From: Cephalotus follicularis
Taxonomy: Eukaryota; Streptophyta; Magnoliopsida; Oxalidales; Cephalotaceae
Assembly: GCA_001972305.1 (NCBI GenBank)
Contig: BDDD01001641.1
Span: forward strand, 62,001 to 126,000
Length of the DNA: 64,000 nt
Direction: 5' to 3'
A program made the translations under genes and the position numbers. The first letter of the stretch is position 1. Every line of letters starts with the position of its first letter. A model generated the notes under the pieces. It had not been told where the DNA came from. It was given only the letters and a program-made list of their open reading frames with translations, and made no database searches. Positions 1 through 64,000 of the stretch are shown here, piece after piece.

Positions 1-38
1 AAATTTAAACTCAAACTAATAACATCATTCACAAACGT
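1..38 (-). pseudogene. LINE fragment, downstream side of K
   Basis: This is the sequence left of solo LTR K. The 5 bases next to K (aacgt, 34-38) nearly match the 5 bases on its other side (aatgt, 6345-6349), so it should continue the LINE RNase H-like sequence at 6345-6454. The translation is too short to confirm. Confidence 0.3.
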
Positions 39-354
39 TATAACGCCCCGAAATAACCCCTATTGGTTTTAGCATTTATTGCATCACAATGAAATACAAT
101 ATGAATAGTATGCATATTGTTTGTGTATATGATTATGATATGGATTAGGGTATTTAATACTTATATGGAATGATAAGTGCATGTATGAATGCTTATACGG
201 TGATTAGGGCATTAATTATCCGTATTTGTGCATATTACGTCTACGCATGAGATATATAAATGTTATATGTGCATACATGAGAGATAATATGGGGATAGTT
301 AGTTACATATGAGAGATGTGAGCGTTTTAATTTTAAGAGAGAAAACTTAGAAAA

Positions 355-365
355 CCTATAAATAG
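355..365 (+). promoter_or_regulatory. TATA box of LTR K
   Basis: CTATAAATAGA is followed by a long CT-rich tract (from about 400), the usual plant promoter layout. The matching site in the C 3' LTR is ACTATAAATAG at 32363. J landed in the CT-rich leader about 100 bp downstream. Confidence 0.55.
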
Positions 366-1342
366 AAGTTTATTTCCTATTTCTATTCATTTTCATACTT
401 TTCACTCACTCTCTCTCTCTCTTTTTTCTTTCTCTCTCTACCTGCCCCCTTCTCTCACTCTCTCTGTAACGACCCAAATTTATCTATTGTATTTTATTGT
501 ATGCTCAGTACTGTATGTGCCTATTTGTATTTGTATGGATGATAGTATTTTATACTTATAATAAATATTATTGATATTCATACATATTGTTATTGATGTT
601 CGGGTTCGTTACGTTTGAATTTCCGGTATGTGGAGCTACCTTATTATGGACCATATGAATTGAATCCAAATGGACCACTCATCTCACTTTGAATCAAAAC
701 CACATGACCATTATCCCATAAAATCTCCCTTACCCGTACACAACCTCTCATTCCTATTCTCCTATACTATTTCTTTTACTTATATGTTAACTACCAACAC
801 TTCTCTACACACATATATTGCCCTACACTTACAGACTTCATACACAAACACACTATTGCTCTCCCATTTTCTCACAGCTGAAGCTGGCAGCCTTAAATGA
901 GGAGTTTAGAAGCTCCATTTTCTTACTTCTACATCATCTCTACACTTGCCATTGAAGCTAAAGCTCGGGGATCCTTGGACTTGAGTCCAACCTCCAATTT
1001 CTGCTGATTTGTTCAACCACAAGCTTCAAGAATTGAGGTAGAGTTTCTCTACCTAAGATGCTATTGATTATGGTTCATATAACTTGTATAAACCGTGCAT
1101 TTAAGCTGATTTGGTGCTAAATGGTTTGACGGTGCTGACTTAGAGTTTTGTGATGTTTGACCTAGAATGGATTCTATGGTCTAATCTTTGAAACGTATAG
1201 TTTAGAACTGATTAAAGGACCCTACAAGACTTGTACAAACCTTCAAAATTGAAAGAAAACGATTGGGATTGAAAAATGGTTGAGAAACTCGTACTGAACT
1301 ATGCTAATGTCAGCCTAAACATTGATGTTTTACCTAGAAGCA

Positions 1343-1596
1343 CCAACGCTTAGTGCTCTTATCACCTGGAAATCTGACGAAACCAATCAAAGCACTAGCG
1401 CTTTGATGATAAGCGTCGCCGCTTAACCTGGTTCTAAATTGATACTAAGCGTTGCCGACACTTCTAAGAGTGGCCACCAAAGTGCTGATATATAAAGTCT
1501 CGCCACTTACACTAACTATCGCTGCTTAGTGTATTTTTCACTGAACTCAACTCAAGGACAAAACATCGCCTCTTCCATCAGAAACACCGTCGCTTA
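1343..1596 (+). repeat. Degenerate AAGCGTCGACGCTT-type array in J
   Basis: About nine diverged units in 250 bp, such as AAGCGTCGCCGCTT near 1411, AAAGCACTAGCGCTTT, ATCGCTGCTTAG and CCGTCGCTTAGG. Arms AAGCG/CGCTT recur while the centre varies. Same flavour as in C, G and B. Confidence 0.6.
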
Positions 1597-2784
1597 GGCA
1601 CTGTTTTATACAAATTAAACTAGTTTCAATCCTTTTCAAAACAACTGATCGACTGGATTATTCTGGAGATCACTGCAGCCTATTTAACATGTTTTAGCAA
1701 ATATTTGATCAATCAAACAAAAGGGATTTGAAAAGTAAAGTTTGACGGAGGTTTTCTTCCAAATGGGCCATTTGAGGCTTTTCAATTATTTTTCCTCAAA
1801 TGATCTTCTACAGGAAACTTACAAGACCCAAATAACTTTCCTTTAAACAAGTGTTAACATATTTTATATATTTATTGATCAACGGTATTAGGTAACTACG
1901 TCTGGTTAAGCTTTTATGCTTGAACCAAAGTGTAAACACCTCGCACAGGCCTTTATAACACAAAAGCTACTAGGCTGTTAAGTGATGATACTCTATATTG
2001 AGTGTCCTTCGCCTATAGTCGATTATTAGCCTAAGCATCGATCCTTGACTTAGTTCGCTAAGCCAAGTGTCGATTCTTGGAGTCTAGAATTGCCACTTGG
2101 GATAACCCTTAGCACTCGACTACTTGTTTTAAAACCATTTACATATTTTGAAATGAACGTTTGACCAGATTTCACTTGAGATCACTCGAGATCCTTTCAA
2201 ATTGTTTTCTCCTTGGTTAGGCAGGTGATGTTGATCTTTCTACAGATCAATTGATTGTATAGCACTTTCGATTGACACGTTTGGCTAACCGATCCATTGA
2301 CCAAATAGATTGCTTAACTAATTGATTTGGGTCTACGGTCCACCCGTCGACTGACTCGTCGTATTGCACGATTGTGTAGTCACATTGATATTTGATTGTT
2401 TAAGACCATGTGAGTCTCAACAACCTCTAGCCAGGTACACTTGACAATAGTGTATTTATAGATTTGCTCTATCTGGTTAGTTACTCACCTATTGACTGAT
2501 CGATCCTGTTGTACTAAATGATTGTAGAGTTGTGTCAATGATAGATTTGCATTTGATTTGACTAGATATTTGATTGGACCATAGGTACCTAGCGATATCT
2601 AGTCGTGAAGCTAGGCATTGGTTTTACTACAATTTATTCCCTCTGATTAGGTACTCATCACCTAATGGCTACTTGATTTGATTGATAATTCCTATAGAGC
2701 TACTCGTGAACCTAGTTAGGACGCAAGATAATCATTTTTGCCATATACTCCTGATTAGATCATCACAAGCCTTTGGCTACACTA

Positions 2785-3360
2785 CTATACTCGAATCCTC
2801 TGGTGGCACTTACTACTATGAACACGCTTGATGGCACTTACCGTCACATACACTATAGCTCCTGACCATTTGAGGATGTGCCTGGTTGGCACTTACCACC
2901 ATGTATGCCCACAAGTGGCACCTACCACTGTGCATGGGCTCAAGCTTCATTTACCAATGAATAGGTGCACGGTGGAACTTACCATGGGGAAGGACTACCT
3001 GACTTGGTCTAACCGATTCAAGTCTACTAGACCGGTCTAGCCGTCCTATATAAAGGATTACCCTCCGGGGGTTAGACTGCAATTTTGGTTTGACTTGTAC
3101 AAGATATAAGGTCTATACGCTCTATAGGATTTACTTGACTTGATGTGATTTGATTGATTCACTTGATTGATCTGATTTGATATACTTGAACTCTCTGGTG
3201 GCACTACTACCATGAGCACGCTTGATGTCACTTACCATCGTGTACATTATGGCTCTTGACTGGTGCACCAATTGCATTTACTACTGTAAATGTGCTTAGT
3301 CGACACTTACCACTGAGTGGGCTCTTAGTCGGCACTACCACTAAGTAGGCCTAGCAGGTT
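2785..3360 (+). repeat. Imperfect tandem duplication in J (period about 390 bp)
   Basis: The block beginning 'ctctggtggcacttactacta' near 2800 recurs near 3190 as 'ctctggtggcactactacca'. Within each copy a shorter phrase 'ggcacttaccac' is repeated several times, making a nested minisatellite. The short open frame across it is a by-product. Confidence 0.55.
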
Positions 3361-4561
3361 TAATTTATTGATTTGAATATACTTGGCCGGTCTAGCCATC
3401 CTTAGACTTCCAACATTTGATTAGACTTGATTGAAATGGGTTGAGAGTACTCACACTCTTCTATTAATTATCCCTTAGATGATTGTTAGGATTATTGTTA
3501 GATCCCACTCCTATACACCGATATGGGATGGTTATATATGACTGGAAGATCACAATTGATATTAATGCTCCTTAACATACCATACATTATTATTGTACAC
3601 TTATACCTAACATTGTGCACTTACACATTATATGATGATGCATACATGTACATAGCATAATCTACGCATGGGGATATATCAATTTGACCCTATGACTAAC
3701 CCATCCGTCGGGAAGGGGACTCTATCGTGTTACAGGTGACGCAATAGGAACCAGTTCTCAAGGGGATTGCTAGTTCCTCCTTTTCGCAACAGACTTGAAG
3801 ACTATATGATTAGACTCTATGTTTTATCTTCATTGCTTTTATTATGTATTCAACTTGTACTGTATTCGTATTGATATTGTATTGGAGCTCATGCTTGTAA
3901 TAATTATGTATGGATTATTGTTATTACTTATAGAATTTAATGAATTACATGTATTGTAATAAAGTTTTAAATTATCTAGCTTTTTAATATGGTACCTAGG
4001 CCCGACTACTGTATATTATTTGTAGATGACACGATGCAACCGGCCCTTCGGGCGCGGGACATCACACTCTCTCTACCAAATATTTTTCAAAACTTGCAAA
4101 CTTAGAACCAAAATGATTGTGGGATCAAGAGGTAGTTTATAGAAGCTAGAGACTTGAGCCTCTTCTCCTCTATCTGATAGTTTCAATGGATAAAGCTTTG
4201 AATTGAATGGTAGGAATTTCTACATCTAAAATACATTTGGAATTGATTTATTGCTTTATGATATGCATGAACTTTAGTGCCTTGATGAGAACTTGTGTAT
4301 GTATGCGATTAGGATCAATTAGAACGAATTAAAACAGATTAAATTAGATTTATTGAAAATTGACTTTTAGATCTTTTTCACTCCTTTTCAGATCTAGTGA
4401 CCTTCTAACGGTCCAAATGACTTGACCTCTTGATATGTTATCCCTAGACATGTCTAGATCTTGTCCTTAAAGTTTCATTTCAAACAGATTTAAGGAAGGT
4501 GGTTGAAACCCTAAGTTAGCTCAGATTTTAGCTAATTATATAGGTGTTGTTTTGTAGAATC

Positions 4562-4657
4562 AAGTCGACTAATATTTGACTGGAATGAGCTCACCAGTCA
4601 ACTTGTACCTTACCAGTCGACTAGTGACCCCTTATCAGTTGAGTAATAGTAGACTGG
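4562..4657 (+). repeat. Small CAGTCGACT array in K
   Basis: Units AAGTCGACTA, TTGACTGG, CCAGTCAACTTG, CCAGTCGACTAG, TCAGTTGAG and TAGACTGG within 100 bp. This is the CAGTCGACTG flavour, whereas the related C LTRs carry the AAGCGTCGACGCC flavour in the corresponding part of the LTR. Confidence 0.5.
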
Positions 4658-5136
4658 TCTGATGCTTTTCAACCAAAAGTGTTGTTTTTACTCGTTTTTT
4701 AAACAGCTTTCAATGAGAGTCTTCTAATGCTCGAATGACACTATCTTAAACATGTTTTAACGTATTCCTACATGTTTTAACAAATATTTGACAAGTTGAT
4801 TAAAGGGTTTTGGAACGTAAAGTTTTACAGAGGTTTTCTCTAAAATAGCCCATTTGAGACCTTTCACTTGTTTTCCTCCAACGATCTTCTTTGTAAGCCT
4901 TCTAAATGTGAATATAACTTATGTAAACATACTTTACATTGAGTGAATGATTCTTTAAAATATTATCTATAATGTCTTAGTAAAGATTAAAGGAGAGTCT
5001 ATGGACGTGTTTACCGAAGAGTGAACTGTAATTTCTAGTCATGTATCTTAGGTGTCGACCTTCAGTCAACTAATCCTTCTGCTAGAGTTACTCATGATAC
5101 GTGTTTGGTTGTGCCATGTGACTATCCTATAGCTAT

Positions 5137-5660
5137 TATTGTCATACTGAAAAGGTGGGATTAGATGTCTCATCCTAGAGTTGTTATTGTCATCCTGAAA
5201 AGGTGGGACTTGAGACTTACGGTGAGCTATTATCGGTGGATTGATAGAGGACTGGTTGACTAACCCTAGAGCTGTTATTATCATCCTGAAAAGGTGGGAT
5301 TAGATGTCTAATTCTAGAGGATATGTCATCCTAAAAAAGTGGGATTTAGACTTACGTACAAATAGGGAGGCCATGTGACTAAACCTAGAGCCATTGTTGT
5401 CAACTTGAAAATATGGGGTTACATGTCTCATCATAGAGCTGATGTCATCCTGAAAGGTGGGACTTGAGACTCACATTGAGCTATGGTATGCATTGTATGT
5501 TATAGTAAGACTTGTATGGATCTGTAGCCAGTTGAACTCCTATAGGTCTACTTGTAGGCAACTAGTTCTAGTTGAGTACCTATAGATGTTAACGATAGGC
5601 AACTAGATGTTCTAGCCCTAGAGTTGATATCATCTTGAAAAGGTGGGGTTTAGGCTTACA
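5137..5660 (+). repeat. Short tandem repeats 'CATCCTGAAAAGGTGGGA' in K
   Basis: Seven diverged copies near 5141, 5190, 5281, 5327, 5400, 5446 and 5631, each followed by either 'ttagatgtctcat' or 'cttgagacttacg'. The intervals alternate at about 46 and 75-90 bp, so the higher-order unit is a dimer. Open frames across it are fortuitous. Confidence 0.6.
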
Positions 5661-6344
5661 GATAGCTGTATGCATAGGTTAACCATTTATATATGTTGGT
5701 ATGAGATAATGTATATATCTAGTTGACCTCATAATTGTTTGATAGATGTATGTATAGGAATTTATGTATAGGTCAACAATTTATGTATATGTCAGTATGA
5801 GACGGTTATATACTTGAATTGGTTAACTGCAATTGTTATCACACATCATGCCATGACACACTTATAACTGTGATATATGTTCATCATGCCATACATATAT
5901 ATAAAATTTTCTTTCATTTCTTTATGCATGAGGTTATGTCCTGCTTGGCTATATGGCTAAACCATCCATCGAGATGGGGGCGCCTATATTGTGTTCAGGT
6001 TCAGATTAAGCAAGGGCTAGTGGCAGCAGCCAAGGACACAGAGACTAGTGATGGTAGAGTTGTATGGAGCATGGGTTCAAGGAAGAGACTTTAATTATGG
6101 ATTTTATGTTACGTTTGAATTTGTACTGTAACAAAGAAGTCGTATAATTGGTATGCTTGTTATGTAAAAGATTTGTGATATTGTAATGTATTGATGTTTA
6201 AGAATGGCTGAATGAATGTATGCACACATATTCATGAAGTTTCTTATGGTTTTTCCGCTTGTATGGAAAAGATTCAACTAGTACACGACTTATGGAATGG
6301 TTTTGGGTGATGTTTCGAACCCCTTACGAGTTTGGGGTGTCACA

Positions 6345-6454
6345 AATGTTCATGCATCAGACTCCACTTCTTGAGCTTCTTTGCCCATGTCATACCCACC
6401 AGTATTGCCTAAGCTTCAATCAAACGGGCTCCATGGGATAGTCAATCTTACCCA
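6345..6454 (-). pseudogene. LINE RNase H-like fragment between K and H
   Basis: On the minus strand this short stretch reads ARLIEA-AILVGMTWAKKL, which matches the middle of the RNase H-like domain at the end of plant LINE reverse transcriptases (the 'AEA...GL..A' helix). It continues the frame that stops at 22623, across H, whose flanking duplication ACCCA occurs at 6450-6454 and 22623-22627. One in-frame stop is present. It is a fragment of a dead LINE. Confidence 0.5.
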
Positions 6455-6654
6455 TGACACGACCCATCCCCTAATCCTTATCCTCACCGGACAAGTCGTG
6501 CCATATATCACTTAACCTTAATTCTTCCTACTTTATTCCATATTCTTGTCCTCTAACTCTAAAATCAGACTACGTACTCCAAACAACATTTTAAGCAGAG
6601 AATAGGGTTGTAGTCTGCGTTATATCTTCAAGATCTACTTAAGCTTCTCTATTA

Positions 6655-6960
6655 CAAGGCTATCCTCTACCTTTGAGGTCTGCCGTTGAGCTTGAGCTCT
6701 GAGACTTAATTCCAAGTCTGACCTCTGACCTTTGACCTTCAGGTCAACCTCTGAGGTCTGCCTAACTTCTTTTAATCTCAAGTCTGACCTCTGACCTCTA
6801 CTCCCGAGGTCTGCCTTCAAGGCACCGAGGTCTAGCATCACACCTTGAGCTCTGACCTCATCCTCTGAGGTCTGCCCTAACATTTGGAGCTTTGCCTTCC
6901 ATTTGTCCGAGCTCTGCCTTCCATGATCTGAACTCTGCCCTATCATAATAGAGCTCTGGC
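6655..6960 (-). repeat. GAGGTCTG/GAGCTCTG array near the U5 end of LTR H
   Basis: Dense repeats of gaggtctgcc, aagtctgacctctgacc and gagctctgcctt in about 300 bp, copied at 17155-17410 in the 5' LTR. Opposed half-sites GGTCTG and CAGACC/TGACC give many small inverted repeats. It may be a fourth, TCGA-less array type. Confidence 0.5.
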
Positions 6961-8636
6961 TCATCATATCATCATACAACTTCTAAAAATGTGAGACTTA
7001 TCCACAATATATATTTATATATCCATACTTCCGAAGGAGGAAGTCGACAATTAGTACCACAATCACTTTTAAATACTTTATCTTAACATTTTAGCCATCC
7101 AAAAACCATTCATACTCAAGTATATCAACATTTCATCAAGATTTCAGTTACACATATGAACATAATAATAATTCCCTTATGTCCCCATGTATGCATGTGT
7201 TCTTGGCCACCTCTGCCAGTGTATGGTGCCTAAACCTCCATGGTCTACCTTTAATAAACTTGAATGCTAATTGACTGGTGGATCAGGTGGACCATTTTCT
7301 GCCGCCTCAACTGAAAAATGTAAATAAGAGGGGGTTAGTCCAAGTGATTGAGTTGGGACAAGTCATTCCCTACTACATCCATACCATAACGAGATGCGCT
7401 AAAGGAAATCAGTTTGGCATGATCAAAGAGAAAGTGAAATGGATATAAAGCCATAAACATAGTGAAATAAATCCAGGGAATGAATATATCATTATCGAGA
7501 CTCCAAAAGAAAGGAACATGTAACTCAACAACAAAGTACTGAACGAATCTCAATAATCATCAGAGTACAATGAAATATTAAGAAGTTAGAATATAATGCA
7601 AGATTAAGAAATGTGCCCAAATAATCATGAATTTCGGGGATGCTGGTACAATCATAACGTCATCATCATATTTCAGGTCCACCGGCCAAATCTCATGGCG
7701 ATACTGCTCCGCCACCAAATCTCATGGCAATACTGTTCAACCGTTGCAATAATATATATATGTATATAGGCTATAGGGTACAGGATGTGCACATATCCTT
7801 CATATACTGGTACATAATGCCTATACCTCTGCCTCGTCCAAGGGGCTGGCAAGATCAGTGCGCGGATCCAGCCCTCTTTCGATGAATCTCAGCCTCATCC
7901 GAGGGGCCTGCATATACTGCAAGGACCCAGCCCTCGCTAAGAAACCACATGCAAACAGATAACCAAACACAATCCAACATGTGAGCAACAGAGCAGCTCT
8001 GCTCCACCCGCACTCAACATACCGTCATAGACAATAGTATACCCTAGATCCAGGTCATGGATACCGGGGGGCAGTTCCCACATAACACCCCATCATAAAC
8101 CAATGGGTATATTAACGAGAATTGAGCATCGAACATATACCTCACCCTGGACTGGTAGGTATCATATGTGACATAGCTTAGAGTACCAGCATCAGAGTAC
8201 AAATACAATATCATTATTTCAAAGATACATCAAAGTAGGAAGGTGACATAGTCACATGGAGTTTGAGCCTCATATGCTCGTAATGTCATATCACAGTCAA
8301 CAATCATACTCAACATAAGACATCCGGGATTCAAATCCTGATCGAATCATCAATAACACAAGTACTACATGGCACATATCAAACAGGAGTCTCAAAATAA
8401 ATAAAAGGAAGGGAATGTCCCTCTCACAGTTTTACCGCAAGCTACTACCGCAACTAGCCTTGCGATGCTCCGGAGAAGCTATAGGGTCCACGTATTATTA
8501 CACTAGAAGGGTGAAGGATGAGTCACTTCCACACTTATTCTCCTTAAGGAGTTCTTGGAGAAGTGAAGACAAAAGTGAGAGCTCACAAGAGATGAATGTT
8601 TCAACAAAGCAAGAAAATGAGAATGTCCTTTGTTTC

Positions 8637-8650
8637 CTCTTTATAAACCT
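8637..8650 (-). promoter_or_regulatory. TATA box of LTR H
   Basis: On the minus strand GGTTTATAAAGAGG, conserved in the 5' LTR near 19165-19178. The AGTCTGCTC array begins about 190 bp upstream. Confidence 0.45.
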
Positions 8651-8836
8651 TATACTTGATTAGTGATGAATAATCTAGAATCTTTGAGATAATTGGAGAC
8701 AAATCTAGATATTTCAGTACTTATGTAAGTAATTGGGCCAAATCTTTAGGCCTTACCGAATCTTTGGGCCTTGAGCCTGCTTAAATCGTTTATCGTCAAT
8801 CCATTCCAGAGCAGCCTTACAATTCCACTTGCTTCC

Positions 8837-9115
8837 CAGTCAACTCTCAGGTCTGTTCTTCATACATCAAGTCTGCTCTCATATATGAAGTCTGCTCGGC
8901 ACATAGCATAGAAAGTCTGCCCCGCATACATAAAGTCTGACCAAAGGAGACGTTGAGCAGATCTGCTCCCCCAAATCAAGTCTGCTCACAGGTCTTCTCA
9001 AACAAGTCTGCCCAACTCAGACCAGGTTTGGTTCGCTCTAGTCTGGTCTGATCAACCAAGACCAAGTCTGCTCCACTCTAACCTGGTCTACTATACTCTG
9101 CCCTAGTATAGTCTA
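8837..9115 (-). repeat. AAGTCTGCTC array in U3 of LTR H
   Basis: More than ten copies of AAGTCTG(C/A)(T/C)C in 280 bp. One is a perfect 14-bp palindrome, GAGCAGATCTGCTC near 8953. A diverged copy lies at 22297-22570 in the 5' LTR. Placement upstream of the TATA box parallels the TCGA arrays of the copia elements. Confidence 0.55.
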
Positions 9116-9173
9116 ACGCCAAAAGCATGAATTTTAATAAATAGTATGCCAACTTATGGTACGGGGTATGTCA

Positions 9174-9189
9174 ATATCCTCCCCTTTTT
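9174..9189 (-). other. Polypurine tract of H
   Basis: Minus-strand AAAAGGGGAGGATAT directly before the 3' LTR start TGACATACC; primes plus-strand DNA synthesis. Confidence 0.7.
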
Positions 9190-9204
9190 GGAATTTTGTC
9201 CTCA

Positions 9205-9558
9205 AAATTCATACATCTAATTTATCGAAGAGGTCTGGGTAACGCTTTCTCAACTCATCTTCATGTTCCCAGGTGGCCTCTTCTACAACTTGATTCCTCT
9301 ACAAGACCTTCACTAATGGAGTGGTCTTGGTCCTCAACACTTGATCTCTACAATCCAAAATTTGCACAGGAATTTCTTCATAAGACAAGTCCGGAAAATC
9401 TTTATCGGACAAATCAATCGGAGTCTCTAGAATATGAGAAGGGTCTAGGATATATTTCCTCAACACAGAGACGTGAAATACATCATGAATTCGAGTCAGC
9501 TCTGGTGGCAAAGCTAATTTATATGCAACAGGTCCAATTCTCTGCAAGATCTCGAAAG
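9205..9558 (-). pseudogene. H integrase C-terminus with chromodomain-like tail
   Basis: The frame reads [15 protein letters not shown] then [13 protein letters not shown], the GPY/F-type module of gypsy integrases. It continues through [17 protein letters not shown] and ends with a 'EEATWEHEDELRKRYPDLF'-like stretch, the chromodomain-like terminus of Tekay/Del elements that is thought to guide integration into heterochromatin. A premature stop cuts the frame near 9299 and the tail continues after it. The opposite-strand 176-codon open frame is a shadow. Confidence 0.7.
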
Positions 9559-9559
9559 G

Positions 9560-10847
9560 TCCAATATATCAGGGACTTAGTTTGCCACGTCTGCCAAAAA
9601 GAATCACCCCAGTGTAGGGTGATACTCACAAAAATACTTTGTCCCCTACTTCAAACTCTAAATCCTTATGACGCCTGTCCGCATAGCTCTTTTGCCTACT
9701 CTGAGCTGCTCGTAATCTTTCTTTGATGATTTTCACCTTCTTTGCAACATCCTTCACTATATCAGGACCTAACAACCTTCTTTCTCAAACCTCATCCCAA
9801 CACAAGGGAGTTCTACATCGTCTGCCATATAGAATCTCGTAAGGTACCATGCCGATACTAGCTTAAGAACTGTTATTGTAAGCGAACTCTATAAAAGTTA
9901 GGTGGGTATCCCAACTACCCCTGAAGTCCATAACGCAGGCTCGCAACATATCCTCTAAGATCTGAATCATGTGCTCAGACTACACATCCATCTGAGGATG
10001 ATAAGCTGTACTGAGTTTCAACTCAGTGCCTAATGCCGTCTGTAAGCTCTGCCAAAATCTTGATGTAAACCGAGGGTCTCTATCTAATACGATACTAAGG
10101 GGAACCCCATGTAGCCTGACTATGTCATCTACATATAACAGTGCCAACTTCTCCAAGCTATAGTCCATTCGTATCAGAAAAAAGTGTGCCGACTTTGTTA
10201 GTCGGTCAACTATGACTCATATGGCATCTCTTCTTTTCTGGGTTTGAGGAAGGCCTGTAACAAAATCCATGATAACATGTTCCTATTTCCACTTAGGAAT
10301 GGGAAGCAGTTGCAACAATCTTGAAGGTTTCTGCCTTTCCGCTTTAACTTGTTGGCATGTCAAGCACCTGGCCACATATTTGGCAATCTCTCTTTTCATC
10401 CCTCTCAACCAAAAATTTTACCTTAGATCTTGATACTTTTTAGTGTTGCCAGGATGCATTGACCACACCGAACAATGAGCTTCTTCCAAAATTTCTCTTT
10501 TAATCTCCTCCACGTGCGGCATACAAATTCTCTGACCATACATCAAAGTGCCGCTCTCATTGATATGAAAATCCATCCGAGAACCTTCTTTGACTTGTTT
10601 CATAAGTCTTACCAACCTCCAATCTTGCTCCTGTGCATCTATGATCTTATCCACTAATATAGACCTCACCCGTAGAGTGGCTAACATAATACTATAGTCA
10701 TTCAATGCTAAGTCTGCACCCATAGATCTCAACTATTCCAATAGTGGTAGATAAATCACTTGAATATGAGCAAGGTAAATAGATGATTTCCTGCTCAAGG
10801 CATCTGCAACTACATTTGCCTTTCCCGGGTGATAGTCTATGATACAG
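9560..10847 (-). pseudogene. H RNase H tail and integrase zinc finger/core
   Basis: Resumes RNase H after G with 'IIDYHPGKANVVADALSRK' (10733-10847), then the linker and integrase. The HHCC finger is visible (AHC...MHPG...C.TC near 10240-10470). The core has its first Asp in 'IMDFVTGLP', a second in [12 protein letters not shown] (about 10080) and the SE motif after HPQMDV near 9980. Several in-frame stops occur, for example after YQDLR and after HPQMDV. The integrase would insert element cDNA into the genome; this copy is dead. Confidence 0.75.
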
Positions 10848-13652
10848 TGTAACGCCCGAGATTCTTGCATAATGTAATATTTGAATTTTGAATGTAATCT
10901 TATTATGGAATTAATGAGAATGACGGAATTTCTGACCTTGATGATGTTTTCTGAAATCATAATGTTGAATTTTGTAAGGAAAAATGATTAAGAAATGTTA
11001 AAGGTGCAATATAAGTCAAAACGGCGCAGTTTTAGGTTAAAAGCGTCGACGCCCTTATGAAAGCGTCAACGCCTATGGGACAAAAGCGCACATACACCAT
11101 GCACATGCACATTGATGCCTTAGAGGTAAAACGCTACAAGCGTCGATGCCTGCATGCGAACGTCGATGCTTAGAGTCAAACATCAGACATGTTTTGATGC
11201 TGACAGAAACGTGGTGCATGGGGGCCTGTTAAGGCTTTGATCAGACGCCTCACATGCGAAGGAATGACATGCTAGACATGCACCAAGCTTCCCAGGTATG
11301 CCAAGACTGATATAACATAAAGAGGGAAGGCATGTGACTGCATGCAACTGTCTTGGCAGCAAGGGGAAGGTAGCTGGTGCGCCATGCAACCAGGTGTGAA
11401 GAAGGGTTGAGGTTTGGCATTTATGCAGATGGAAACAAAAGGCTACCTGCATAAGACTCTTTGCCCTCCTTAAAACCGAACCTAGAGAAAGAAATAACAA
11501 AAAGAGACAGTGAGTGTTGATAAACAAAGTGAGAATCGGTAGAGAGAAAGGGAAGGATAAAACACTTTCCTCCATTGTTGGCCGATCAGAAGCTTGGAGA
11601 GGTTGAGGTTTGGAGCTGCTCGGACCTGGAAGCTCAAACCACCACTTTTCTAGGACTTAAAGAGGTGGACATTCCAGTTCCTAACTTGGAACAAGAGGTA
11701 GGGGAAATCTTTGTGAATTCATACATGCAAAGTTGGAATTTAAGTTACTGTTTGTCATGGCTGTTATGCATGATTTGTGCGTTAATTTCGGATTGTTGGA
11801 TTGCTAGATTGTCAAGATGTTTACTATAACCTGTAAACTGACCATGCATGTATAATCTAAGTCAATAATCGAAACTGGTTTGCATGATTATTGAGTTGTT
11901 TCCCCTGGTTTTGAATGGAACGACGAACATGGCTATACTGGACTGCCAAAGCGTCAACGCTCACGATATAAGCATCGACGCCCTCATGTGTTAAAATGAT
12001 AGACGTCGACGCTTAAATAAAACGTCGACGCCTTATGTGAATAATTGCAGAACCGTGATATCTGGTTATGGGTTGTGTGCAATGTTCACTCGTGGATTGC
12101 ATGATCAGTTCATGGTTGGTGTTTTGGTCATGTACATTGATAACCTGCTGTGCGTTTTACACTATGGAAGAACTTTTCTGGGATTGCATGTAGGTTTGGG
12201 GGTTGGATTTCCCTTTGGAATCAAGACTGCTGGGATGATATCTCATGATATCACAAAAGCATCGACGCTCCTGGGAAAGCGTCAATGCCCATAGTTCTAC
12301 TATGCCTGGGATTGAATGCACGAGACGTTGACGCCTAGAGGACATAAGCGTCGACGCCCAGCGGATAAGCGTCGAAGCTTATGCCCCTGGTTTGGATAAT
12401 TTGACCCAAATTGGATCCGTTAATTCTGAAACGACTCTAGATACGACTCTAGGCACGTTTGAGCATATGATTGCATTGCACTTGCATTTCATTGAATATG
12501 AATTGTGGATTGTTGGTTGAATCGGATTGTTACTCGCTTTAAAAATGAATTACCATTTTTAGGGAGTTGCACACATGATTTATTGCAAATCATTATTTTG
12601 TATAAACTGCTATGTTCAAACAAAAATGTAGTTTTAAAAATCGGATTTATGCATGTTTTGAATAAACATGCTGTTTAAAAGGATTGTTATATATTTTGAA
12701 TAAATATATTGTTGCAAGTATTTTATGATGTATATTTTACTTGGAAAATGGATTGTTATATATGTTTGATAAAAATATATGGTTTCAAGTATTATTTTTA
12801 TAAATGACTAGAATTGGATTGTGATTGGTTTGTGCCGTATTAGTTACGGTGGCAGAGTCGCCACTGACGCTAATAGGCGGGTTGGACTCTCGGGGCCAGG
12901 AGATGGCAAGAGGAACCCATGTGTTGTCACTTAGCCATCGTGCCAGTGACTTGGATTGTGGCCTGCTTTGAGTCGTCCGAAGTGTGGTGGCTGGAGTGAG
13001 GAGAATAGTGTCTAGGCCAGGAGTTGGCGGTGCTTTCGTAGTATTGTTGATTGGATTGTTGGATTATAGCCAATTGGCATGTTTGCTCTATTGGCAGTTA
13101 TACACGTATATACACACATATATATGTATTATTATGGAGTACAATGTATTGCATCCACGATTGCATACATTACATGTCATGCATTATCTTTAATCCCGAA
13201 TTGCACATATGACTTTACTACTTAGCCGAGTGAGGACAAAGGCTAACCCTCTACTTATCAGATTGATGAAGTTGCTTGGGCATGGACCAACATGGATAAG
13301 GAACAAGATGTAATAATGTCCTTATTTGGAACTGTAATATTTTGGATATGGTTGAACTGGCTATGTATTAAATGGTGGTTGTCCACCGTACTTATAGTTT
13401 ACTTGTTTTATGTCGTTAATGGATAATGTTTAATTCATGCTCCGTTTTGAGGGCAATCGATGATGATGTTGAGTTTTGTAATAAATTTTTTTAGTATCAC
13501 GTAATATGGGGTGCGCGATACGTGTTTAAATTCAGCTTATTTACATGATGCTTCCGCAAGTTTTAATTTATTCCTGAAATTGCATGAGCTGGATAATGTT
13601 GTTGATTGCTTTTACCACTTAAATGTTGTTTAAATGGAAACGGGGTGTGACA
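10848..13652 (+). mobile_element. G: 2.8-kb solo LTR inserted in H RNase H
   Basis: Starts TGTAACGCCCGAGATTCTTG and ends GGAAACGGGGTGTGACA. Flanks are tacag (10843-10847) and tgcag (13653-13657), one mismatch. The RNase H frame of H resumes across it (KDYDC to IIDYHPG). It shares the segment 'cttagcc-agtgaggacaa-ggctaaccc' (13219-13252) and the 'gcttccgca' phrase with F1, F2 and N, so it belongs to the same broad LTR group. No protein is encoded; frames at 11183-11575 and 11575-11829 have no recognisable domain. Confidence 0.85.
11041..12380 (+). repeat. Three clusters of AAGCGTCGACGCC units in G
   Basis: Clusters at 11041-11172, 11948-12034 and 12256-12380. Examples: AAGCGTCGACGCC (11041), ACGTCGACGCTTAAAT (12003), TAAGCGTCGACGCC (12345) and AAGCGTCGAAGCTT (12367). 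Two to five units per cluster, 20-45 bp apart. F1 and F2, relatives of G, carry CAGTCGACTG clusters at similar distances from the LTR start. Confidence 0.75.
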
Positions 13653-14046
13653 TGCAGTCATAATCCTTAATTAACTCAATCCATCTCCTCTGCCTCAAAT
13701 TAAGGTGCTACTGTGTAAATAAATATTTTAAGCTCTGATGGTCTGTAAAGATTTGGCAAGTCTCTCCATACAAATAATGTCACCAAATCTTTAAGGAAAA
13801 GACTACTGCAGCTAATTCCAAGTCATAGGTAGGGTAATTAAGCTCATGTCTTTTTAACTGTCTCGAGACTTAAGCTATTACCCTCCTGTGCTGCATCAAT
13901 ACGCACCCCAAGCCTTGCCTAGAGGCATTACTATAAACTACAAATCCACCACCCGGAGATGGAAGAGTCAAAACTGGAGCTGAGGTCATCCTACTCTTCA
14001 GCTCCTGAAGACTTTGCTCACATTCATCAGTCCATTCAAATTTAGT
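13653..14046 (-). pseudogene. H RNase H domain, N-terminal part
   Basis: Reads through APVLTLPSPGGGFVVYSNASRQGLGCVLMQ, then HELNYPTYDLELAAVVFSLKIW and the HQSLKYLF region, ending at KDYDC, where G begins. These are hallmarks of the gypsy RNase H, with the catalytic DLE motif seen as DLELAAV. At least three in-frame stops occur (after VIA, KIW and FTQ). The domain degrades the RNA strand during reverse transcription. Confidence 0.7.
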
Positions 14047-15209
14047 TTACTTCCTTGTCAGCTTGGACAGAGGTAACGCTAACGAGGAAAAGCCTTCAAT
14101 AAATCTTCTATAATATCCTGTAAAACCCTGAAAACTACGTACTTCAGTAACATTTATGGGCCGTTCCCAAGTCAACACAACTTCTACCTTCTTCGGGTCT
14201 ACTTCGATACCCTGACCCGATACTACATGTCCCGGAAACACAACTCTATCAAGCAAAAATTCGTATTTACTGAGTTTGGCATATAACTTATGTTCTTTTA
14301 GTGTCTGTAATACAATCTTCAGCTGTTCTCCATGATCAACCTTACTACGAGAATATACCATCACATCATCAATAAATACCACTACAAAATTGTCCAAGAA
14401 TGGCCAGAAAACTCGATTCATCAAATCCATAAATACCGTTGGCGCATTGGTCAGCCCAAATGGCATGACCGAAAACTCATAGTGACCATATCGAGTTCTA
14501 AAAGATGTTTTTGATATAACTTCTTCTCATATTCTCAACTGATGGTACCCAGATCTGAGATCTATCTTCAAGAATACACAGGCTCTTTGCAGCTGATCAA
14601 ATAGGTCATCGATACGAGGTAAAGGATAGTTATTCCTTATCGTGACCTTATTAAGTTTCATGTAGTCAATACATAGTTGAAAAGTACCATATTTATTTTT
14701 CACAAATAGTACTGGAGCACCCCAGGGAGAACTGCTGGGTCTTATAAATCCTTTCTCCAGTAATTCTTGTAATTGCACCTTCAGCTCCCTTAACTCAATC
14801 AGTGCCATCCTATATGGTATGAGGGATATAGGGACTGTACCAGGGATTAGCTCTATGGAAAAATCAGTTTCCCTCTCTGGTGGTAGTCCCAGCAACTCTT
14901 CCAGAAATACGTCTGGAAACTCACACACTACCGGTATATTCTCCAACTTTGGCTTAGACCTCCTAGTATCTACCACATGAGCCAAATATCCTTGTCCACC
15001 TGCCTGTAAAATCTTGTTTGCTACTATCGCAGAGATTACCCTGATTGGCTCCGTGCGCTGTTCGCACACCAGCTCCATACTAGACTCGTTGGGCATTTGA
15101 AAAGTAACTATTCTCCTGGAACAATCCACCAACGCCCGATGAGTTGTCAGCCAATCCATACCAAGGATAACATCGAAATCCTCGATATGAAAGGGTATGA
15201 GATCGACAG
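14047..15209 (-). pseudogene. H reverse transcriptase
   Basis: Contains the protease-RT connection ([13 protein letters not shown]), then [14 protein letters not shown] sequence, the [19 protein letters not shown] block, [22 protein letters not shown] and [14 protein letters not shown]. An in-frame TGA at about 14527 follows. It continues with [12 protein letters not shown] and the catalytic box VVFIDD near 14370, and ends with [21 protein letters not shown]. Apart from the stop, the RT blocks are in one frame and in order. This is a gypsy RT of usual length. Protease joins through a frameshift near 15210. Confidence 0.8.
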
Positions 15210-15599
15210 GGAATCTCTGTCCTCCAATACTACATCACAACTCCGATATACTTGCTCTACTTGATAAGTTTGTCCCAGAGGGACTGTTACTACTACGCTA
15301 ACATCTAATGGACTCAGCTCTCGGTCAGCGTGAACACACAATGATTGAGCAACAAAAGACAAACTAGATCCAGTATCAAATAAAACTAGTGCCTCATTAT
15401 GAAAGATAGTGGCCATAACTATTGCCACATCAGAAGCCTCCAAAGCCTCTTCTCGGGACAAGGTATATACTCTGGATGTTGCTGCAAGTCTACCCGACTG
15501 TCTGCCACTGCCAGCTCTAGAAGTACAAGCGTATGATGCCGTAGTCCCGCTCCTCGGCATGCCTGATTGCTGTCCTGCCTGAGCTGCCCCTCTGCCCAT
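15210..15599 (-). pseudogene. H protease (retropepsin-like)
   Basis: The lead-in RVYTLSREEALEASDVA is followed by the catalytic motif LVLFDTGSSLSFVA near 15370. That is the D[TS]G triad of a retropepsin, which cleaves the gag-pol polyprotein. Downstream it reads LDVSVVVTVPLGQTYQVEQVYRSC, then loses frame near 15210; the true continuation [21 protein letters not shown] is in another frame. Confidence 0.75.
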
Positions 15600-15649
15600 A
15601 GGCTGCCTATCTGTAGGGACAGGTTCTGGTGGTGCTACTGAGCTATGTG

Positions 15650-16834
15650 GTGCAAGTTGTGGACAATTTCTCCTAATGTGTCCAGTCTGACCACACTGAT
15701 AGGATATTTGTTCCCACTACGACACTATCCAAAATGGAACTGACCACACATCCAACACTGAGGTGGCTACGAGGAAACTGCTTCGCTTTGAGTGCCAATC
15801 TACCTGCCACCTTTATAACATCTCTCTCTCAGACCACTAACAATTGAGGTCTGCATCTGGGGTTGGGAGATTGCTCTCCGTCCTTCAGACCTAGCTGGTC
15901 TATGGCTGTCCCTGCCAACAGATCTGCTATAAGGCAGAGGTCTCCATCATGTTTGTCCCTTAAAAGAACTCTCTCCCTGCTCATAACGTGAGGCATATCA
16001 TTTTTTACTCTGATCTTCTTGGAGCCTCTATTCCGACATACTCTGCTCTACTCTTTTGGCCGACTCCACCAAATCGCTGAAGACAATCCAGTGTGTAACT
16101 GCTACAGTGTGTCGAATCTCCGGCCTCAGTTTGTCTAAGAATTTCTGGCACCTTTTGAACTGGTCTGCAACTAAAGCAGAAGCATAATGGGATAACTCCA
16201 TAAACTTATACTTATACTGCGTCACTGTCATATTACCTTGACGCAGTTGATTAAATTCTCTCCGTTTCTCTTGGACATATGTGGGAGGGAAGAAATGTCT
16301 ACAGAATTCTTGTTTAAATACTTCCCACGTGATCTCTGCAGGGTTCTCATATCTTGCCCTAAGGGCTTCCAACCATAGTAGAGCACCCTTTTTCATCAAG
16401 AAGGATGCATGTCGAACTCTCAAATCATCGGCAATTCCAATTTCTTCAAATATCCATTCTAGTAGGCTCATCCATGACTCTACATCAGTAGGGTCTTCTG
16501 CTCCCTTAAAAGCTGTAGCACCTAAGTGATGCATGCGCTATATCGGTAAAGGTTGAGATTTAGCAGTCCCCAATGCCCGAGCTAGCAATGAGACTGGTTA
16601 CAGCAACTCTGGTTGACTACCAAAACCTACTGGAGGAGGAGGAGGTGATACACGTACAGTAGACTGCCCTGCTAGAAGATCAGTTTCTATAGCCGATCGA
16701 GCGCCCTGTACGCATATTCCAGGGTCTGCCTGCACTTCAGGCTCTGTAGGAGGTTGTCCCTGATCCACATATGGCCTAGGGGCTACTCTACCCCTGCCTC
16801 AGCCACGTCCTGTACTATGACCACGAGGCACCAT
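15650..16834 (-). pseudogene. H gag
   Basis: A likely start ATG at 16834 (MVPRGHSTGRG) is followed by a proline/glutamine-rich stretch with stops. The gag core is at 16028-16534: GAEDPTDVESWMSLLEWIFEEIG, RHASFLMKKGALLWLEALRARY, the TWEVFKQEFCRHFFPPTYVQEKRREF signature and LVESAKRVEQSMSE. The zinc knuckle near 15690 has SYQCGQTGHIRRNC, with the first Cys replaced by Ser. Gag would form the capsid that packages element RNA. The opposite-strand frame at 16281-16529 is a shadow. Confidence 0.75.
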
Positions 16835-16924
16835 ACCTTCACATGCAATAACAAGATATCACTATACATCATGTAATCTATATGCAGTGCATGTAATGCA
16901 TGTCCCGTAGAATCCCATACCTAC

Positions 16925-16937
16925 GCTCTGATACAAA
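16925..16937 (-). other. Primer-binding site of H
   Basis: Minus-strand TTGTATCAGAGC starts a few bases after the LTR end GGGTCGTGCCA. It matches the initiator-tRNA-Met PBS TGGTATCAGAGC except for one base. Confidence 0.65.
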
Positions 16938-18205
16938 ATTGGCACGACCCATCCCCTAAACCTTAACCCCACCGGACGAGCCATGCCATATATCACTTAA
17001 ACTTAATTCTTCCTACTTTATTCCAAATTCTTGTCCTCTGACTCTAAAATTAGACTACGTACTCCAAACAAATTTTTAAACAAAGAAGAAGGTTGTAATC
17101 TACGTTATATCTTCAAGCTCTGCTTAAGCTTCTCTATTACAAGACTGTCCCCTACCTTTGAGGTCTGCCGTTGAGCTTGAGCTCTGAGACTTAATTCCGA
17201 GTCTGACCTCTAACCTTTAACCTTTAGTTCAACCTCTGAGGTCAGCCTAACTTCTTTTAATCCCAAGTCTGACCTCTGGCCTTTAGTCCCGAGGTCTAAT
17301 ACACCTTGAGCTCTGACCTCATCCTTTGAGGTCTGCCCTGACATTTGGAGCTCTGCCTTCCATTTGTCTGAGCTCTGCCTTCTTTGATCCGAGCTGCCCT
17401 ATCATAATAGAGCTCTCTCTCATCATATCATCGTACAACTTCTAAAAATGTGAGACTTATCCACAATATATATTTATATATCTATACTACTGAAGGAAGA
17501 AATCAAAAATTAATACCACAATCACTTTTAAATACTTTATTTTAACATTTTAGCCATCCAAAAACCATTCATACTCCAAGTATATCAACATTTCATCAAG
17601 ATTTCAGTTCCACATATGAACATAATAATAATTCCCTTATGTCCCCATGTATGCATGTGTTCCTGGCCACCTCTACCAGTGTATGGTGCCTGAACCTCCA
17701 TGGTCTACCTTTAATAAACTCGATGACTGGTGGATCAGGTGGATCGTTCTCTGCCACCTCAAATGAAAAATGTAAATAAGAGGGGGTTAGTTCAAGTGAC
17801 TAAGTGAGTTGGGACAAGTGATTCCCCACTGCATCTATACCATAACGGGATGCGCTGAAGGAAATCAATATGGCATGATCAAAGATAAAGTGAAATGAAT
17901 ATAAAGCCATAAACACAGTGAAATAAATCTAGGGAAGGAATATATCATTACCGAGACTCTAAAAGAAAGGAACATGTAACTCAACAACAAAGTACTGAAC
18001 AAATCTCAATAATCATCAGAGTACAATAAAATATCAAGAAGTTAGAATATAATGCAAGATTAAGAAATGTGCCCAAATAATCATGAATTCTGAATATGCT
18101 GGTACAATCATAATTTCATCATCATATCTCATGTCCATTCGCCAAATCTCATGGCGATACTGCTCTGCCACCAAATCTCGTTACGATACTGTTCAACCGC
18201 AACAG

Positions 18206-18207
<2 letters not shown>

Positions 18208-18236
<29 letters not shown>
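18208..18236. repeat. (AT)n microsatellite in the H 5' LTR
   Basis: An uninterrupted AT run of about 29 bases. The 3' LTR has only a short mixed AT stretch at 7750-7764, so it expanded after insertion. Confidence 0.85.
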
Positions 18237-18238
<2 letters not shown>

Positions 18239-19643
18239 CTATAGGCTACAAGATGTGCATATATCCTTCAGATACCGGTACAGAGAGCCTATACCTTAGT
18301 CTTGTTCGAGGGGCCAGCATGATCAGTACGCGGACCCAGCCCTCGTCCAATGAATCTTAGCCTCATCTGAGGGGCCTGGATACACCGCAAGAACCCAGCC
18401 CTCATTCGATAATCCACAAGCCTCGCACGAGGGGCCTGCATATACCGCAAGGACCCAGCCCTCACCAAGAAATCGCGTGCAAACAGATAACCAAACACAA
18501 TCCAACAGGTGAGCAACGAAGCAGCTCTGCTGTGCTCACACTCAGCATACCATCATAGACAATAGTATACCGCAGATCCAGGATATGAATACCCGGGGGC
18601 AGTTCCCACATAACACGTCATCATAGACCAATGGGTATGCTAAAGAGAATTGAGTGTTGAACGTACACCTCACCTTGGACTGGTAGGTATCATATATGAC
18701 ATAGCTCAGAGTGCCAGCAATAGAGTACAAATACAATATCATTATTTCAATGATACATCAAAGCAGGAAGGTGACATAGTCACTCAGAGTTTGAGCCTCA
18801 TATGCTTATAATATCATATCACAGTCGACAATCATACTCAACATAAGACATCCGGGATTCAGATCCTGATCAAATCATCAATAACACAAGTACTACATGG
18901 CACATATCAAACAGGAGTCTCAAAATAAATAAAATGAAGGGAATGTCCCACTCACAGTTTTACTGCAAATTACTACCGTAACTAGCCTCACGATGCTCCA
19001 GACAAGCTATAGGGTCCACGTATTATTACATTAGAAGGGTGAAGGATGAGTCATTTCCACACTTATTTTTCATATGGAGTTCTTGGAGAAGTGAAGACGA
19101 AAGTGAGAGCTCACAAGAGATGAATGTTTCAACAAAGCAAGAAAGGGAGAATGTCCTTTGTTTCCTTTTTATAAACCTCATACTTGATTAGTGATGAATA
19201 ATCTAGAATCTTTGAGATACTTAGAGACAAATTTGGATATTTCAGGACTTATGTAAGTAATTGGGCCAAATCTTTGTGTCTTACCGAATCTTTGGGCCTT
19301 CAGCCTGCTTAAATCATTTATCGTCAATCCACTCCAAAGCAGCCCTACAATTCCACTTGCTTCCTAGTCAACTGTTCACTGTTAAAAAGAATGTTTTAAA
19401 ATTTATAGCCGCAAGTGCACGGATCATGTAGTAACGGGTCGAACGCAGGGAAACGTAAACTAGTTGTAATTTATCCAACCTAGGCGAAGTATACCAATTT
19501 TTGAGATAAACTAACAAACTAATGAATAAAAGATAACAAAATATAATTAAAAAGCGGAAAGAAAAGAAAAATGCATGATCACACAAATATAAGAAACAAT
19601 GCAATAAAATAAAGAACAAAGGGGTAGGGTTTACCGAATATGA

Positions 19644-21509
19644 TCATGGAGGCTCAAAATATCGAGGCTCATGAAAGTCCATGGCCTCTTCAATCAATGC
19701 AGCTTTAAATTTGAAAAACGTTAGTGCTCGCTTCTTTTTCACTTCGAACGCGTCTCCAACACCTGTCTTAACAGACTCAAAAACACCGCGTGAAGGCATA
19801 GGTTTAATAATATAAGCATCATCCCAAAAAGTTTTCCACCAATAAAAGCCATCATTAGAACAAGAACATTTGAATGCATCACCTAAGCCTATCTTAGCAA
19901 CCTTACACATATAATGGGAGAAAGCAATTTTTACAATTTTAGAACTATCCCAACACGATCTCCACAAGTAGAAACCATCAAGAGAATCACAAAAATCGTG
20001 GCCAACCAACCAATTACACACATGGTCCATACGAGTGCACACCCTCCATCCTAATTGATCTTGAGTAAAGAAAAAGTTATTTTCGAGGATGGTGTGAGGG
20101 TGGGATGGCGTGCTAAGTTTGTGAGTGAAATGGGACAGATCATCCCATTGAACTTCCAAAATCGAATCAACGTCCTCATCGTCCAACCAACTCAGAATTT
20201 CCTTTTGCGTAACCTCTAATTCCTCGAATTCTCTCAAGCATTCCATGAAGTTGTTCTCAAAATCTACGTCAAAGTACGTTTGGTCAGGCGTGGCCAGTTT
20301 GTGTGTGTAATGGGATAGATGATCCCATTCACTATCCGACGTTGGCTCATTAAGCTTACTTTCTAACTATGCTAACGCTTCCTCGTTTTCTAGCCACTGC
20401 AATCTATCCTTTTCGGTAGCTTCCTCTATCTCTAATTCTCTCCTGGAATTGCGATCAAAGTCGATATTAAAATAAGAATCAATGGTATCAGGAATCGAGC
20501 GAATCACGTAGACATCATCAAAGTCAGATTGATGCTTTCCCAAACGAAAAATGTTAAAGTCCATCGATGCCTTTCCAAAACTCAACTTCATGAGACCATT
20601 TCGGCAATTAATTAATGCATTACTTGTGGCCAAGAATGGTCTACCAAGGATAACTGGGATTTGGTCTTTTATATTCACAACAGGCTGGGTATCTAATACG
20701 ACAAAGTCAACAGGAAAGAAAAACTCACCAACCTTTATCAAAACATCCTCAATTTTTCCTCTTGGTACTTTTACCGACCTATCAGCTAATTGCAAAGTCA
20801 TATTGGTCGGACGCAACTCTCCTAAACCTAGTTGCTCAAAAACTGATGAAGGCAACAAATTCACACTTGCTCCAAGATCGAGCAAGGCATGGTCGATTTT
20901 GGTGTCGCCAATAACACAAGAGATTGTCGGGCAGCCAGGATCTTTATACTTTCGCATCGTGGGTTGCGAAAAAAGTGCACTAATGTTGGCTACCAAGAAA
21001 GCCTTTTTCGGAGTCTGAAGGATCCTCTTTTTAGTGCATAAGTCTTTAAGGACTTTTGCGTAAGAAGGAACCTGCTCAATGACTTCAAGCAATGGGATAT
21101 TGATTTGAACTTGTTTAAATGTATTGATGATCTTTTCCATTGCGGGGGCTTTCTTATCTAATCTCTTTGGAAAAGGAACTGGTGGGTCAAATGAACGCTT
21201 GGGTATTTCCTTTAATTGTTCCTTTTCCTCTTTTTCTTTCTCTTCCCTAACTTCTTGCACATTCAAATTTGTTGGTTGCGCAAAGGAGTCAACCAACTGT
21301 TCTTTTTATTTTTCATGTGCAAATGACTCAACCAACTCCTCGCTCGAATTCTCTGTTTTATCCGCTGGTTGGTACTCACTTCCACTTCGTAGGGCGAATG
21401 CTTGATCGGATGGTCCGGAAGAAGATGAGCATTGCGGATTAGATTGCGGTTGGATACGATCGGGCTGAATCATATTCGTCCTAGGATTCGGTTCGGGTTG
21501 GGAAGGCAT
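19644..21509 (-). pseudogene. Athila-like gag-C/protease frame with unusual W-rich C-terminus (in I)
   Basis: One reading frame of about 620 codons, starting MPSQPEPNPR at 21509 and broken by two in-frame stops: TAA at 21306 and TAG at 20367. The first part has the gag-C phrase FALRSGSEYQP. The middle is a typical Athila/Tat protease: CPTISCVIGDTKIDHALLDLGASVNLLP (catalytic Asp near 20879), LQLADRSVKVPRG, then VILGRPFLATSNALI. The last third is not RT: it holds a repeated 'W-D-LSH-THKL-TP' phrase and WWKTFWDDAYIIKPMPSRG, ending HEPRYFEPP. I do not recognise this last module. A TATA box lies about 200 bp upstream. Confidence 0.7.
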
Positions 21510-21702
21510 CTTCCCTTTTTCTCTTGTAAAACAAATAAAATATTCAAGGATTTTTATTGATGGAATTGAAACAATAACAATCTAGGTTTTGTTCTAACCC
21601 AAAACCCTAAAAACTAGTTATGAAACATAATGAAAATTAAACTAAGGAGGGAGGTGGCTACTTCCACAGACTCTCTGCCCTATTTGGCCGAAATAACATT
21701 GT

Positions 21703-21710
21703 TTATATAC
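21703..21710 (-). promoter_or_regulatory. TATA box of element I
   Basis: Minus-strand GTATATAAAC, about 195 bp before the ATG at 21509 and about 85 bp downstream of the palindrome array. Confidence 0.5.
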
Positions 21711-21793
21711 TACAAAATTGATTAAAAACGGAAATAAAGCAATCCTAGTTACAAAATCTGGCAAAAAATCTAACTTTCTATTTCTGCTGCAGA

Positions 21794-22088
21794 GGAAGAC
21801 GTTGACTTCTTTTGAAAGGCGTCGATGTCTTCTTGTGAAAGTCGCGTTTTGCTGAGATGCGTGTGAAAGACGTCGAGCCCTAAGCAGAAAGACATCGATG
21901 TCTTCTGTCCAAAAGTTACAGGTCGATTTTGCTCAAAGACGTCGATCCCTTCTTTGAAAGACGTCGATCCTTTGTTCATAGCTCTTTGTATTGCCCAGAA
22001 AAGACGTCGACTTCTATCAAAAGACGTTGACGTGTTTGTTAAAATCCAGAAAAGACATCGATGTGAATGAAAGGAGTCGACGCTTTTG
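21794..22088 (-). repeat. AAAGACGTCGATGTCTT array in I
   Basis: Ten or so units in 295 bp, including AAAGGCGTCGATGTCTTC (21820s), AAAGACATCGATGTCTTC (21890s), AAAGACGTCGATCC (twice) and AAAAGACGTCGACTTC. Centre TCGA, arms AAAGAC/GTCTTT. The flavour matches LTR N, which is not otherwise similar to I. It lies directly upstream of the TATA box. Confidence 0.75.
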
Positions 22089-22622
22089 ATCTGTTTTCTG
22101 CAGACTTTGGCAATTCTTCAATCTTTACTCTTTTAAACTCCAATTTGCACACTTTTGGGTAGTATTCTTGCACTTTGGTCATTTAGCACTTGTACCTGAA
22201 AATCAATATAACACAACCAAAGTAGTCTATTCCAAGCATAAAAATATCACAAATAACTCATTAAAGACAACACATTTTTATGCTAAACATCAACTCTCAG
22301 GTCTGCTCTTCATACATCAAGTCTGCTCTCATATATGAATTATGCTAAGGAAATAGCATAACAAGTCTGTCCCGCATACATAAAGTCTCACCAAATTAGA
22401 CGTTGAGCAGATCTACTCCCCAGATCAAGTCTACTCACAGCTCTTCTCAACCGCGTATGCCCAACTTAGACCAGGTCAGCTTCGCTGTAGTCTAGTCTGA
22501 TCAACCAAGACCAAGTTTTCTCCACTCTAGCCTGGTCTGCTCTGCTCCGCCCTAGTCTGGTTTGACGTCAAAAGCATGAATTTTTATAAATAGTATGCCA
22601 ACTTATGGTACGGGGTATTAAA

Positions 22623-23199
22623 ACCCACACCTTCCAACACCACCCTACCCTCGTGGTTTCTGAATACCACATCCCAACAAGCCTTACCAATATCTTCAAA
22701 AGGCCCCAGCACAATTAATCTTGGTTGTTTCATCAGGTGGTCACTTTGACACTGAAGACTCAACTTTTCTTCTCAGAGTTAGTGAGTGCACTGAGTTTGC
22801 CTTTCTATACTCTTCTAGATATGATTCACAAAACGCCAGGGTCTGCTGCATAGTAGGTTTGTGTTCTTCAAAAATAGTGGCATTTCTGTGATACCAAATC
22901 CTCCATGCCATAGTTAAGAAAAGTCCCAACTACTCCTTTGTAAAGCTAGCTTTCACCTAAGACACTAGTTCAGTGAAAGAAATACTGACCCCCTCCTTAA
23001 ATAGAGAATGTAGAAGGCTATGTTTCCATACCTCCCTAATCCCATTGCAATTCAGCAATGCATGGCTAATGGACTCTTATTATCTTGTACAAACACTGTA
23101 CCATTCTACCATTGGTATTCCCTTACATTGTGAATTATCGAGGTGTGGGCAAGAGAGCCCTCATAGCTCGCTAGGAAAATGTTTTAGTTTTTATTGGCA
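22623..23199 (-). pseudogene. LINE reverse transcriptase C-terminus (zinc finger + RNase H-like)
   Basis: Minus-strand sequence shows the order typical of plant LINE RTs: PIKTKTF-RAMRALLPT, then a zf-RVT-like stretch (VCTR..ESISHALLNCNGIREVW near 23020-23085), LGLFLTMAWRIWYHRNATIFEEH at 22850-22929, then KINCAGAF and DVVFRNHEGRVVLEGVG, the start of an RNase H-like domain. Stops and a frame change are present. It is the host sequence into which D (at 23200) and H (at 22623) inserted. It could alternatively be a related 'RNase H-like' gene family member, but the finger-linker-RNase H order favours a LINE. Confidence 0.65.
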
Positions 23200-23202
23200 T
23201 GT

Positions 23203-23930
23203 TGTTGTTGGGTTTGGGTTTTCCTCCTATGCAAAGGATGACCCAAATATACAAGCCCGACAAATATACCAACGGTATCTTAGTTCTTTTGGTTTGATCA
23301 ATTGGGTTTACCCACTATGTATTAGGTATTATATAAAGTGTATGTGTGCGACAGTGTTTGGCGTGAAAAATAAAAAAAGGGAGGCAGTAGCTTTTGGTGT
23401 TAAATAAATGGAGAAATCAGTTTTGAGGGATTGCGCATAGTTCTTGATCAAGTGAAGTTTGGGTGACGATTGAACTGTAATTTTGACAGTAGGTTTAGGA
23501 CTTCTATCTCTTCAATTTGAAAGGTGGGATTGAGATTTTGTGCTTCCTATTTAGAGTTATTGCGGCCTACTCATAGCTCTTATTTTGTGAGATTTTTTCT
23601 TGATTTCTTTGTGGTTTTTTAGTGTGTTATCAATATTTGTGTTCTTAATTATATTGCCTATTTATACCTATAGTTTTAACTAGATAACTCTTGTATTCCC
23701 ATTATTTGTTGATAGTGGATTTTTTGGGTGGACTACGATTCTGTGGTTTTTTATTCGTCATATCTGAGAGGTTTTTCCACGTTAAAAAACAGCTTATGTT
23801 TGTGCGTTTGTGATTGTGATTTTCATTGTTATTTTTATTCTTGATAGTTTCCTACAATGTTACCCAAGAATGGAAAGTAATTTATTGTTTCATCACTTGT
23901 TGCGGTGTGATCTTTGTTGAACTTTCCCAA
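23203..23930 (+). repeat. 5' LTR of D
   Basis: Begins about TGTTGTTGGGTTTGGG where LINE homology ends (start uncertain by a few bases in a TTG run) and ends just before the PBS. A TATA box, TATTATATAAAG, lies at 23328-23338. No palindrome array is visible. No second copy is in the window. Confidence 0.6.
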
Positions 23931-23935
23931 TAAAG

Positions 23936-23947
23936 TGGTATCAGAGA
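23936..23947 (+). other. Primer-binding site of D
   Basis: TGGTATCAGAGA, the initiator-tRNA-Met type used by plant copia elements, between the LTR end and gag. Confidence 0.75.
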
Positions 23948-23984
23948 CATGTTGGTTATTGAAGTATTTATCTTGGGTTGAGCA

Positions 23985-24895
23985 ATGGAAATTAACACAA
24001 GTAGAACGATTGTTCAAATTTTCATACATGGAAAAGAAAGATGGAAGATCTTCATCATGTTAAACATTATTATCAACTAGTGTTTACTAGTGAAAAACCC
24101 GCCAATAAAACGGATACACAATGGACCATAATTAAGTGACAAGTATGTGGGTACATTAGACAGTTGGTAGATGATAATTTTTTGAACCATATCAGTAAAG
24201 AAACACATGCACAGTCCTTGTGGAATAAGCTTGTTGAATTGTATGCACGGAACACTAGCAATAATAATAAACTCTATATGTTTAAGCGTATTATGTTTTT
24301 GAGGTATTAGGATGAGGCTCCGATGACAAATCAATTAAATTCATTTTCGAGTAATATTAATTAGCTGGCTACTACGAATATCAAGTTTGATGACGTAATA
24401 CATGGTTTGTGGCTTATTGGTAGTTTGCTAGACTAGTGGGAAACGTTGTCATTGATAAATTCAGTCGCAGATGGTATTGTCTCGTTGAACTTAGCTAAAA
24501 GCAACATGTTGGATGAATAGATGAGAAGAATATCAAAGGGTTCCTTTACATAGTTAGAATCCTTAGTTGTTGAGAACAAAAGGAGAAATCAACTATGTGG
24601 GACATAAAATAGGGGAAGAATTCATAGCCAAGGTTCGAGGAACAGGGACAACAGCAGAGGCAAATCTAACAAATATGCAAATGTTGAGTGCTATCATTTT
24701 GGTCTTAAAGGACATACCATAAGGTACAATCGATAATTGAAGAAAGAGGCCAAAAATAAGGGCAAAGGAAAGAAGAAAGAAGTCGTTGATGATACAAATC
24801 GAGTTGTTACTACTTTTGATGATTTTCTCATTGTCTATGATGGTGATGTTGTTAACCTTGCTTCTTATGAAACAACCTGGGTGGTAGACATTGGA
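23985..24895 (+). pseudogene. D gag and start of protease
   Basis: A copia gag of the UBN2 type: WTIIK-QVCGYIRQLVDDNFLNHISKETHAQSLWNKLVELYA, then MFKRIMFLRY and LNSFSSNIN. The zinc knuckle is near 24690 (CYHFGLKGHTIRYNR), with two of its Cys lost. It ends in the protease lead-in TTWVVDIG, where E inserted. At least seven stops interrupt the frame, several of them TAG where CAG (Gln) is expected. The likely start is ATG 23985 (MEINTSRT), about 40 bases after the PBS. Confidence 0.7.
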
Positions 24896-25086
24896 TGTAA
24901 TACCCTATACCTGTTTTAGAGGATTATAACTTAAGGCCTTGTTTGGCACATGGAAAGGACTTAAGTGAGATTTTGGTAAGTTATTTAAACATGTGGACAT
25001 GGTTAGTTTGGGTTATTATATTGATTTAGTGGTTAGCTTCTTGAGGAAGCTTGTTGTTCCCAAGGTTGCGTTGGGATAAGATGGGA
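24896..25086 (+). repeat. Truncated 5' LTR of E
   Basis: Starts TGTAATACCCTATACCTG and matches 26290-26480 until 'ggataagatggga', where it joins gag-region sequence. About 380 bases of LTR plus the PBS are missing. Confidence 0.75.
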
Positions 25087-26255
25087 ACCTCCAGGCCAGC
25101 GGGGATCAGGAACCACAGAATGTTCAGCGGGCGTTGAGGCAAATCCTAGAGTTGAGGCCAGGGAAAGCAGGCCAGCAGAGGTCGAGGATCATGCTGGGCA
25201 GTCTACTGCTCAAGTACCTCCTCCGGTTGTTACGGGAAGTCAGTGTGAGCTGTTACAGGCTTTTACCTTTTGGGATCCTTTTTGTTGGAGCAAGGAGTCT
25301 TGCGTTGGTGAGAAGCTTTGAGTGCTAGGTTTGAGGATCCCCTGGAGATCACCTGGGCTTTGTTCAAGAAGGAATTCCGTCAGCATTTTCTTCCTCGTAC
25401 CTATGTCCAGGAGAGGAGGAGGGAATTCTTATGGTTGTATCAAGGTTCTATGTCGGTGGCACAGTATGAGCATAAGCTTTTGGAGTTGTCTCATTATGCT
25501 CCTGCCTTGGTGGCTGACCAGGAGGAGAGGTGCCAGAGGTTTTTGGATGGCTTAAGGCCGGAGATACGACATTCTGTAGCAACCATTGAGTGGAATGTTT
25601 TTGGTAATCTGGTGGAGTCGGCCATGAGGGTCGAGTTAAGCATAAATGAGCAGATGAGCAGACAGGACCGAGGACAAAAACGGTCTGCTTCAAATATTGA
25701 AGGGGAGGAGAGTTCCTCCAAGAATCAGAGGAAGAGGGGATCTTCGTCTACCAGTGGACTAGAAGGTAAGGGGACTTGGGAAGGATCACCCCAGCAGCGG
25801 ACTCAGGCTCCAGTCCCTATTTTTTCTCATGGAACTCCTGAGATTGAGAGTGCACAACTTTTTCATCACCCTCACGTTGTCAGCAGTGTGGTCGACACCA
25901 TGTTGGTGAGTGTGGAGTGGAGACATGTTCTTGTTACCATTGTGGTCAGACCGGGCATTTGAGTAATCGATGTCCGTTGAGGTTGCCGGGTGCAAAGGGG
26001 ACACAAGGATTTGCATCCTCAGATGTACAGTCAACGGCCAGAGAACCAGTGCAGAGGACCAATCAGTTGGGAGCACAGGGTAGTGGAGTGGCTGCTAGGC
26101 AAGCCTCTGGTTCGGGAGCTGGTAGTAGTAGACCACCTAGAAGACCTATGGCCACTGCAAGGGTGTACAATTTGAAGACGGGTACAGGCCTTACCACTCC
26201 TGCTGAGGATGAAGGTAAGTTTGTTTCTTCGGATCATGTTCCACCTGTGTTTTAA
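25087..26255 (+). pseudogene. E gag with zinc knuckles
   Basis: The core at 25318-25720 reads FEDPLEITWALFKKEFRQHFLPRTYVQERRREF, then LLELSHYAPALVADQEERCQRFLDGLRPEIRHSVA and LVESAMRVELSINEQM, closely matching the H gag. A frameshift near 25800-25870 moves into the frame with CQQCGRHHVGECGVETC and CYHCGQTGHLSNRC, the short-then-standard double knuckle of Tekay-type gag. It ends ATARVYNLKTG...HVPPVF, just before the PPT. The N-terminal gag part is shortened. The minus-strand open frames here are shadows. Confidence 0.75.
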
Positions 26256-26275
26256 ATTTTGGGGACAAAATTCCT

Positions 26276-26289
26276 AAGGCGGGGATGAT
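26276..26289 (+). other. Polypurine tract of E
   Basis: TAAGGCGGGGATGA directly before the 3' LTR start TGTAATACCCC. Confidence 0.7.
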
Positions 26290-26754
26290 GTAATACCCCG
26301 TACCTGTTTTAGAGGATCATAACCTAAGGCACTGTTTGGCACATGGAAAGGACTTAAGTGGGATTTTGGTAAGTTATTTAAACATGTGGACATGGTTAGT
26401 TTGGGTTATTATATTGATTTAATGGTTAGCTTCTTGAGGAAGCTTATTGTTCCCAAGGTTGCGCTGGGATAAGATGGGACTTGGTAAGTGGGCTGGCAGA
26501 GCCTTCTTGGTAAGTGGAGTTCGGCTTGAGAGAGAGAAGTGAGAGAGAAAGATAGAGAGAGCTGGTTTCTTCTTCTTCTTTGTAATGACTGCAAATTCAA
26601 TTAATGTATACTGAATTCTATTGTTATAATAAATATACATTTTAATTGAATTAATTGTCCAATTATGATATTCTTCTGTGTTTAATCATGTTTGGAATGA
26701 ATTGGGATACAATTTGGTGGAAATCCACTTAAGAAACCCTAATTTAACCCTTGA

Positions 26755-26834
26755 CAGTCGACTGACACAGGGGATCAGTCGACTGCCTGATGCTTGTGGT
26801 GGACAGTTGACTGGCCCATGAATCCAGTCGACTG
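26755..26834 (+). repeat. CAGTCGACTG cluster 1 of F1
   Basis: Four units in 80 bp: three perfect CAGTCGACTG and one CAGTTGACTG, in U3, about 175 bp from the LTR start. Confidence 0.85.
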
Positions 26835-27877
26835 TAAATTCGACAGAACATGTGTCTGTGCAGGTGTCAACTGAACTTGGGGCGTGGCATGCTTAAGGAC
26901 AGGTGTCTGGGACATGCATAAACGACCATGACATGCAAGGAGAGCCCTTGCATGTGCTCTGCACCCTGCAAGCTTGCCACCTGCAAGAATCAAGAAAGAA
27001 AAGTAAAAGAAAAGTGAGAAATGACAAGGAATGAAGAGATGCATGTGAGAGAGAGAATGGAGTAAATGACAGGTGATGATTCTGACGAAATTCCAGATTG
27101 GTAAGCCTATATCATATGTGCATAGACTAATTTAAGTGTTGTTAAACACTAAAAGAAGAAGGAATTGTTGAAGGAGTAATTGGAGAACTTGCCTTGGAAG
27201 GTTGGAGTTGAAGCTCAAAGTAAGAAAGCTTGAACATCTCCTGGTAAGTGCAGATTCGAACCTTGTGTTATCGTAATCCAACAGTAAATTATCTAGGAGA
27301 AATGCTTAATCTCTACTACCATGGTTGGTTAACATCTTCTAGGATTTATGGACTTAAATGGAATATAGCACTTGGTGCATGAATGGATGTAATCTCTAAT
27401 TGGATAGTAAGTTGTTGTTAGTTGCCATAAGCTACTGAATTACTTATGAATATACTTACACACCTACTGTTCACTAAGAGACTATGAATAGAGATAGTTG
27501 GACATGCATGAGAATATGGAAAAGGGAGCTATATTAAATGAGCTTAATGACCTAATGACTTAAGCTATTGATTGTAATGTCTATAAAGTTACTGAATCTA
27601 CTGAAACTGATTGCATGTATCCATAACATACATGTTTAGATTGTAACTTGCTGAGATTAAAAGGATTGGATTGAAGATTGGTTGGAAAAGGCTTGGAAGC
27701 TTTAAAGAGAGAGATCATTCAATTGATCTTGGGATAGCAAATTGAGGTAGGGGTAGTGTTATGTTTTGGAAGATATGATCATGCATTACATGTATGTTAA
27801 TTTCTCTTTTCATTGGACTGATTTGGCATTGGATTTGCATTATACCAAAACTATTCTGCCTACATTCTGGGCAAAAA

Positions 27878-27948
27878 CAGTCGACTGCCATGAAATGCAG
27901 TCGACTACACAACCCAACAGTCGACTGGTTCTTGAGGGCAGTCGACTG
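27878..27948 (+). repeat. CAGTCGACTG cluster 2 of F1
   Basis: Four units in 71 bp, three perfect and one CAGTCGACTA. The spacers contain 'ccatgaaatg' and 'acaaccca'; similar spacer words (acacaacc) occur in the array of copia element A. Confidence 0.85.
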
Positions 27949-29074
27949 TTCTGGGCTGGAACTGCATAACATCAATGAAATTGCTACTGATTTGTACTGT
28001 ACTGATTGAATTGATTGTCTATGCTTACTGCCGTAGTTCGGTGATGGAGGTTATCACTGGCTATGGATGTGATTCTGGGTGCCAGGAGTTGGCCAGAGTA
28101 TCACCTACTGTCTGCAATTGCAGAATTACTGTTAAACTACCCGCCAAAGCCGGTAGTAAGTGATACCTTTTCTATCATTCTCGGAGTGTAGGGTGATAGT
28201 TAGGTGGTGCACAGTTGGGGGCTAGGAGTTAGTGACATGTGACCCCCAAACGACTGAATGAATTGATTGTACCCTTGAGTGGTATTATTGCATATGAACT
28301 GTTTATGGCCATTTGGCATGATTGCTCCTATATTGGCTATTACACTGCTATTTTGATATAAACTGTCATACATATTGCATTCATATATTCCTCTGCATAC
28401 ATTATCTTCCTGCTTAGCCAAGTGAGGACAACGGCTAACCCCTACCATTACAGATTGAGCAAAGACATTCGGAGCTTGCTGCTGAAGCTTTGGAAAGCTT
28501 CTGTTATCGTTTTAAGGTTGTTATTTTACTGTTGTTATGTACTGAAATGTAATGAATGAATCATGCCTCGTTTATGATGTTTCCTTATGTTAAGGATAAT
28601 TTGACTTGTAACCGCACGTCGTATGGGATGCGTGCGAAGACTTGTTTTTTTATATATTCTGGCTCATTGACTGCTTCCGCATACTGTTTATGAACTGTTA
28701 AAATGAAATGCTGGAATGTATGTTTAATACTGATATCACCATATATGCTGGTCAAGGAATGTATTGAAATAACGGGGTGTGACATTCTTCTTTCCCCTTC
28801 TTCTGTGTGCCTTCTTTTGCTGTTGAGCTGTGAAGGTGAGCTCTCCTCTTCCCTGGTTTGTGTTGTGTGGTGGCATGTTGCGCTGGGGCCGAGGAGGAGG
28901 ATGATAGCCTGGTTTTGCTGGTTGTGTTTTCTGTTCATGCATGTGTTATGTCTTCTTCTTGATCTGATATGTGTTAGTTTGCAGACAAGGAACCTGTTAC
29001 TGTGACTGAGTATCTTGGGGTTGGTCGACGGTAGCTTGAGGTGGCTATCCTGAGGGACGGGTCGTCACATTGGA

Positions 29075-29217
29075 GCTTCTTATCATGATACATCTCAGAA
29101 GGATTTCTGTGTAACTTGTACTGCTGGTGACTTTGAAGTTGTAAACGTAGGCAATGATTGTATGGCTAGAGTTGTTGGCATTGGCGACATTTGTTTGTAA
29201 ACCAACATTGGCACGAC
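29075..29217 (+). pseudogene. D protease fragment between E and C
   Basis: Reads ASYHDTSQKDFCVTCTAGDFEVVNVGNDCMARVVGIGDICL-TNIGTT, the body of a copia protease continuing VVDIG at 24895. With E inserted inside the active-site loop and C downstream, only about 48 codons lie here; the frame resumes at 36840 (NHVPNMHL). Confidence 0.7.
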
Positions 29218-29962
29218 GTTAGTGTAACAATCCGAAACAACCCCTACTTGTTTTAGCATTTATTACATGTTATTTTATGGTTCACAAATATTATGGATAA
29301 TGATTGTGCATTTGGTTATGGATGATATGGGGGTATTTTCAATACCCATATAGGATGTTTCTATGTAGATTTATGGTATTAGTAATGCATGATGGTAGAT
29401 TAGTACAAAGAGACTGTAAATAGAATCTAAACACTTCTAAAACTCTCATTTCTCTCTTCTCATTCTCTCTCAGCCGTCCTCTCTTTGCTCTCTCTCTCTC
29501 AAGCTCACACAAAACCTTACCAAATAGCTGAATCAACAAGAAATCAAGGGGTTTAATTGTTATGATTGATAAAAACAAGGATTGACATAAGATTGAAGCT
29601 GCATAGACCAAGAACTTGAGTTCTTTCTCACACTCTCTACCCAGAATCCATGATACAAGCTTTAATCTTTGGTAGAAAACCTCTTTACCAAAATATGCTT
29701 ATAATTCAAACTTATATGCACATGTATAAACTGATTTGATGAATTGAATTTAGTGAAATTGATTGAATTGGTATGTTAGGATTATTAAGCTAAATGGGGG
29801 TTTTTGACCTAGAATATGAATAAATGGATTTTGTGGATTGAAAATGGTTTTAATGCTTAAAGAAGCTTATACTAACTTGTATTGAACTTTGTATTAAAGA
29901 ATTTGAAGAAAGGAATTGAATTGGAAAAGTTTTATTATAAGAACCCTAAGTTTTGCTGCTCC

Positions 29963-30216
29963 AAGCGTCGACGCCTAGCATGTTGGCATCGCCGCTTCGA
30001 GGTCATTTTAAAAAGAGAATGACTTCACAACTGTCGATGCTTAGCCTTTCTTTGGCAGCGTCTAACTAAGTGACGATACTTAACTTAAAGCGTTGCTGCT
30101 TAGGCTATGAAAATTGAACTTTAAACCTACTACCTCCTTAACACCTAACGTCTAGACCTAACTGGCGACGCTTAGCGCAAAGTGTCGACGCCTAGGACTA
30201 GGGAATCACTGCTTAG
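29963..30216 (+). repeat. AAGCGTCGACGCC array in the C 5' LTR
   Basis: About ten degenerate units, for example AAGCGTCGACGCCTAG (29963), AAAGCGTTGCTGCTTAGG, AAAGTGTCGACGCCTAGG (30179). They lie about 550 bp downstream of the TATA-like GTAAATAG, so in the transcribed leader rather than upstream of the promoter. Counterpart in the 3' LTR: 32890-33146. Confidence 0.65.
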
Positions 30217-30459
30217 GACCTGGTTTAGTTTTTAAAATGTTTTCCATAAATTTTTTCAAAATGCTTTTCTTCCGGTTCTTTCCTAGACCAGTGTAAAGGT
30301 AACAGTTGTGTTTCTTCCCAGATTTTAGAGCTCGTAATGTAAAGGTAAAGGAGAGTCTATAGAGGTGTTCACCGTATAGTGAACTGTAACTTCTAGTGAG
30401 GTATTCTAGGGGTCGACATATAGTTGACTGATCACTCTATTAGAGTTACTCATGGTTCA

Positions 30460-30880
30460 TGATTGGTTGAGCTTCTATTGGTTTTCCAATAGGCAACCAA
30501 TTCTAGTCGAGCTCCTATTGCTCTGCCACTAGGCGACTAGATGTATATACCTTGAGCTTGTGCCACCTTTGGGAGGGTTTATACTAATATATGGATAGGG
30601 TATAGATCTCGTGACCATGAGCTCCTATTGGTCTACCAATTGGCAACTAGGTTTATTTGAGCTCTTATTAGTCTATTAGTAGGCAACTAGATGTTTAAGC
30701 CTCGAGCTTGTGCCACCTTCGGGGGGTGGTAAAGACTCATGATGATACGGTATGGTATGCTATGGTATTACGAATGGATGTATGGATCTATAACAAATTG
30801 AGCTCCTATAGGTCTTCCTGTAGGAAACTCTACCAGTAGGCAACTAGATATTCTAAACCGCAAGCTTGTGACTCCTTGCA
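30460..30880 (+). repeat. Hairpin repeats CCTATTGGT...ACCAATAGG in the C 5' LTR
   Basis: A set of diverged tandem units 'gagctcctattggtctaccaataggcaactag', each an inverted repeat. The clearest is CTATTGGTTTTCCAATAG at 30475-30492, with perfect 7-bp arms. Others lie near 30512, 30623, 30660 and 30803. Repeated at 33388-33790 in the 3' LTR and weakly in K near 5535-5605. Confidence 0.6.
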
Positions 30881-31485
30881 AAATGGAGGTTTAAAGTTAC
30901 GAATGATGGTATGTTTGGTTAACCATTTATATCCAGTGGTATGGGACAATAGTATATAACTGGTCAACCTCCTGATTGTCTAAAAGATGTATGGAAAGGA
31001 ATGTATGTTTAGGTTAACGATTTATATATATGCCGGTATGGACGGTTATATATATATATAAGTTAATCACAATTGTTCATGTATTATGATATATCATTCA
31101 TTTATACCTGCAATATCTATTCATATCATAAGCATGGGGTTGTATTCTACGAGGCTGTTTGGCTGATCCATCATTCGGGATAATGCATTGTTTATGTGAT
31201 CAAGTACGGACGGATCAAGGGCAAGCGGCAGTGATCATGGAGGTAGAGATCAGCGATGATAATGATGGAAGGAGCATGGATCCAAGCATGGTTTCTTTTA
31301 TGGATTTCATGTATGAATGTTTAAGAATGTTTGAATGGATGTATGGACATATACATTAAAATTTAAAGATTTTATGATTTTTCCGTTGTACAGAATAGAC
31401 TTAACTAGTTCCTGACTTATAGATTAAGAGTCTGGATGGGTGTGTGTGACGTCTCAGACCCTTATCGAGTCCGAGGTGCCACAAT

Positions 31486-31500
31486 TGGTATCAGAGAGGT
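31486..31500 (+). other. Primer-binding site of C
   Basis: TGGTATCAGAGAGGT, initiator-tRNA-Met type, three bases after the LTR end. Confidence 0.8.
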
Positions 31501-31689
31501 GTTGGCCTAGTAGTTAAGTCTGATTGGATAGTTATAGATTGACTGAATGGCTATGTATGACTTATGCGTTTACATTTGTCGATGCTCTTGATATTGGATA
31601 CATGTGGGTTGATTAAGTATGGTATCTTATGTAAGATAGACATGGACAATGAGAACAAAGAGGCCAAGGAGAAAGAGGAAGGGGAAGAG

Positions 31690-32110
31690 CAAAGAGGAAT
31701 AACTTTGCTATAGAAAATGAAGATGGATCGGTATATGAGAACCAAGCACCAGGTTTGTATGAGAATGCTCCACCTCCTTGAGATGACCATGTTACTTGGA
31801 AGGATATATATGTGTGTAACTATGGTAAGGATGAATGAACAGTTATTGAGGAGGAATGCAAGGAATGAATTTCGACAAGGAAGGGATGATAAGCTAGCAA
31901 GGTTCATGAAGTTAAATCTGCTAGTTTTCAAGGGAAAGATGGATACAATAGTAGTTGAGCATTAGCTCATTCATATAGAGAAGATGTTTGTAGTTATGGA
32001 GAGTACGGACGAGTATAAACTTTCCTTAGAAATTTACATGCTTCATGGAGAAGCTGAGCATTGGTGGATGATGGTCCAAGCTTCATGGGTATAGGATGAG
32101 ACACCTAGGA
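31690..32110 (+). pseudogene. C gag fragment
   Basis: Contains RNARNEFRQGRDDKLARFMKLN-VFKGKMD, then VEH-LIHIEKMFVVMESTDEYKLSLEIYMLHGEAEHWW. The AEHWW end is a hallmark of the gypsy retrotransposon gag core. One stop splits it, and it is cut short about 50 bases before the PPT. The zinc knuckle and all of pol are gone, so the internal region was deleted between gag and the PPT. Confidence 0.7.
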
Positions 32111-32160
32111 CATGGTTATGGTTACGGTTATGGACGGTGAATCTGGGGACCAGATTCTTT

Positions 32161-32174
32161 TAAGGAGGGGATAA
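32161..32174 (+). other. Polypurine tract of C
   Basis: TAAGGAGGGGATAA directly before the 3' LTR start TGTAATGCCC. Confidence 0.75.
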
Positions 32175-32889
32175 TGTAATGCCCTGAAATAGCCCCTACT
32201 TGCGTTAGCATTTATTGCATCATATTTCATGGTACACATATATTATGGATAATGATTGTGCATATGGTTATGATGGTATGAGGATATTTCCAATCCCCAT
32301 ATGGTATGTTTCTATATCTGTTTACAGTATTAGTAATGCACAGGGTAGATTAGTACAGATAGACTATAAATAGAACCTAAACACTTCTAAAACTATCATT
32401 TCTCTCTTCTCACTCCCTCTCACCCGTCCTTTATGTACTTTCTCTCTCAAACTGACACAAAACCTCACCAAATAGCTAAATCAACAAGAAATCATGGGGA
32501 TTAAGGGTTATGATTGATCAAAACATGGATTGACACAGGATTGAGGCTGCATAGACCAAGAACTTGAGTTCGTTCTCACTCTCTCTTAAAATACAATATA
32601 CAATCTTCAATATTTGGTAGAAAACATCTTTACATAAATAGGCTTATGATTCACACTTATATGTACATGTATAAATTGATTTTATAAATTGAATTGGTAT
32701 GTCAAGGTTATTACGCTAAATGGGGGTTTTAAACCTAGAATAGGAATGAATGCATTTCATGGGTTAAAAACGGTTTTAATGGCTTCAGGAGGGTTATAAT
32801 AACTTGTATTGAAATTGGTTTAAAAGAATTTGAAGAAAGGAATTGAATTGGAAAAGTTTTTTTATAAGAACCCTAAATCTTGCTTCTCT

Positions 32890-33146
32890 AAGAGCCGACA
32901 CCTGGCCCGTGGGTGTCGTTGCTTAGTGGTCATTTTAAAAAGAGAATGGCTTTACACAACTGTCAAAGCTTAGCCTTTCTTTGGCAGCGTCGAGCTAAGC
33001 GGTAACGCTTAGCTTAAAGCGTCACCGCTTAGGCTTTGAAAAATAAACTTTAAACCTACAACATCCTTAACAAACAAAGACTAGACCTAACTATCGATGA
33101 TTAGTGCAAAGCATCGACGCCTAAGACTATGGCATCGATGCTTAGG
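32890..33146 (+). repeat. AAGCGTCGACGCC array in the C 3' LTR
   Basis: Counterpart of 29963-30216 with many differing units, for example AAAGCGTCACCGCTTAGG, AAAGCATCGACGCCTAAG and GGCATCGATGCTTAGG. Bases between units match the 5' LTR better than the units do. Confidence 0.65.
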
Positions 33147-34766
33147 GCCTGGTTCAATTTTTAAAATGTTTTCAAAATGCATTTCTTCCGGGTACTTTCC
33201 TAGGCCCGTGTAAAGGTAACGACTGGGTTTCTTCCCATATTTTAAATATTGTATAGTAAGGGTAAGGGAGAGTCTATAGAGGCGTTCATCGTAGAGTGAA
33301 ACTGTAACTTCTAGTCAGGTATGCTAGCTATCGACCTACAGTCAACTGATCCGTCTACTAGAGTTACTCATGGTACGTGATTGGTTGAGCTCCTATTGGT
33401 CTACTAATAGGCAACCAATTCTAATTGGGCTCCTATCGCTTTACCGGTAACCAACTACATGTATAAAGCTTGAGCTTCTGCCACATTCGGGAGGGTTTAT
33501 ACTCATGTATGTATAGGGTATAGATCTCGTGATCGGTTGAGCTCCTATTGGTCTACCTAAATGCAACTGAGTCTAGTTGAACTCCTATCAGTCTACAGGT
33601 AGGCCACTAGATGTCTAGGCCTCGAGCTTGTGCCACCTTTGGGGGGTTTCTAGACTCATGATGATACGGTATTGTATGCTATGGTATTACGAACGGATGT
33701 ATGGATCTATTGCTAGTTGATCGCTTATAGGTCTACATGTAAGCAATTAGTCTAGTTGAGCTCCTATTGGTCTACTTGTAGGCAACTAGATGTTCTAAAC
33801 CTCTTGAAAAATGGGGAGTTTAGACATACGGATAATGGTATGTTTGGTTAGCCATTTATATATAATTGTATAGGACAATAGTATATAACTCATTGACCTT
33901 CTGATTGTTTGATAGATGTATCGATAGGAGTGTATGTTTAGGTTAACGATTTATATATATGCCGGTATATGATAGTTATATATATGGATTAGTTAATCAT
34001 AAGTGTTCATGCATTATGCCATGTCATGCATTTAAACCTGTGATATATGTTCATATCATAAGCATGGAGTTGTTTTCTACGAGGCCATTTAAATGACCCA
34101 TCTTTCAGGATGAGGCATCGTTTATGTGATCGACTACGAACGGATCAGGGGCAAGTGGCAGTGATCATGGAAGCATAGATCAGTGATGGTAAAGATGCAA
34201 GGAGCATGGATGTAACACCCCGCGCCTGCAGGGCAGACACATGGCATTACTCTCAATCCAATACATAATACAATGGTCGGGACTAGCAATATAAAATGCG
34301 GAAAAACTAAAAACTTTACAAAAACATGTCGATGTGCGGAAGATACAATACGAATATCCATCCATACGATGCAGTACAAATTCTTTACAATACCAGTCTT
34401 ATTCAATACATTACATTTCAATCTTTCACTACAAAATCTCACAACCAGCTCCGCGATATTCAAGCAGTCGTGCGGTCAAAAGAGTCTTCAGTCCTTCTGT
34501 CCGCTGCTACCTGCTGCCCTACCTATGCCGCACACAAGGTACAACACAGCCCCACTCCGAAGGATGGGGTTAGCCACACCGGCTAAGCAGAAACCTCATG
34601 CAGCATGTATGCATGTACAATGTGCAATATCGGTGACAATCTATACAATATCAATGTGCGGTGTACAATATCAATGCATGACATGGCAAATGCATATGTG
34701 CAATTGGCGATCAGACTACCGGTATGTCAGTGGCCCATAACAGAGCATACGAATAGGATATATAAC

Positions 34767-34834
34767 AATCAATCAATCAATGGTAGGCACTCAATGGTGG
34801 TGTATGCAACACCCAATCAATCAATCAATCAATA
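34767..34834. repeat. (AATC)n short tandem repeats in N
   Basis: Two runs of CAATCAATCAATCAAT, with another at 35205-35222. In related LTRs the corresponding stretch is not repetitive, so these are local expansions. Confidence 0.7.
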
Positions 34835-35588
34835 TCCTATAGAGCATGCGACCGATGTCAAACAATGTCAATCAGTTAGCAGTGATCAATCCCACGGAAG
34901 GTAGTCCTTCGAAATGGGTGGGAGATCTATCTACAGTTCTCAGACTGATCAGGTCTGGAATGCATAGATCTTCCAGCTTATGGCTGGGTCAATACAGTCT
35001 GGATGGGCTACAGCTGAGGGAGCTACTGATGACGTTAGGAAGCTACAGCCCTCATCGAGCGTCAATCATCAATCAATCGTGCTCGTCAGCATATGCTCAT
35101 CAGCAACACAATACAATAAAAGAAACGATCGACGGAATAGGTGGACAAAGTCAAACTAACATGCCAATGTAAATCACAAGGTCACTCTATAGGATCCATA
35201 CAATACAATCAATCAATCAATCGAGTCAATACAATGTTAAGTAAAGTCAATAAGTGGTGGTGTCTAATGGAGAAATGGGAACGTGAGTCCATTGTACTGA
35301 CTTAGACTCACAACAACACTCATGAATCAAGCAATCGATCAATGTATCATTACAACGTCGAAGCAAAGTCAATAAGTGGCGGTGCCTAATGGAGGGATGT
35401 TAACGTGCGTCCATTTTACTGACTTAGACTCACAACAACACCTATGACCCAAGCAATCAATCAATCAGTACAATCATTAAAACCGTTTTCAAACACTTGA
35501 ACACCTCAAGCGAGGCTCCGGTCAAGAGGCAATGTGAAAAGAAGTTGAAAACCAACTTTAAACAGTTAAAAACTCCTTTCAGTACATT

Positions 35589-35940
35589 AGGCGTCGATGT
35601 CCTTGGTGAAAGACATCGACACCTCTTTAAAACGGTGGAAAGACGTCGATGTCTTTGAAAGACATCGATGTCTTTCCCTATTTGTGTAGAGATTTGGCCA
35701 AAGACGTCGATGTCCTTGGAGAAAGGCATCGACGCGTTTCAATAAAAATAGCCTGAGAATACGCATCGCTGTTCGGTATCGATGTCTTTCCTGGGGAAAG
35801 ACATCTCGAGGAAAAGACGTCGATGTCTTTGAAAGACGTCGATGTCTTTGCTGCAGAATCAAAGATACAACACTCTGATGAGAAAGACATCGACGTCCAT
35901 GGGCTAGGGGTCGATGTCTTTGCTGGGCAGAGTCGATTTT
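35589..35940 (-). repeat. AAAGACGTCGATGTCTTT array in N
   Basis: Twelve or more units in 350 bp. Several are full palindromes, such as AAAGACATCGATGTCTTT near 35656 and AAAGACGTCGATGTCTTT near 35830. The flavour is shared with element I. It lies about 500 bp downstream of the N TATA box. Confidence 0.85.
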
Positions 35941-36839
35941 ATGCAGAAAATAAGGCCAATCTCAAGTCAAAATCTAATTTAAAGCCATTCTTTGAAACCC
36001 AAGGTTTACAATCAATCATTTGAGGTTAGTAACACTTGTTACAACCTCCAATTTAACATTTTAATCTTTCTATTAACAATTAGGTCAAGGATTTGCTAAA
36101 AACCCTAAAAACCCCAATTCATTCAATTCAATGAAATACAATCACTCAATTCAATCAATCATTCAATCAATTATGCAATAAAGCAATAGGCAATCAAGTA
36201 GGGAATTCCTACCTATCACTGAAGCTTCAAAAGTTGAGCTATTGATCAGTCAATCGGCTGAAATCACCCGAGAATCAGCTACTTTCTCGTTCAATCGGCA
36301 ACCCACAACTTGTAATCGGTGTCCTTGTTGAAGGAGATGCAAATCCGGTTGCAAGAGAGGAAGATGGAGGGTCCAACTAGAGAGAGGGGGGGAGAAGGAT
36401 AGAGAGAGAAGAAGAATGAGTGAAAAATGAGAGAATGAGAGTAAGAATTGACTTTTATAGTCAATTCAACTAACTCTCCAAAACTCAACCCAGAATCCCG
36501 ACTATACATGCATAAAACCAACACAATCACAATAGGTATAGAAATACCTCAATTCAATACGATTCAGTACGGACCAATACGGTACGATGTATGCATGAAC
36601 AGTACAAAAGGGAATTTGGGTCGTCACAATGGATCCAAAGATGGATTCTTGTATGGATTTCATGTATGAATATTTAAGAATGTTTGAATGGATGTGCGCA
36701 CATATGTATTAAAGTTTAAATATTTTATTGTTTTTTGCTATACGAAATAACTTAGCTATCCCTGACTTATTGTTTTAAGAGTCTTAATGGGTTTCTGTGA
36801 TGTCTCAAACCCTTATCGGGTCTAGGGTGTCACAGTTAA

Positions 36840-38289
36840 TCCTTAAAGAAGTTAATCATGTTCCTAATATGCATCTTTATTTCATTTTTGTGGGTAAACT
36901 TAATGCAGAAGGATTGTGCAACACTTTTAGCAATGGCCAGTGAAAGCTTACAAAGGGTGCAATGGTTATGGCAAGAGGTAAAAATTTCTTGTTATTGTAC
37001 TTCTTACAGGCAAAGCTCTCCAAAGGTTTTTGAATGCAGTGAAGATGATGATGCTATTGTATAATGACATAAGAAGCTCAGTCACATGAGTGAAAACAAA
37101 ATGGCTTTATTGTCCAAAAAGAAACTTCTACCTGAGATTAAAAGTGCATAATTGAAAGGGTGCTCTCATTACTTATTATGTAAACACAACAAGGAGTCTT
37201 TCAAGAGTTCCCCTTCTTTTAGAGAATCAAGTGTACTTGATTTGGTGTATTCTGATGTGTTCTTCTATGAAAACGAGGTCACTTGGTGGTTCCCTTTAAT
37301 TTTTCACATTTATTGATGATCACTCAAGAAAATTATAGGTCCATACTTTGAAGACAAAGGATTACATGTTCGGTGCTTTCAAGAAGTTTCAGGCCTTAGT
37401 TGAGCGGTAGACTGGGAAGAAGTTGAAATTCATTCGCATAGATAATGTGGGTGAGTAATTGGGACCGTTTGATGAATAATGCAGAGAGCAGGGTATTCAA
37501 CATCAGAAGACACCTCCAAAGACTTTACAATTGAATGGTTTATTAAAGAGAATGAAATGAACACTGATGGAGAGAGTTAGATGTTTACTTTCGTATACAA
37601 GGCTATCAAGATCATTTTAGGCGGAGGCTTTGAGTATAGTTGTATATGTGTTGAATTGTTCACATTTTGTTCCATTACATTTTGATGTGCTAGATCAAGT
37701 TTGGATAGCGAAAGATGTCTCTTATGATCATCTACTTGTCTTTGGATGCAAGGCATTCATGCATGTTCCCAAATATGAGAGGTCTAAGCTTGATGTCAAG
37801 ACTCATCCATGTGTAATTTTGGGTTACAGGCAGGTTGAATTTGGTTACAAATGGTATGATGAAGTTGGGAAGATAATTGTCAGAAGCCGTTATGTTGTAT
37901 TTATGCAATATCAGACTATAAAGGATATCAAAAGCATAAAGAAGACAACATCTCAGCACAGTGATGATTTAGTTGACTTGGATCCATTTTCTTCAAAGCC
38001 ATCAGCAGAGCATGCGAGAGATGAGGTTCAGAATGACGAGCAGGGTGCAGATGATATAGACCTTCCTATACAGGTTGAGGCAATCATGAGCATGAGGACC
38101 ACTCGCCTGTACCTGAAGTTCCATCACTTTGGAGGTCTGTCAGAGATCGACATCTTTCTATGTGATGCGATACTCATCAGATGAGTATGTGTTGATTATT
38201 GACGGGGGAGAGCCCGAGACTTTTGAAAAGGCTATTGAAGATGAGCATAAGCCTGAGTGCCTTAATGCTATGGAAGATGAGATGAAGTC
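36840..38289 (+). pseudogene. D integrase and start of RT
   Basis: Starts EVNHVPNMHLYFIFVGKLNAEG (protease-integrase joint), then the degenerate HHCC finger (CSHYLLCKHNKES), the core SVLDLVYSDVF (first Asp), KFIRIDNVGE (second Asp) and the QLNGLLKR region, where the catalytic Glu is lost. From 37630 to 38120 one longer frame covers the C-terminal part with DHLLVFGCKAFMHVPKYERSKLDVKTHPCVILGY. It ends YVLIIDGGEPETFEKAIEDEHKPECLNAMEDEMKS, the entry to copia RT. Many stops and frame changes; not functional. Confidence 0.75.
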
Positions 38290-38926
38290 TGACAGAATAT
38301 ACAAGAGGGGGACGAGGGGTGAATTGTATATTCTATGGATATGTATACTTTTTTATTTTTAGCAAATAGTAAACCAAGATGATGAATAAGTAACAAGAAA
38401 ATAAACAAGTATTTAAAGAAGATTAAACAAGTATCTATCAATCACATAAATAGAAAAATAAAAGAGATTAAGGATAGAGAGATGCAAATACAATTTATAG
38501 TGATTCAACTAATCTCTTTGCCTACGTCCACTCTCCAAGACTCCTCATTGAGTATTTCACTAGTATTCCTCTCGAATTCCTCTCAAATATAGATCACGAT
38601 TTGAGTTCTGTGTGAAAATAGAAAACACCTTTACACTTTAGTGATTCACCCAATCACTAAGCAAACTTCACACCTAGATGCTTTCAAGAGCACACTACTC
38701 TTGATTACAACTTAGAAGATTTCAGTAGCTTTTTACAAAGTAGAAGACCTCACAATAGGTCAAGTATGTAAACTTAAGCTCAATTTTATCACGCAGATTA
38801 CAAAGTAGAAAATATTGAGGCTTTTTGAGTGACTAGCCATTTGAGAAAAAAACTTGAGAGAATTCTTGAATCTTTTGATCAGATGTTTTTCTTTGCTCAT
38901 TGATGCTAGAATGCATCTAGCAAAAC

Positions 38927-38936
38927 CTTTTTATAG
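38927..38936 (-). promoter_or_regulatory. TATA box of LTR L
   Basis: Minus-strand CTATAAAAAGG, about 95 bp downstream of the array. Confidence 0.55.
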
Positions 38937-39028
38937 TTGAAAATCAGTCTTATAGCCATTAGTAGTGTGTATGAGAATTACAAATTCATTGCTCTTTGTC
39001 AACTAGCCATTAGCTACAAATTAGCTCC

Positions 39029-39436
39029 AGGACGTCGACTGAATTGCATAAAACGTCGACTTAATGCCAACCTTTGACTTACTACTCTGTGTTTGACAAC
39101 CAAAAGCGTCACCGTTATTTTCTTAAACGTTGTCTTGTTCTTGATATTTTCCAGAACGTCACCTTTATTCATTTATATGTCGATTTGTTCTTCATTTTAC
39201 CCAGAATGTCGCTTACATTGTTTAACATTGCCTTAATGCTGAGCCCTGACTTTGTGTCCCGAGTTGAACATCGACTTGGAAGAAAAATATCACCTTAATG
39301 CTGAGCACTGACTCTGTGACATACGTTAAATGTAGACTGAATTTCACTAGGCATTGTCGTGTTCCTCTTTTCGTCCTGCACAAGACTTAAAAAACCCAGT
39401 ACATCGACTTTATTGGGAATAATGTTGACTGTATTG
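39029..39436 (-). repeat. Degenerate AACGTCGAC array in U3 of L
   Basis: About fourteen weak units such as GGACGTCGACTGAA, AAACGTCGACTTAATG, AAGCGTCACCGTTA and ACATCGACTTTATT. Much more eroded than in A and B. Confidence 0.55.
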
Positions 39437-39592
39437 GTTTATATCAGTATAGTTCAGGTTTCAAAAGTTTTTCTCTCCTTTGTGTACTAATTACTTAATC
39501 ATAAGTTCTTTTATTAACTTAGCCATTACTATATAATTTTTGTTATCATCAAAATCATATTTTCAGGTTCATTGAGAGTTGAAAACTTAACA

Positions 39593-39608
39593 TTCTCCCC
39601 CTTTTTGA
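39593..39608 (-). other. Polypurine tract of L
   Basis: Minus-strand TCAAAAAGGGGGAGAA before the 3' LTR, preceded by CATCA as in A and B. Further purine tracts lie near 39680 and 39700. Confidence 0.75.
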
Positions 39609-39964
39609 TGATGACAAAATCATTTTGCATAATAAGCATTTTAAAACAAAAGTTAGAAAGATAAAGTTCAAAAATACTGCCCCTTAACAAAAGTCCTCCC
39701 CTTGAATATAAAAAGGATTTGATTTAACAACTATGAGTATAAAATCATAAGATTAAGAGAGACAAAGTATTCCTTAGTTCTTTATACACACTTTTGCATA
39801 TACATAACATGCTAGCTTCCAAAAAAAAAAAAAAACAACTAAAAACGTGCATACAATCTATTACCTTGCAATTCACAAGTATGCTATGCATTCATCAAAT
39901 TAAACATTATAACATTATGCTAATTTTCTCTCCCATTTTAGAGAGAATAAAAAGGGCATGAAAA

Positions 39965-40443
39965 AAATGAAGCTAATCATCAGCAACACATAAACCAAGT
40001 TCTTTTTTGAATTTTGAAATGTTGTTCTCATCAAGAGGTTTTATAAACATATCCGCAATTTGATTATCAGTTGAAACATATATTAAAGAAATATGTTCCT
40101 TTTCAAAATGATCTCTGATAAAATGATATCTCATATCAATATGCTTTGTTAGAGAATGATGAACTGGAGTTTTAGCTAAACAAATAGAACTAGTATTATC
40201 AACCTTGATAGGGACATCTTTAAAAACAAAACCAAAATCAGTAAGTTGTTAAATTATCCATAAAACTTGAGCACAACAACTTTCAGCAGTATATTCAATT
40301 TCAGTAGTTAAAAGTGCTATTGAATTGTGCTTCTTACTATACAAAAATATGAGCATATTTCCAAGAAATTGACAAGAACCACTAGTACCCTTACGATCTA
40401 CCTTATAGCCACCAAAATCAACATCCGAGTAAGCATGTAATTT
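39965..40443 (-). pseudogene. L RNase H
   Basis: LHAYSDVDFGGYKVDRKGTSGSCQFLGNMLI and SIALLTTEIEYTAESCCAQVLWI at 40249-40443, then degraded sequence with KPLDE-NISKFKKELGLC near 39985-40040. The first Asp (SDVD) and the Glu motif (TTEIEY) are recognisable. F2 inserted just before HAYSD. Confidence 0.7.
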
Positions 40444-40591
40444 TGTAATAACCACAAATTCAATTCGTGTACATTGTAATATTGATGAATAAAATGTGCA
40501 CTTGTTTGAATTTAATGTTCAATTATTATACGGTTGTGGTTGTTAGTTTATTTAAGCAAATGGACCTAAAATAACCAAAGGCAGCCATCGA

Positions 40592-40670
40592 CAGCCGACT
40601 GTCACAGGGGAATAGTCGACTGTCTGATGCGTGGTGTGACATTCGACTGCCTGTTGAAGACAGTCGACTG
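40592..40670 (+). repeat. CAGTCGACTG cluster 1 of F2
   Basis: Four units in 80 bp: CAGCCGACTG, TAGTCGACTG, CATTCGACTG and CAGTCGACTG, about 150 bp from the LTR start, as in F1 and F3. Confidence 0.8.
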
Positions 40671-41735
40671 GAACGGTACAGAACAGGTGTCTGCGCATGC
40701 CTATGTGACTGAATCAAAAGGCATTGCATGAGGTACAGGTGTTAGGCGAAGTCACCAGCTGCCAGAGCATGCAAAAAGGAATGCTTGCATGTTCTCTGCA
40801 GACCTGCAACCTGCAAACTGAAATGGAAAGAGAGAAAGGTGAGAAAGAGGAATGCATGTGAGAGAGAGAAGGAAATGAGAGAAAACTGAGTAATGGAGCC
40901 TGGCGAATTCTAAAGCTCCCAGACCTTTATATCAGATGTCCATGAGCTGACTGTGTGTTAGAAAAACACTGAGATAAGGGGAGAATTGCTGGAGAATTGT
41001 TGGCAAATGGATGCATGTTGAAGGCTTAGTGTGCAAAGGAAGAACTTGGAAGCTTTGGATTTCTCCTGGTAAGTTTCCAAATTCGAGCTCCCTGCTGATG
41101 TAGTAACTGTTAATGATGTAACTAGGAGGGTTAGATGTCTTCTGTTAACATGGTTGAGGTTAACAATCTCTAGAATGGAATTAGAAATGGTAATGTAAGG
41201 GAGAAAGGAATATGAATTTGAAGCTTAGAGAATTGTCGATAAGCCTATGATTTGATTAGGGTTGTTGATATAGTTGTCTCTAGGTATGTGACTACTGTCT
41301 AAACATATATATACACCTTCTGTAACATGCAAGCATGGTAGTTACTAGAAGTAGGAATGAATAATGGAGAAAAGTTATTGTTAATGTAAAGAGGGACTTA
41401 ATGAACTCTCGATAACTACTGTTGAAGTAGTAATTGCAACTGGATAACTAGTTAACCTACTGGTTAGTGACTGAATCTCCATGCATGCATAATATAGATT
41501 TATCCTGCTGGAATTGAAGGATTGGTTGGTGGAAAAAGACTTGGAAACTCAAAGAGAAAGATCAATTCCAATTGATCTTGGGATAGCAATTGAGGTAGGG
41601 GTAATGACATATTTTGGAAGATATGAGTATGCATATCATGTATGTTTATTTTTTGCTTGATTGCATGCATTGATTGGATTGATATTAGATTTTGGAATTA
41701 TATAACCTGCTACTGCCTGCATTTCTGGGCAGAAG

Positions 41736-41849
41736 CAGTCGACTGTTCTTCATGGCAGTCGACTGCTCAACCCTATCCAGTCGACTATTAAGACAAAACA
41801 GTCGACTGCTCAATCAAAACAGCCGACTGTTCTTGAGAACAGCCGACTG
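41736..41849 (+). repeat. CAGTCGACTG cluster 2 of F2
   Basis: Six units in 114 bp, four CAGTCGACT(G/A) and two CAGCCGACTG. F1 has four in the homologous place, so unit number has changed between copies. Confidence 0.85.
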
Positions 41850-43022
41850 TCCTGGGCTAAAGTTTTGATATAGGTCCTGTTTGGGCCCCAATTGAATTGC
41901 TACTGTCCTTGCTATTGTTCCTCTATATGCTACTGTTAATTAGTATATACTAGTGATTGTTATAAATCTATTGTTTCCATATTTCCAAAGATTGAACAAA
42001 CCTAGTGCTATGTGCACAAATTATGATATCAACTATCCTTTCAAATGAAAGTTTATTGTTAAAGAAACTACTGATTTTCCTCCTATGAGAGGTACTACCT
42101 GTTTTGTTCTCCAATCGAGAACCATTATTGTATTGAGATCGTTTTCCTCCTATGAGATGTACGATAAATGAATTGTTATAAGTTCTAAAGAAAACAACTT
42201 CTATATTGCATACTATTGATATATGTAATATTTCTTCTGAATTGATTGAATTGTTTTTCTATGTTTATTACCGTTAGTCGAGTGATGGCAGAGGTCACTG
42301 ACTACGGTGGGGATCCTAGGTGCCAGGAGTTGGCTAGAGTATCACCCAAACGTATATGCATTGCAGATCTTATTTGTTAAACTGCCCGCTAACGCCGGTA
42401 GTAAATGTTACCTTATCTATCATCTCGGAGTGTAGAGTGATGGATAGGTTGTGCACAGTCGGACCTAGGAGGTAGCGACATGTGACACCCAAAGCAGGAT
42501 GAATTGATTATACCCTTGTGTGGTATTCTTGCATATGTATTGTCTATGGCCACTTGGCATGATTGCTTATATATTGGCATACTTAAATGTTATTTGAATA
42601 TAAACTATCATACATGTTGCATTCATATATTCCTTAGCATGCATTACCTTCCTACGTAGCCAAGTGAGGACAACGGCTAACCCCTACAATTTCAGATTAA
42701 GCGAAGACTTCGGAGATTTCTACTGAAGCTTGGAGAGCTTCCATTTTTGACTTAAGGTTGTTATTTTTATGATGATGTACTGTATTTTGTAATGAACGGT
42801 TCATACCCCGTACTTGTTGTACTTCCTTATGTATAAGGATGATTTTATTTTGACTTGTACCTACACGTAGTATGGGATGCGTGCGGATGACTTATGTTTG
42901 ATAATCCAGACATGACTGCTTCCGCTTATGTATTTGAAGTGTTAATAATAATGTTGGATTATATTGCTATTTTCTGATATCACCATATATGCTTGTCTTT
43001 GACGGAATAACGGGGTGTGACA

Positions 43023-43930
43023 AATTCAAAACAAGAATCTCTAGAATACCAAAGACCTAAGGTAGGCATATATGCTAGATACTTAAATATTCTTTTTACA
43101 ACAAAAAGATGAGATTCTTTAAGATTGGATTGAAAATGTCCACAAAGACAAATACTAAACAAAATATCAGGTCTACTAGTAGTCAAATATAATAAAAATC
43201 TAATCATACTTTTGTAAAGCTTTTGATTAACTAATTTACTTTGTTCATCCTTATCTAGCTTTGTATATGTACTCATAGGAGTTTTGCTTGCTTTTAAAGT
43301 TTCCATTCCAAACTTTTTGAGCAAAATGTTGACATACTTTGTTTGATTTATGAAGATTCCTTCTTTTGATTACTTGATTTATAATTGAAGAAAGAAGTTT
43401 AATTCTCTCATCATACTCATTTCAAACTTGCTTTCATGATGTCAGAGAAATCCTTACACATGATTCATTAGTGGAGCCAAAAATAATATCATCAACATAA
43501 ATTTGTACTACAAGCAAATCATTAACATTGGTTTTTGTAAAAAGAGTAGTATCTACATTTTCTCTTTTAAACCCTTTATCAGTCAAGAATTTTGTCAATC
43601 TTTCAACCAAGCTCTTGGAGCTTGCTTTAGCCCATATAAAGCCTATTTAAGTCTAAAAATACGATTTGAAAAATGTGGATCCTCAAAACCAGGGGGTTGT
43701 TCCACGTAAAATTCTTTTTTAATAAAACCATTTAGAAAAGCACTTTTAACATACATTTGAAAAAGAGTATAATTTTTATAACAAGCAAAGGCAAGTAACA
43801 TATACGTATATATTCAAATCTAGCAACAAGAGCATAGGTTTCATCATAATCAATTCCGTATTCTTGTGAGTAACATTTTGCTACAAGTTTAGCCTTATTT
43901 CTTACGATAATACATTGATCATCCATTCAT
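43023..43930 (-). pseudogene. L reverse transcriptase remnants
   Basis: At 43732-43926 the frame has IVRNKAKLVAKCYSQEYGIDYDETYALVARFEYIR, the copia RT entry. At 43023-43324 it has KKFGMETLKASKTPMSTYTKL and KLYKSMIRFLLYLTTSRPDILFSICLCGHFQ, the RT-RNase H connection. Between them lie fragments of the palm/YVDD region on the minus strand ('VDDIIFGSTNES' near 43470-43500) with frame changes. Confidence 0.7.
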
Positions 43931-44474
43931 CCATTTTATTTCTATAAACTCATTTAATGCCAATAACATGATGATTTAAAGGTCTATTAACAAGAGTCCA
44001 TATTTCATTTCTTTCAATTTGAATCAATTCCTCTTGCATAGTAATTATCTCATTTTCATCTTTTTTTCACCCATTTTATATTTTTAGGCTCTATTTGATA
44101 TAGAAAAGCAAGATAATTACATGCATTATCTTTGGAACAAGTTACGATACCTTGTTTATGATTACCAATAATAGTTTCATGCGGATGTCCTTTTACTTCA
44201 TTAGAGTCTTTTCTTCCAAGATATTTTGATAGTCTTCTTGTGAATCATCCTTCGATTCTTCCTTTGGATGATTTTCAACTTGACTTTCCTTTTCTTCATG
44301 AAAATCTATTTCAACTATGTTTCTAGAAAGTTTTGGATTAGATTCATCAAAACATTCATAGATTCTTCAACTTATATAGTTCTTTTATTGAAACATCTAT
44401 ATACTCTACTATTCGAAGAATTCCGAAGAAAAATTCTTTCATCCGCTTTTGAATCAAACTTACTAAGTTGGTCC

Positions 44475-44930
44475 TTGCCATTGTTTTTTTTTAAAAAGTG
44501 TCCTTACCATTGTTATGAATGAAGCATTTACACTTAAAGGTATGAAAGTAAATTATTTTAGAATTTCTCTCCCTCCACAACTCATATGGAGCCTTTTTGA
44601 GAATTGGTCTTATTGATATTCTATTTAGAACATAACATGAAATGTTTGTAATTTCAGTCCCAAAATATTTTGATAAATTATTTTTACCAAAAATAGTTTT
44701 TGTCATCTCCTTTAAAGTTCTATTCTTTCTTTCAACAACACCATTTTGTTGAAGCGTTCTAGGCATTGAAAACTCATGTTTAAATCCATTTTCTTTACAA
44801 AGTTCTTCAAACCTATAATTTTCAAATTTTTTACTATGATCACTTCTAATTTTAAAAATAGAAGTATTTTTTTTTATTTTTGAACACTAATACAAAATTT
44901 TGAAAATTATTTAAACACTTCACTTTGCCA
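44475..44930 (-). pseudogene. L integrase core remnant
   Basis: Contains SIFKIRSDHSKKFENYRFEELC (second Asp), PRTLQQNGVVERKNRTLKEM (catalytic Glu) and ISCYVLNRISIRPILKKAPYELWRERN. The matching stretches in A and B are the same protein. The N-terminal part is missing. 44940-45180 is AT-rich, and I see nothing firm in it. Confidence 0.7.
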
Positions 44931-45179
44931 ATTGAGAGAATATATAAATAGATTTTAGGTAAAAAATTAAGGGAAAATTTTGGCTGCATATATTAAAAAA
45001 TGAGACTTTTTCAAAAATAGAAACTTTCTAAAAAGATTATTACTTACACACCAAGAAACAAAGAGAATTATTTCCACTAGTTATTTCATGTCTTCATGTG
45101 TACCTAAAAAGTTAAAATTTCAAATTTTGCCTTTTGATACCCAAACACTATTGGGTCCACTTTGGTTAGTCACATGAGT

Positions 45180-46049
45180 TCTTTTAGGAACCTAAACCTT
45201 TTTGGTGTTAGTATTTTTAGAGAAATTATTTTTCAAATAACAAGTAGTAGAATTATGTCCCTTTTTGTTATAAATATTATAAATTTGTTTGTTCTTATCT
45301 CTTAATTCAAGAAAATTTTGAAATTGCTTGACATTTTGCATTTCGTCATAGCCCAAACCAGCTTTATTAAAAACACATTTAAATTCCAAGAAATGTATCA
45401 AGCTTTTCACTACTATTAATTTTTTTTGAAAAACTTCATTTCAAAACATCGATTTCAATTTTCAAATTATTATTATCATTTTCAATTAAATCTGAGTTTT
45501 CAATTTTTTCTTCTATCTTTTTATATAAGTTTAAAATTTCTTCTTTTAACAACTTGTTTTCCTTAACAACACTTTTAACATTTTTTTTAGCAACATATTT
45601 TCATTCCTAAGTTTTTCAAAAAAGAGAGATAAGTTCATCATAATTTACCTCTGTGTCACTTTCATATTCTTCTTCAAATGCCATCAAGGCTAATTGAGCT
45701 TCCTCATCGGAACTAGATACATTAATATCACTCTATGTAGCCATCACATCCTTTTCTTTTCTAGAATACTCCTTTTCTAGTTTTGGACATTCATTTTTGA
45801 AATGTCCGGGCTTGTTGCATTCAAAACATGTAAGTTCTTCCTTCTTAGGTTATTACTTGGAAGATTGTCCTTTCTTGAAATTTTCGCTACTGAATTTGTT
45901 TTTGGCCAAAAAGTTATCGAACCTTCTTGAGATTTGTGCGATATCATCATCACTTTCATTCTCACTATCTTCTTTTGACTTAAGAGCAATGATCTTCTTC
46001 TTTTTATGCTCTTTTCTTCATCTTCATCTTCATCTTGGAGTTTTACGGT
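45180..46049 (-). pseudogene. L gag, C-terminal half
   Basis: Contains an intact zinc knuckle CFECNKPGHFKNECPK near 45785-45830, an acidic stretch, and a second knuckle with both leading Cys changed to Tyr (IYNIYNKKGHNSTTC near 45250). It ends VTNQSGPNSVWV. The upstream part continues on the far side of M at 62793 (LEELLESLMTHEI). Frame changes are present. Confidence 0.65.
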
Positions 46050-47029
46050 TGTGACACCCCGTGTCATTTTTACGTGGTTGACGGGTAAAAGACATGAGCG
46101 TATTTATTAGTATTATAGTTAGTATTATTATTAATATTATTATTATAAAAAAAATATGTGTCGGGCGCGTCTAGAAGGCGCTGGACGCGCCAGGCAAGGA
46201 AATAAAAAAAAGCGAGAGAGGCACGGGACGAGAACAGAGAGTGAGAGTTGCAGAGAGAGATGTAGCGAGAGAGGGAGATGCAGAGATCGGGAGAGAAGAC
46301 GTCGGCGGTGGCGCGAAACGCCAGGAGGGAGTGCGCCGGTCGAAGCCCATAGCACGGTAAGCCCTCTTAATTTTTCTCTTTCTCTTTTTCTTCTCCTCCT
46401 TTGCAGCCACTACCGTTGCTCCTCCGCCGACGCCATCATCGTCGTTCTTGCGCCAAGTGAGAAGGTGAGTTCCTCAAGCCTCATTCTTCCTCTCTATCAT
46501 TTTCTTCCTCCATGACCGCTCCTCACGCTTCTGTTTCATAAAGAAAGAGAGAAGAACGGGATACAGAGAGAGAGGAAGGAAGGAAGAAAGAGAAGAGGAG
46601 AGGAGCTTGAAATTGACGCCAGAAGGGGGCTGTGGTGCGCGGGCTGAGCGGAAGCTGAGGATTTGACAGCGCTGAGCTTGGCGGAGATCGGCAGTGGCAG
46701 TGAAATCTCCATTGTTGAAAGCTGTCAATTTTAGTGAGGTAGGATTATACTACTTGCTTTGTATTATGCATTTTGGAATGATTATATGGACTGTTTGAAA
46801 TAGATTTTATGGAGATGCACATAGAGATGATTGTTGTTGTAATTGATGATTAATATATGTGTATGAGTACAAACAATTTCTTTTCAGGGATTGCAACTGA
46901 TTTTATGAATTTTGGATATAATTCCACTGTTTTGCGAACTGTTGAATTGAGTTTATTGGTTGATATCAACTATATCTGGCATGTTGCTGAAGTGGCGTTT
47001 TTGTCACTTTTTGAACATAGAGTTGTCCG

Positions 47030-47480
47030 ATTGACTTGAAATTTTAATTGTAGACCTTAGAATAGGTTTAAATATTACCTGTAAAGTTTCGTACCAAACA
47101 GACTTAATTTGGACCAAAAAGTGCGAAGTTACGCTAAAAAAACGTTTTTAAATGGTGCTTTTACAAATGAGCATATAACTCTGCTTATCCGTTTGAATTG
47201 ATTTTTGAGTAATAGGCTCCTAGAGACGTTTAAAGACATTCCTAAAATTTTGGTGTCAAACGGATATGATTTTGACCAAAAAGTCTCGTTTTTGCAGTTT
47301 TTACGAAAAAATAGTTCAAACCTTAGTTTTTCAGTGGTAGACTCATGGGTAGGAATAAACACTTTTCTCAAAGTTTCAACTCCATTGGATCTTTAAAAAG
47401 GAGACTAAAGTTCAGTTTGTCGGTTTCACTCGATTTTTGAATGACAGACTACTAGGATCTTTTAATTATGATCTGTAAAG
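47030..47480 (+). repeat. Three diverged repeats in M
   Basis: The phrase 'ttgatttttgantgatagnctncta...tttaa...ctgtaaagtttc...caaacgg' recurs near 47035, 47195 and 47425, with two copies of 'gaccaaaaagt'. Strongly diverged, so old. Confidence 0.4.
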
Positions 47481-48720
47481 TTTCACTTCGGTACAACGTC
47501 TTAATGCATAAAGTAGCTCATACGTGTATTCATGCAGAGTTAAGGATTTGATCGATGATAGTGGAACTTCTACTCCATGATGTGGAATTCGATAGCCGAA
47601 CTAGTTTTCAGCATCTGGTGTGACGCGGATCCTGTAGATGATCCAGAGTATCGATGGACTAGTTCGTGGGGGTTATTAGCATTGATACAGTGAGTGGGAC
47701 ATTCCCTTCCTTTATTTTTATTGTCTTTGAAACTCTTGTTTCTATATGTGCCCTTTGTTTGTTATTGATGATCTAATCGGGATTTGAATCCCACATGTCT
47801 TATGTTGAGTTTGATATTGATTGTTATGTGATAGACTCTGGGTGACTAGGTCACTTTCTTGTTTTTATTTATGTATCGTTGTTACCGTGTTTTTGTACTC
47901 TGATGCTGGGTACTATGTGGTCTGGTGAGGTGTACGTTTGAAGCTCAACTCTCTTTAGCATGCCCATTGGTCTATGATTGGGTGTTATGTGGGAATTTCA
48001 CCCGGGTTCCATACCTGGATCTGTAACATATTATTGTCTATGATGGTATGCTGAGTGTGAGTGCAACAGAGATGCTTCGTCACTCACTTGATAGACCATA
48101 TTACTAGTCTGATGATATTTTGCCCGTGTGGCTACAGCCTGTGTGGCTGGATGACATTGATATGCTTACATGTACACCCATCGTGAGAGGTGGGGTACAT
48201 GCCGCTTACACGCATGCCCTTGGTGGTTGTGGGGTGCGTGCCGCTTACCATAGGCACTCTGCACCGGTGTATGAAGGATGATGTACACATCCTGTAGCCT
48301 ATTGGCCTGTTATTATTGCTGAAGTCAGATTTAGTATTTGCCATTAGATATGGCCAGATGGGAATTGACGGATATATGGAATTGAAGGATATATGGATTT
48401 GACGGCGATATGATATGACGATAGATGTACCAGCATCCTTGGATGTTATGATTTTCTTTATGGGCACATACCTTGATTTATTATTCATGATCATGTCTTT
48501 GAATCTTGATATTCATGTATACTGATCTTATTGTGATTCTATTGTACTCGTGTAGTACCAGTTTAAGTTTTGAGGTTTGTTGGGTACACTTTCATTTTTG
48601 AGTTATGAGTTTCTTTTTATTTGAGTCTTCTTGATGTTCTTTAATTCACTTTATTTATTGCCTTATATAATTTGATCTTTGCTATATCGTTTCCATTCAG
48701 CACATCTGATTCTTCATTGT

Positions 48721-49553
48721 TCACTCCCCTATTACAATCAAAATAGATAAAATAGTGTTTCGTTCTAAACCTCTCAAAAAGTTGGATATTACAAGATGAA
48801 ATCGCTCAATTTAAGTGGGAACAAATATAGGTTAAGATATAAGACAAATGCTTTTGAGATGAACTTTGATTTTGAATGCTTGTGGTATGTTTTCTTGAAT
48901 GATCTTTGTATTTGATGTTACTTGTGTTCCTGTTCTTCTTCTCTCTTCAAAAACCTTTGTATATATATCTTTCTTGCCTCAGAGATCCGTTAGGTATGTC
49001 TTGAAACTTGTTGCGTAAAAAACGGCGCATTAAAACTCTGTCAGAATTCTTTTCAGCCGTGAAAAGCGTCGACTGTCTCCCTCAAAGCGTCGCTGCTTAT
49101 ATGACCGTTAGGTATTTTAATTTGAATTTGTCGAGTCAAAGCGCAGGCGGTCTGGATGTAGGAGTACACTGTTGCCTCAAAGCGCTGACGCTTAGTGTTG
49201 AGCGTCGTCGCTTGTGACAAATTGATTAGATCAAGAAGTCTCTGTTTATAAGCGCTGACTTGAGGTCTCAAAGAGCTGACGCTCTGAGTTAAAGCGCAGA
49301 CGCTTATAATTAGGCGTCGACGGTTTGAACATTTGTTCCTCTCCTCAAAACACTTCAACGGTAGACACTTTGTTCATTGTCTCGACTGTTGCACAAAGCG
49401 TCGCCGCTTTATTTCTGAGTGTCGACGCTTTATCCTGTTTCTGCAGTTTTTCGTGCTGTTTTACGCATTCCATGTTTTTCTTGCACATAAAGAAACTTGG
49501 TTAAATACAAATATGTTATCATCAAAACTAGGATTGAGACATAAATGTCAACA
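48721..49553 (-). repeat. 3' LTR of B, truncated
   Basis: Matches 61600-62413 of the 5' LTR. It stops at 'tcactcccctattac', where M sequence begins; the R/U5 end is gone. Confidence 0.85.
49062..49432 (-). repeat. AAGCGTCGACGCTT array in the B 3' LTR
   Basis: About twelve units, such as AAAGCGTCGCCGCTTT, AAAGCGCTGACGCTTAG, GAGCGTCGTCGCTT, AAAGCGCAGACGCTTAT and TGTCGACGCTTT. Arms AAGCG/CGCTT are kept; the 4-base centre varies. One unit near 49200 is absent from the 5' LTR. Confidence 0.85.
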
Positions 49554-49570
49554 ATCTCCCCCTTTTTGAT
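49554..49570 (-). other. Polypurine tract of B
   Basis: Minus-strand ATCAAAAAGGGGGAGAT immediately before LTR start TGTTGACATTT. Three more GGGGGAGA tracts lie upstream at about 49681, 49700 and 49767. Confidence 0.8.
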
Positions 49571-50145
49571 GATGATAAAATTTGTTTCATTTAAACATAA
49601 TAAATGGTATAACTTAAAACATAACAAATAATGCACGACGGTATAACTTAGAACATAAAAAATAATGCACAAACATATTTTCTCCCCCTTAATTCATTAT
49701 CTCCCCCTTAGTTAAACAAGGGGTGTTTGCTTTGTCATTATTGCCCTATCTTTTCTTATACTATCTCCCCCTTTTTGTTATCAATTCAAAAAGGATTTAA
49801 ATCGTTATAATCAAACCAATGTTTTGTTATAAAAACAATGTCATTTGAGCATTCATAGTCATTCCGTGTTTCAATTTCAATAGCATAGTATTCATTCATG
49901 ACATTGGATTAAGTACAAAGGAAAGCATTCCAAAACCATAATTTCACATTGCATACTTCAAACCGACACAGGTTTTACACATCAAAATTAAAACAATACA
50001 TAGACATAAAATGCATAATGAGATATCACGAAACTTGTTGATCACATTAAATTTTCACATTACAAACATAGTACCACAAATCATAAAATGTTATCCATAG
50101 CAAAGTATTACATCATCATAGAATGCAAAAATGAAATGCATGAGC

Positions 50146-51399
50146 TTAGTCATTCATTTGAGTGTCTTCGTTTTCACCACCGATCTCTCCCTCCAAGTCA
50201 TCGGTTACTCCATCATCTTGGTGAATGTCATCGTTGTCGTGGCTCGAGGAGGAGGAAATGAGACCTTCGTAGTCCATTATTCCCGTTTCAGCGAACTTCT
50301 TTGCCATTCTCTTTTGTCTTCTTTTAACCGATTGCATATTCATTTTTATTTCTTTGACATTTTGCTGTAGTCCCTTAATCGCATCCAATATCTCTTCTAG
50401 TTTGTTTCTTGGGAGGTTGATATCCGGTGTTTGAGCAGCTTGAGGTTCTCTTGGTACATTTTGTGCTTCATCGCCCATTTCTGCCTCTCCCTCTTCTTCA
50501 ACGACTCTATTTGAGTCCTCTTCTCTTGGGATCCAGGTTCCAAGCCGTTTGTGCTTTTTAAACCCCATACTTCCTAGGGTTCCTTTGCCTAACTTGTCAA
50601 CACCCTGGAGTGGATGATTTATTTCTCCAGTTAGGTCAATTACGAAGAATTTGAGGATTTTGGTAATGATGTTGCTATAACCTAATCTGGCATTCTCTCG
50701 GTCATGGATTGCATGCATGTGATTAATTATCAAGAAAGGCACATTAATTCTTTTGCCTGTGATTAGGTGATACATAGTATATGCCTCCATGTGGGTTACC
50801 TCATCGAACCCACCAGCCTTAGGCAAAATATGTGTGCATACAGCACGATGTAGGAACCTATAATGTAGACTGAGGTTCCTAGTGTACATTCGCTGTAGAA
50901 AATCAGCATCATTTTCACCAAAAAGAATTCGTACACAATCCTGTCTATCAAAATCTCTACTTGTCACACAAGTTCTTTGGTTCCATCCCCTAGCACCATC
51001 ATTCGGAACATTTAGGATTGTGGCTAGTGTGTCTACTTCTAATTCAATTCCCTTGTTTTTGACCATAGTGCTTAATTCTACCATCGAGCTACTTAGAATG
51101 TAAACATAAAATTCCTTAATTAGCTAAGGATAGCTAGGTAAATTGATTGAAAATAAGGGTTCTAACCCTTGAGCACTTAGCCACTCTATAATGAGAAAAC
51201 CCTCATTATTGCAGAAATCGAAATCTAATACTTTGCCTACTAGAATCTTGCGATTAAAATAGGCTTCAGGATACCTAGGGAGTGAAGAAGCAACCTCTGG
51301 TGTGGCTGGATGAGCGTCTATGCCCTTCCCTTTGCGCCCAACAGATTTCCTTTTTGTTTTAGACCCTTGTCCAGCTTCAATACTCTTGGTTCTTGGCAT
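50146..51399 (-). pseudogene. ORF3 of B, 'putative plant transposon protein' type
   Basis: A 418-codon frame after pol, starting MPRTKSIEAGQG at 51399 and broken once by TAG at 51126-51124. The basic N-terminus (KTKRKSVGRKGKG) looks like a nuclear signal. It continues with RYPEAYFNRKIL and FNNEG-type sequence, the 'LIKEFYVYI' motif after the stop, and LHYRFLHRAVCTHILPKAGG...MYHLITGKRINVPFLIINHM. The end is acidic with a coiled-coil-like helix (LEEILDAIKGLQQNVKEIKMNMQ). This matches proteins annotated in plants as 'putative plant transposon protein'; function unknown. I chose ATG 51399 because the longer frame upstream runs through the palindrome array. Confidence 0.7.
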
Positions 51400-51513
51400 C
51401 TTTGATGTTAGTTTGAGATTTATCAAGAATTTTAGAATGTAATGAGGCACAAAATCACCAGAGACAATGAGTTTAGAGTTAGGGTTTTGAGTTTTCGTGT
51501 GAAAATGGCTTGA

Positions 51514-51654
51514 CAGACGACGCTTTCTGTCTAAAAACTCGACTAAAGCGTCGACGGAGTAGAGGGAGGCATTGGCGCTTTGACTACTTTCCCTAATTCG
51601 AGCCCTAATTTTTGTGTAAAGCGCTGACGCTTTAATGACAGGCGTCGTCGCTTT
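51514..51654 (-). repeat. AAGCGTCGACGCTT array in front of B ORF3
   Basis: Five units: AGACGACGCTTT, AAAGCGTCGACGG, GGCATTGGCGCTTT, AAAGCGCTGACGCTTT and AGGCGTCGTCGCTTT. It lies 115-255 bp before the ORF3 ATG; the gap contains AAACCCTAA (telo-box-like) near 51480. Same flavour as the LTR array of B. Confidence 0.75.
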
Positions 51655-51773
51655 ACTCTGTTTTCTATCGATTTTTCGTAAACGCGCATGAATGAATGCA
51701 AATGATGCATTCATGAACAAACAAGCATATTGAGCAAACATATATTATCGCACCAATCATATAAACATGTCAA

Positions 51774-53053
51774 TCACTCAATTTCACATAGACCTAATTC
51801 CAATCTAAATTTTGAGAAGGTTTGTTCGTCTAATGGTTTTGTGAAGATGTCCACGATTTGTTCTTGAGTCGGGACGAAAACTAATTCAATATCACCTTTT
51901 TCTATGTGATCTTTTATGAAGTGATATCTTATGTCAATGTGTTTAGTCCTAGAGTGATGAACCGGGTTTTTCCCTAAACATATCGCACTAGTGTTATCAC
52001 ACATAATTGGCACTTTTTCAAACTTAAAGCCATAGTCAAGGAGTTGTTGCTTCATCCACATGATTTGGGCACAACAACTTCCCGCGACAATGTATTCGGC
52101 TTCGGTAGTAGAAAGTGCTACCGAATTTTGTTTCTTGCTAAACCAAGAAATAAGCATATTGCCTAAAAATTGACACGTGCCACTTGTGCTTTTTCTATCT
52201 ACTTTATATCCTCTGAAATCGGCATCGGAGTAAGTATGTAAGTCAAAGGATGATTTCCTAGGATACCATAGTCCTAAGGAGGTGTGTATACTAAATACTT
52301 GAAGATTCGTTTTACGGCATGCAAGTGGGATTCCCTGGGACATTGTTGAAATCTAGCACATAAGCATGCACTAAACAAAATGTCCGGCCTACTCGCCGTT
52401 AAGTAAAGCAATGAACCTATCATGCTTCTATACAATTTTTGATCAATAGACTTACCTTGCTCATGTTTATCAAGTTTGGTAGTTGTACTCATAGGGGTCT
52501 TACTCTTTTTGGCGTTCTCCATCCCAAATCTTTTGAGTAAGTCCTTGACATACTTTGATTGGTTGATGAAGATTCCTTCCTCTAGTTGTTTGACTTGAAG
52601 TCCAAGGAAGTAGTTGAGCTCACCCATCATGCTCATTTCAAATTCTTCCTGCATGATCTTAGCAAAACTTTTGCACAAGTCTTTGTTAGTAGAACCGAAA
52701 ATTATATCATCAACGTAGACTTGAACAATAAAATTTCTTTATTAACAGTTTTTGTGAAGAGGGTGATATCGATTGTTCCTCTTTTAAAGCCATTTTCGAG
52801 TAAATAGCCACTTAACTTTTCATACCAAGCTCTAGGAGCTTGTTTCAAGCTATATAATGCTTTTGAGAGTTTAAAGACATGGTTGGGAAAATGAGGGTTT
52901 TCAAACCCGGGAGGTTGTTCCACATAAACTTCCTCCTTTATTACACCATTTAAGAATGTACTCTTTACATCCATTTGAAAGAGGGTGAAATCCTTAAATG
53001 ATGCATATGCAAGTAACATACGTATAGACTCTAATCTAGCTACGGGTGCATAC
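51774..53053 (-). pseudogene. B reverse transcriptase (partial) and RNase H
   Basis: Begins at the A joint with YAPVARLESIRMLLAYASF, then FQMDVKSTFLNGVIKEEVYVEQPPGFENP, LKQAPRAWYEKL and the catalytic VYVDD (52707-52718, reached through a 2-base frameshift). It continues with FEMSMMGELNYFLGLQV and YRSMIGSLLYLTASRPDILFSACLCARFQ, a second frameshift near 52290, then RNase H: TYSDADFRGYKVDRKSTSGTCQFLG, ALSTTEAEYIVAGSC, MCDNTSAICL and KPLDEQTFSKFRLELGL. Catalytic residues are kept. Confidence 0.8.
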
Positions 53054-53056
53054 GAT

Positions 53057-53793
53057 TTCCAATTTTCTTCTTATAGGTGTGCCTCCAACGGATCTATTTT
53101 TAAAGGTCTGTTACAAATCCAGTCGGCTGGATTTATACGGCAGTCGGCTGGATTGATGGCGCGTATATTTGAATATAGCCGTTGGTGGTGGACAGTCGGC
53201 TGTCTCCTCTGGGCAGTCGACTGGTGGAGCTGGCAGTCGACTGGTTGCTCTGTTCCAGTCGGCTGTTGAGCTGAAATTGTAATTACATATGCTACTGCCT
53301 GATTTTGCACAATTGAAAACAATAAGCTGGATTCACTGGCAGTCGACTGGACCCCCTAGCAGTCGACTGGTGCCCTGCTTCAGTCGGCTGGATTGGGTGT
53401 TAAAAAGATACAGAAGCTACTGCCTGAAATGTGCACCCATGGCAGTCGACTGGTGTCCTGTGGCAGTCGGTTGTCTTGGCCTGGCAGTCAACTGGACCCC
53501 TGTGGTAATCGACTGGATCTGTGTTCCTGCAATTTCTGTGTTTGGTTGAAGAACCAGTCGGCTACACAACCTCTGGCGGTCGACTACACAACCTTGGGCA
53601 GTCCACCGGATTGCTTGCCAGTCGGCTGGATTGGCCTGTATCTGCAAAAATGTTCTTGGCACAACTTTGGACATAAAATCAAGTGAGTATATGAAGTTAT
53701 AACTCAAGGAATTATGCATACAAGTAATCTATGTTTGTTAATCATCAAAATAACATATGGTGATGCAATAAATCGGGGTGGCAAAGGCCAACA
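53057..53793 (-). repeat. 3' LTR of A, truncated
   Basis: Minus-strand start TGTTGGCCTTTGCCACCCCG after the PPT; matches 58766-59501. Homology stops at 'ttccaattttc', where B RT sequence begins. The array at 53120-53628 (18 unit positions) is more eroded than in the 5' LTR. Confidence 0.85.
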
Positions 53794-53810
53794 ATCTCCC
53801 CCTTTTTGAT
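53794..53810 (-). other. Polypurine tract of A
   Basis: Minus-strand ATCAAAAAGGGGGAGAT before the 3' LTR. A second AAAAAGGGGGAGAG tract at 54054-54067 and GAGGGGGAGCT tracts near 54090 and 54125 lie upstream. Confidence 0.8.
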
Positions 53811-54524
53811 GATTGACAAAACATGCATATTTTGCAAAAATTCATGACAAACTTAACCATTTTTAGTTCAAAGTCCAATTTTATCAATTTTGGCGTATCC
53901 CAAGCATATGTCATATCAAAACACACTTGCTCAAAGCAAGATTACAACCCATCTCATCAATATGAAATTTTACCGATATATTTCCCAAATGCATGCAACT
54001 TCATTTATGCAAGCTTTCAACTTCAATGCAATGTGCAGTGCAAAATATAAATCTCTCCCCCTTTTTGTCAAACAACAAAAAGAGAAATGGAAGCTCCCCC
54101 TCAATCAAAGTACGGATTGAAGAGCTCCCCCTCAACCTATGCATTCATATTCATATTCATCAATAAGATTATAAAAGATTTGAAGCACAATTTCATTTAA
54201 CCACTTAAAACTTGAAGTACATAAACAAGTGCATTAACCACATTGTAAACAAGATCAAAACAATAATAAGAAACACATTGTAACTCCATACATAAAGCAA
54301 TAAACATTAAAACAATTTGGCATTCAACACATAAACCATCAATTTCATAAACCACATACATGTAACCCAAAACATTAAAGATCAAAGCATTTGAACATTA
54401 AGTACTTAAAAACATCAATTACATTTCCACATAGTCTTTTACACAACTCATCTAAATTTGAGGAAAGACAATACATAAGCAAAGTTTGAAAATCTGATAA
54501 AAACACATGAGATGCAAATGTAGC

Positions 54525-55679
54525 TCAAGAGGGAGGAGGGTGCTGTGGGAAAGCATTTTGAAACATCTGGATGATATTTGCTTGTCCCTGAAGGAGATCG
54601 GCTTGACCCTGAAGGATATTGGCTTGACCTTCACTGAACTGGTTCATTTGCCCTTTAAGATATTCAATGTCGGCTTGAGCAAGATCCATCCTAGCCTGAA
54701 GTGACTCCAGGGTAGGCCTGCTACTGCTGCTGCTCTGGCCAACACTCGGACGCACCTCAAACTACTGAGGATCGTCCACATCATCATCCTCATCATCTCC
54801 TGCTCTTACATTGGCTTGCTCTCTTATTTGCTCTCTACCTCTGCCTTGTAACTTGACCCACTCACCATCCTCAAATATAATGTTACAAAGTCTAAGCCCT
54901 GCCTTATTCACCAACTGCTTATGGGAAGGTTTGACACTTTGCTCATCATCAGGAATATCAATGTTCAGTGATGCAAGGACAACCATAATGATCGTACTGA
55001 GAAGCATAGGATAAGGAGTGTGATTTGGTCGAGATAACAAGTGGTTGACAATAAGATAAGGAAGGTTAATTGGAGTTCCATTCTTAACACAAGCGACAAA
55101 TTTAAGGTCTCGCTCAGGAGGAAGAGTGTGCGAGCCTTCTCTTGGGAGGAATGTGTTTGTTACAAGTAGGAGAATGATCCTAGAGGCAATAGGCAAATGA
55201 CTACTAGTCACATTCATAAGAGGATTGACATTTGGTTGTTCTAAACAAATTCTTAGGGCCTCCGTTTTTCCAATATCATTAAAATGAGTAATTCCCTCAT
55301 TAGGAATTCCTAAGGTTTCAGCTATCAAATCAGGAGTAATTGATATAGGAGTGCCTAAAACAAAGGAATTTGCAATGCAAGTGGTGGAAGACTCTAAATT
55401 AGCATAGAATAGCTTCACTAACCTAGGGTATATGATATGAGATGACAAAAGGTAATCAAACCAACCCATAGTTTCTAACCAAGTCATGACAATGGCTAGA
55501 TTGCTAATAAGAACATACCTAGATAACCATTTCTCAAAATGTAGCTTAACGGAGCTAAAAATTGAGTTATACCTCATCTCTTTCTCTTCGGAGAGAAAGA
55601 GTGTATTGTCGTAGTCTAGCTCCACTTGTGATGCCCTTTGTTGCCTAGAAGCCAAATGCTTTTGTCTCTTTGGTCCCAT
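54525..55679 (-). pseudogene. ORF3 of A, 'putative plant transposon protein' type
   Basis: A 385-codon frame starting MGPKRQKHLASRQQR at 55679, with one in-frame TAG at 54764-54762. The N-terminus is basic. The body contains WLETMGWFDYLLSSHIIYPRLVKLFYANLE, typical of 'putative plant transposon protein' sequences, then TPDLIAETLGIPNEG and SRIILLLVTNTFLP, with an acidic stretch (DDEDDDVDDP) before the stop. After it comes a coiled-coil-like tail with repeated QGQANI/QGQADL units. It differs strongly in sequence from B ORF3 but has the same order. I chose ATG 55679 because the longer frame upstream only crosses the array. Confidence 0.75.
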
Positions 55680-55792
55680 TGAAGATTGCAGGTTCGGATT
55701 TGAGAGAAAGAGGTTTTTGGGCGTTTTAAAAATTTGAGAGAAGTGAAAGAGGCAGGAGAAAATCGGGTATAAAACCCTGATCATCGCGATTC

Positions 55793-55864
55793 CAGTCGAC
55801 TGGCCCACTAATGGCAGTCGACTGGATGGCAGGCAGTCGATTGGACAAATTGTCCAGTCGGCTG
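55793..55864 (-). repeat. CAGTCGACTG array in front of A ORF3
   Basis: Four units in 72 bp: CAGTCGACTG twice, CAGTCGATTG and CAGTCGGCTG. It ends 114 bp before the ORF3 ATG. A TATA-like GTTTTATACCC (about 55766-55776) and a CT-rich stretch follow before the ATG, giving a promoter-like layout. Confidence 0.8.
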
Positions 55865-56104
55865 TTTTCTGCATAAATGAGAAATGCAGAAAATTGCCTA
55901 TCCAATTGATTTGCAAACCTTTGGTTAACTATTATGGACTAATAGCAACCTAGGTACATGAGCTAATTTGTGTCATTGAGTTGAAAACTCAATGTTTAAA
56001 ATGCATGATGAATTTTGAAAAAAGTTTTTCAAACAAATCAATCCAAAAATCCATAAAGCATCACAATTACATATAAAGAGTTAGGACGGATTTTGCATAC
56101 CTAG

Positions 56105-57600
56105 TTATCTCCGCAAAGTGCAGAATCTTTCATTGTCCAGCGGCTTCATGAATATATCTGCAACTTGGTTCAAAGTGTCAATATATTCAAGGAAAATATC
56201 ACCCTTTTCAACATGATCTCTAAGAAAATGATGTCTAATTTCAATATCCTTAGACTTAGAGTGTTGAACGGGATTTCTACTCAAGTTGATAGCACTAGTA
56301 TTATCACATTTTATACATACATTGCTAATGCTAATTCCGAAGTCACAAAGTTGTTGCTTAAGCCACAAGACTTGTGCACAACAACTTCTGGCCGCTACAT
56401 ATTCGGCTTCGGTGGTTGATAGAGCAACACTCTTTTGTTTCTTGGAGAACCAAGACACTAAAGAATTGCCAAGGAATTGGCAAGTGCCACTAGTGCTCTT
56501 TCTATCTAGATTGCAACCACCATAATCAGCATCGGAATAAGCATGCAAATTAAACAATGAATCATGCGAATAAAACAATCCTAATAATGGTGTGTATGCA
56601 AGATATCTAAAGATTCGCTTAACCGCGGTTAAGTGAGATTCTTTAGGTGATGATTGATACCTAGCACAAAGACATACACTAAACATTATGTCCGGTCTAC
56701 TAGCGGTAAGGTAAAGTAGAGATCCTATCATGCTTCTATAGAGTTTTTGATCTACCTCTTTACCATTCTCATCGTTGTCAAGTTTGGTAGTAATGCTCAT
56801 TGGTGTCTTGCAAGGCTTTGAGTGTTCCATTCCAAATCTTTTGAGTAGATCATTGGTGTATTTGGATTGGTTGATGAAAGTCCCTTCATTTCCTTGTTGG
56901 ATTTGAAATCCAAGGAAATACTTGAGTTCTCCCATCATACTCATCTCGAATTCACCTTGCATAGTGTTAGCAAACTCAACACAAAGAGAATCGTTAGTAG
57001 NATGTAATTTAAAACCTTTAAAACAAGCAAAGGCCATTAACAATCTAATAGCTTCTAGTCTAGCTACCGGAGCAAAGGTTTCATCATAGTCAATGCCTTC
57101 CTCTTGACTATAACCTTGTGCAACTAATCTAGCTTTATTTCGAATAACTAACCCATTTTCATTCATTTTGTTTCTAAAAATCCATTTGGTTCCAATGATG
57201 GATTGATTTTTTGGCCTAGGAACTAATGACCAAACATTGCTTTTGTCAAATTGGTTTAGTTCCTCTTGCATAGCTACAATCCAACAATCATCATTTAAAG
57301 CATCTAAAACATTTTTGGGTTCGATATTTGAAATAAAAGCTACATTATCGCAATACTCCCTAAGATCGGAACGAGTTCTTACCCCCTCAGTAGGATTACC
57401 GATTACCTCGTTGTCCTTTACGTACTCTCTTTCTCTTCTAGCAATTGGCTCCTTGGTGACTTGATTTTGTTGAATTTCTTCTTCATGTCCTCCTCTTTCT
57501 TCAACTTTGTCAACTTCACCATCTTCTTTGTTGATGTCCAAGCTTTCCATTTGCTCCAATATTCCTACATCATCAACAACATCTCCCTCTCGGAGCACTA
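56105..57600 (-). pseudogene. A reverse transcriptase (gapped) and RNase H
   Basis: Reads EPKNVLDALNDDCWIVAMQEELNQF, SIIGTKWIFRNKMNENGLVIRNKARLVAQGYSQEEGIDYDETFAPVARLEAIR, then a single unknown base at 57001. It resumes at TNDSLCVEFANTMQGEFEMSMMGELKYFLGFQI, so about 100 residues including the YVDD box are absent. RNase H is intact in outline: YSDADYGG, STTEAEYVAARSC, KCDNTSAINLSRNP and KPLDNERFCTLRR, then a stop a few codons before the usual end. It joins integrase through one frameshift near 57590. Confidence 0.8.
57001..57001. other. Single ambiguous base replacing the RT core
   Basis: The only N noticed in the window. Sequence on either side belongs to RT segments that are normally about 300 bases apart, and the frame is preserved across it. 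Confidence 0.9.
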
Positions 57601-58410
57601 TTAGACTCTTCAAATAAAACATGAATAGACTCTTCAATAATCAAAGTCCTTTTATTAAACACTCTATATGCCTTAGAATTTAAAGAGTAACCTAGAAAGA
57701 TTCCTTCATCACTCTTGGCATCAAATTTTTCAAGATTATCTTTCCCATTGTTTAGAATGAAAACTTTGCATCCAAAAGGTCTCAAGTGACTAACACTTGG
57801 TTTTCTTTCATTGAAAAGCTCATATGGGGTTTTCTTTAAAATTGATCTAATCATGACTCTATTTATTATATAGCATGCGGTGTTCACGGCTTCCGCCCAA
57901 AGATATTTTGGCAAATTATTTTCACATAATATGGTTCTCCCCATTTCTTCTAGGGTTCTATTCCTCCTCTCAACAACACCATTTTGTTGAGGAGTTCTAG
58001 GAGCCGAGAAGTTATGGTAAATACCTAGTTCATCACAAAAATTTTCAAAACCAAGGTTTTCAAATTCTTTGCCGTGATCACTACGTATGCTAACAATATA
58101 TAGACTCTTTTCATTTTGAATACGTCTACCAAATTTAACAAAGGAATCTAAGGCATCACTCTTTAAAGCCAAGAAAATAACCCATGTAAATCTAGAATAA
58201 TCATCAACAATTACTAAGCCATATTGTTTACCACCAAGACTTAAAGTTCTAGTTGGTCCAAACAAATCAATGTGTAATAATTGTAAAATACGAGTAGTAG
58301 AAACAACATTTTTAGCCTTGAAAGATGTTCTTGTTTGTTTGCCTTGTGCACAAGCATCGCACAATTTATCATTTTCAAATTTCATTTTTGGCAAACCAAT
58401 AACTAACTCC
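57573..58410 (-). pseudogene. A integrase, catalytic core and C-terminus
   Basis: The frame enters at ELVIGLPKMKF and keeps the CDAC of the zinc finger (the His pair is deleted). It has all three catalytic acids: Asp in LLHIDLFG (residue 43 from 58394), Asp in SIRSDHGKEF (106) and Glu in NGVVERRNRTL (142). It goes on with IMIRSILKKTPYELF-like sequence and GCKVFILNNGKDNLEKFD...GIFLGYS. Integrase would join cDNA to target DNA. The frame shifts before RT. Confidence 0.8.
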
Positions 58411-58778
58411 CCTTGAGTATTTCACTAGGTATGCCCCAATCCGGGCTTGAAACTCCAACCGAGCTTCAACAACCTTCGCTCCAACCAAGCGAATTACAAA
58501 TATGCTCCAACCGAGCAATACAAGAGACAACCTCTCTTGTATGTGTGAAAGTAATAGTTTAAAGGTTACAAATTCGTAGGAATTTGTTTTACAATATGGC
58601 TCACTTTGAACAAAGCTTCAAGTGTATAAGAAATGTAAAAATAAAGCTTTGTAATGTATAGGATTGCTTTGGATTGATCTCTTTTGATGTTTGAGAGCTT
58701 TGGGATTGTACTTGAGATAGCTTGAAAGAATATGCAAATTGAATGCTTGATCACTTGTGCAAGAGTTCCAATTTTCTT

Positions 58779-58786
58779 CTTATAGG
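58779..58786 (-). promoter_or_regulatory. TATA box of LTR A
   Basis: Minus-strand ACCTATAAGAAG, 43 bp downstream of the last palindrome unit; also present in the 3' LTR. Confidence 0.55.
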
Positions 58787-58828
58787 TGTGCCTCCAACGG
58801 ATCTATTTTTAAAGGTCTGTTACAAATC

Positions 58829-59336
58829 CAGTCGGCTGGATTTATACGGCAGTCGGCTGGATTGATGGCGTGTATATTTGAATATAGCCGTTGGTGGTGG
58901 ACAGTCGGCTGTCTCCTCTGGGCAGTCGACTGGTGGAGCTGGCAGTCGACTGGTTGCTCTGTTCCAGTCAGCTGTTGAGCTGAAATTGGAATTACATATG
59001 CTACTGCCTGATTTTGCACTATTGAAAACAGTCGGCTGGATTCACTGGCAGTCGACTGGACCCCCTGGCAGTCGACTGGTGCCATGCTTCAGTCGGCTAG
59101 ATTGGCTGTTAAAAAGATACAGAAGCTACTGCCTAAATGTGCACCCATGGCAGTCGACTGGTGTCCTGTGGCAGTCGGCTGTCTTGGCCTGGCAGTCGAC
59201 TGGACCCCTGTGGCAGTCGACTGGATCTGTGTTCCTGCAATTTCTGTGTTTTGTTGAAGAACCAGTCGGCTACACAACCTCTGGCAGTCGACTACACAAC
59301 CTTGGGCAGTCGACTGGATTGCTTGCCAGTCGGCTG
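58829..59336 (-). repeat. CAGTCGACTG array in U3 of A
   Basis: Eighteen units in 508 bp, about half perfect CAGTCGACTG and most others CAGTCGGCTG. Spacing runs from 9 to about 45 bp without a fixed period. Reading through the units gives the long repetitive open frames on both strands, which are not genes. Confidence 0.9.
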
Positions 59337-59503
59337 GATTGGCCTGTATCTGCAGAAATGTTCTTGGCACAACTTTGGACATAAAATCAAGTGAGTATAT
59401 GAAGTTATAACTCAAGGAATTATGCATACAAGTAATCTATGTTTGTTAATCATCAAAATCACATGTGGTGATGCAATAAATCGGGGTGGCAAAGGCCAAC
59501 AAG

Positions 59504-60355
59504 CTTCTTGATAGCTTTCTTGAGGGGTTTCTTCTATAGTAGATTCCTCCTTTTTGGTTTCATCTAAGTTTAGCTTGTTAACTCCGTTTTCAATAAAATT
59601 TACACAATCACCATCAATAACTTCTTTTGGAAGTTTAGGATTAGTTTCATCAAATATAACATGCGTTGATTCTTCAACTAGTAAAGTTCTTTTATTGAAG
59701 CATCTATAGACCCTACTACTAGAAGAATAACTAAGAAAAATACCTTCGTCGACTTTGGAGTCGAATTTCCCAAGATGATCTTTTCCATTATTGTGGATGA
59801 AGCACTTGCGTCCGAAGGTGTGAAAGTAACTAATGTTCGGCTTTCTCCCCCTCCATAATTCATATGGAGTCTTTTTGAGAATTGGCCTTATTAATATGCG
59901 ATTTAAGATATAGCACGAAATATTTATTGCTTCCGCCCAAAAATATTTTGGTAAATTATTTTCGTTTAAAAGTGTTCTACACATTTCTTGTAACGTTCTA
60001 TTTTTCCTTTCAACGACCCCATTTTGTTGAGGTGTTCTAGGAGTGGAGAACTCATATATAAAACCATTTCATTACAAAAATTTTCAAACAAATGATTTTC
60101 AAATTCCTTTCCATGATCACTTCTAATTTTAGAAATAGAAGTGTCCTTTTCATTTTGAACGGTTTTACAAAAGTTTAAAAATTCTTTAAAAGATTCATTT
60201 TTATGAGCTAGGAAAATAGTCCATGTAAATCTTGAATAATCGTCTACTATGACCATGGCATATGATTTTCCACCTAGGCTTCTAATATCTATTGGACCAA
60301 ATAAGTCTATATGCAAAAGTTGCAATGGCCTAACTCGAAGCATATGATTTCTTCT
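59504..60355 (-). pseudogene. B integrase, partial
   Basis: Enters at LRVRPLQLLHIDLFGPIDIRSLGGKSYAMVIVDDYSRFTW (first Asp), has SKIRSDHGKEFENHLFENFC (second Asp), a frame change near 60060, then QNGVV-like sequence and the ISCYILNRILIRPILKKTPYELWRGRKPNISYFHTFG block. It ends at ETPQESYQEA, where A begins. The zinc finger is deleted at the gag joint. Confidence 0.75.
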
Positions 60356-61215
60356 AGCTTGCTTGACTCTCCTTTTTGGTGGATTTTCGTGTTTGGCTTT
60401 CCACCAAACTTCTTCTTCCTAGCAAGGAATTTCTTGAACTTACGTGTGATAAGGGCTAGCTCTTCATCATCATCATCGTCCTCGCAATCTTCGATTAGGG
60501 ACGATTTTAAAGCAACTATCTTCTTCTTCTTCTTCTTCTCTTTTTCTTCATCATCATCCTTCTTTTGCATTGAGAGTTCATGAGTCATTAATGACCCAAG
60601 AAGATCTTCTAGTGGAAGGACATTGAAATTCTTGGCTTCTTCAATTGCGGTGACCTTCGGCATCCAAGACCTTGGTAAGCACCTAAGAATTTTTCTCACC
60701 ATTTCACTGTTAGAATATGTTTTATATAAAGCTTGTAATGCAATAATGATATTTGTAAATCTAGAGAACATGGATTTAATGTCTTCGTTCTCATTCATGG
60801 TGAACATTTCATAATCATGGACTAGCATGCTAATCTTAGCTTCCTTAACTTGATTTGTCCCTTCACAGGTGACCTCAAGTCTATCCCACATTTCCTTGGC
60901 GGAAATGCAAGACGAAATTCTATTGAAGTCATTAGAGTTTATAGCACAAATAATAATGTGTTTAGCCTTAGCATTTATTTGAACCCTTTTTCTATCATTA
61001 TCATCATAAAGTTTTCTAGGCTTAGGAACTACATCCCCATTTTCAAGTGTGACGGTGAGGAGATTTGGACCATCAACTATAAGGCCCCATAAGTTATAGT
61101 CAAGGGATTGAATGAAAATGGTCATCTTAGCCTTCCAATGGCCATAGTTGTTGCCATCGAAGAAAGGGGGTTTTGAGATATTTTGGCTCTCTCCTACGTT
61201 TGAGTTCATTGTCAT
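60346..61215 (-). pseudogene. B gag, N-terminal part
   Basis: ATG at 61215, only 43 bases from the PBS. The frame is intact for about 290 codons: KPPFFDGNNYGHWKAKMTIFIQSLDYNLWG, SSCISAKEMWDRLEVTCEGTNQVKEAKISMLVHDYEMF, a lysine/glutamate-rich stretch and ARKKKFGGKPN. This is a UBN2-type copia gag. It stops at KGESSKLEEI, before any zinc knuckle, and runs directly into integrase. Confidence 0.8.
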
Positions 61216-61257
61216 CCTAGATCGTTAAAGGCTCTAGGACTTAAGAATTATAAGCTT

Positions 61258-61272
61258 ACCTCTCTGATACCA
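61258..61272 (-). other. Primer-binding site of B
   Basis: Minus-strand TGGTATCAGAGAGGT, initiator-tRNA-Met type, two bases past the LTR end TTTATTCA; the same 15 bases as in gypsy element C. Confidence 0.85.
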
Positions 61273-61838
61273 ATTGAATAAACTACAAGGGGGGGTGAAT
61301 TGTAGTTTCTAAAAATAATTAACCTTTTTGCAATTTTAATTTAACAAACCAATGAACAAATATGTATGCAAACAATAGAAATTAAATAAACAATTCAAAG
61401 AGAGAGAGTTAGAGAGTTTGCAAACACGATTTTTAGAGTGGTTCGGCGTAACTGTTGCCTACGTCCACTTTTCCCAAGGATCTCCTTGAGTTTTCACTAT
61501 TCTTCGAATAAGATTCCGGGTGCTATTCGGTACACCTTTGTGATTGACCTCAATCACTTACAACCCTCTTTGGGTTCACTCTCCAATTTCATTTAGGGAT
61601 CACTCCCCTATTACAATCAAAATAGATAAAATAGTGTTTCATTCTAAACCTCTCAAAAGGTTGGATTTTACAAGATGAAATCGCTCAATTTAAGTGGGAA
61701 CAAATATAGGCTAAGATATAAGACAAATGCTTTTGAGATGAACTTTGATTTTGAATGCTTGTGGTATGTTTTCTTGAATGATCTTTGTATTTGATGTTAC
61801 TTGTGTTCCTCTTCTTCTTCTCTCTTCAAAAACCTTTG

Positions 61839-61849
61839 TATATATATCT
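61839..61849 (-). promoter_or_regulatory. TATA box of LTR B
   Basis: Minus-strand GATATATATACAAAGG, 92 bp downstream of the array. Confidence 0.55.
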
Positions 61850-61941
61850 TTCTTGCCTCAGAGATCCGTTGGGTATGTCTTGAAACTTGTTGCATAAAAA
61901 ACGGCGCATTAAAACTCTGTCAGAATTCTTTTCAGCCGTGG

Positions 61942-62292
61942 AAAGCATCGAGTGTCTCCCTCAAAGCGTCGCCTCTTATATGACCGTTAGGTATTTTAAT
62001 TTGAATTTGTCGAGTCAAAGCGCAGGCGTTCTGGATGTAGGAGTCTACTGTTGCCTCAAAGCGCTGACGCTTAGTGTCAAATTGATTGGATCAAGAAGTC
62101 TCTGTTTATAAGCGTTGACTTGAGGTCTCAAAGCGCTGACGCTCTGAGTTAAAGCGCAGACGCTTATAATTAGGCGTCGACGGTTTGAACATTTGTTCCT
62201 CTCCTCAAAACACTTCAACGATAGACGCTTTGTTCATTGTCTCGACTGTTGCACAAAGCGCTGACGCTTTATTTCTGAGCGTCGACGCTTTA
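61942..62292 (-). repeat. AAGCGTCGACGCTT array in U3 of B 5' LTR
   Basis: About eleven units with conserved arms AAGCG and CGCTT around TCGA, CTGA or CAGA centres, ending GAGCGTCGACGCTTTAT. Confidence 0.85.
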
Positions 62293-62792
62293 TCCTGTTT
62301 CTGCAGTTTTTCGTGTTGTTTTGCGCATTCCATGTTTTTCTTGCACATAAAGAAACTTGGTTAAACACAAATATGTTATCATCAAAACTAGGATTGAGAC
62401 ATAAATGTCAACAGTTTTGAAAGGGCAGATCCCAATATATTTATGATTCATGCTTGTTGATATGGTTGAGGCAGAGCCCAACCCATGCATGTTTATTAGT
62501 TTAAACTGTTGATTTCTCCTTCGGGAGTGTGGTTTGTTGAGGGCTGAGCCCGTTTATAAAATATGTTTTTCTTTACAGGGGGCATAGTCCGATAAACGGA
62601 TACTACATGCCCGATTTTCGTAAAATTTTAAGAGTTGGAAAAATTTTCAGCTTTTTGGAAAAAGTTCAAGTTATGATTATTTTTATGGTTTTAAGAAGTT
62701 TTCAAACAGGTTTTAAGATATCACTTGGATGTTTCCGAAAGGAGGCTTGTCATGTGATTGTCACATCTGTCTCGGTTGGGACGGGTGTGACA

Positions 62793-62987
62793 ACGGTTAT
62801 TTCATGTGTCATAAGAGATTCGAGTAATTCCTCCAACGACAGTTCATTGAGATTTTTAGCTTCTCAATAGCAGTGACTTCAGGCATCCAACTTTTGAGTA
62901 AACACCTAAGAATTGTTTTCTTATTAGGAGCTTGCAAAGAATTAATAATATTGGTGAAACGAATATACATGCGTGAAATAGTTTATT
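62793..62987 (-). pseudogene. L gag, N-terminal-side fragment
   Basis: Reads MYIRFTNIINSLQAPNKKTILRCLLKSWMPEVTAIEK, then after a frame change AKNLNELSLEELLESLMTHEI, a UBN2-type copia gag closely similar to B gag. It joins the fragment at 46049 across M; F3 cuts it on the other side. Confidence 0.75.
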
Positions 62988-64000
62988 TGTAATAACCGCA
63001 ATTTGTAATTCATGTATATTGTACCCTTGATGAATAAAATATGCACTTACATTGAATTTCAATGTCCAATTGTTATATGAATTGTGGTTGTGGATTTTAA
63101 AAGAGGGAATAAGTAACAAACCAAAACCAGCCTCAAACAGCCGACTGTCAAAGGGTAACAACCGACTGTTGTGGTTCATGGAGTGACAGGCGACTGTCAC
63201 AGGGCAACAGTCGACTGGTCTGGCTCAGACAGGTGTCTGTGCATGGCGTGAAACAGGGCATGGCAGATGATGACAGGTGTTCTAACCGTATCATGCATGA
63301 GAGATGCGTGTCACTAGCTACCTTAACATGCAAGGGTGGTGCCTTGTATGTGCTCTATCTCACCTGCAGGCCTGCAACCTGCAAGATAGAAATTGAAAGA
63401 AGAAAGTGAGGAACATGCATGTAAGAGAGAGAGGAAGCAAATGCTGGGTTTTTAGTTATGGAATCTGCCGAATCCTTAAGCTTTAGACCTTCTATATATC
63501 AGCTGTGAAGAGCTTGATTTGAGTGTTAGGAAACACTGAGGAGAGAAAATAGAATGAGAGAATTGTTGGAGCTTTCATGTTGATAGTTGGAGTTGCAAAG
63601 GGAGAGTGAAGCTTTAAATCTTACTGGTAAGTCACCATCTCGAATTAGTACTGATATAAAGGTTGTTAGTGAATCAAACACTGATGATTAGCTATATGTA
63701 TCCACTGTTAAACATAACCTTGGAACTATAGTCCTGGAATTAGAATGGGAATGAAGGTTGGTTAAATGTGGAGCTAGAGTAAAGATATTTCACTAAGCTA
63801 CTGGTTGGATTATAGTTGTTATCATGATTAGATAAACAAAACAACTTACTGGTTTTAATGTGTATGCATGCAAACATGCAATTGTATAGATTAACCTACT
63901 GAAATCGGAAAGTTTGTGTGGAGTTGGGACTTGGAACTCAAAGAGAGGAATCAACTCAATTTGATTCCGGGATAGCATTTGAGGTAGGGGTATTGACATG
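62988..64000 (+). mobile_element. F3: LTR of the F family, cut by the window edge
   Basis: Starts TGTAATAACCGCAATTTG and follows F1 and F2 to the window end; about 1 kb is visible. A TATA-like CTATATATC lies near 63492. Whether it is a solo LTR or the 5' LTR of a full element cannot be told. Confidence 0.8.
63138..63217 (+). repeat. CAGTCGACTG cluster 1 of F3
   Basis: Four units in 80 bp: CAGCCGACTG, CAACCGACTG, CAGGCGACTG and CAGTCGACTG, 150 bp from the LTR start as in F1 and F2. Confidence 0.8.

What the first reader, a model, noticed from the sequence alone, without database searches (positions are those of the whole stretch)
1343..63217. TCGA-centred palindrome arrays shared by unrelated LTR retrotransposons
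Clusters of 4-18 short palindromes occur in the LTRs of copia elements (A, B, L), gypsy-type LTRs (C, F1-F3, G, J, K, N) and the Athila-like element I. There are three flavours: CAGTCGACTG, AAGCGTCGACGCTT and AAAGACGTCGATGTCTTT. Units are 10-18 bp, spaced irregularly, and embedded in otherwise unrelated sequence. That the same short words recur in elements with no other similarity suggests selection or a shared binding factor rather than common descent. I know of no standard feature that names this.
Basis: partly seen in the sequence, partly recalled or inferred. Interest (0 to 1): 0.95.

Follow-up and report, generated by a model that had tools for sequence, protein, structure and literature searches.

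The report
Shared palindrome arrays in unrelated retrotransposons
In a pitcher-plant genome, retrotransposons that look like two unrelated kinds carry the same short mirror-symmetric DNA words, often in pairs two turns of the double helix apart, as if several parasites used one set of control switches; such switches are a known kind, but sharing them between kinds looks new.

Summary
Three TCGA-centred palindromes (CAGTCGACTG, AAGCGTCGACGCTT, AAAGACGTCGATGTCTTT) form arrays far above chance. The host is almost certainly Cephalotus follicularis. (a) Spacing is not irregular: many units are paired with centres 20.6-20.8 bp apart in all three flavours, although units are about 10, 14 or 18 bp long; 47 of 70 close spacings lie at 19-22 bp, null 11.1. 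(b) The feature has a name: in the two copia elements these match the "RM boxes" of Sireviruses (PMC2829016), in the LTR and just upstream of the env-position gene. New, as far as I could search: the same words fill gypsy-type LTRs, flavour 1 in Sirevirus SI and LTR family S, flavour 2 in Sirevirus SO and families T and C. The S-SI similarity vanishes when units are masked. Units mutate faster than their surroundings after insertion but are better kept between insertions of S (2 of 3 comparisons), as expected under selection in active elements. Best reading: enhancer arrays bound by dimeric nuclear factors that several lineages recruited; the factor is unknown. Limits: one 64-kb window; gypsy status mostly from LTR ends.

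The parts
53120..53628 (.). flavour 1 array (CAGTCGACTG) in the 3' LTR (about 53054-53793) of the inner Sirevirus SI (minus-strand element, about 53054-59505)
   Evidence: LTR pair; PPT
58829..59336 (.). flavour 1 array in the 5' LTR (about 58763-59500) of SI
55793..55864 (.). flavour 1 array (4 units) 114-185 bp upstream of the env-position ORF of SI, with TTTTATAC between array and ATG
54762..55679 (-). env-position ORF of SI (PF20167), ATG at 55679
56105..58421 (-). pol of SI (RVT_2, rve, retroviral SH3; two overlapping ORFs)
49064..49430 (.). flavour 2 array (AAGCGTCGACGCTT) in the 3' LTR (48721-49553) of the outer Sirevirus SO (48721-62413)
61964..62290 (.). flavour 2 array in the 5' LTR (61600-62413) of SO
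51511..51653 (.). flavour 2 array (5 units) upstream of the env-position gene of SO (ATG about 51399)
50146..51405 (-). env-position gene of SO, in two ORF pieces (51124-51405 and 50146-51123; PF20167 found in the second)
26581..28784 (.). solo LTR S1, gypsy-type ends (TGTCACACCCCG on the minus strand), TSD TTCTT/TTCTT; flavour 1 arrays 26755-26834 and 27878-27948
40442..43022 (.). solo LTR S2 (left end within about 2 bases), same family, inserted in the pol of a third Sirevirus; TSD AATTT/AATTC; flavour 1 arrays 40592-40670 and 41736-41849
62988..64000 (.). LTR S3, cut by the window end; flavour 1 array 63138-63217
29223..36834 (+). gypsy-type element T: LTR1 29223-31483, initiator-Met-type PBS 31486, internal stub 31484-32174 with a gag-like piece, LTR2 32175-34210 plus 36629-36834; TSD GTTAG/GTTAA; degraded flavour 2 arrays 29963-30193 and 32997-33122
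10848..13652 (.). solo LTR C (TGTAACGCCCG...GGGGTGTGACA, TSD TACAG/TGCAG) inside gypsy element E; flavour 2 arrays 11041-11171, 11949-12033, 12257-12380; a 65-95 bp non-array stretch shared with S
34211..36628 (.). solo LTR b (TGTAACACCCCG...GTCGTCACA, TSD ATGGA/ATGGA) inside LTR2 of T; flavour 3 array 35588-35920
19373..22289 (.). insertion a (TG...CA, TSD TCAAC) with aspartyl-protease ORF 20367-21305 (-) and flavour 3 array 21796-22085
38376..39592 (-). approximate 3' LTR of the third, old Sirevirus X, with degraded GTCGAC doublets at 21 bp (39034/39055, 39403/39424) and CTATAAAAAG downstream
465..4066 (.). probable nested solo LTR D (TGTAACGACCC...GACATCACA, CTCTC on both sides, in a CT-repeat) with weak flavour 2-like units 1338-1424 and 2033-2078

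Best explanation
The arrays are transcriptional control arrays: enhancer/promoter boxes of LTR retrotransposons, each palindrome a site for a dimer of a sequence-specific nuclear protein. Two boxes at 20-21 bp put two dimers on the same face of the helix, two turns apart, so the working unit is probably a doublet bound cooperatively. In the two copia elements they are Sirevirus RM boxes, used in the LTR and again upstream of the env-position gene. Gypsy-type LTRs in the same genome carry the same two words, so several lineages have recruited the same factor, or factors of one family with three specificities. Shown: enrichment, doublet pitch, the same dominant flavour at both sites of each Sirevirus, sharing without detectable flanking homology, conservation between insertions but not after insertion. 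Inferred: protein binding, dimer and cooperativity, transcriptional role, the factor's identity (host TF or element-encoded).
For: Mean pitch 20.8, 20.6 and 20.6 bp in flavours 1-3; 47 of 70 adjacent spacings up to 60 bp lie in 19-22, null mean 11.1, sd 3.0, largest of 20,000 trials 25 (12 array regions; 5' LTRs of SI and SO, X and T0/D left out). A looser unit list gives 58 of 88. Centre-to-centre distance stays constant while unit length (about 10/14/18 bp), and so the spacer, changes, as expected for helical phasing. Longer gaps (n=31) peak at a period of 10.5-10.75 bp, P about 0.025, uncorrected over 25 periods. SI uses flavour 1 and SO flavour 2 both in the LTR and upstream of the env-position gene, where SI has TTTTATAC between boxes and ATG. 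Between insertions of family S units differ less than the rest (S1-S2 17% v 31%, P=3e-4; S1-S3 12.5% v 45%, P=3e-5; S2-S3 28% v 41%, P=0.06); between the two LTRs of one element they differ more (SI 6.1% v 2.0%, P=0.008; SO 8.0% v 2.4%, P=0.003). Masking units removes the S-SI hits.
Against: No binding, expression or methylation data. 23 of 70 close spacings are outside 19-22 bp. Flavours are dominant, not pure: at loose thresholds 9 of 11 units in the SO 3' LTR, 7 of 10 in T1, 10 of 12 in b are of the main flavour. The TATA position in the SI LTR does not fit simply (inside the last doublet). The undoubted gypsy E lacks such arrays. Doublet partners resemble each other and each other's complement more than random units of the same array (P=0.002 and 0.0004, 51 doublets), and in flavours 2 and 3 units are less self-symmetric than they are complementary to other units, so a hairpin role is not ruled out. 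Unit ascertainment (matching a consensus) favours units in between-copy comparisons, though the same rule gave the opposite sign within elements; the three S comparisons share copies and are not independent.
Confidence: 0.62

Rival explanations
1. Exchange, not convergence: an array (or the RM module) moved once between copia and gypsy elements by template switching or gene conversion, and the spacers later diverged.
For: Identical 10-14 bp words in elements of one genome; arrays change unit number by local duplication (4 in S1, 6 in S2); best S-SI flank match 9 of 10.
Against: No hit at E up to 10 between S and SI once units are masked; flank maximum not unusual (P=0.10 S-SI, 0.40 C-SO, 0.998 T-SO, 0.98 T-C, 0.42 a-b; 500 shuffles). 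Spacers are only about 10 bp, so power against an old exchange is low.
Confidence: 0.2
2. Hairpins or small-RNA templates: two palindromes 20 bp apart pair in RNA or single-stranded DNA, and selection or host silencing acts on that structure.
For: Array RNAs fold better than shuffles (z -2.1 to -6.5 in 7 array stretches; one control -1.9). PMC10760457 (passages) cites excess small RNAs at maize Sirevirus palindromes. Doublet partners are unusually complementary (P=0.0004).
Against: Loop length would vary from about 11 to 7 to 3 nt across flavours while centre distance stays fixed; direct similarity of partners is raised too (P=0.002), which local duplication explains.
Confidence: 0.15
3. Ordinary Sirevirus RM boxes only: S, T, C and b are mis-sorted LTRs of Sireviruses or their non-autonomous derivatives, so nothing crosses superfamilies.
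For: S1, S2, C and b are solo LTRs with no coding part; T keeps only a 690-bp stub; no blastp alignment between T's gag-like piece and E's gag.
Against: Their ends are TGTAAC/TGTCACACCCCG-type, like Del (TGTAACACCC commonest in maize and sorghum, PMC4029996, passages) and like the gag-bearing N24 (TGTAATACCCCG) and gypsy E (TGACATACCCCG) here; Sireviruses SI, SO and X start TGTTG or TGTTA. T has an initiator-Met-type PBS and a weak Arc-type capsid hit (15.9 bits, cut-off 27).
Confidence: 0.12
4. Neutral tandem-repeat growth: short tandem duplication made the arrays, with no function.
For: TRF finds 19-22 bp tandems in several arrays.
Against: Between S copies spacers diverge more than units; the same words recur in LTRs unrelated once masked and upstream of the env-position genes.
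Confidence: 0.05

Closest known systems
Sirevirus repeated-motif (RM) boxes (Bousios et al. 2010, PMC2829016)
   Same: High-copy palindromes in LTRs and upstream of env, one word per element, divergent flanks. Table 3 includes TCGA-centred words (Tnd-1 ACAATCGATTGT; Vitis CGGTCGACCG).
   Different: TCGA, not CGG-CCG, core; constant doublet pitch (not described in the parts I read); present in gypsy-type LTRs, whereas that paper calls RM 'a Sirevirus specific feature', absent from its classic (copia) set.
VANC target motifs of VANDAL transposons (PMC5735166 section 10 in full and passages; PMC10398659 passages)
   Same: Dense short motifs in non-coding TE regions that differ between related TEs; an unrelated TE (AT9TSD1) shares VANC6 motifs and responds to VANC6.
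   Different: DNA transposons; motifs arrayed in the same orientation, 'palindrom' has 0 occurrences there; a binding protein is demonstrated there and unknown here.
Maize Sirevirus palindrome CACCGGACNNNGTCCGGTG also found in Helitrons (PMC10760457, passages)
   Same: One palindrome in two TE superfamilies.
   Different: Treated there as structured regions; [quoted passage not shown]
Del LTR CpG islands (PMC4029996, passages)
   Same: CpG-rich variable region in gypsy LTRs with TGTAACACCC-type starts.
   Different: 'palindrom', 'tandem' and 'repeated motif' have 0 occurrences there; no CpG island in its eudicot group.

Membership tests
Sirevirus RM boxes | Carrier is a Sirevirus: copia pol, AAAAAGGGGGAGA-type multiple PPTs, env-position gene | tested here: met
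   SI and SO: RVT_2, rve and SH3 domains, PF20167 ORF 3' of pol; PPTs at 49555, 49678, 49764 and 53795, 54052
Sirevirus RM boxes | Palindromic motif in high copy in the LTR | tested here: met
   SI 3' LTR 16 and 5' LTR 17 flavour 1 units; SO 9 and 8 flavour 2 units, looser threshold
Sirevirus RM boxes | Additional copies of the same motif upstream of env | tested here: met
   SI 4, SO 5 units
Sirevirus RM boxes | CGG-CCG core | tested here: not met
   Core is TCGA; the paper's own exception Tnd-1 is TCGA-centred
Sirevirus RM boxes | Cluster lies shortly upstream of a TATA box | tested here: inconclusive
   SO about 126 bp, X about 100 bp, SI TATA inside the last doublet
Sirevirus RM boxes | Confined to Sireviruses | tested here: not met
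   Same words in LTRs S, T and C, which lack Sirevirus ends
Ty3/gypsy Del/Tekay (for S, T, C, b) | LTR start like TGTAACACCC, 5-bp TSD, LTR above 2 kb | tested here: met
   Start exact in b, variants in S, T, C; TSD 5 of 5 in S1 and b, 4 of 5 in S2, T, C; S3 not testable
Ty3/gypsy Del/Tekay (for S, T, C, b) | gypsy pol with chromodomain integrase | not testable with these tools
   No full-length copy in the window; own-genome search did not complete (first try, last)
VANC-type anti-silencing system | Element-encoded protein binds the motifs and removes methylation | not tested
   The env-position protein is a candidate only

The most novel reading that the evidence does not exclude
The env-position protein of these Sireviruses (PF20167; basic N-terminus, C-terminal helix, no clear membrane span) is not an envelope but the nuclear factor that binds the palindrome doublets in its own promoter and LTR, in the way VANC proteins do. 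Word and protein co-diverge (the two env-position proteins are about 21% identical while pol pieces are 50-74%), and gypsy elements without such a gene have evolved the same words to ride on it: regulatory parasitism between retrotransposon superfamilies.
Probability: 0.12. Interest if true: 0.88.

Novelty: new variant of a known kind. Interest (0 to 1): 0.62.

Why it matters
RM boxes have been a Sirevirus curiosity; PMC2829016 found no common binding site for a single factor. If gypsy LTRs in the same genome independently carry the same words at the same two-turn pitch, the binder must be a shared trans factor, and the words give ready-made baits to find it. It would turn 'why do Sireviruses have palindromes' and 'what does the plant env-like gene do' into direct binding assays, and would show retrotransposons of different superfamilies competing for, or sharing, one regulatory niche.

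Tried and rejected
Chance: rejected. Irregular spacing: rejected. One homologous repeat with flanks: not found. The mean-identity part is uninformative because its shuffle keeps column composition, so I use only its maximum test. Structure of the env-position protein: the AlphaFold model of P0121 has mean pLDDT 41.5 (only the C-terminal helix near 80), so I did not search folds with it; PDB by sequence gave 9 sequences up to E 1, flagellin and PilJ at E 0.025-0.26, taken as helix-composition matches. DNA relatives elsewhere: exact doublet patterns of flavours 1 and 2 and an RT query found nothing in viral contigs. Exact-word literature search: 29 papers, 20 listed, all for CAGTCGACTG and none by title on transposons. 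Whole-genome test: the genome search 'own' did not complete (14 tries of the same request). Gag-like stub of T: blastp to E's gag found nothing. Searches for print on sharing between copia and gypsy LTRs or on spacing: (listings and starts of abstracts only, beyond the five papers named in the report); bioRxiv and most subscription journals are not held. One search was rejected for a too-short term. PMC4728375 (Bousios 2016) is not held; I know it only through PMC10760457.


Full report
WHAT WAS CHECKED. A scan of palindromic 10-mers in 1-kb windows, blind to the claim (AT-only and GC-only words skipped), gave at 4 or more copies GCGTCGACGC, CAGTCGACTG, ACATCGATGT/ACGTCGACGT and the near-variant CAGCCGGCTG, plus three minor words (ATGCATGCAT and ACATGCATGT in family S, CTACATGTAG in T). 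Windows held up to 15 copies, five Markov shuffles at most 3.

HOST. The env-position ORF 54762-55928 matches 281 proteins; the 120 listed are named Cephalotus follicularis (CFOL_v3), up to 96% identical over 55-79% of the ORF. The window is therefore almost certainly from the Australian pitcher plant. The own-genome search did not complete (14 tries), so everything below rests on one 64-kb window.

ANATOMY. The window is a nest of LTR elements. Two minus-strand copia elements, SI (about 53054-59505) inside SO (48721-62413), have RVT_2, integrase-core and SH3 domains (SO also gag PF14223) and, 3' of pol, an ORF of Pfam PF20167. CTCCCCCTTTTT-type PPTs lie repeatedly before their 3' LTRs (49555, 49678, 49764; 53795, 54052). 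These are Sirevirus traits as described in PMC2829016 (passages; sections 9 and 19 in full). A third, older Sirevirus X (pol pieces 39988-44886, PPT 39593) has an LTR with degraded GTCGAC doublets at 21 bp and CTATAAAAAG about 100 bp downstream. Four gypsy-type LTR families carry arrays: S (26581-28784, TSD TTCTT; about 40442-43022; 62988 to the window end), T (29223-36834, two LTRs, initiator-Met-type primer site, TSD GTTAG/GTTAA), C (10848-13652) and b (34211-36628, TSD ATGGA). Insertion a (19373-22289, TSD TCAAC) has a protease ORF and stays unclassified. D (465-4066) is a probable further solo LTR with weak units.

IS IT REALLY GYPSY? The ends TGTAACACCCCG (b), TGTAACGCCCG (C), TGTAATGCCCTG/TGTAACAATCCG (T) and TGTCACACCCCG (S, minus strand) resemble the Del attachment word TGTAACACCC, commonest in maize and sorghum (PMC4029996, passages). 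They also resemble two elements here with gypsy coding: E (TGACATACCCCG; gag and protease, RT) and N24 (TGTAATACCCCG; gag) (ends). The Sireviruses start TGTTG or TGTTA. T keeps a 690-bp stub whose gag-like piece reaches only 15.9 bits against Arc_capsid_dom, below the cut-off 27, and gives no blastp alignment to E's gag. Its reading as plant gypsy gag (GEAEHWW) is from recall. So 'gypsy-type' is probable for T and supported by ends alone for S, C and b. E itself has no array of the kind; its 3' LTR has 4 near-matches to GGTCGACC against 0.6 expected.

THE DOUBLET. Adjacent unit centres cluster at 19-22 bp: 47 of 70 spacings up to 60 bp (12 array regions; 5' LTRs of SI and SO, X, T0 and D not used), against 11.1 +- 3.0 when units are scattered over the same spans, largest of 20,000 trials 25. 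A looser list of 193 units, 161 of them inside the named regions and 32 outside (21 of those 32 loose flavour 3 matches), gives 58 of 88 (SI and SO 5' LTRs not counted). Word-blind pair counts peak at 20-22 bp (39 v 0.5 expected). Mean pitch is 20.8, 20.6 and 20.6 bp for flavours 1, 2 and 3, whose units are about 10, 14 and 18 bp long (letter frequencies; in flavour 3 conservation reaches +-10). The centre distance, not the spacer, is thus held constant. Longer gaps (n=31) show a weak peak at 10.5-10.75 bp, P about 0.025 before correction for 25 periods. Two turns of B-DNA is the simplest reading.

ONE MAIN FLAVOUR PER ELEMENT, SHARED ACROSS KINDS. SI has flavour 1 in the LTR and 114-185 bp upstream of its env-position ATG (TTTTATAC between); SO has flavour 2 in both places. 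Purity is high but not total at loose thresholds: main flavour 16 of 17 units in the SI 3' LTR, 9 of 11 in the SO 3' LTR, 9 of 10 in S1, 11 of 13 in S2, 14 of 15 in C, 7 of 10 in T1, 6 of 7 in T2, 10 of 12 in b, 10 of 11 in a. Between SI and SO the env-position proteins are about 21% identical where blast aligns them, pol pieces 50-74%. Flavour 1 recurs in S, flavour 2 in T and C, flavour 3 in b and a. C and S share a 65-95 bp stretch outside the arrays (74-81%, E 1e-8) yet have different flavours. Both the copia and the gypsy-type side therefore contain flavours 1 and 2.

DESCENT OR CONVERGENCE? Of 15 regions compared, the only copia to gypsy-type hits below E 0.01 are S1, S2 and S3 to SI (E 6e-5 to 5e-4); T and C gave none to SO. 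With units masked, the S-SI, SI LTR-SI pre-env, SO LTR-SO pre-env and a-b hits disappear even at E up to 10, while the within-family hits (S-S, T-T), C-S, and one 100-bp T1-b hit (67%, E 4e-4) remain. The best match of the 10-bp flanks is not above column-shuffled flanks (P 0.10, 0.40, 0.998, 0.98, 0.42 for S-SI, C-SO, T-SO, T-C, a-b; 0.83 and 0.15 for LTR against pre-env in SI and SO). Spacers are short, so an old exchange cannot be excluded.

SELECTION. Between the two LTRs of one element, identical at insertion, units differ more than the rest: SI 12 of 196 v 11 of 542 (P=0.008), SO 11 of 138 v 16 of 676 (P=0.003). Between insertions of family S they differ less: S1-S2 25 of 144 v 616 of 1975 (P=3e-4), S1-S3 5 of 40 v 404 of 897 (P=3e-5), S2-S3 15 of 54 v 373 of 913 (P=0.06). 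In the T pair, also within one element, units again did no better (non-CpG mismatch 0.204 v 0.15, not tested for significance). The units are thus mutable but kept while the lineage is active. The unit definition favours matches, yet the same definition gave the opposite sign within elements; the three S comparisons are not independent.

HAIRPIN READING. Array RNAs fold more stably than shuffles (z -2.1 to -6.5 in 7 stretches; one control -1.9), and doublet partners are more complementary (P=0.0004) but also more alike (P=0.002) than random units of their array (51 doublets). Self-symmetry mismatches are lower than cross-unit ones in flavour 1 (2.8 v 3.0) but higher in flavours 2 and 3 (4.9 v 4.4; 5.8 v 5.5). 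PMC10760457 (passages) cites small RNAs on maize Sirevirus palindromes. A fixed centre distance with a loop shrinking from about 11 to 3 nt argues against a hairpin as the primary function; small RNAs may be a consequence.

WHAT BINDS. Unknown. The env-position protein has a basic N-terminus, a predicted C-terminal helix and, in 4 of the 5 sequences scanned, no 19-residue window above 1.43 on the Kyte-Doolittle scale (SI's own copy 1.91). It is a candidate, no more. The AlphaFold model was too poor to use. The VANC precedent (PMC5735166 section 10), where an unrelated TE, AT9TSD1, shares VANC6 motifs and responds to VANC6, shows that such sharing can be functional.

VERDICT. Real and non-random. 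A known kind of feature (Sirevirus RM boxes) in a new variant: TCGA core, two-turn doublets, and the same words in gypsy-type LTRs. The sharing and the pitch were not found in print in the searches named in Tried and rejected.

Noticed in passing
6455-9173 and 16940-19372 (LTRs of gypsy E): Another palindrome-like repeat, GAGCTCTGCC, at 21-22 bp steps (6909/6930/6951; 17348/17370; other steps 40 and 62), and AAGTCTGCY repeats at 8869-9064: the two-turn pitch may be general to LTRs here, with a non-TCGA word.
   Followed up: partly
19373-22289: A 2.9-kb TSD-flanked insertion with TG...CA ends, an aspartyl-protease ORF and a flavour 3 array but no second LTR found: neither a normal solo LTR nor a normal element.
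   Followed up: partly
24896-26580: Short gypsy derivative with gag only, between about 190-bp direct repeats starting TGTAATACCCYRTACC.
   Followed up: partly
58421-58763: Sirevirus SI has only about 340 bp between its integrase ORF and its 5' LTR, and SO's gag finds no relative there: SI seems to lack gag and so to be non-autonomous, yet keeps its arrays and env-position gene.
   Followed up: no
27001-28000 and 40501-41750: A second palindrome word (ATGCATGCAT / ACATGCATGT, 4-5 copies) in S LTRs.
   Followed up: no
41736-41849 v 27878-27948: S2 has 6 units where S1 has 4: array growth by local duplication of unit plus spacer.
   Followed up: partly
50146-51405 and 54762-55679: The Pfam PF20167 'putative plant transposon protein' sits in the env position of both Sireviruses and looks soluble or nuclear rather than membrane-bound.
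   Followed up: partly
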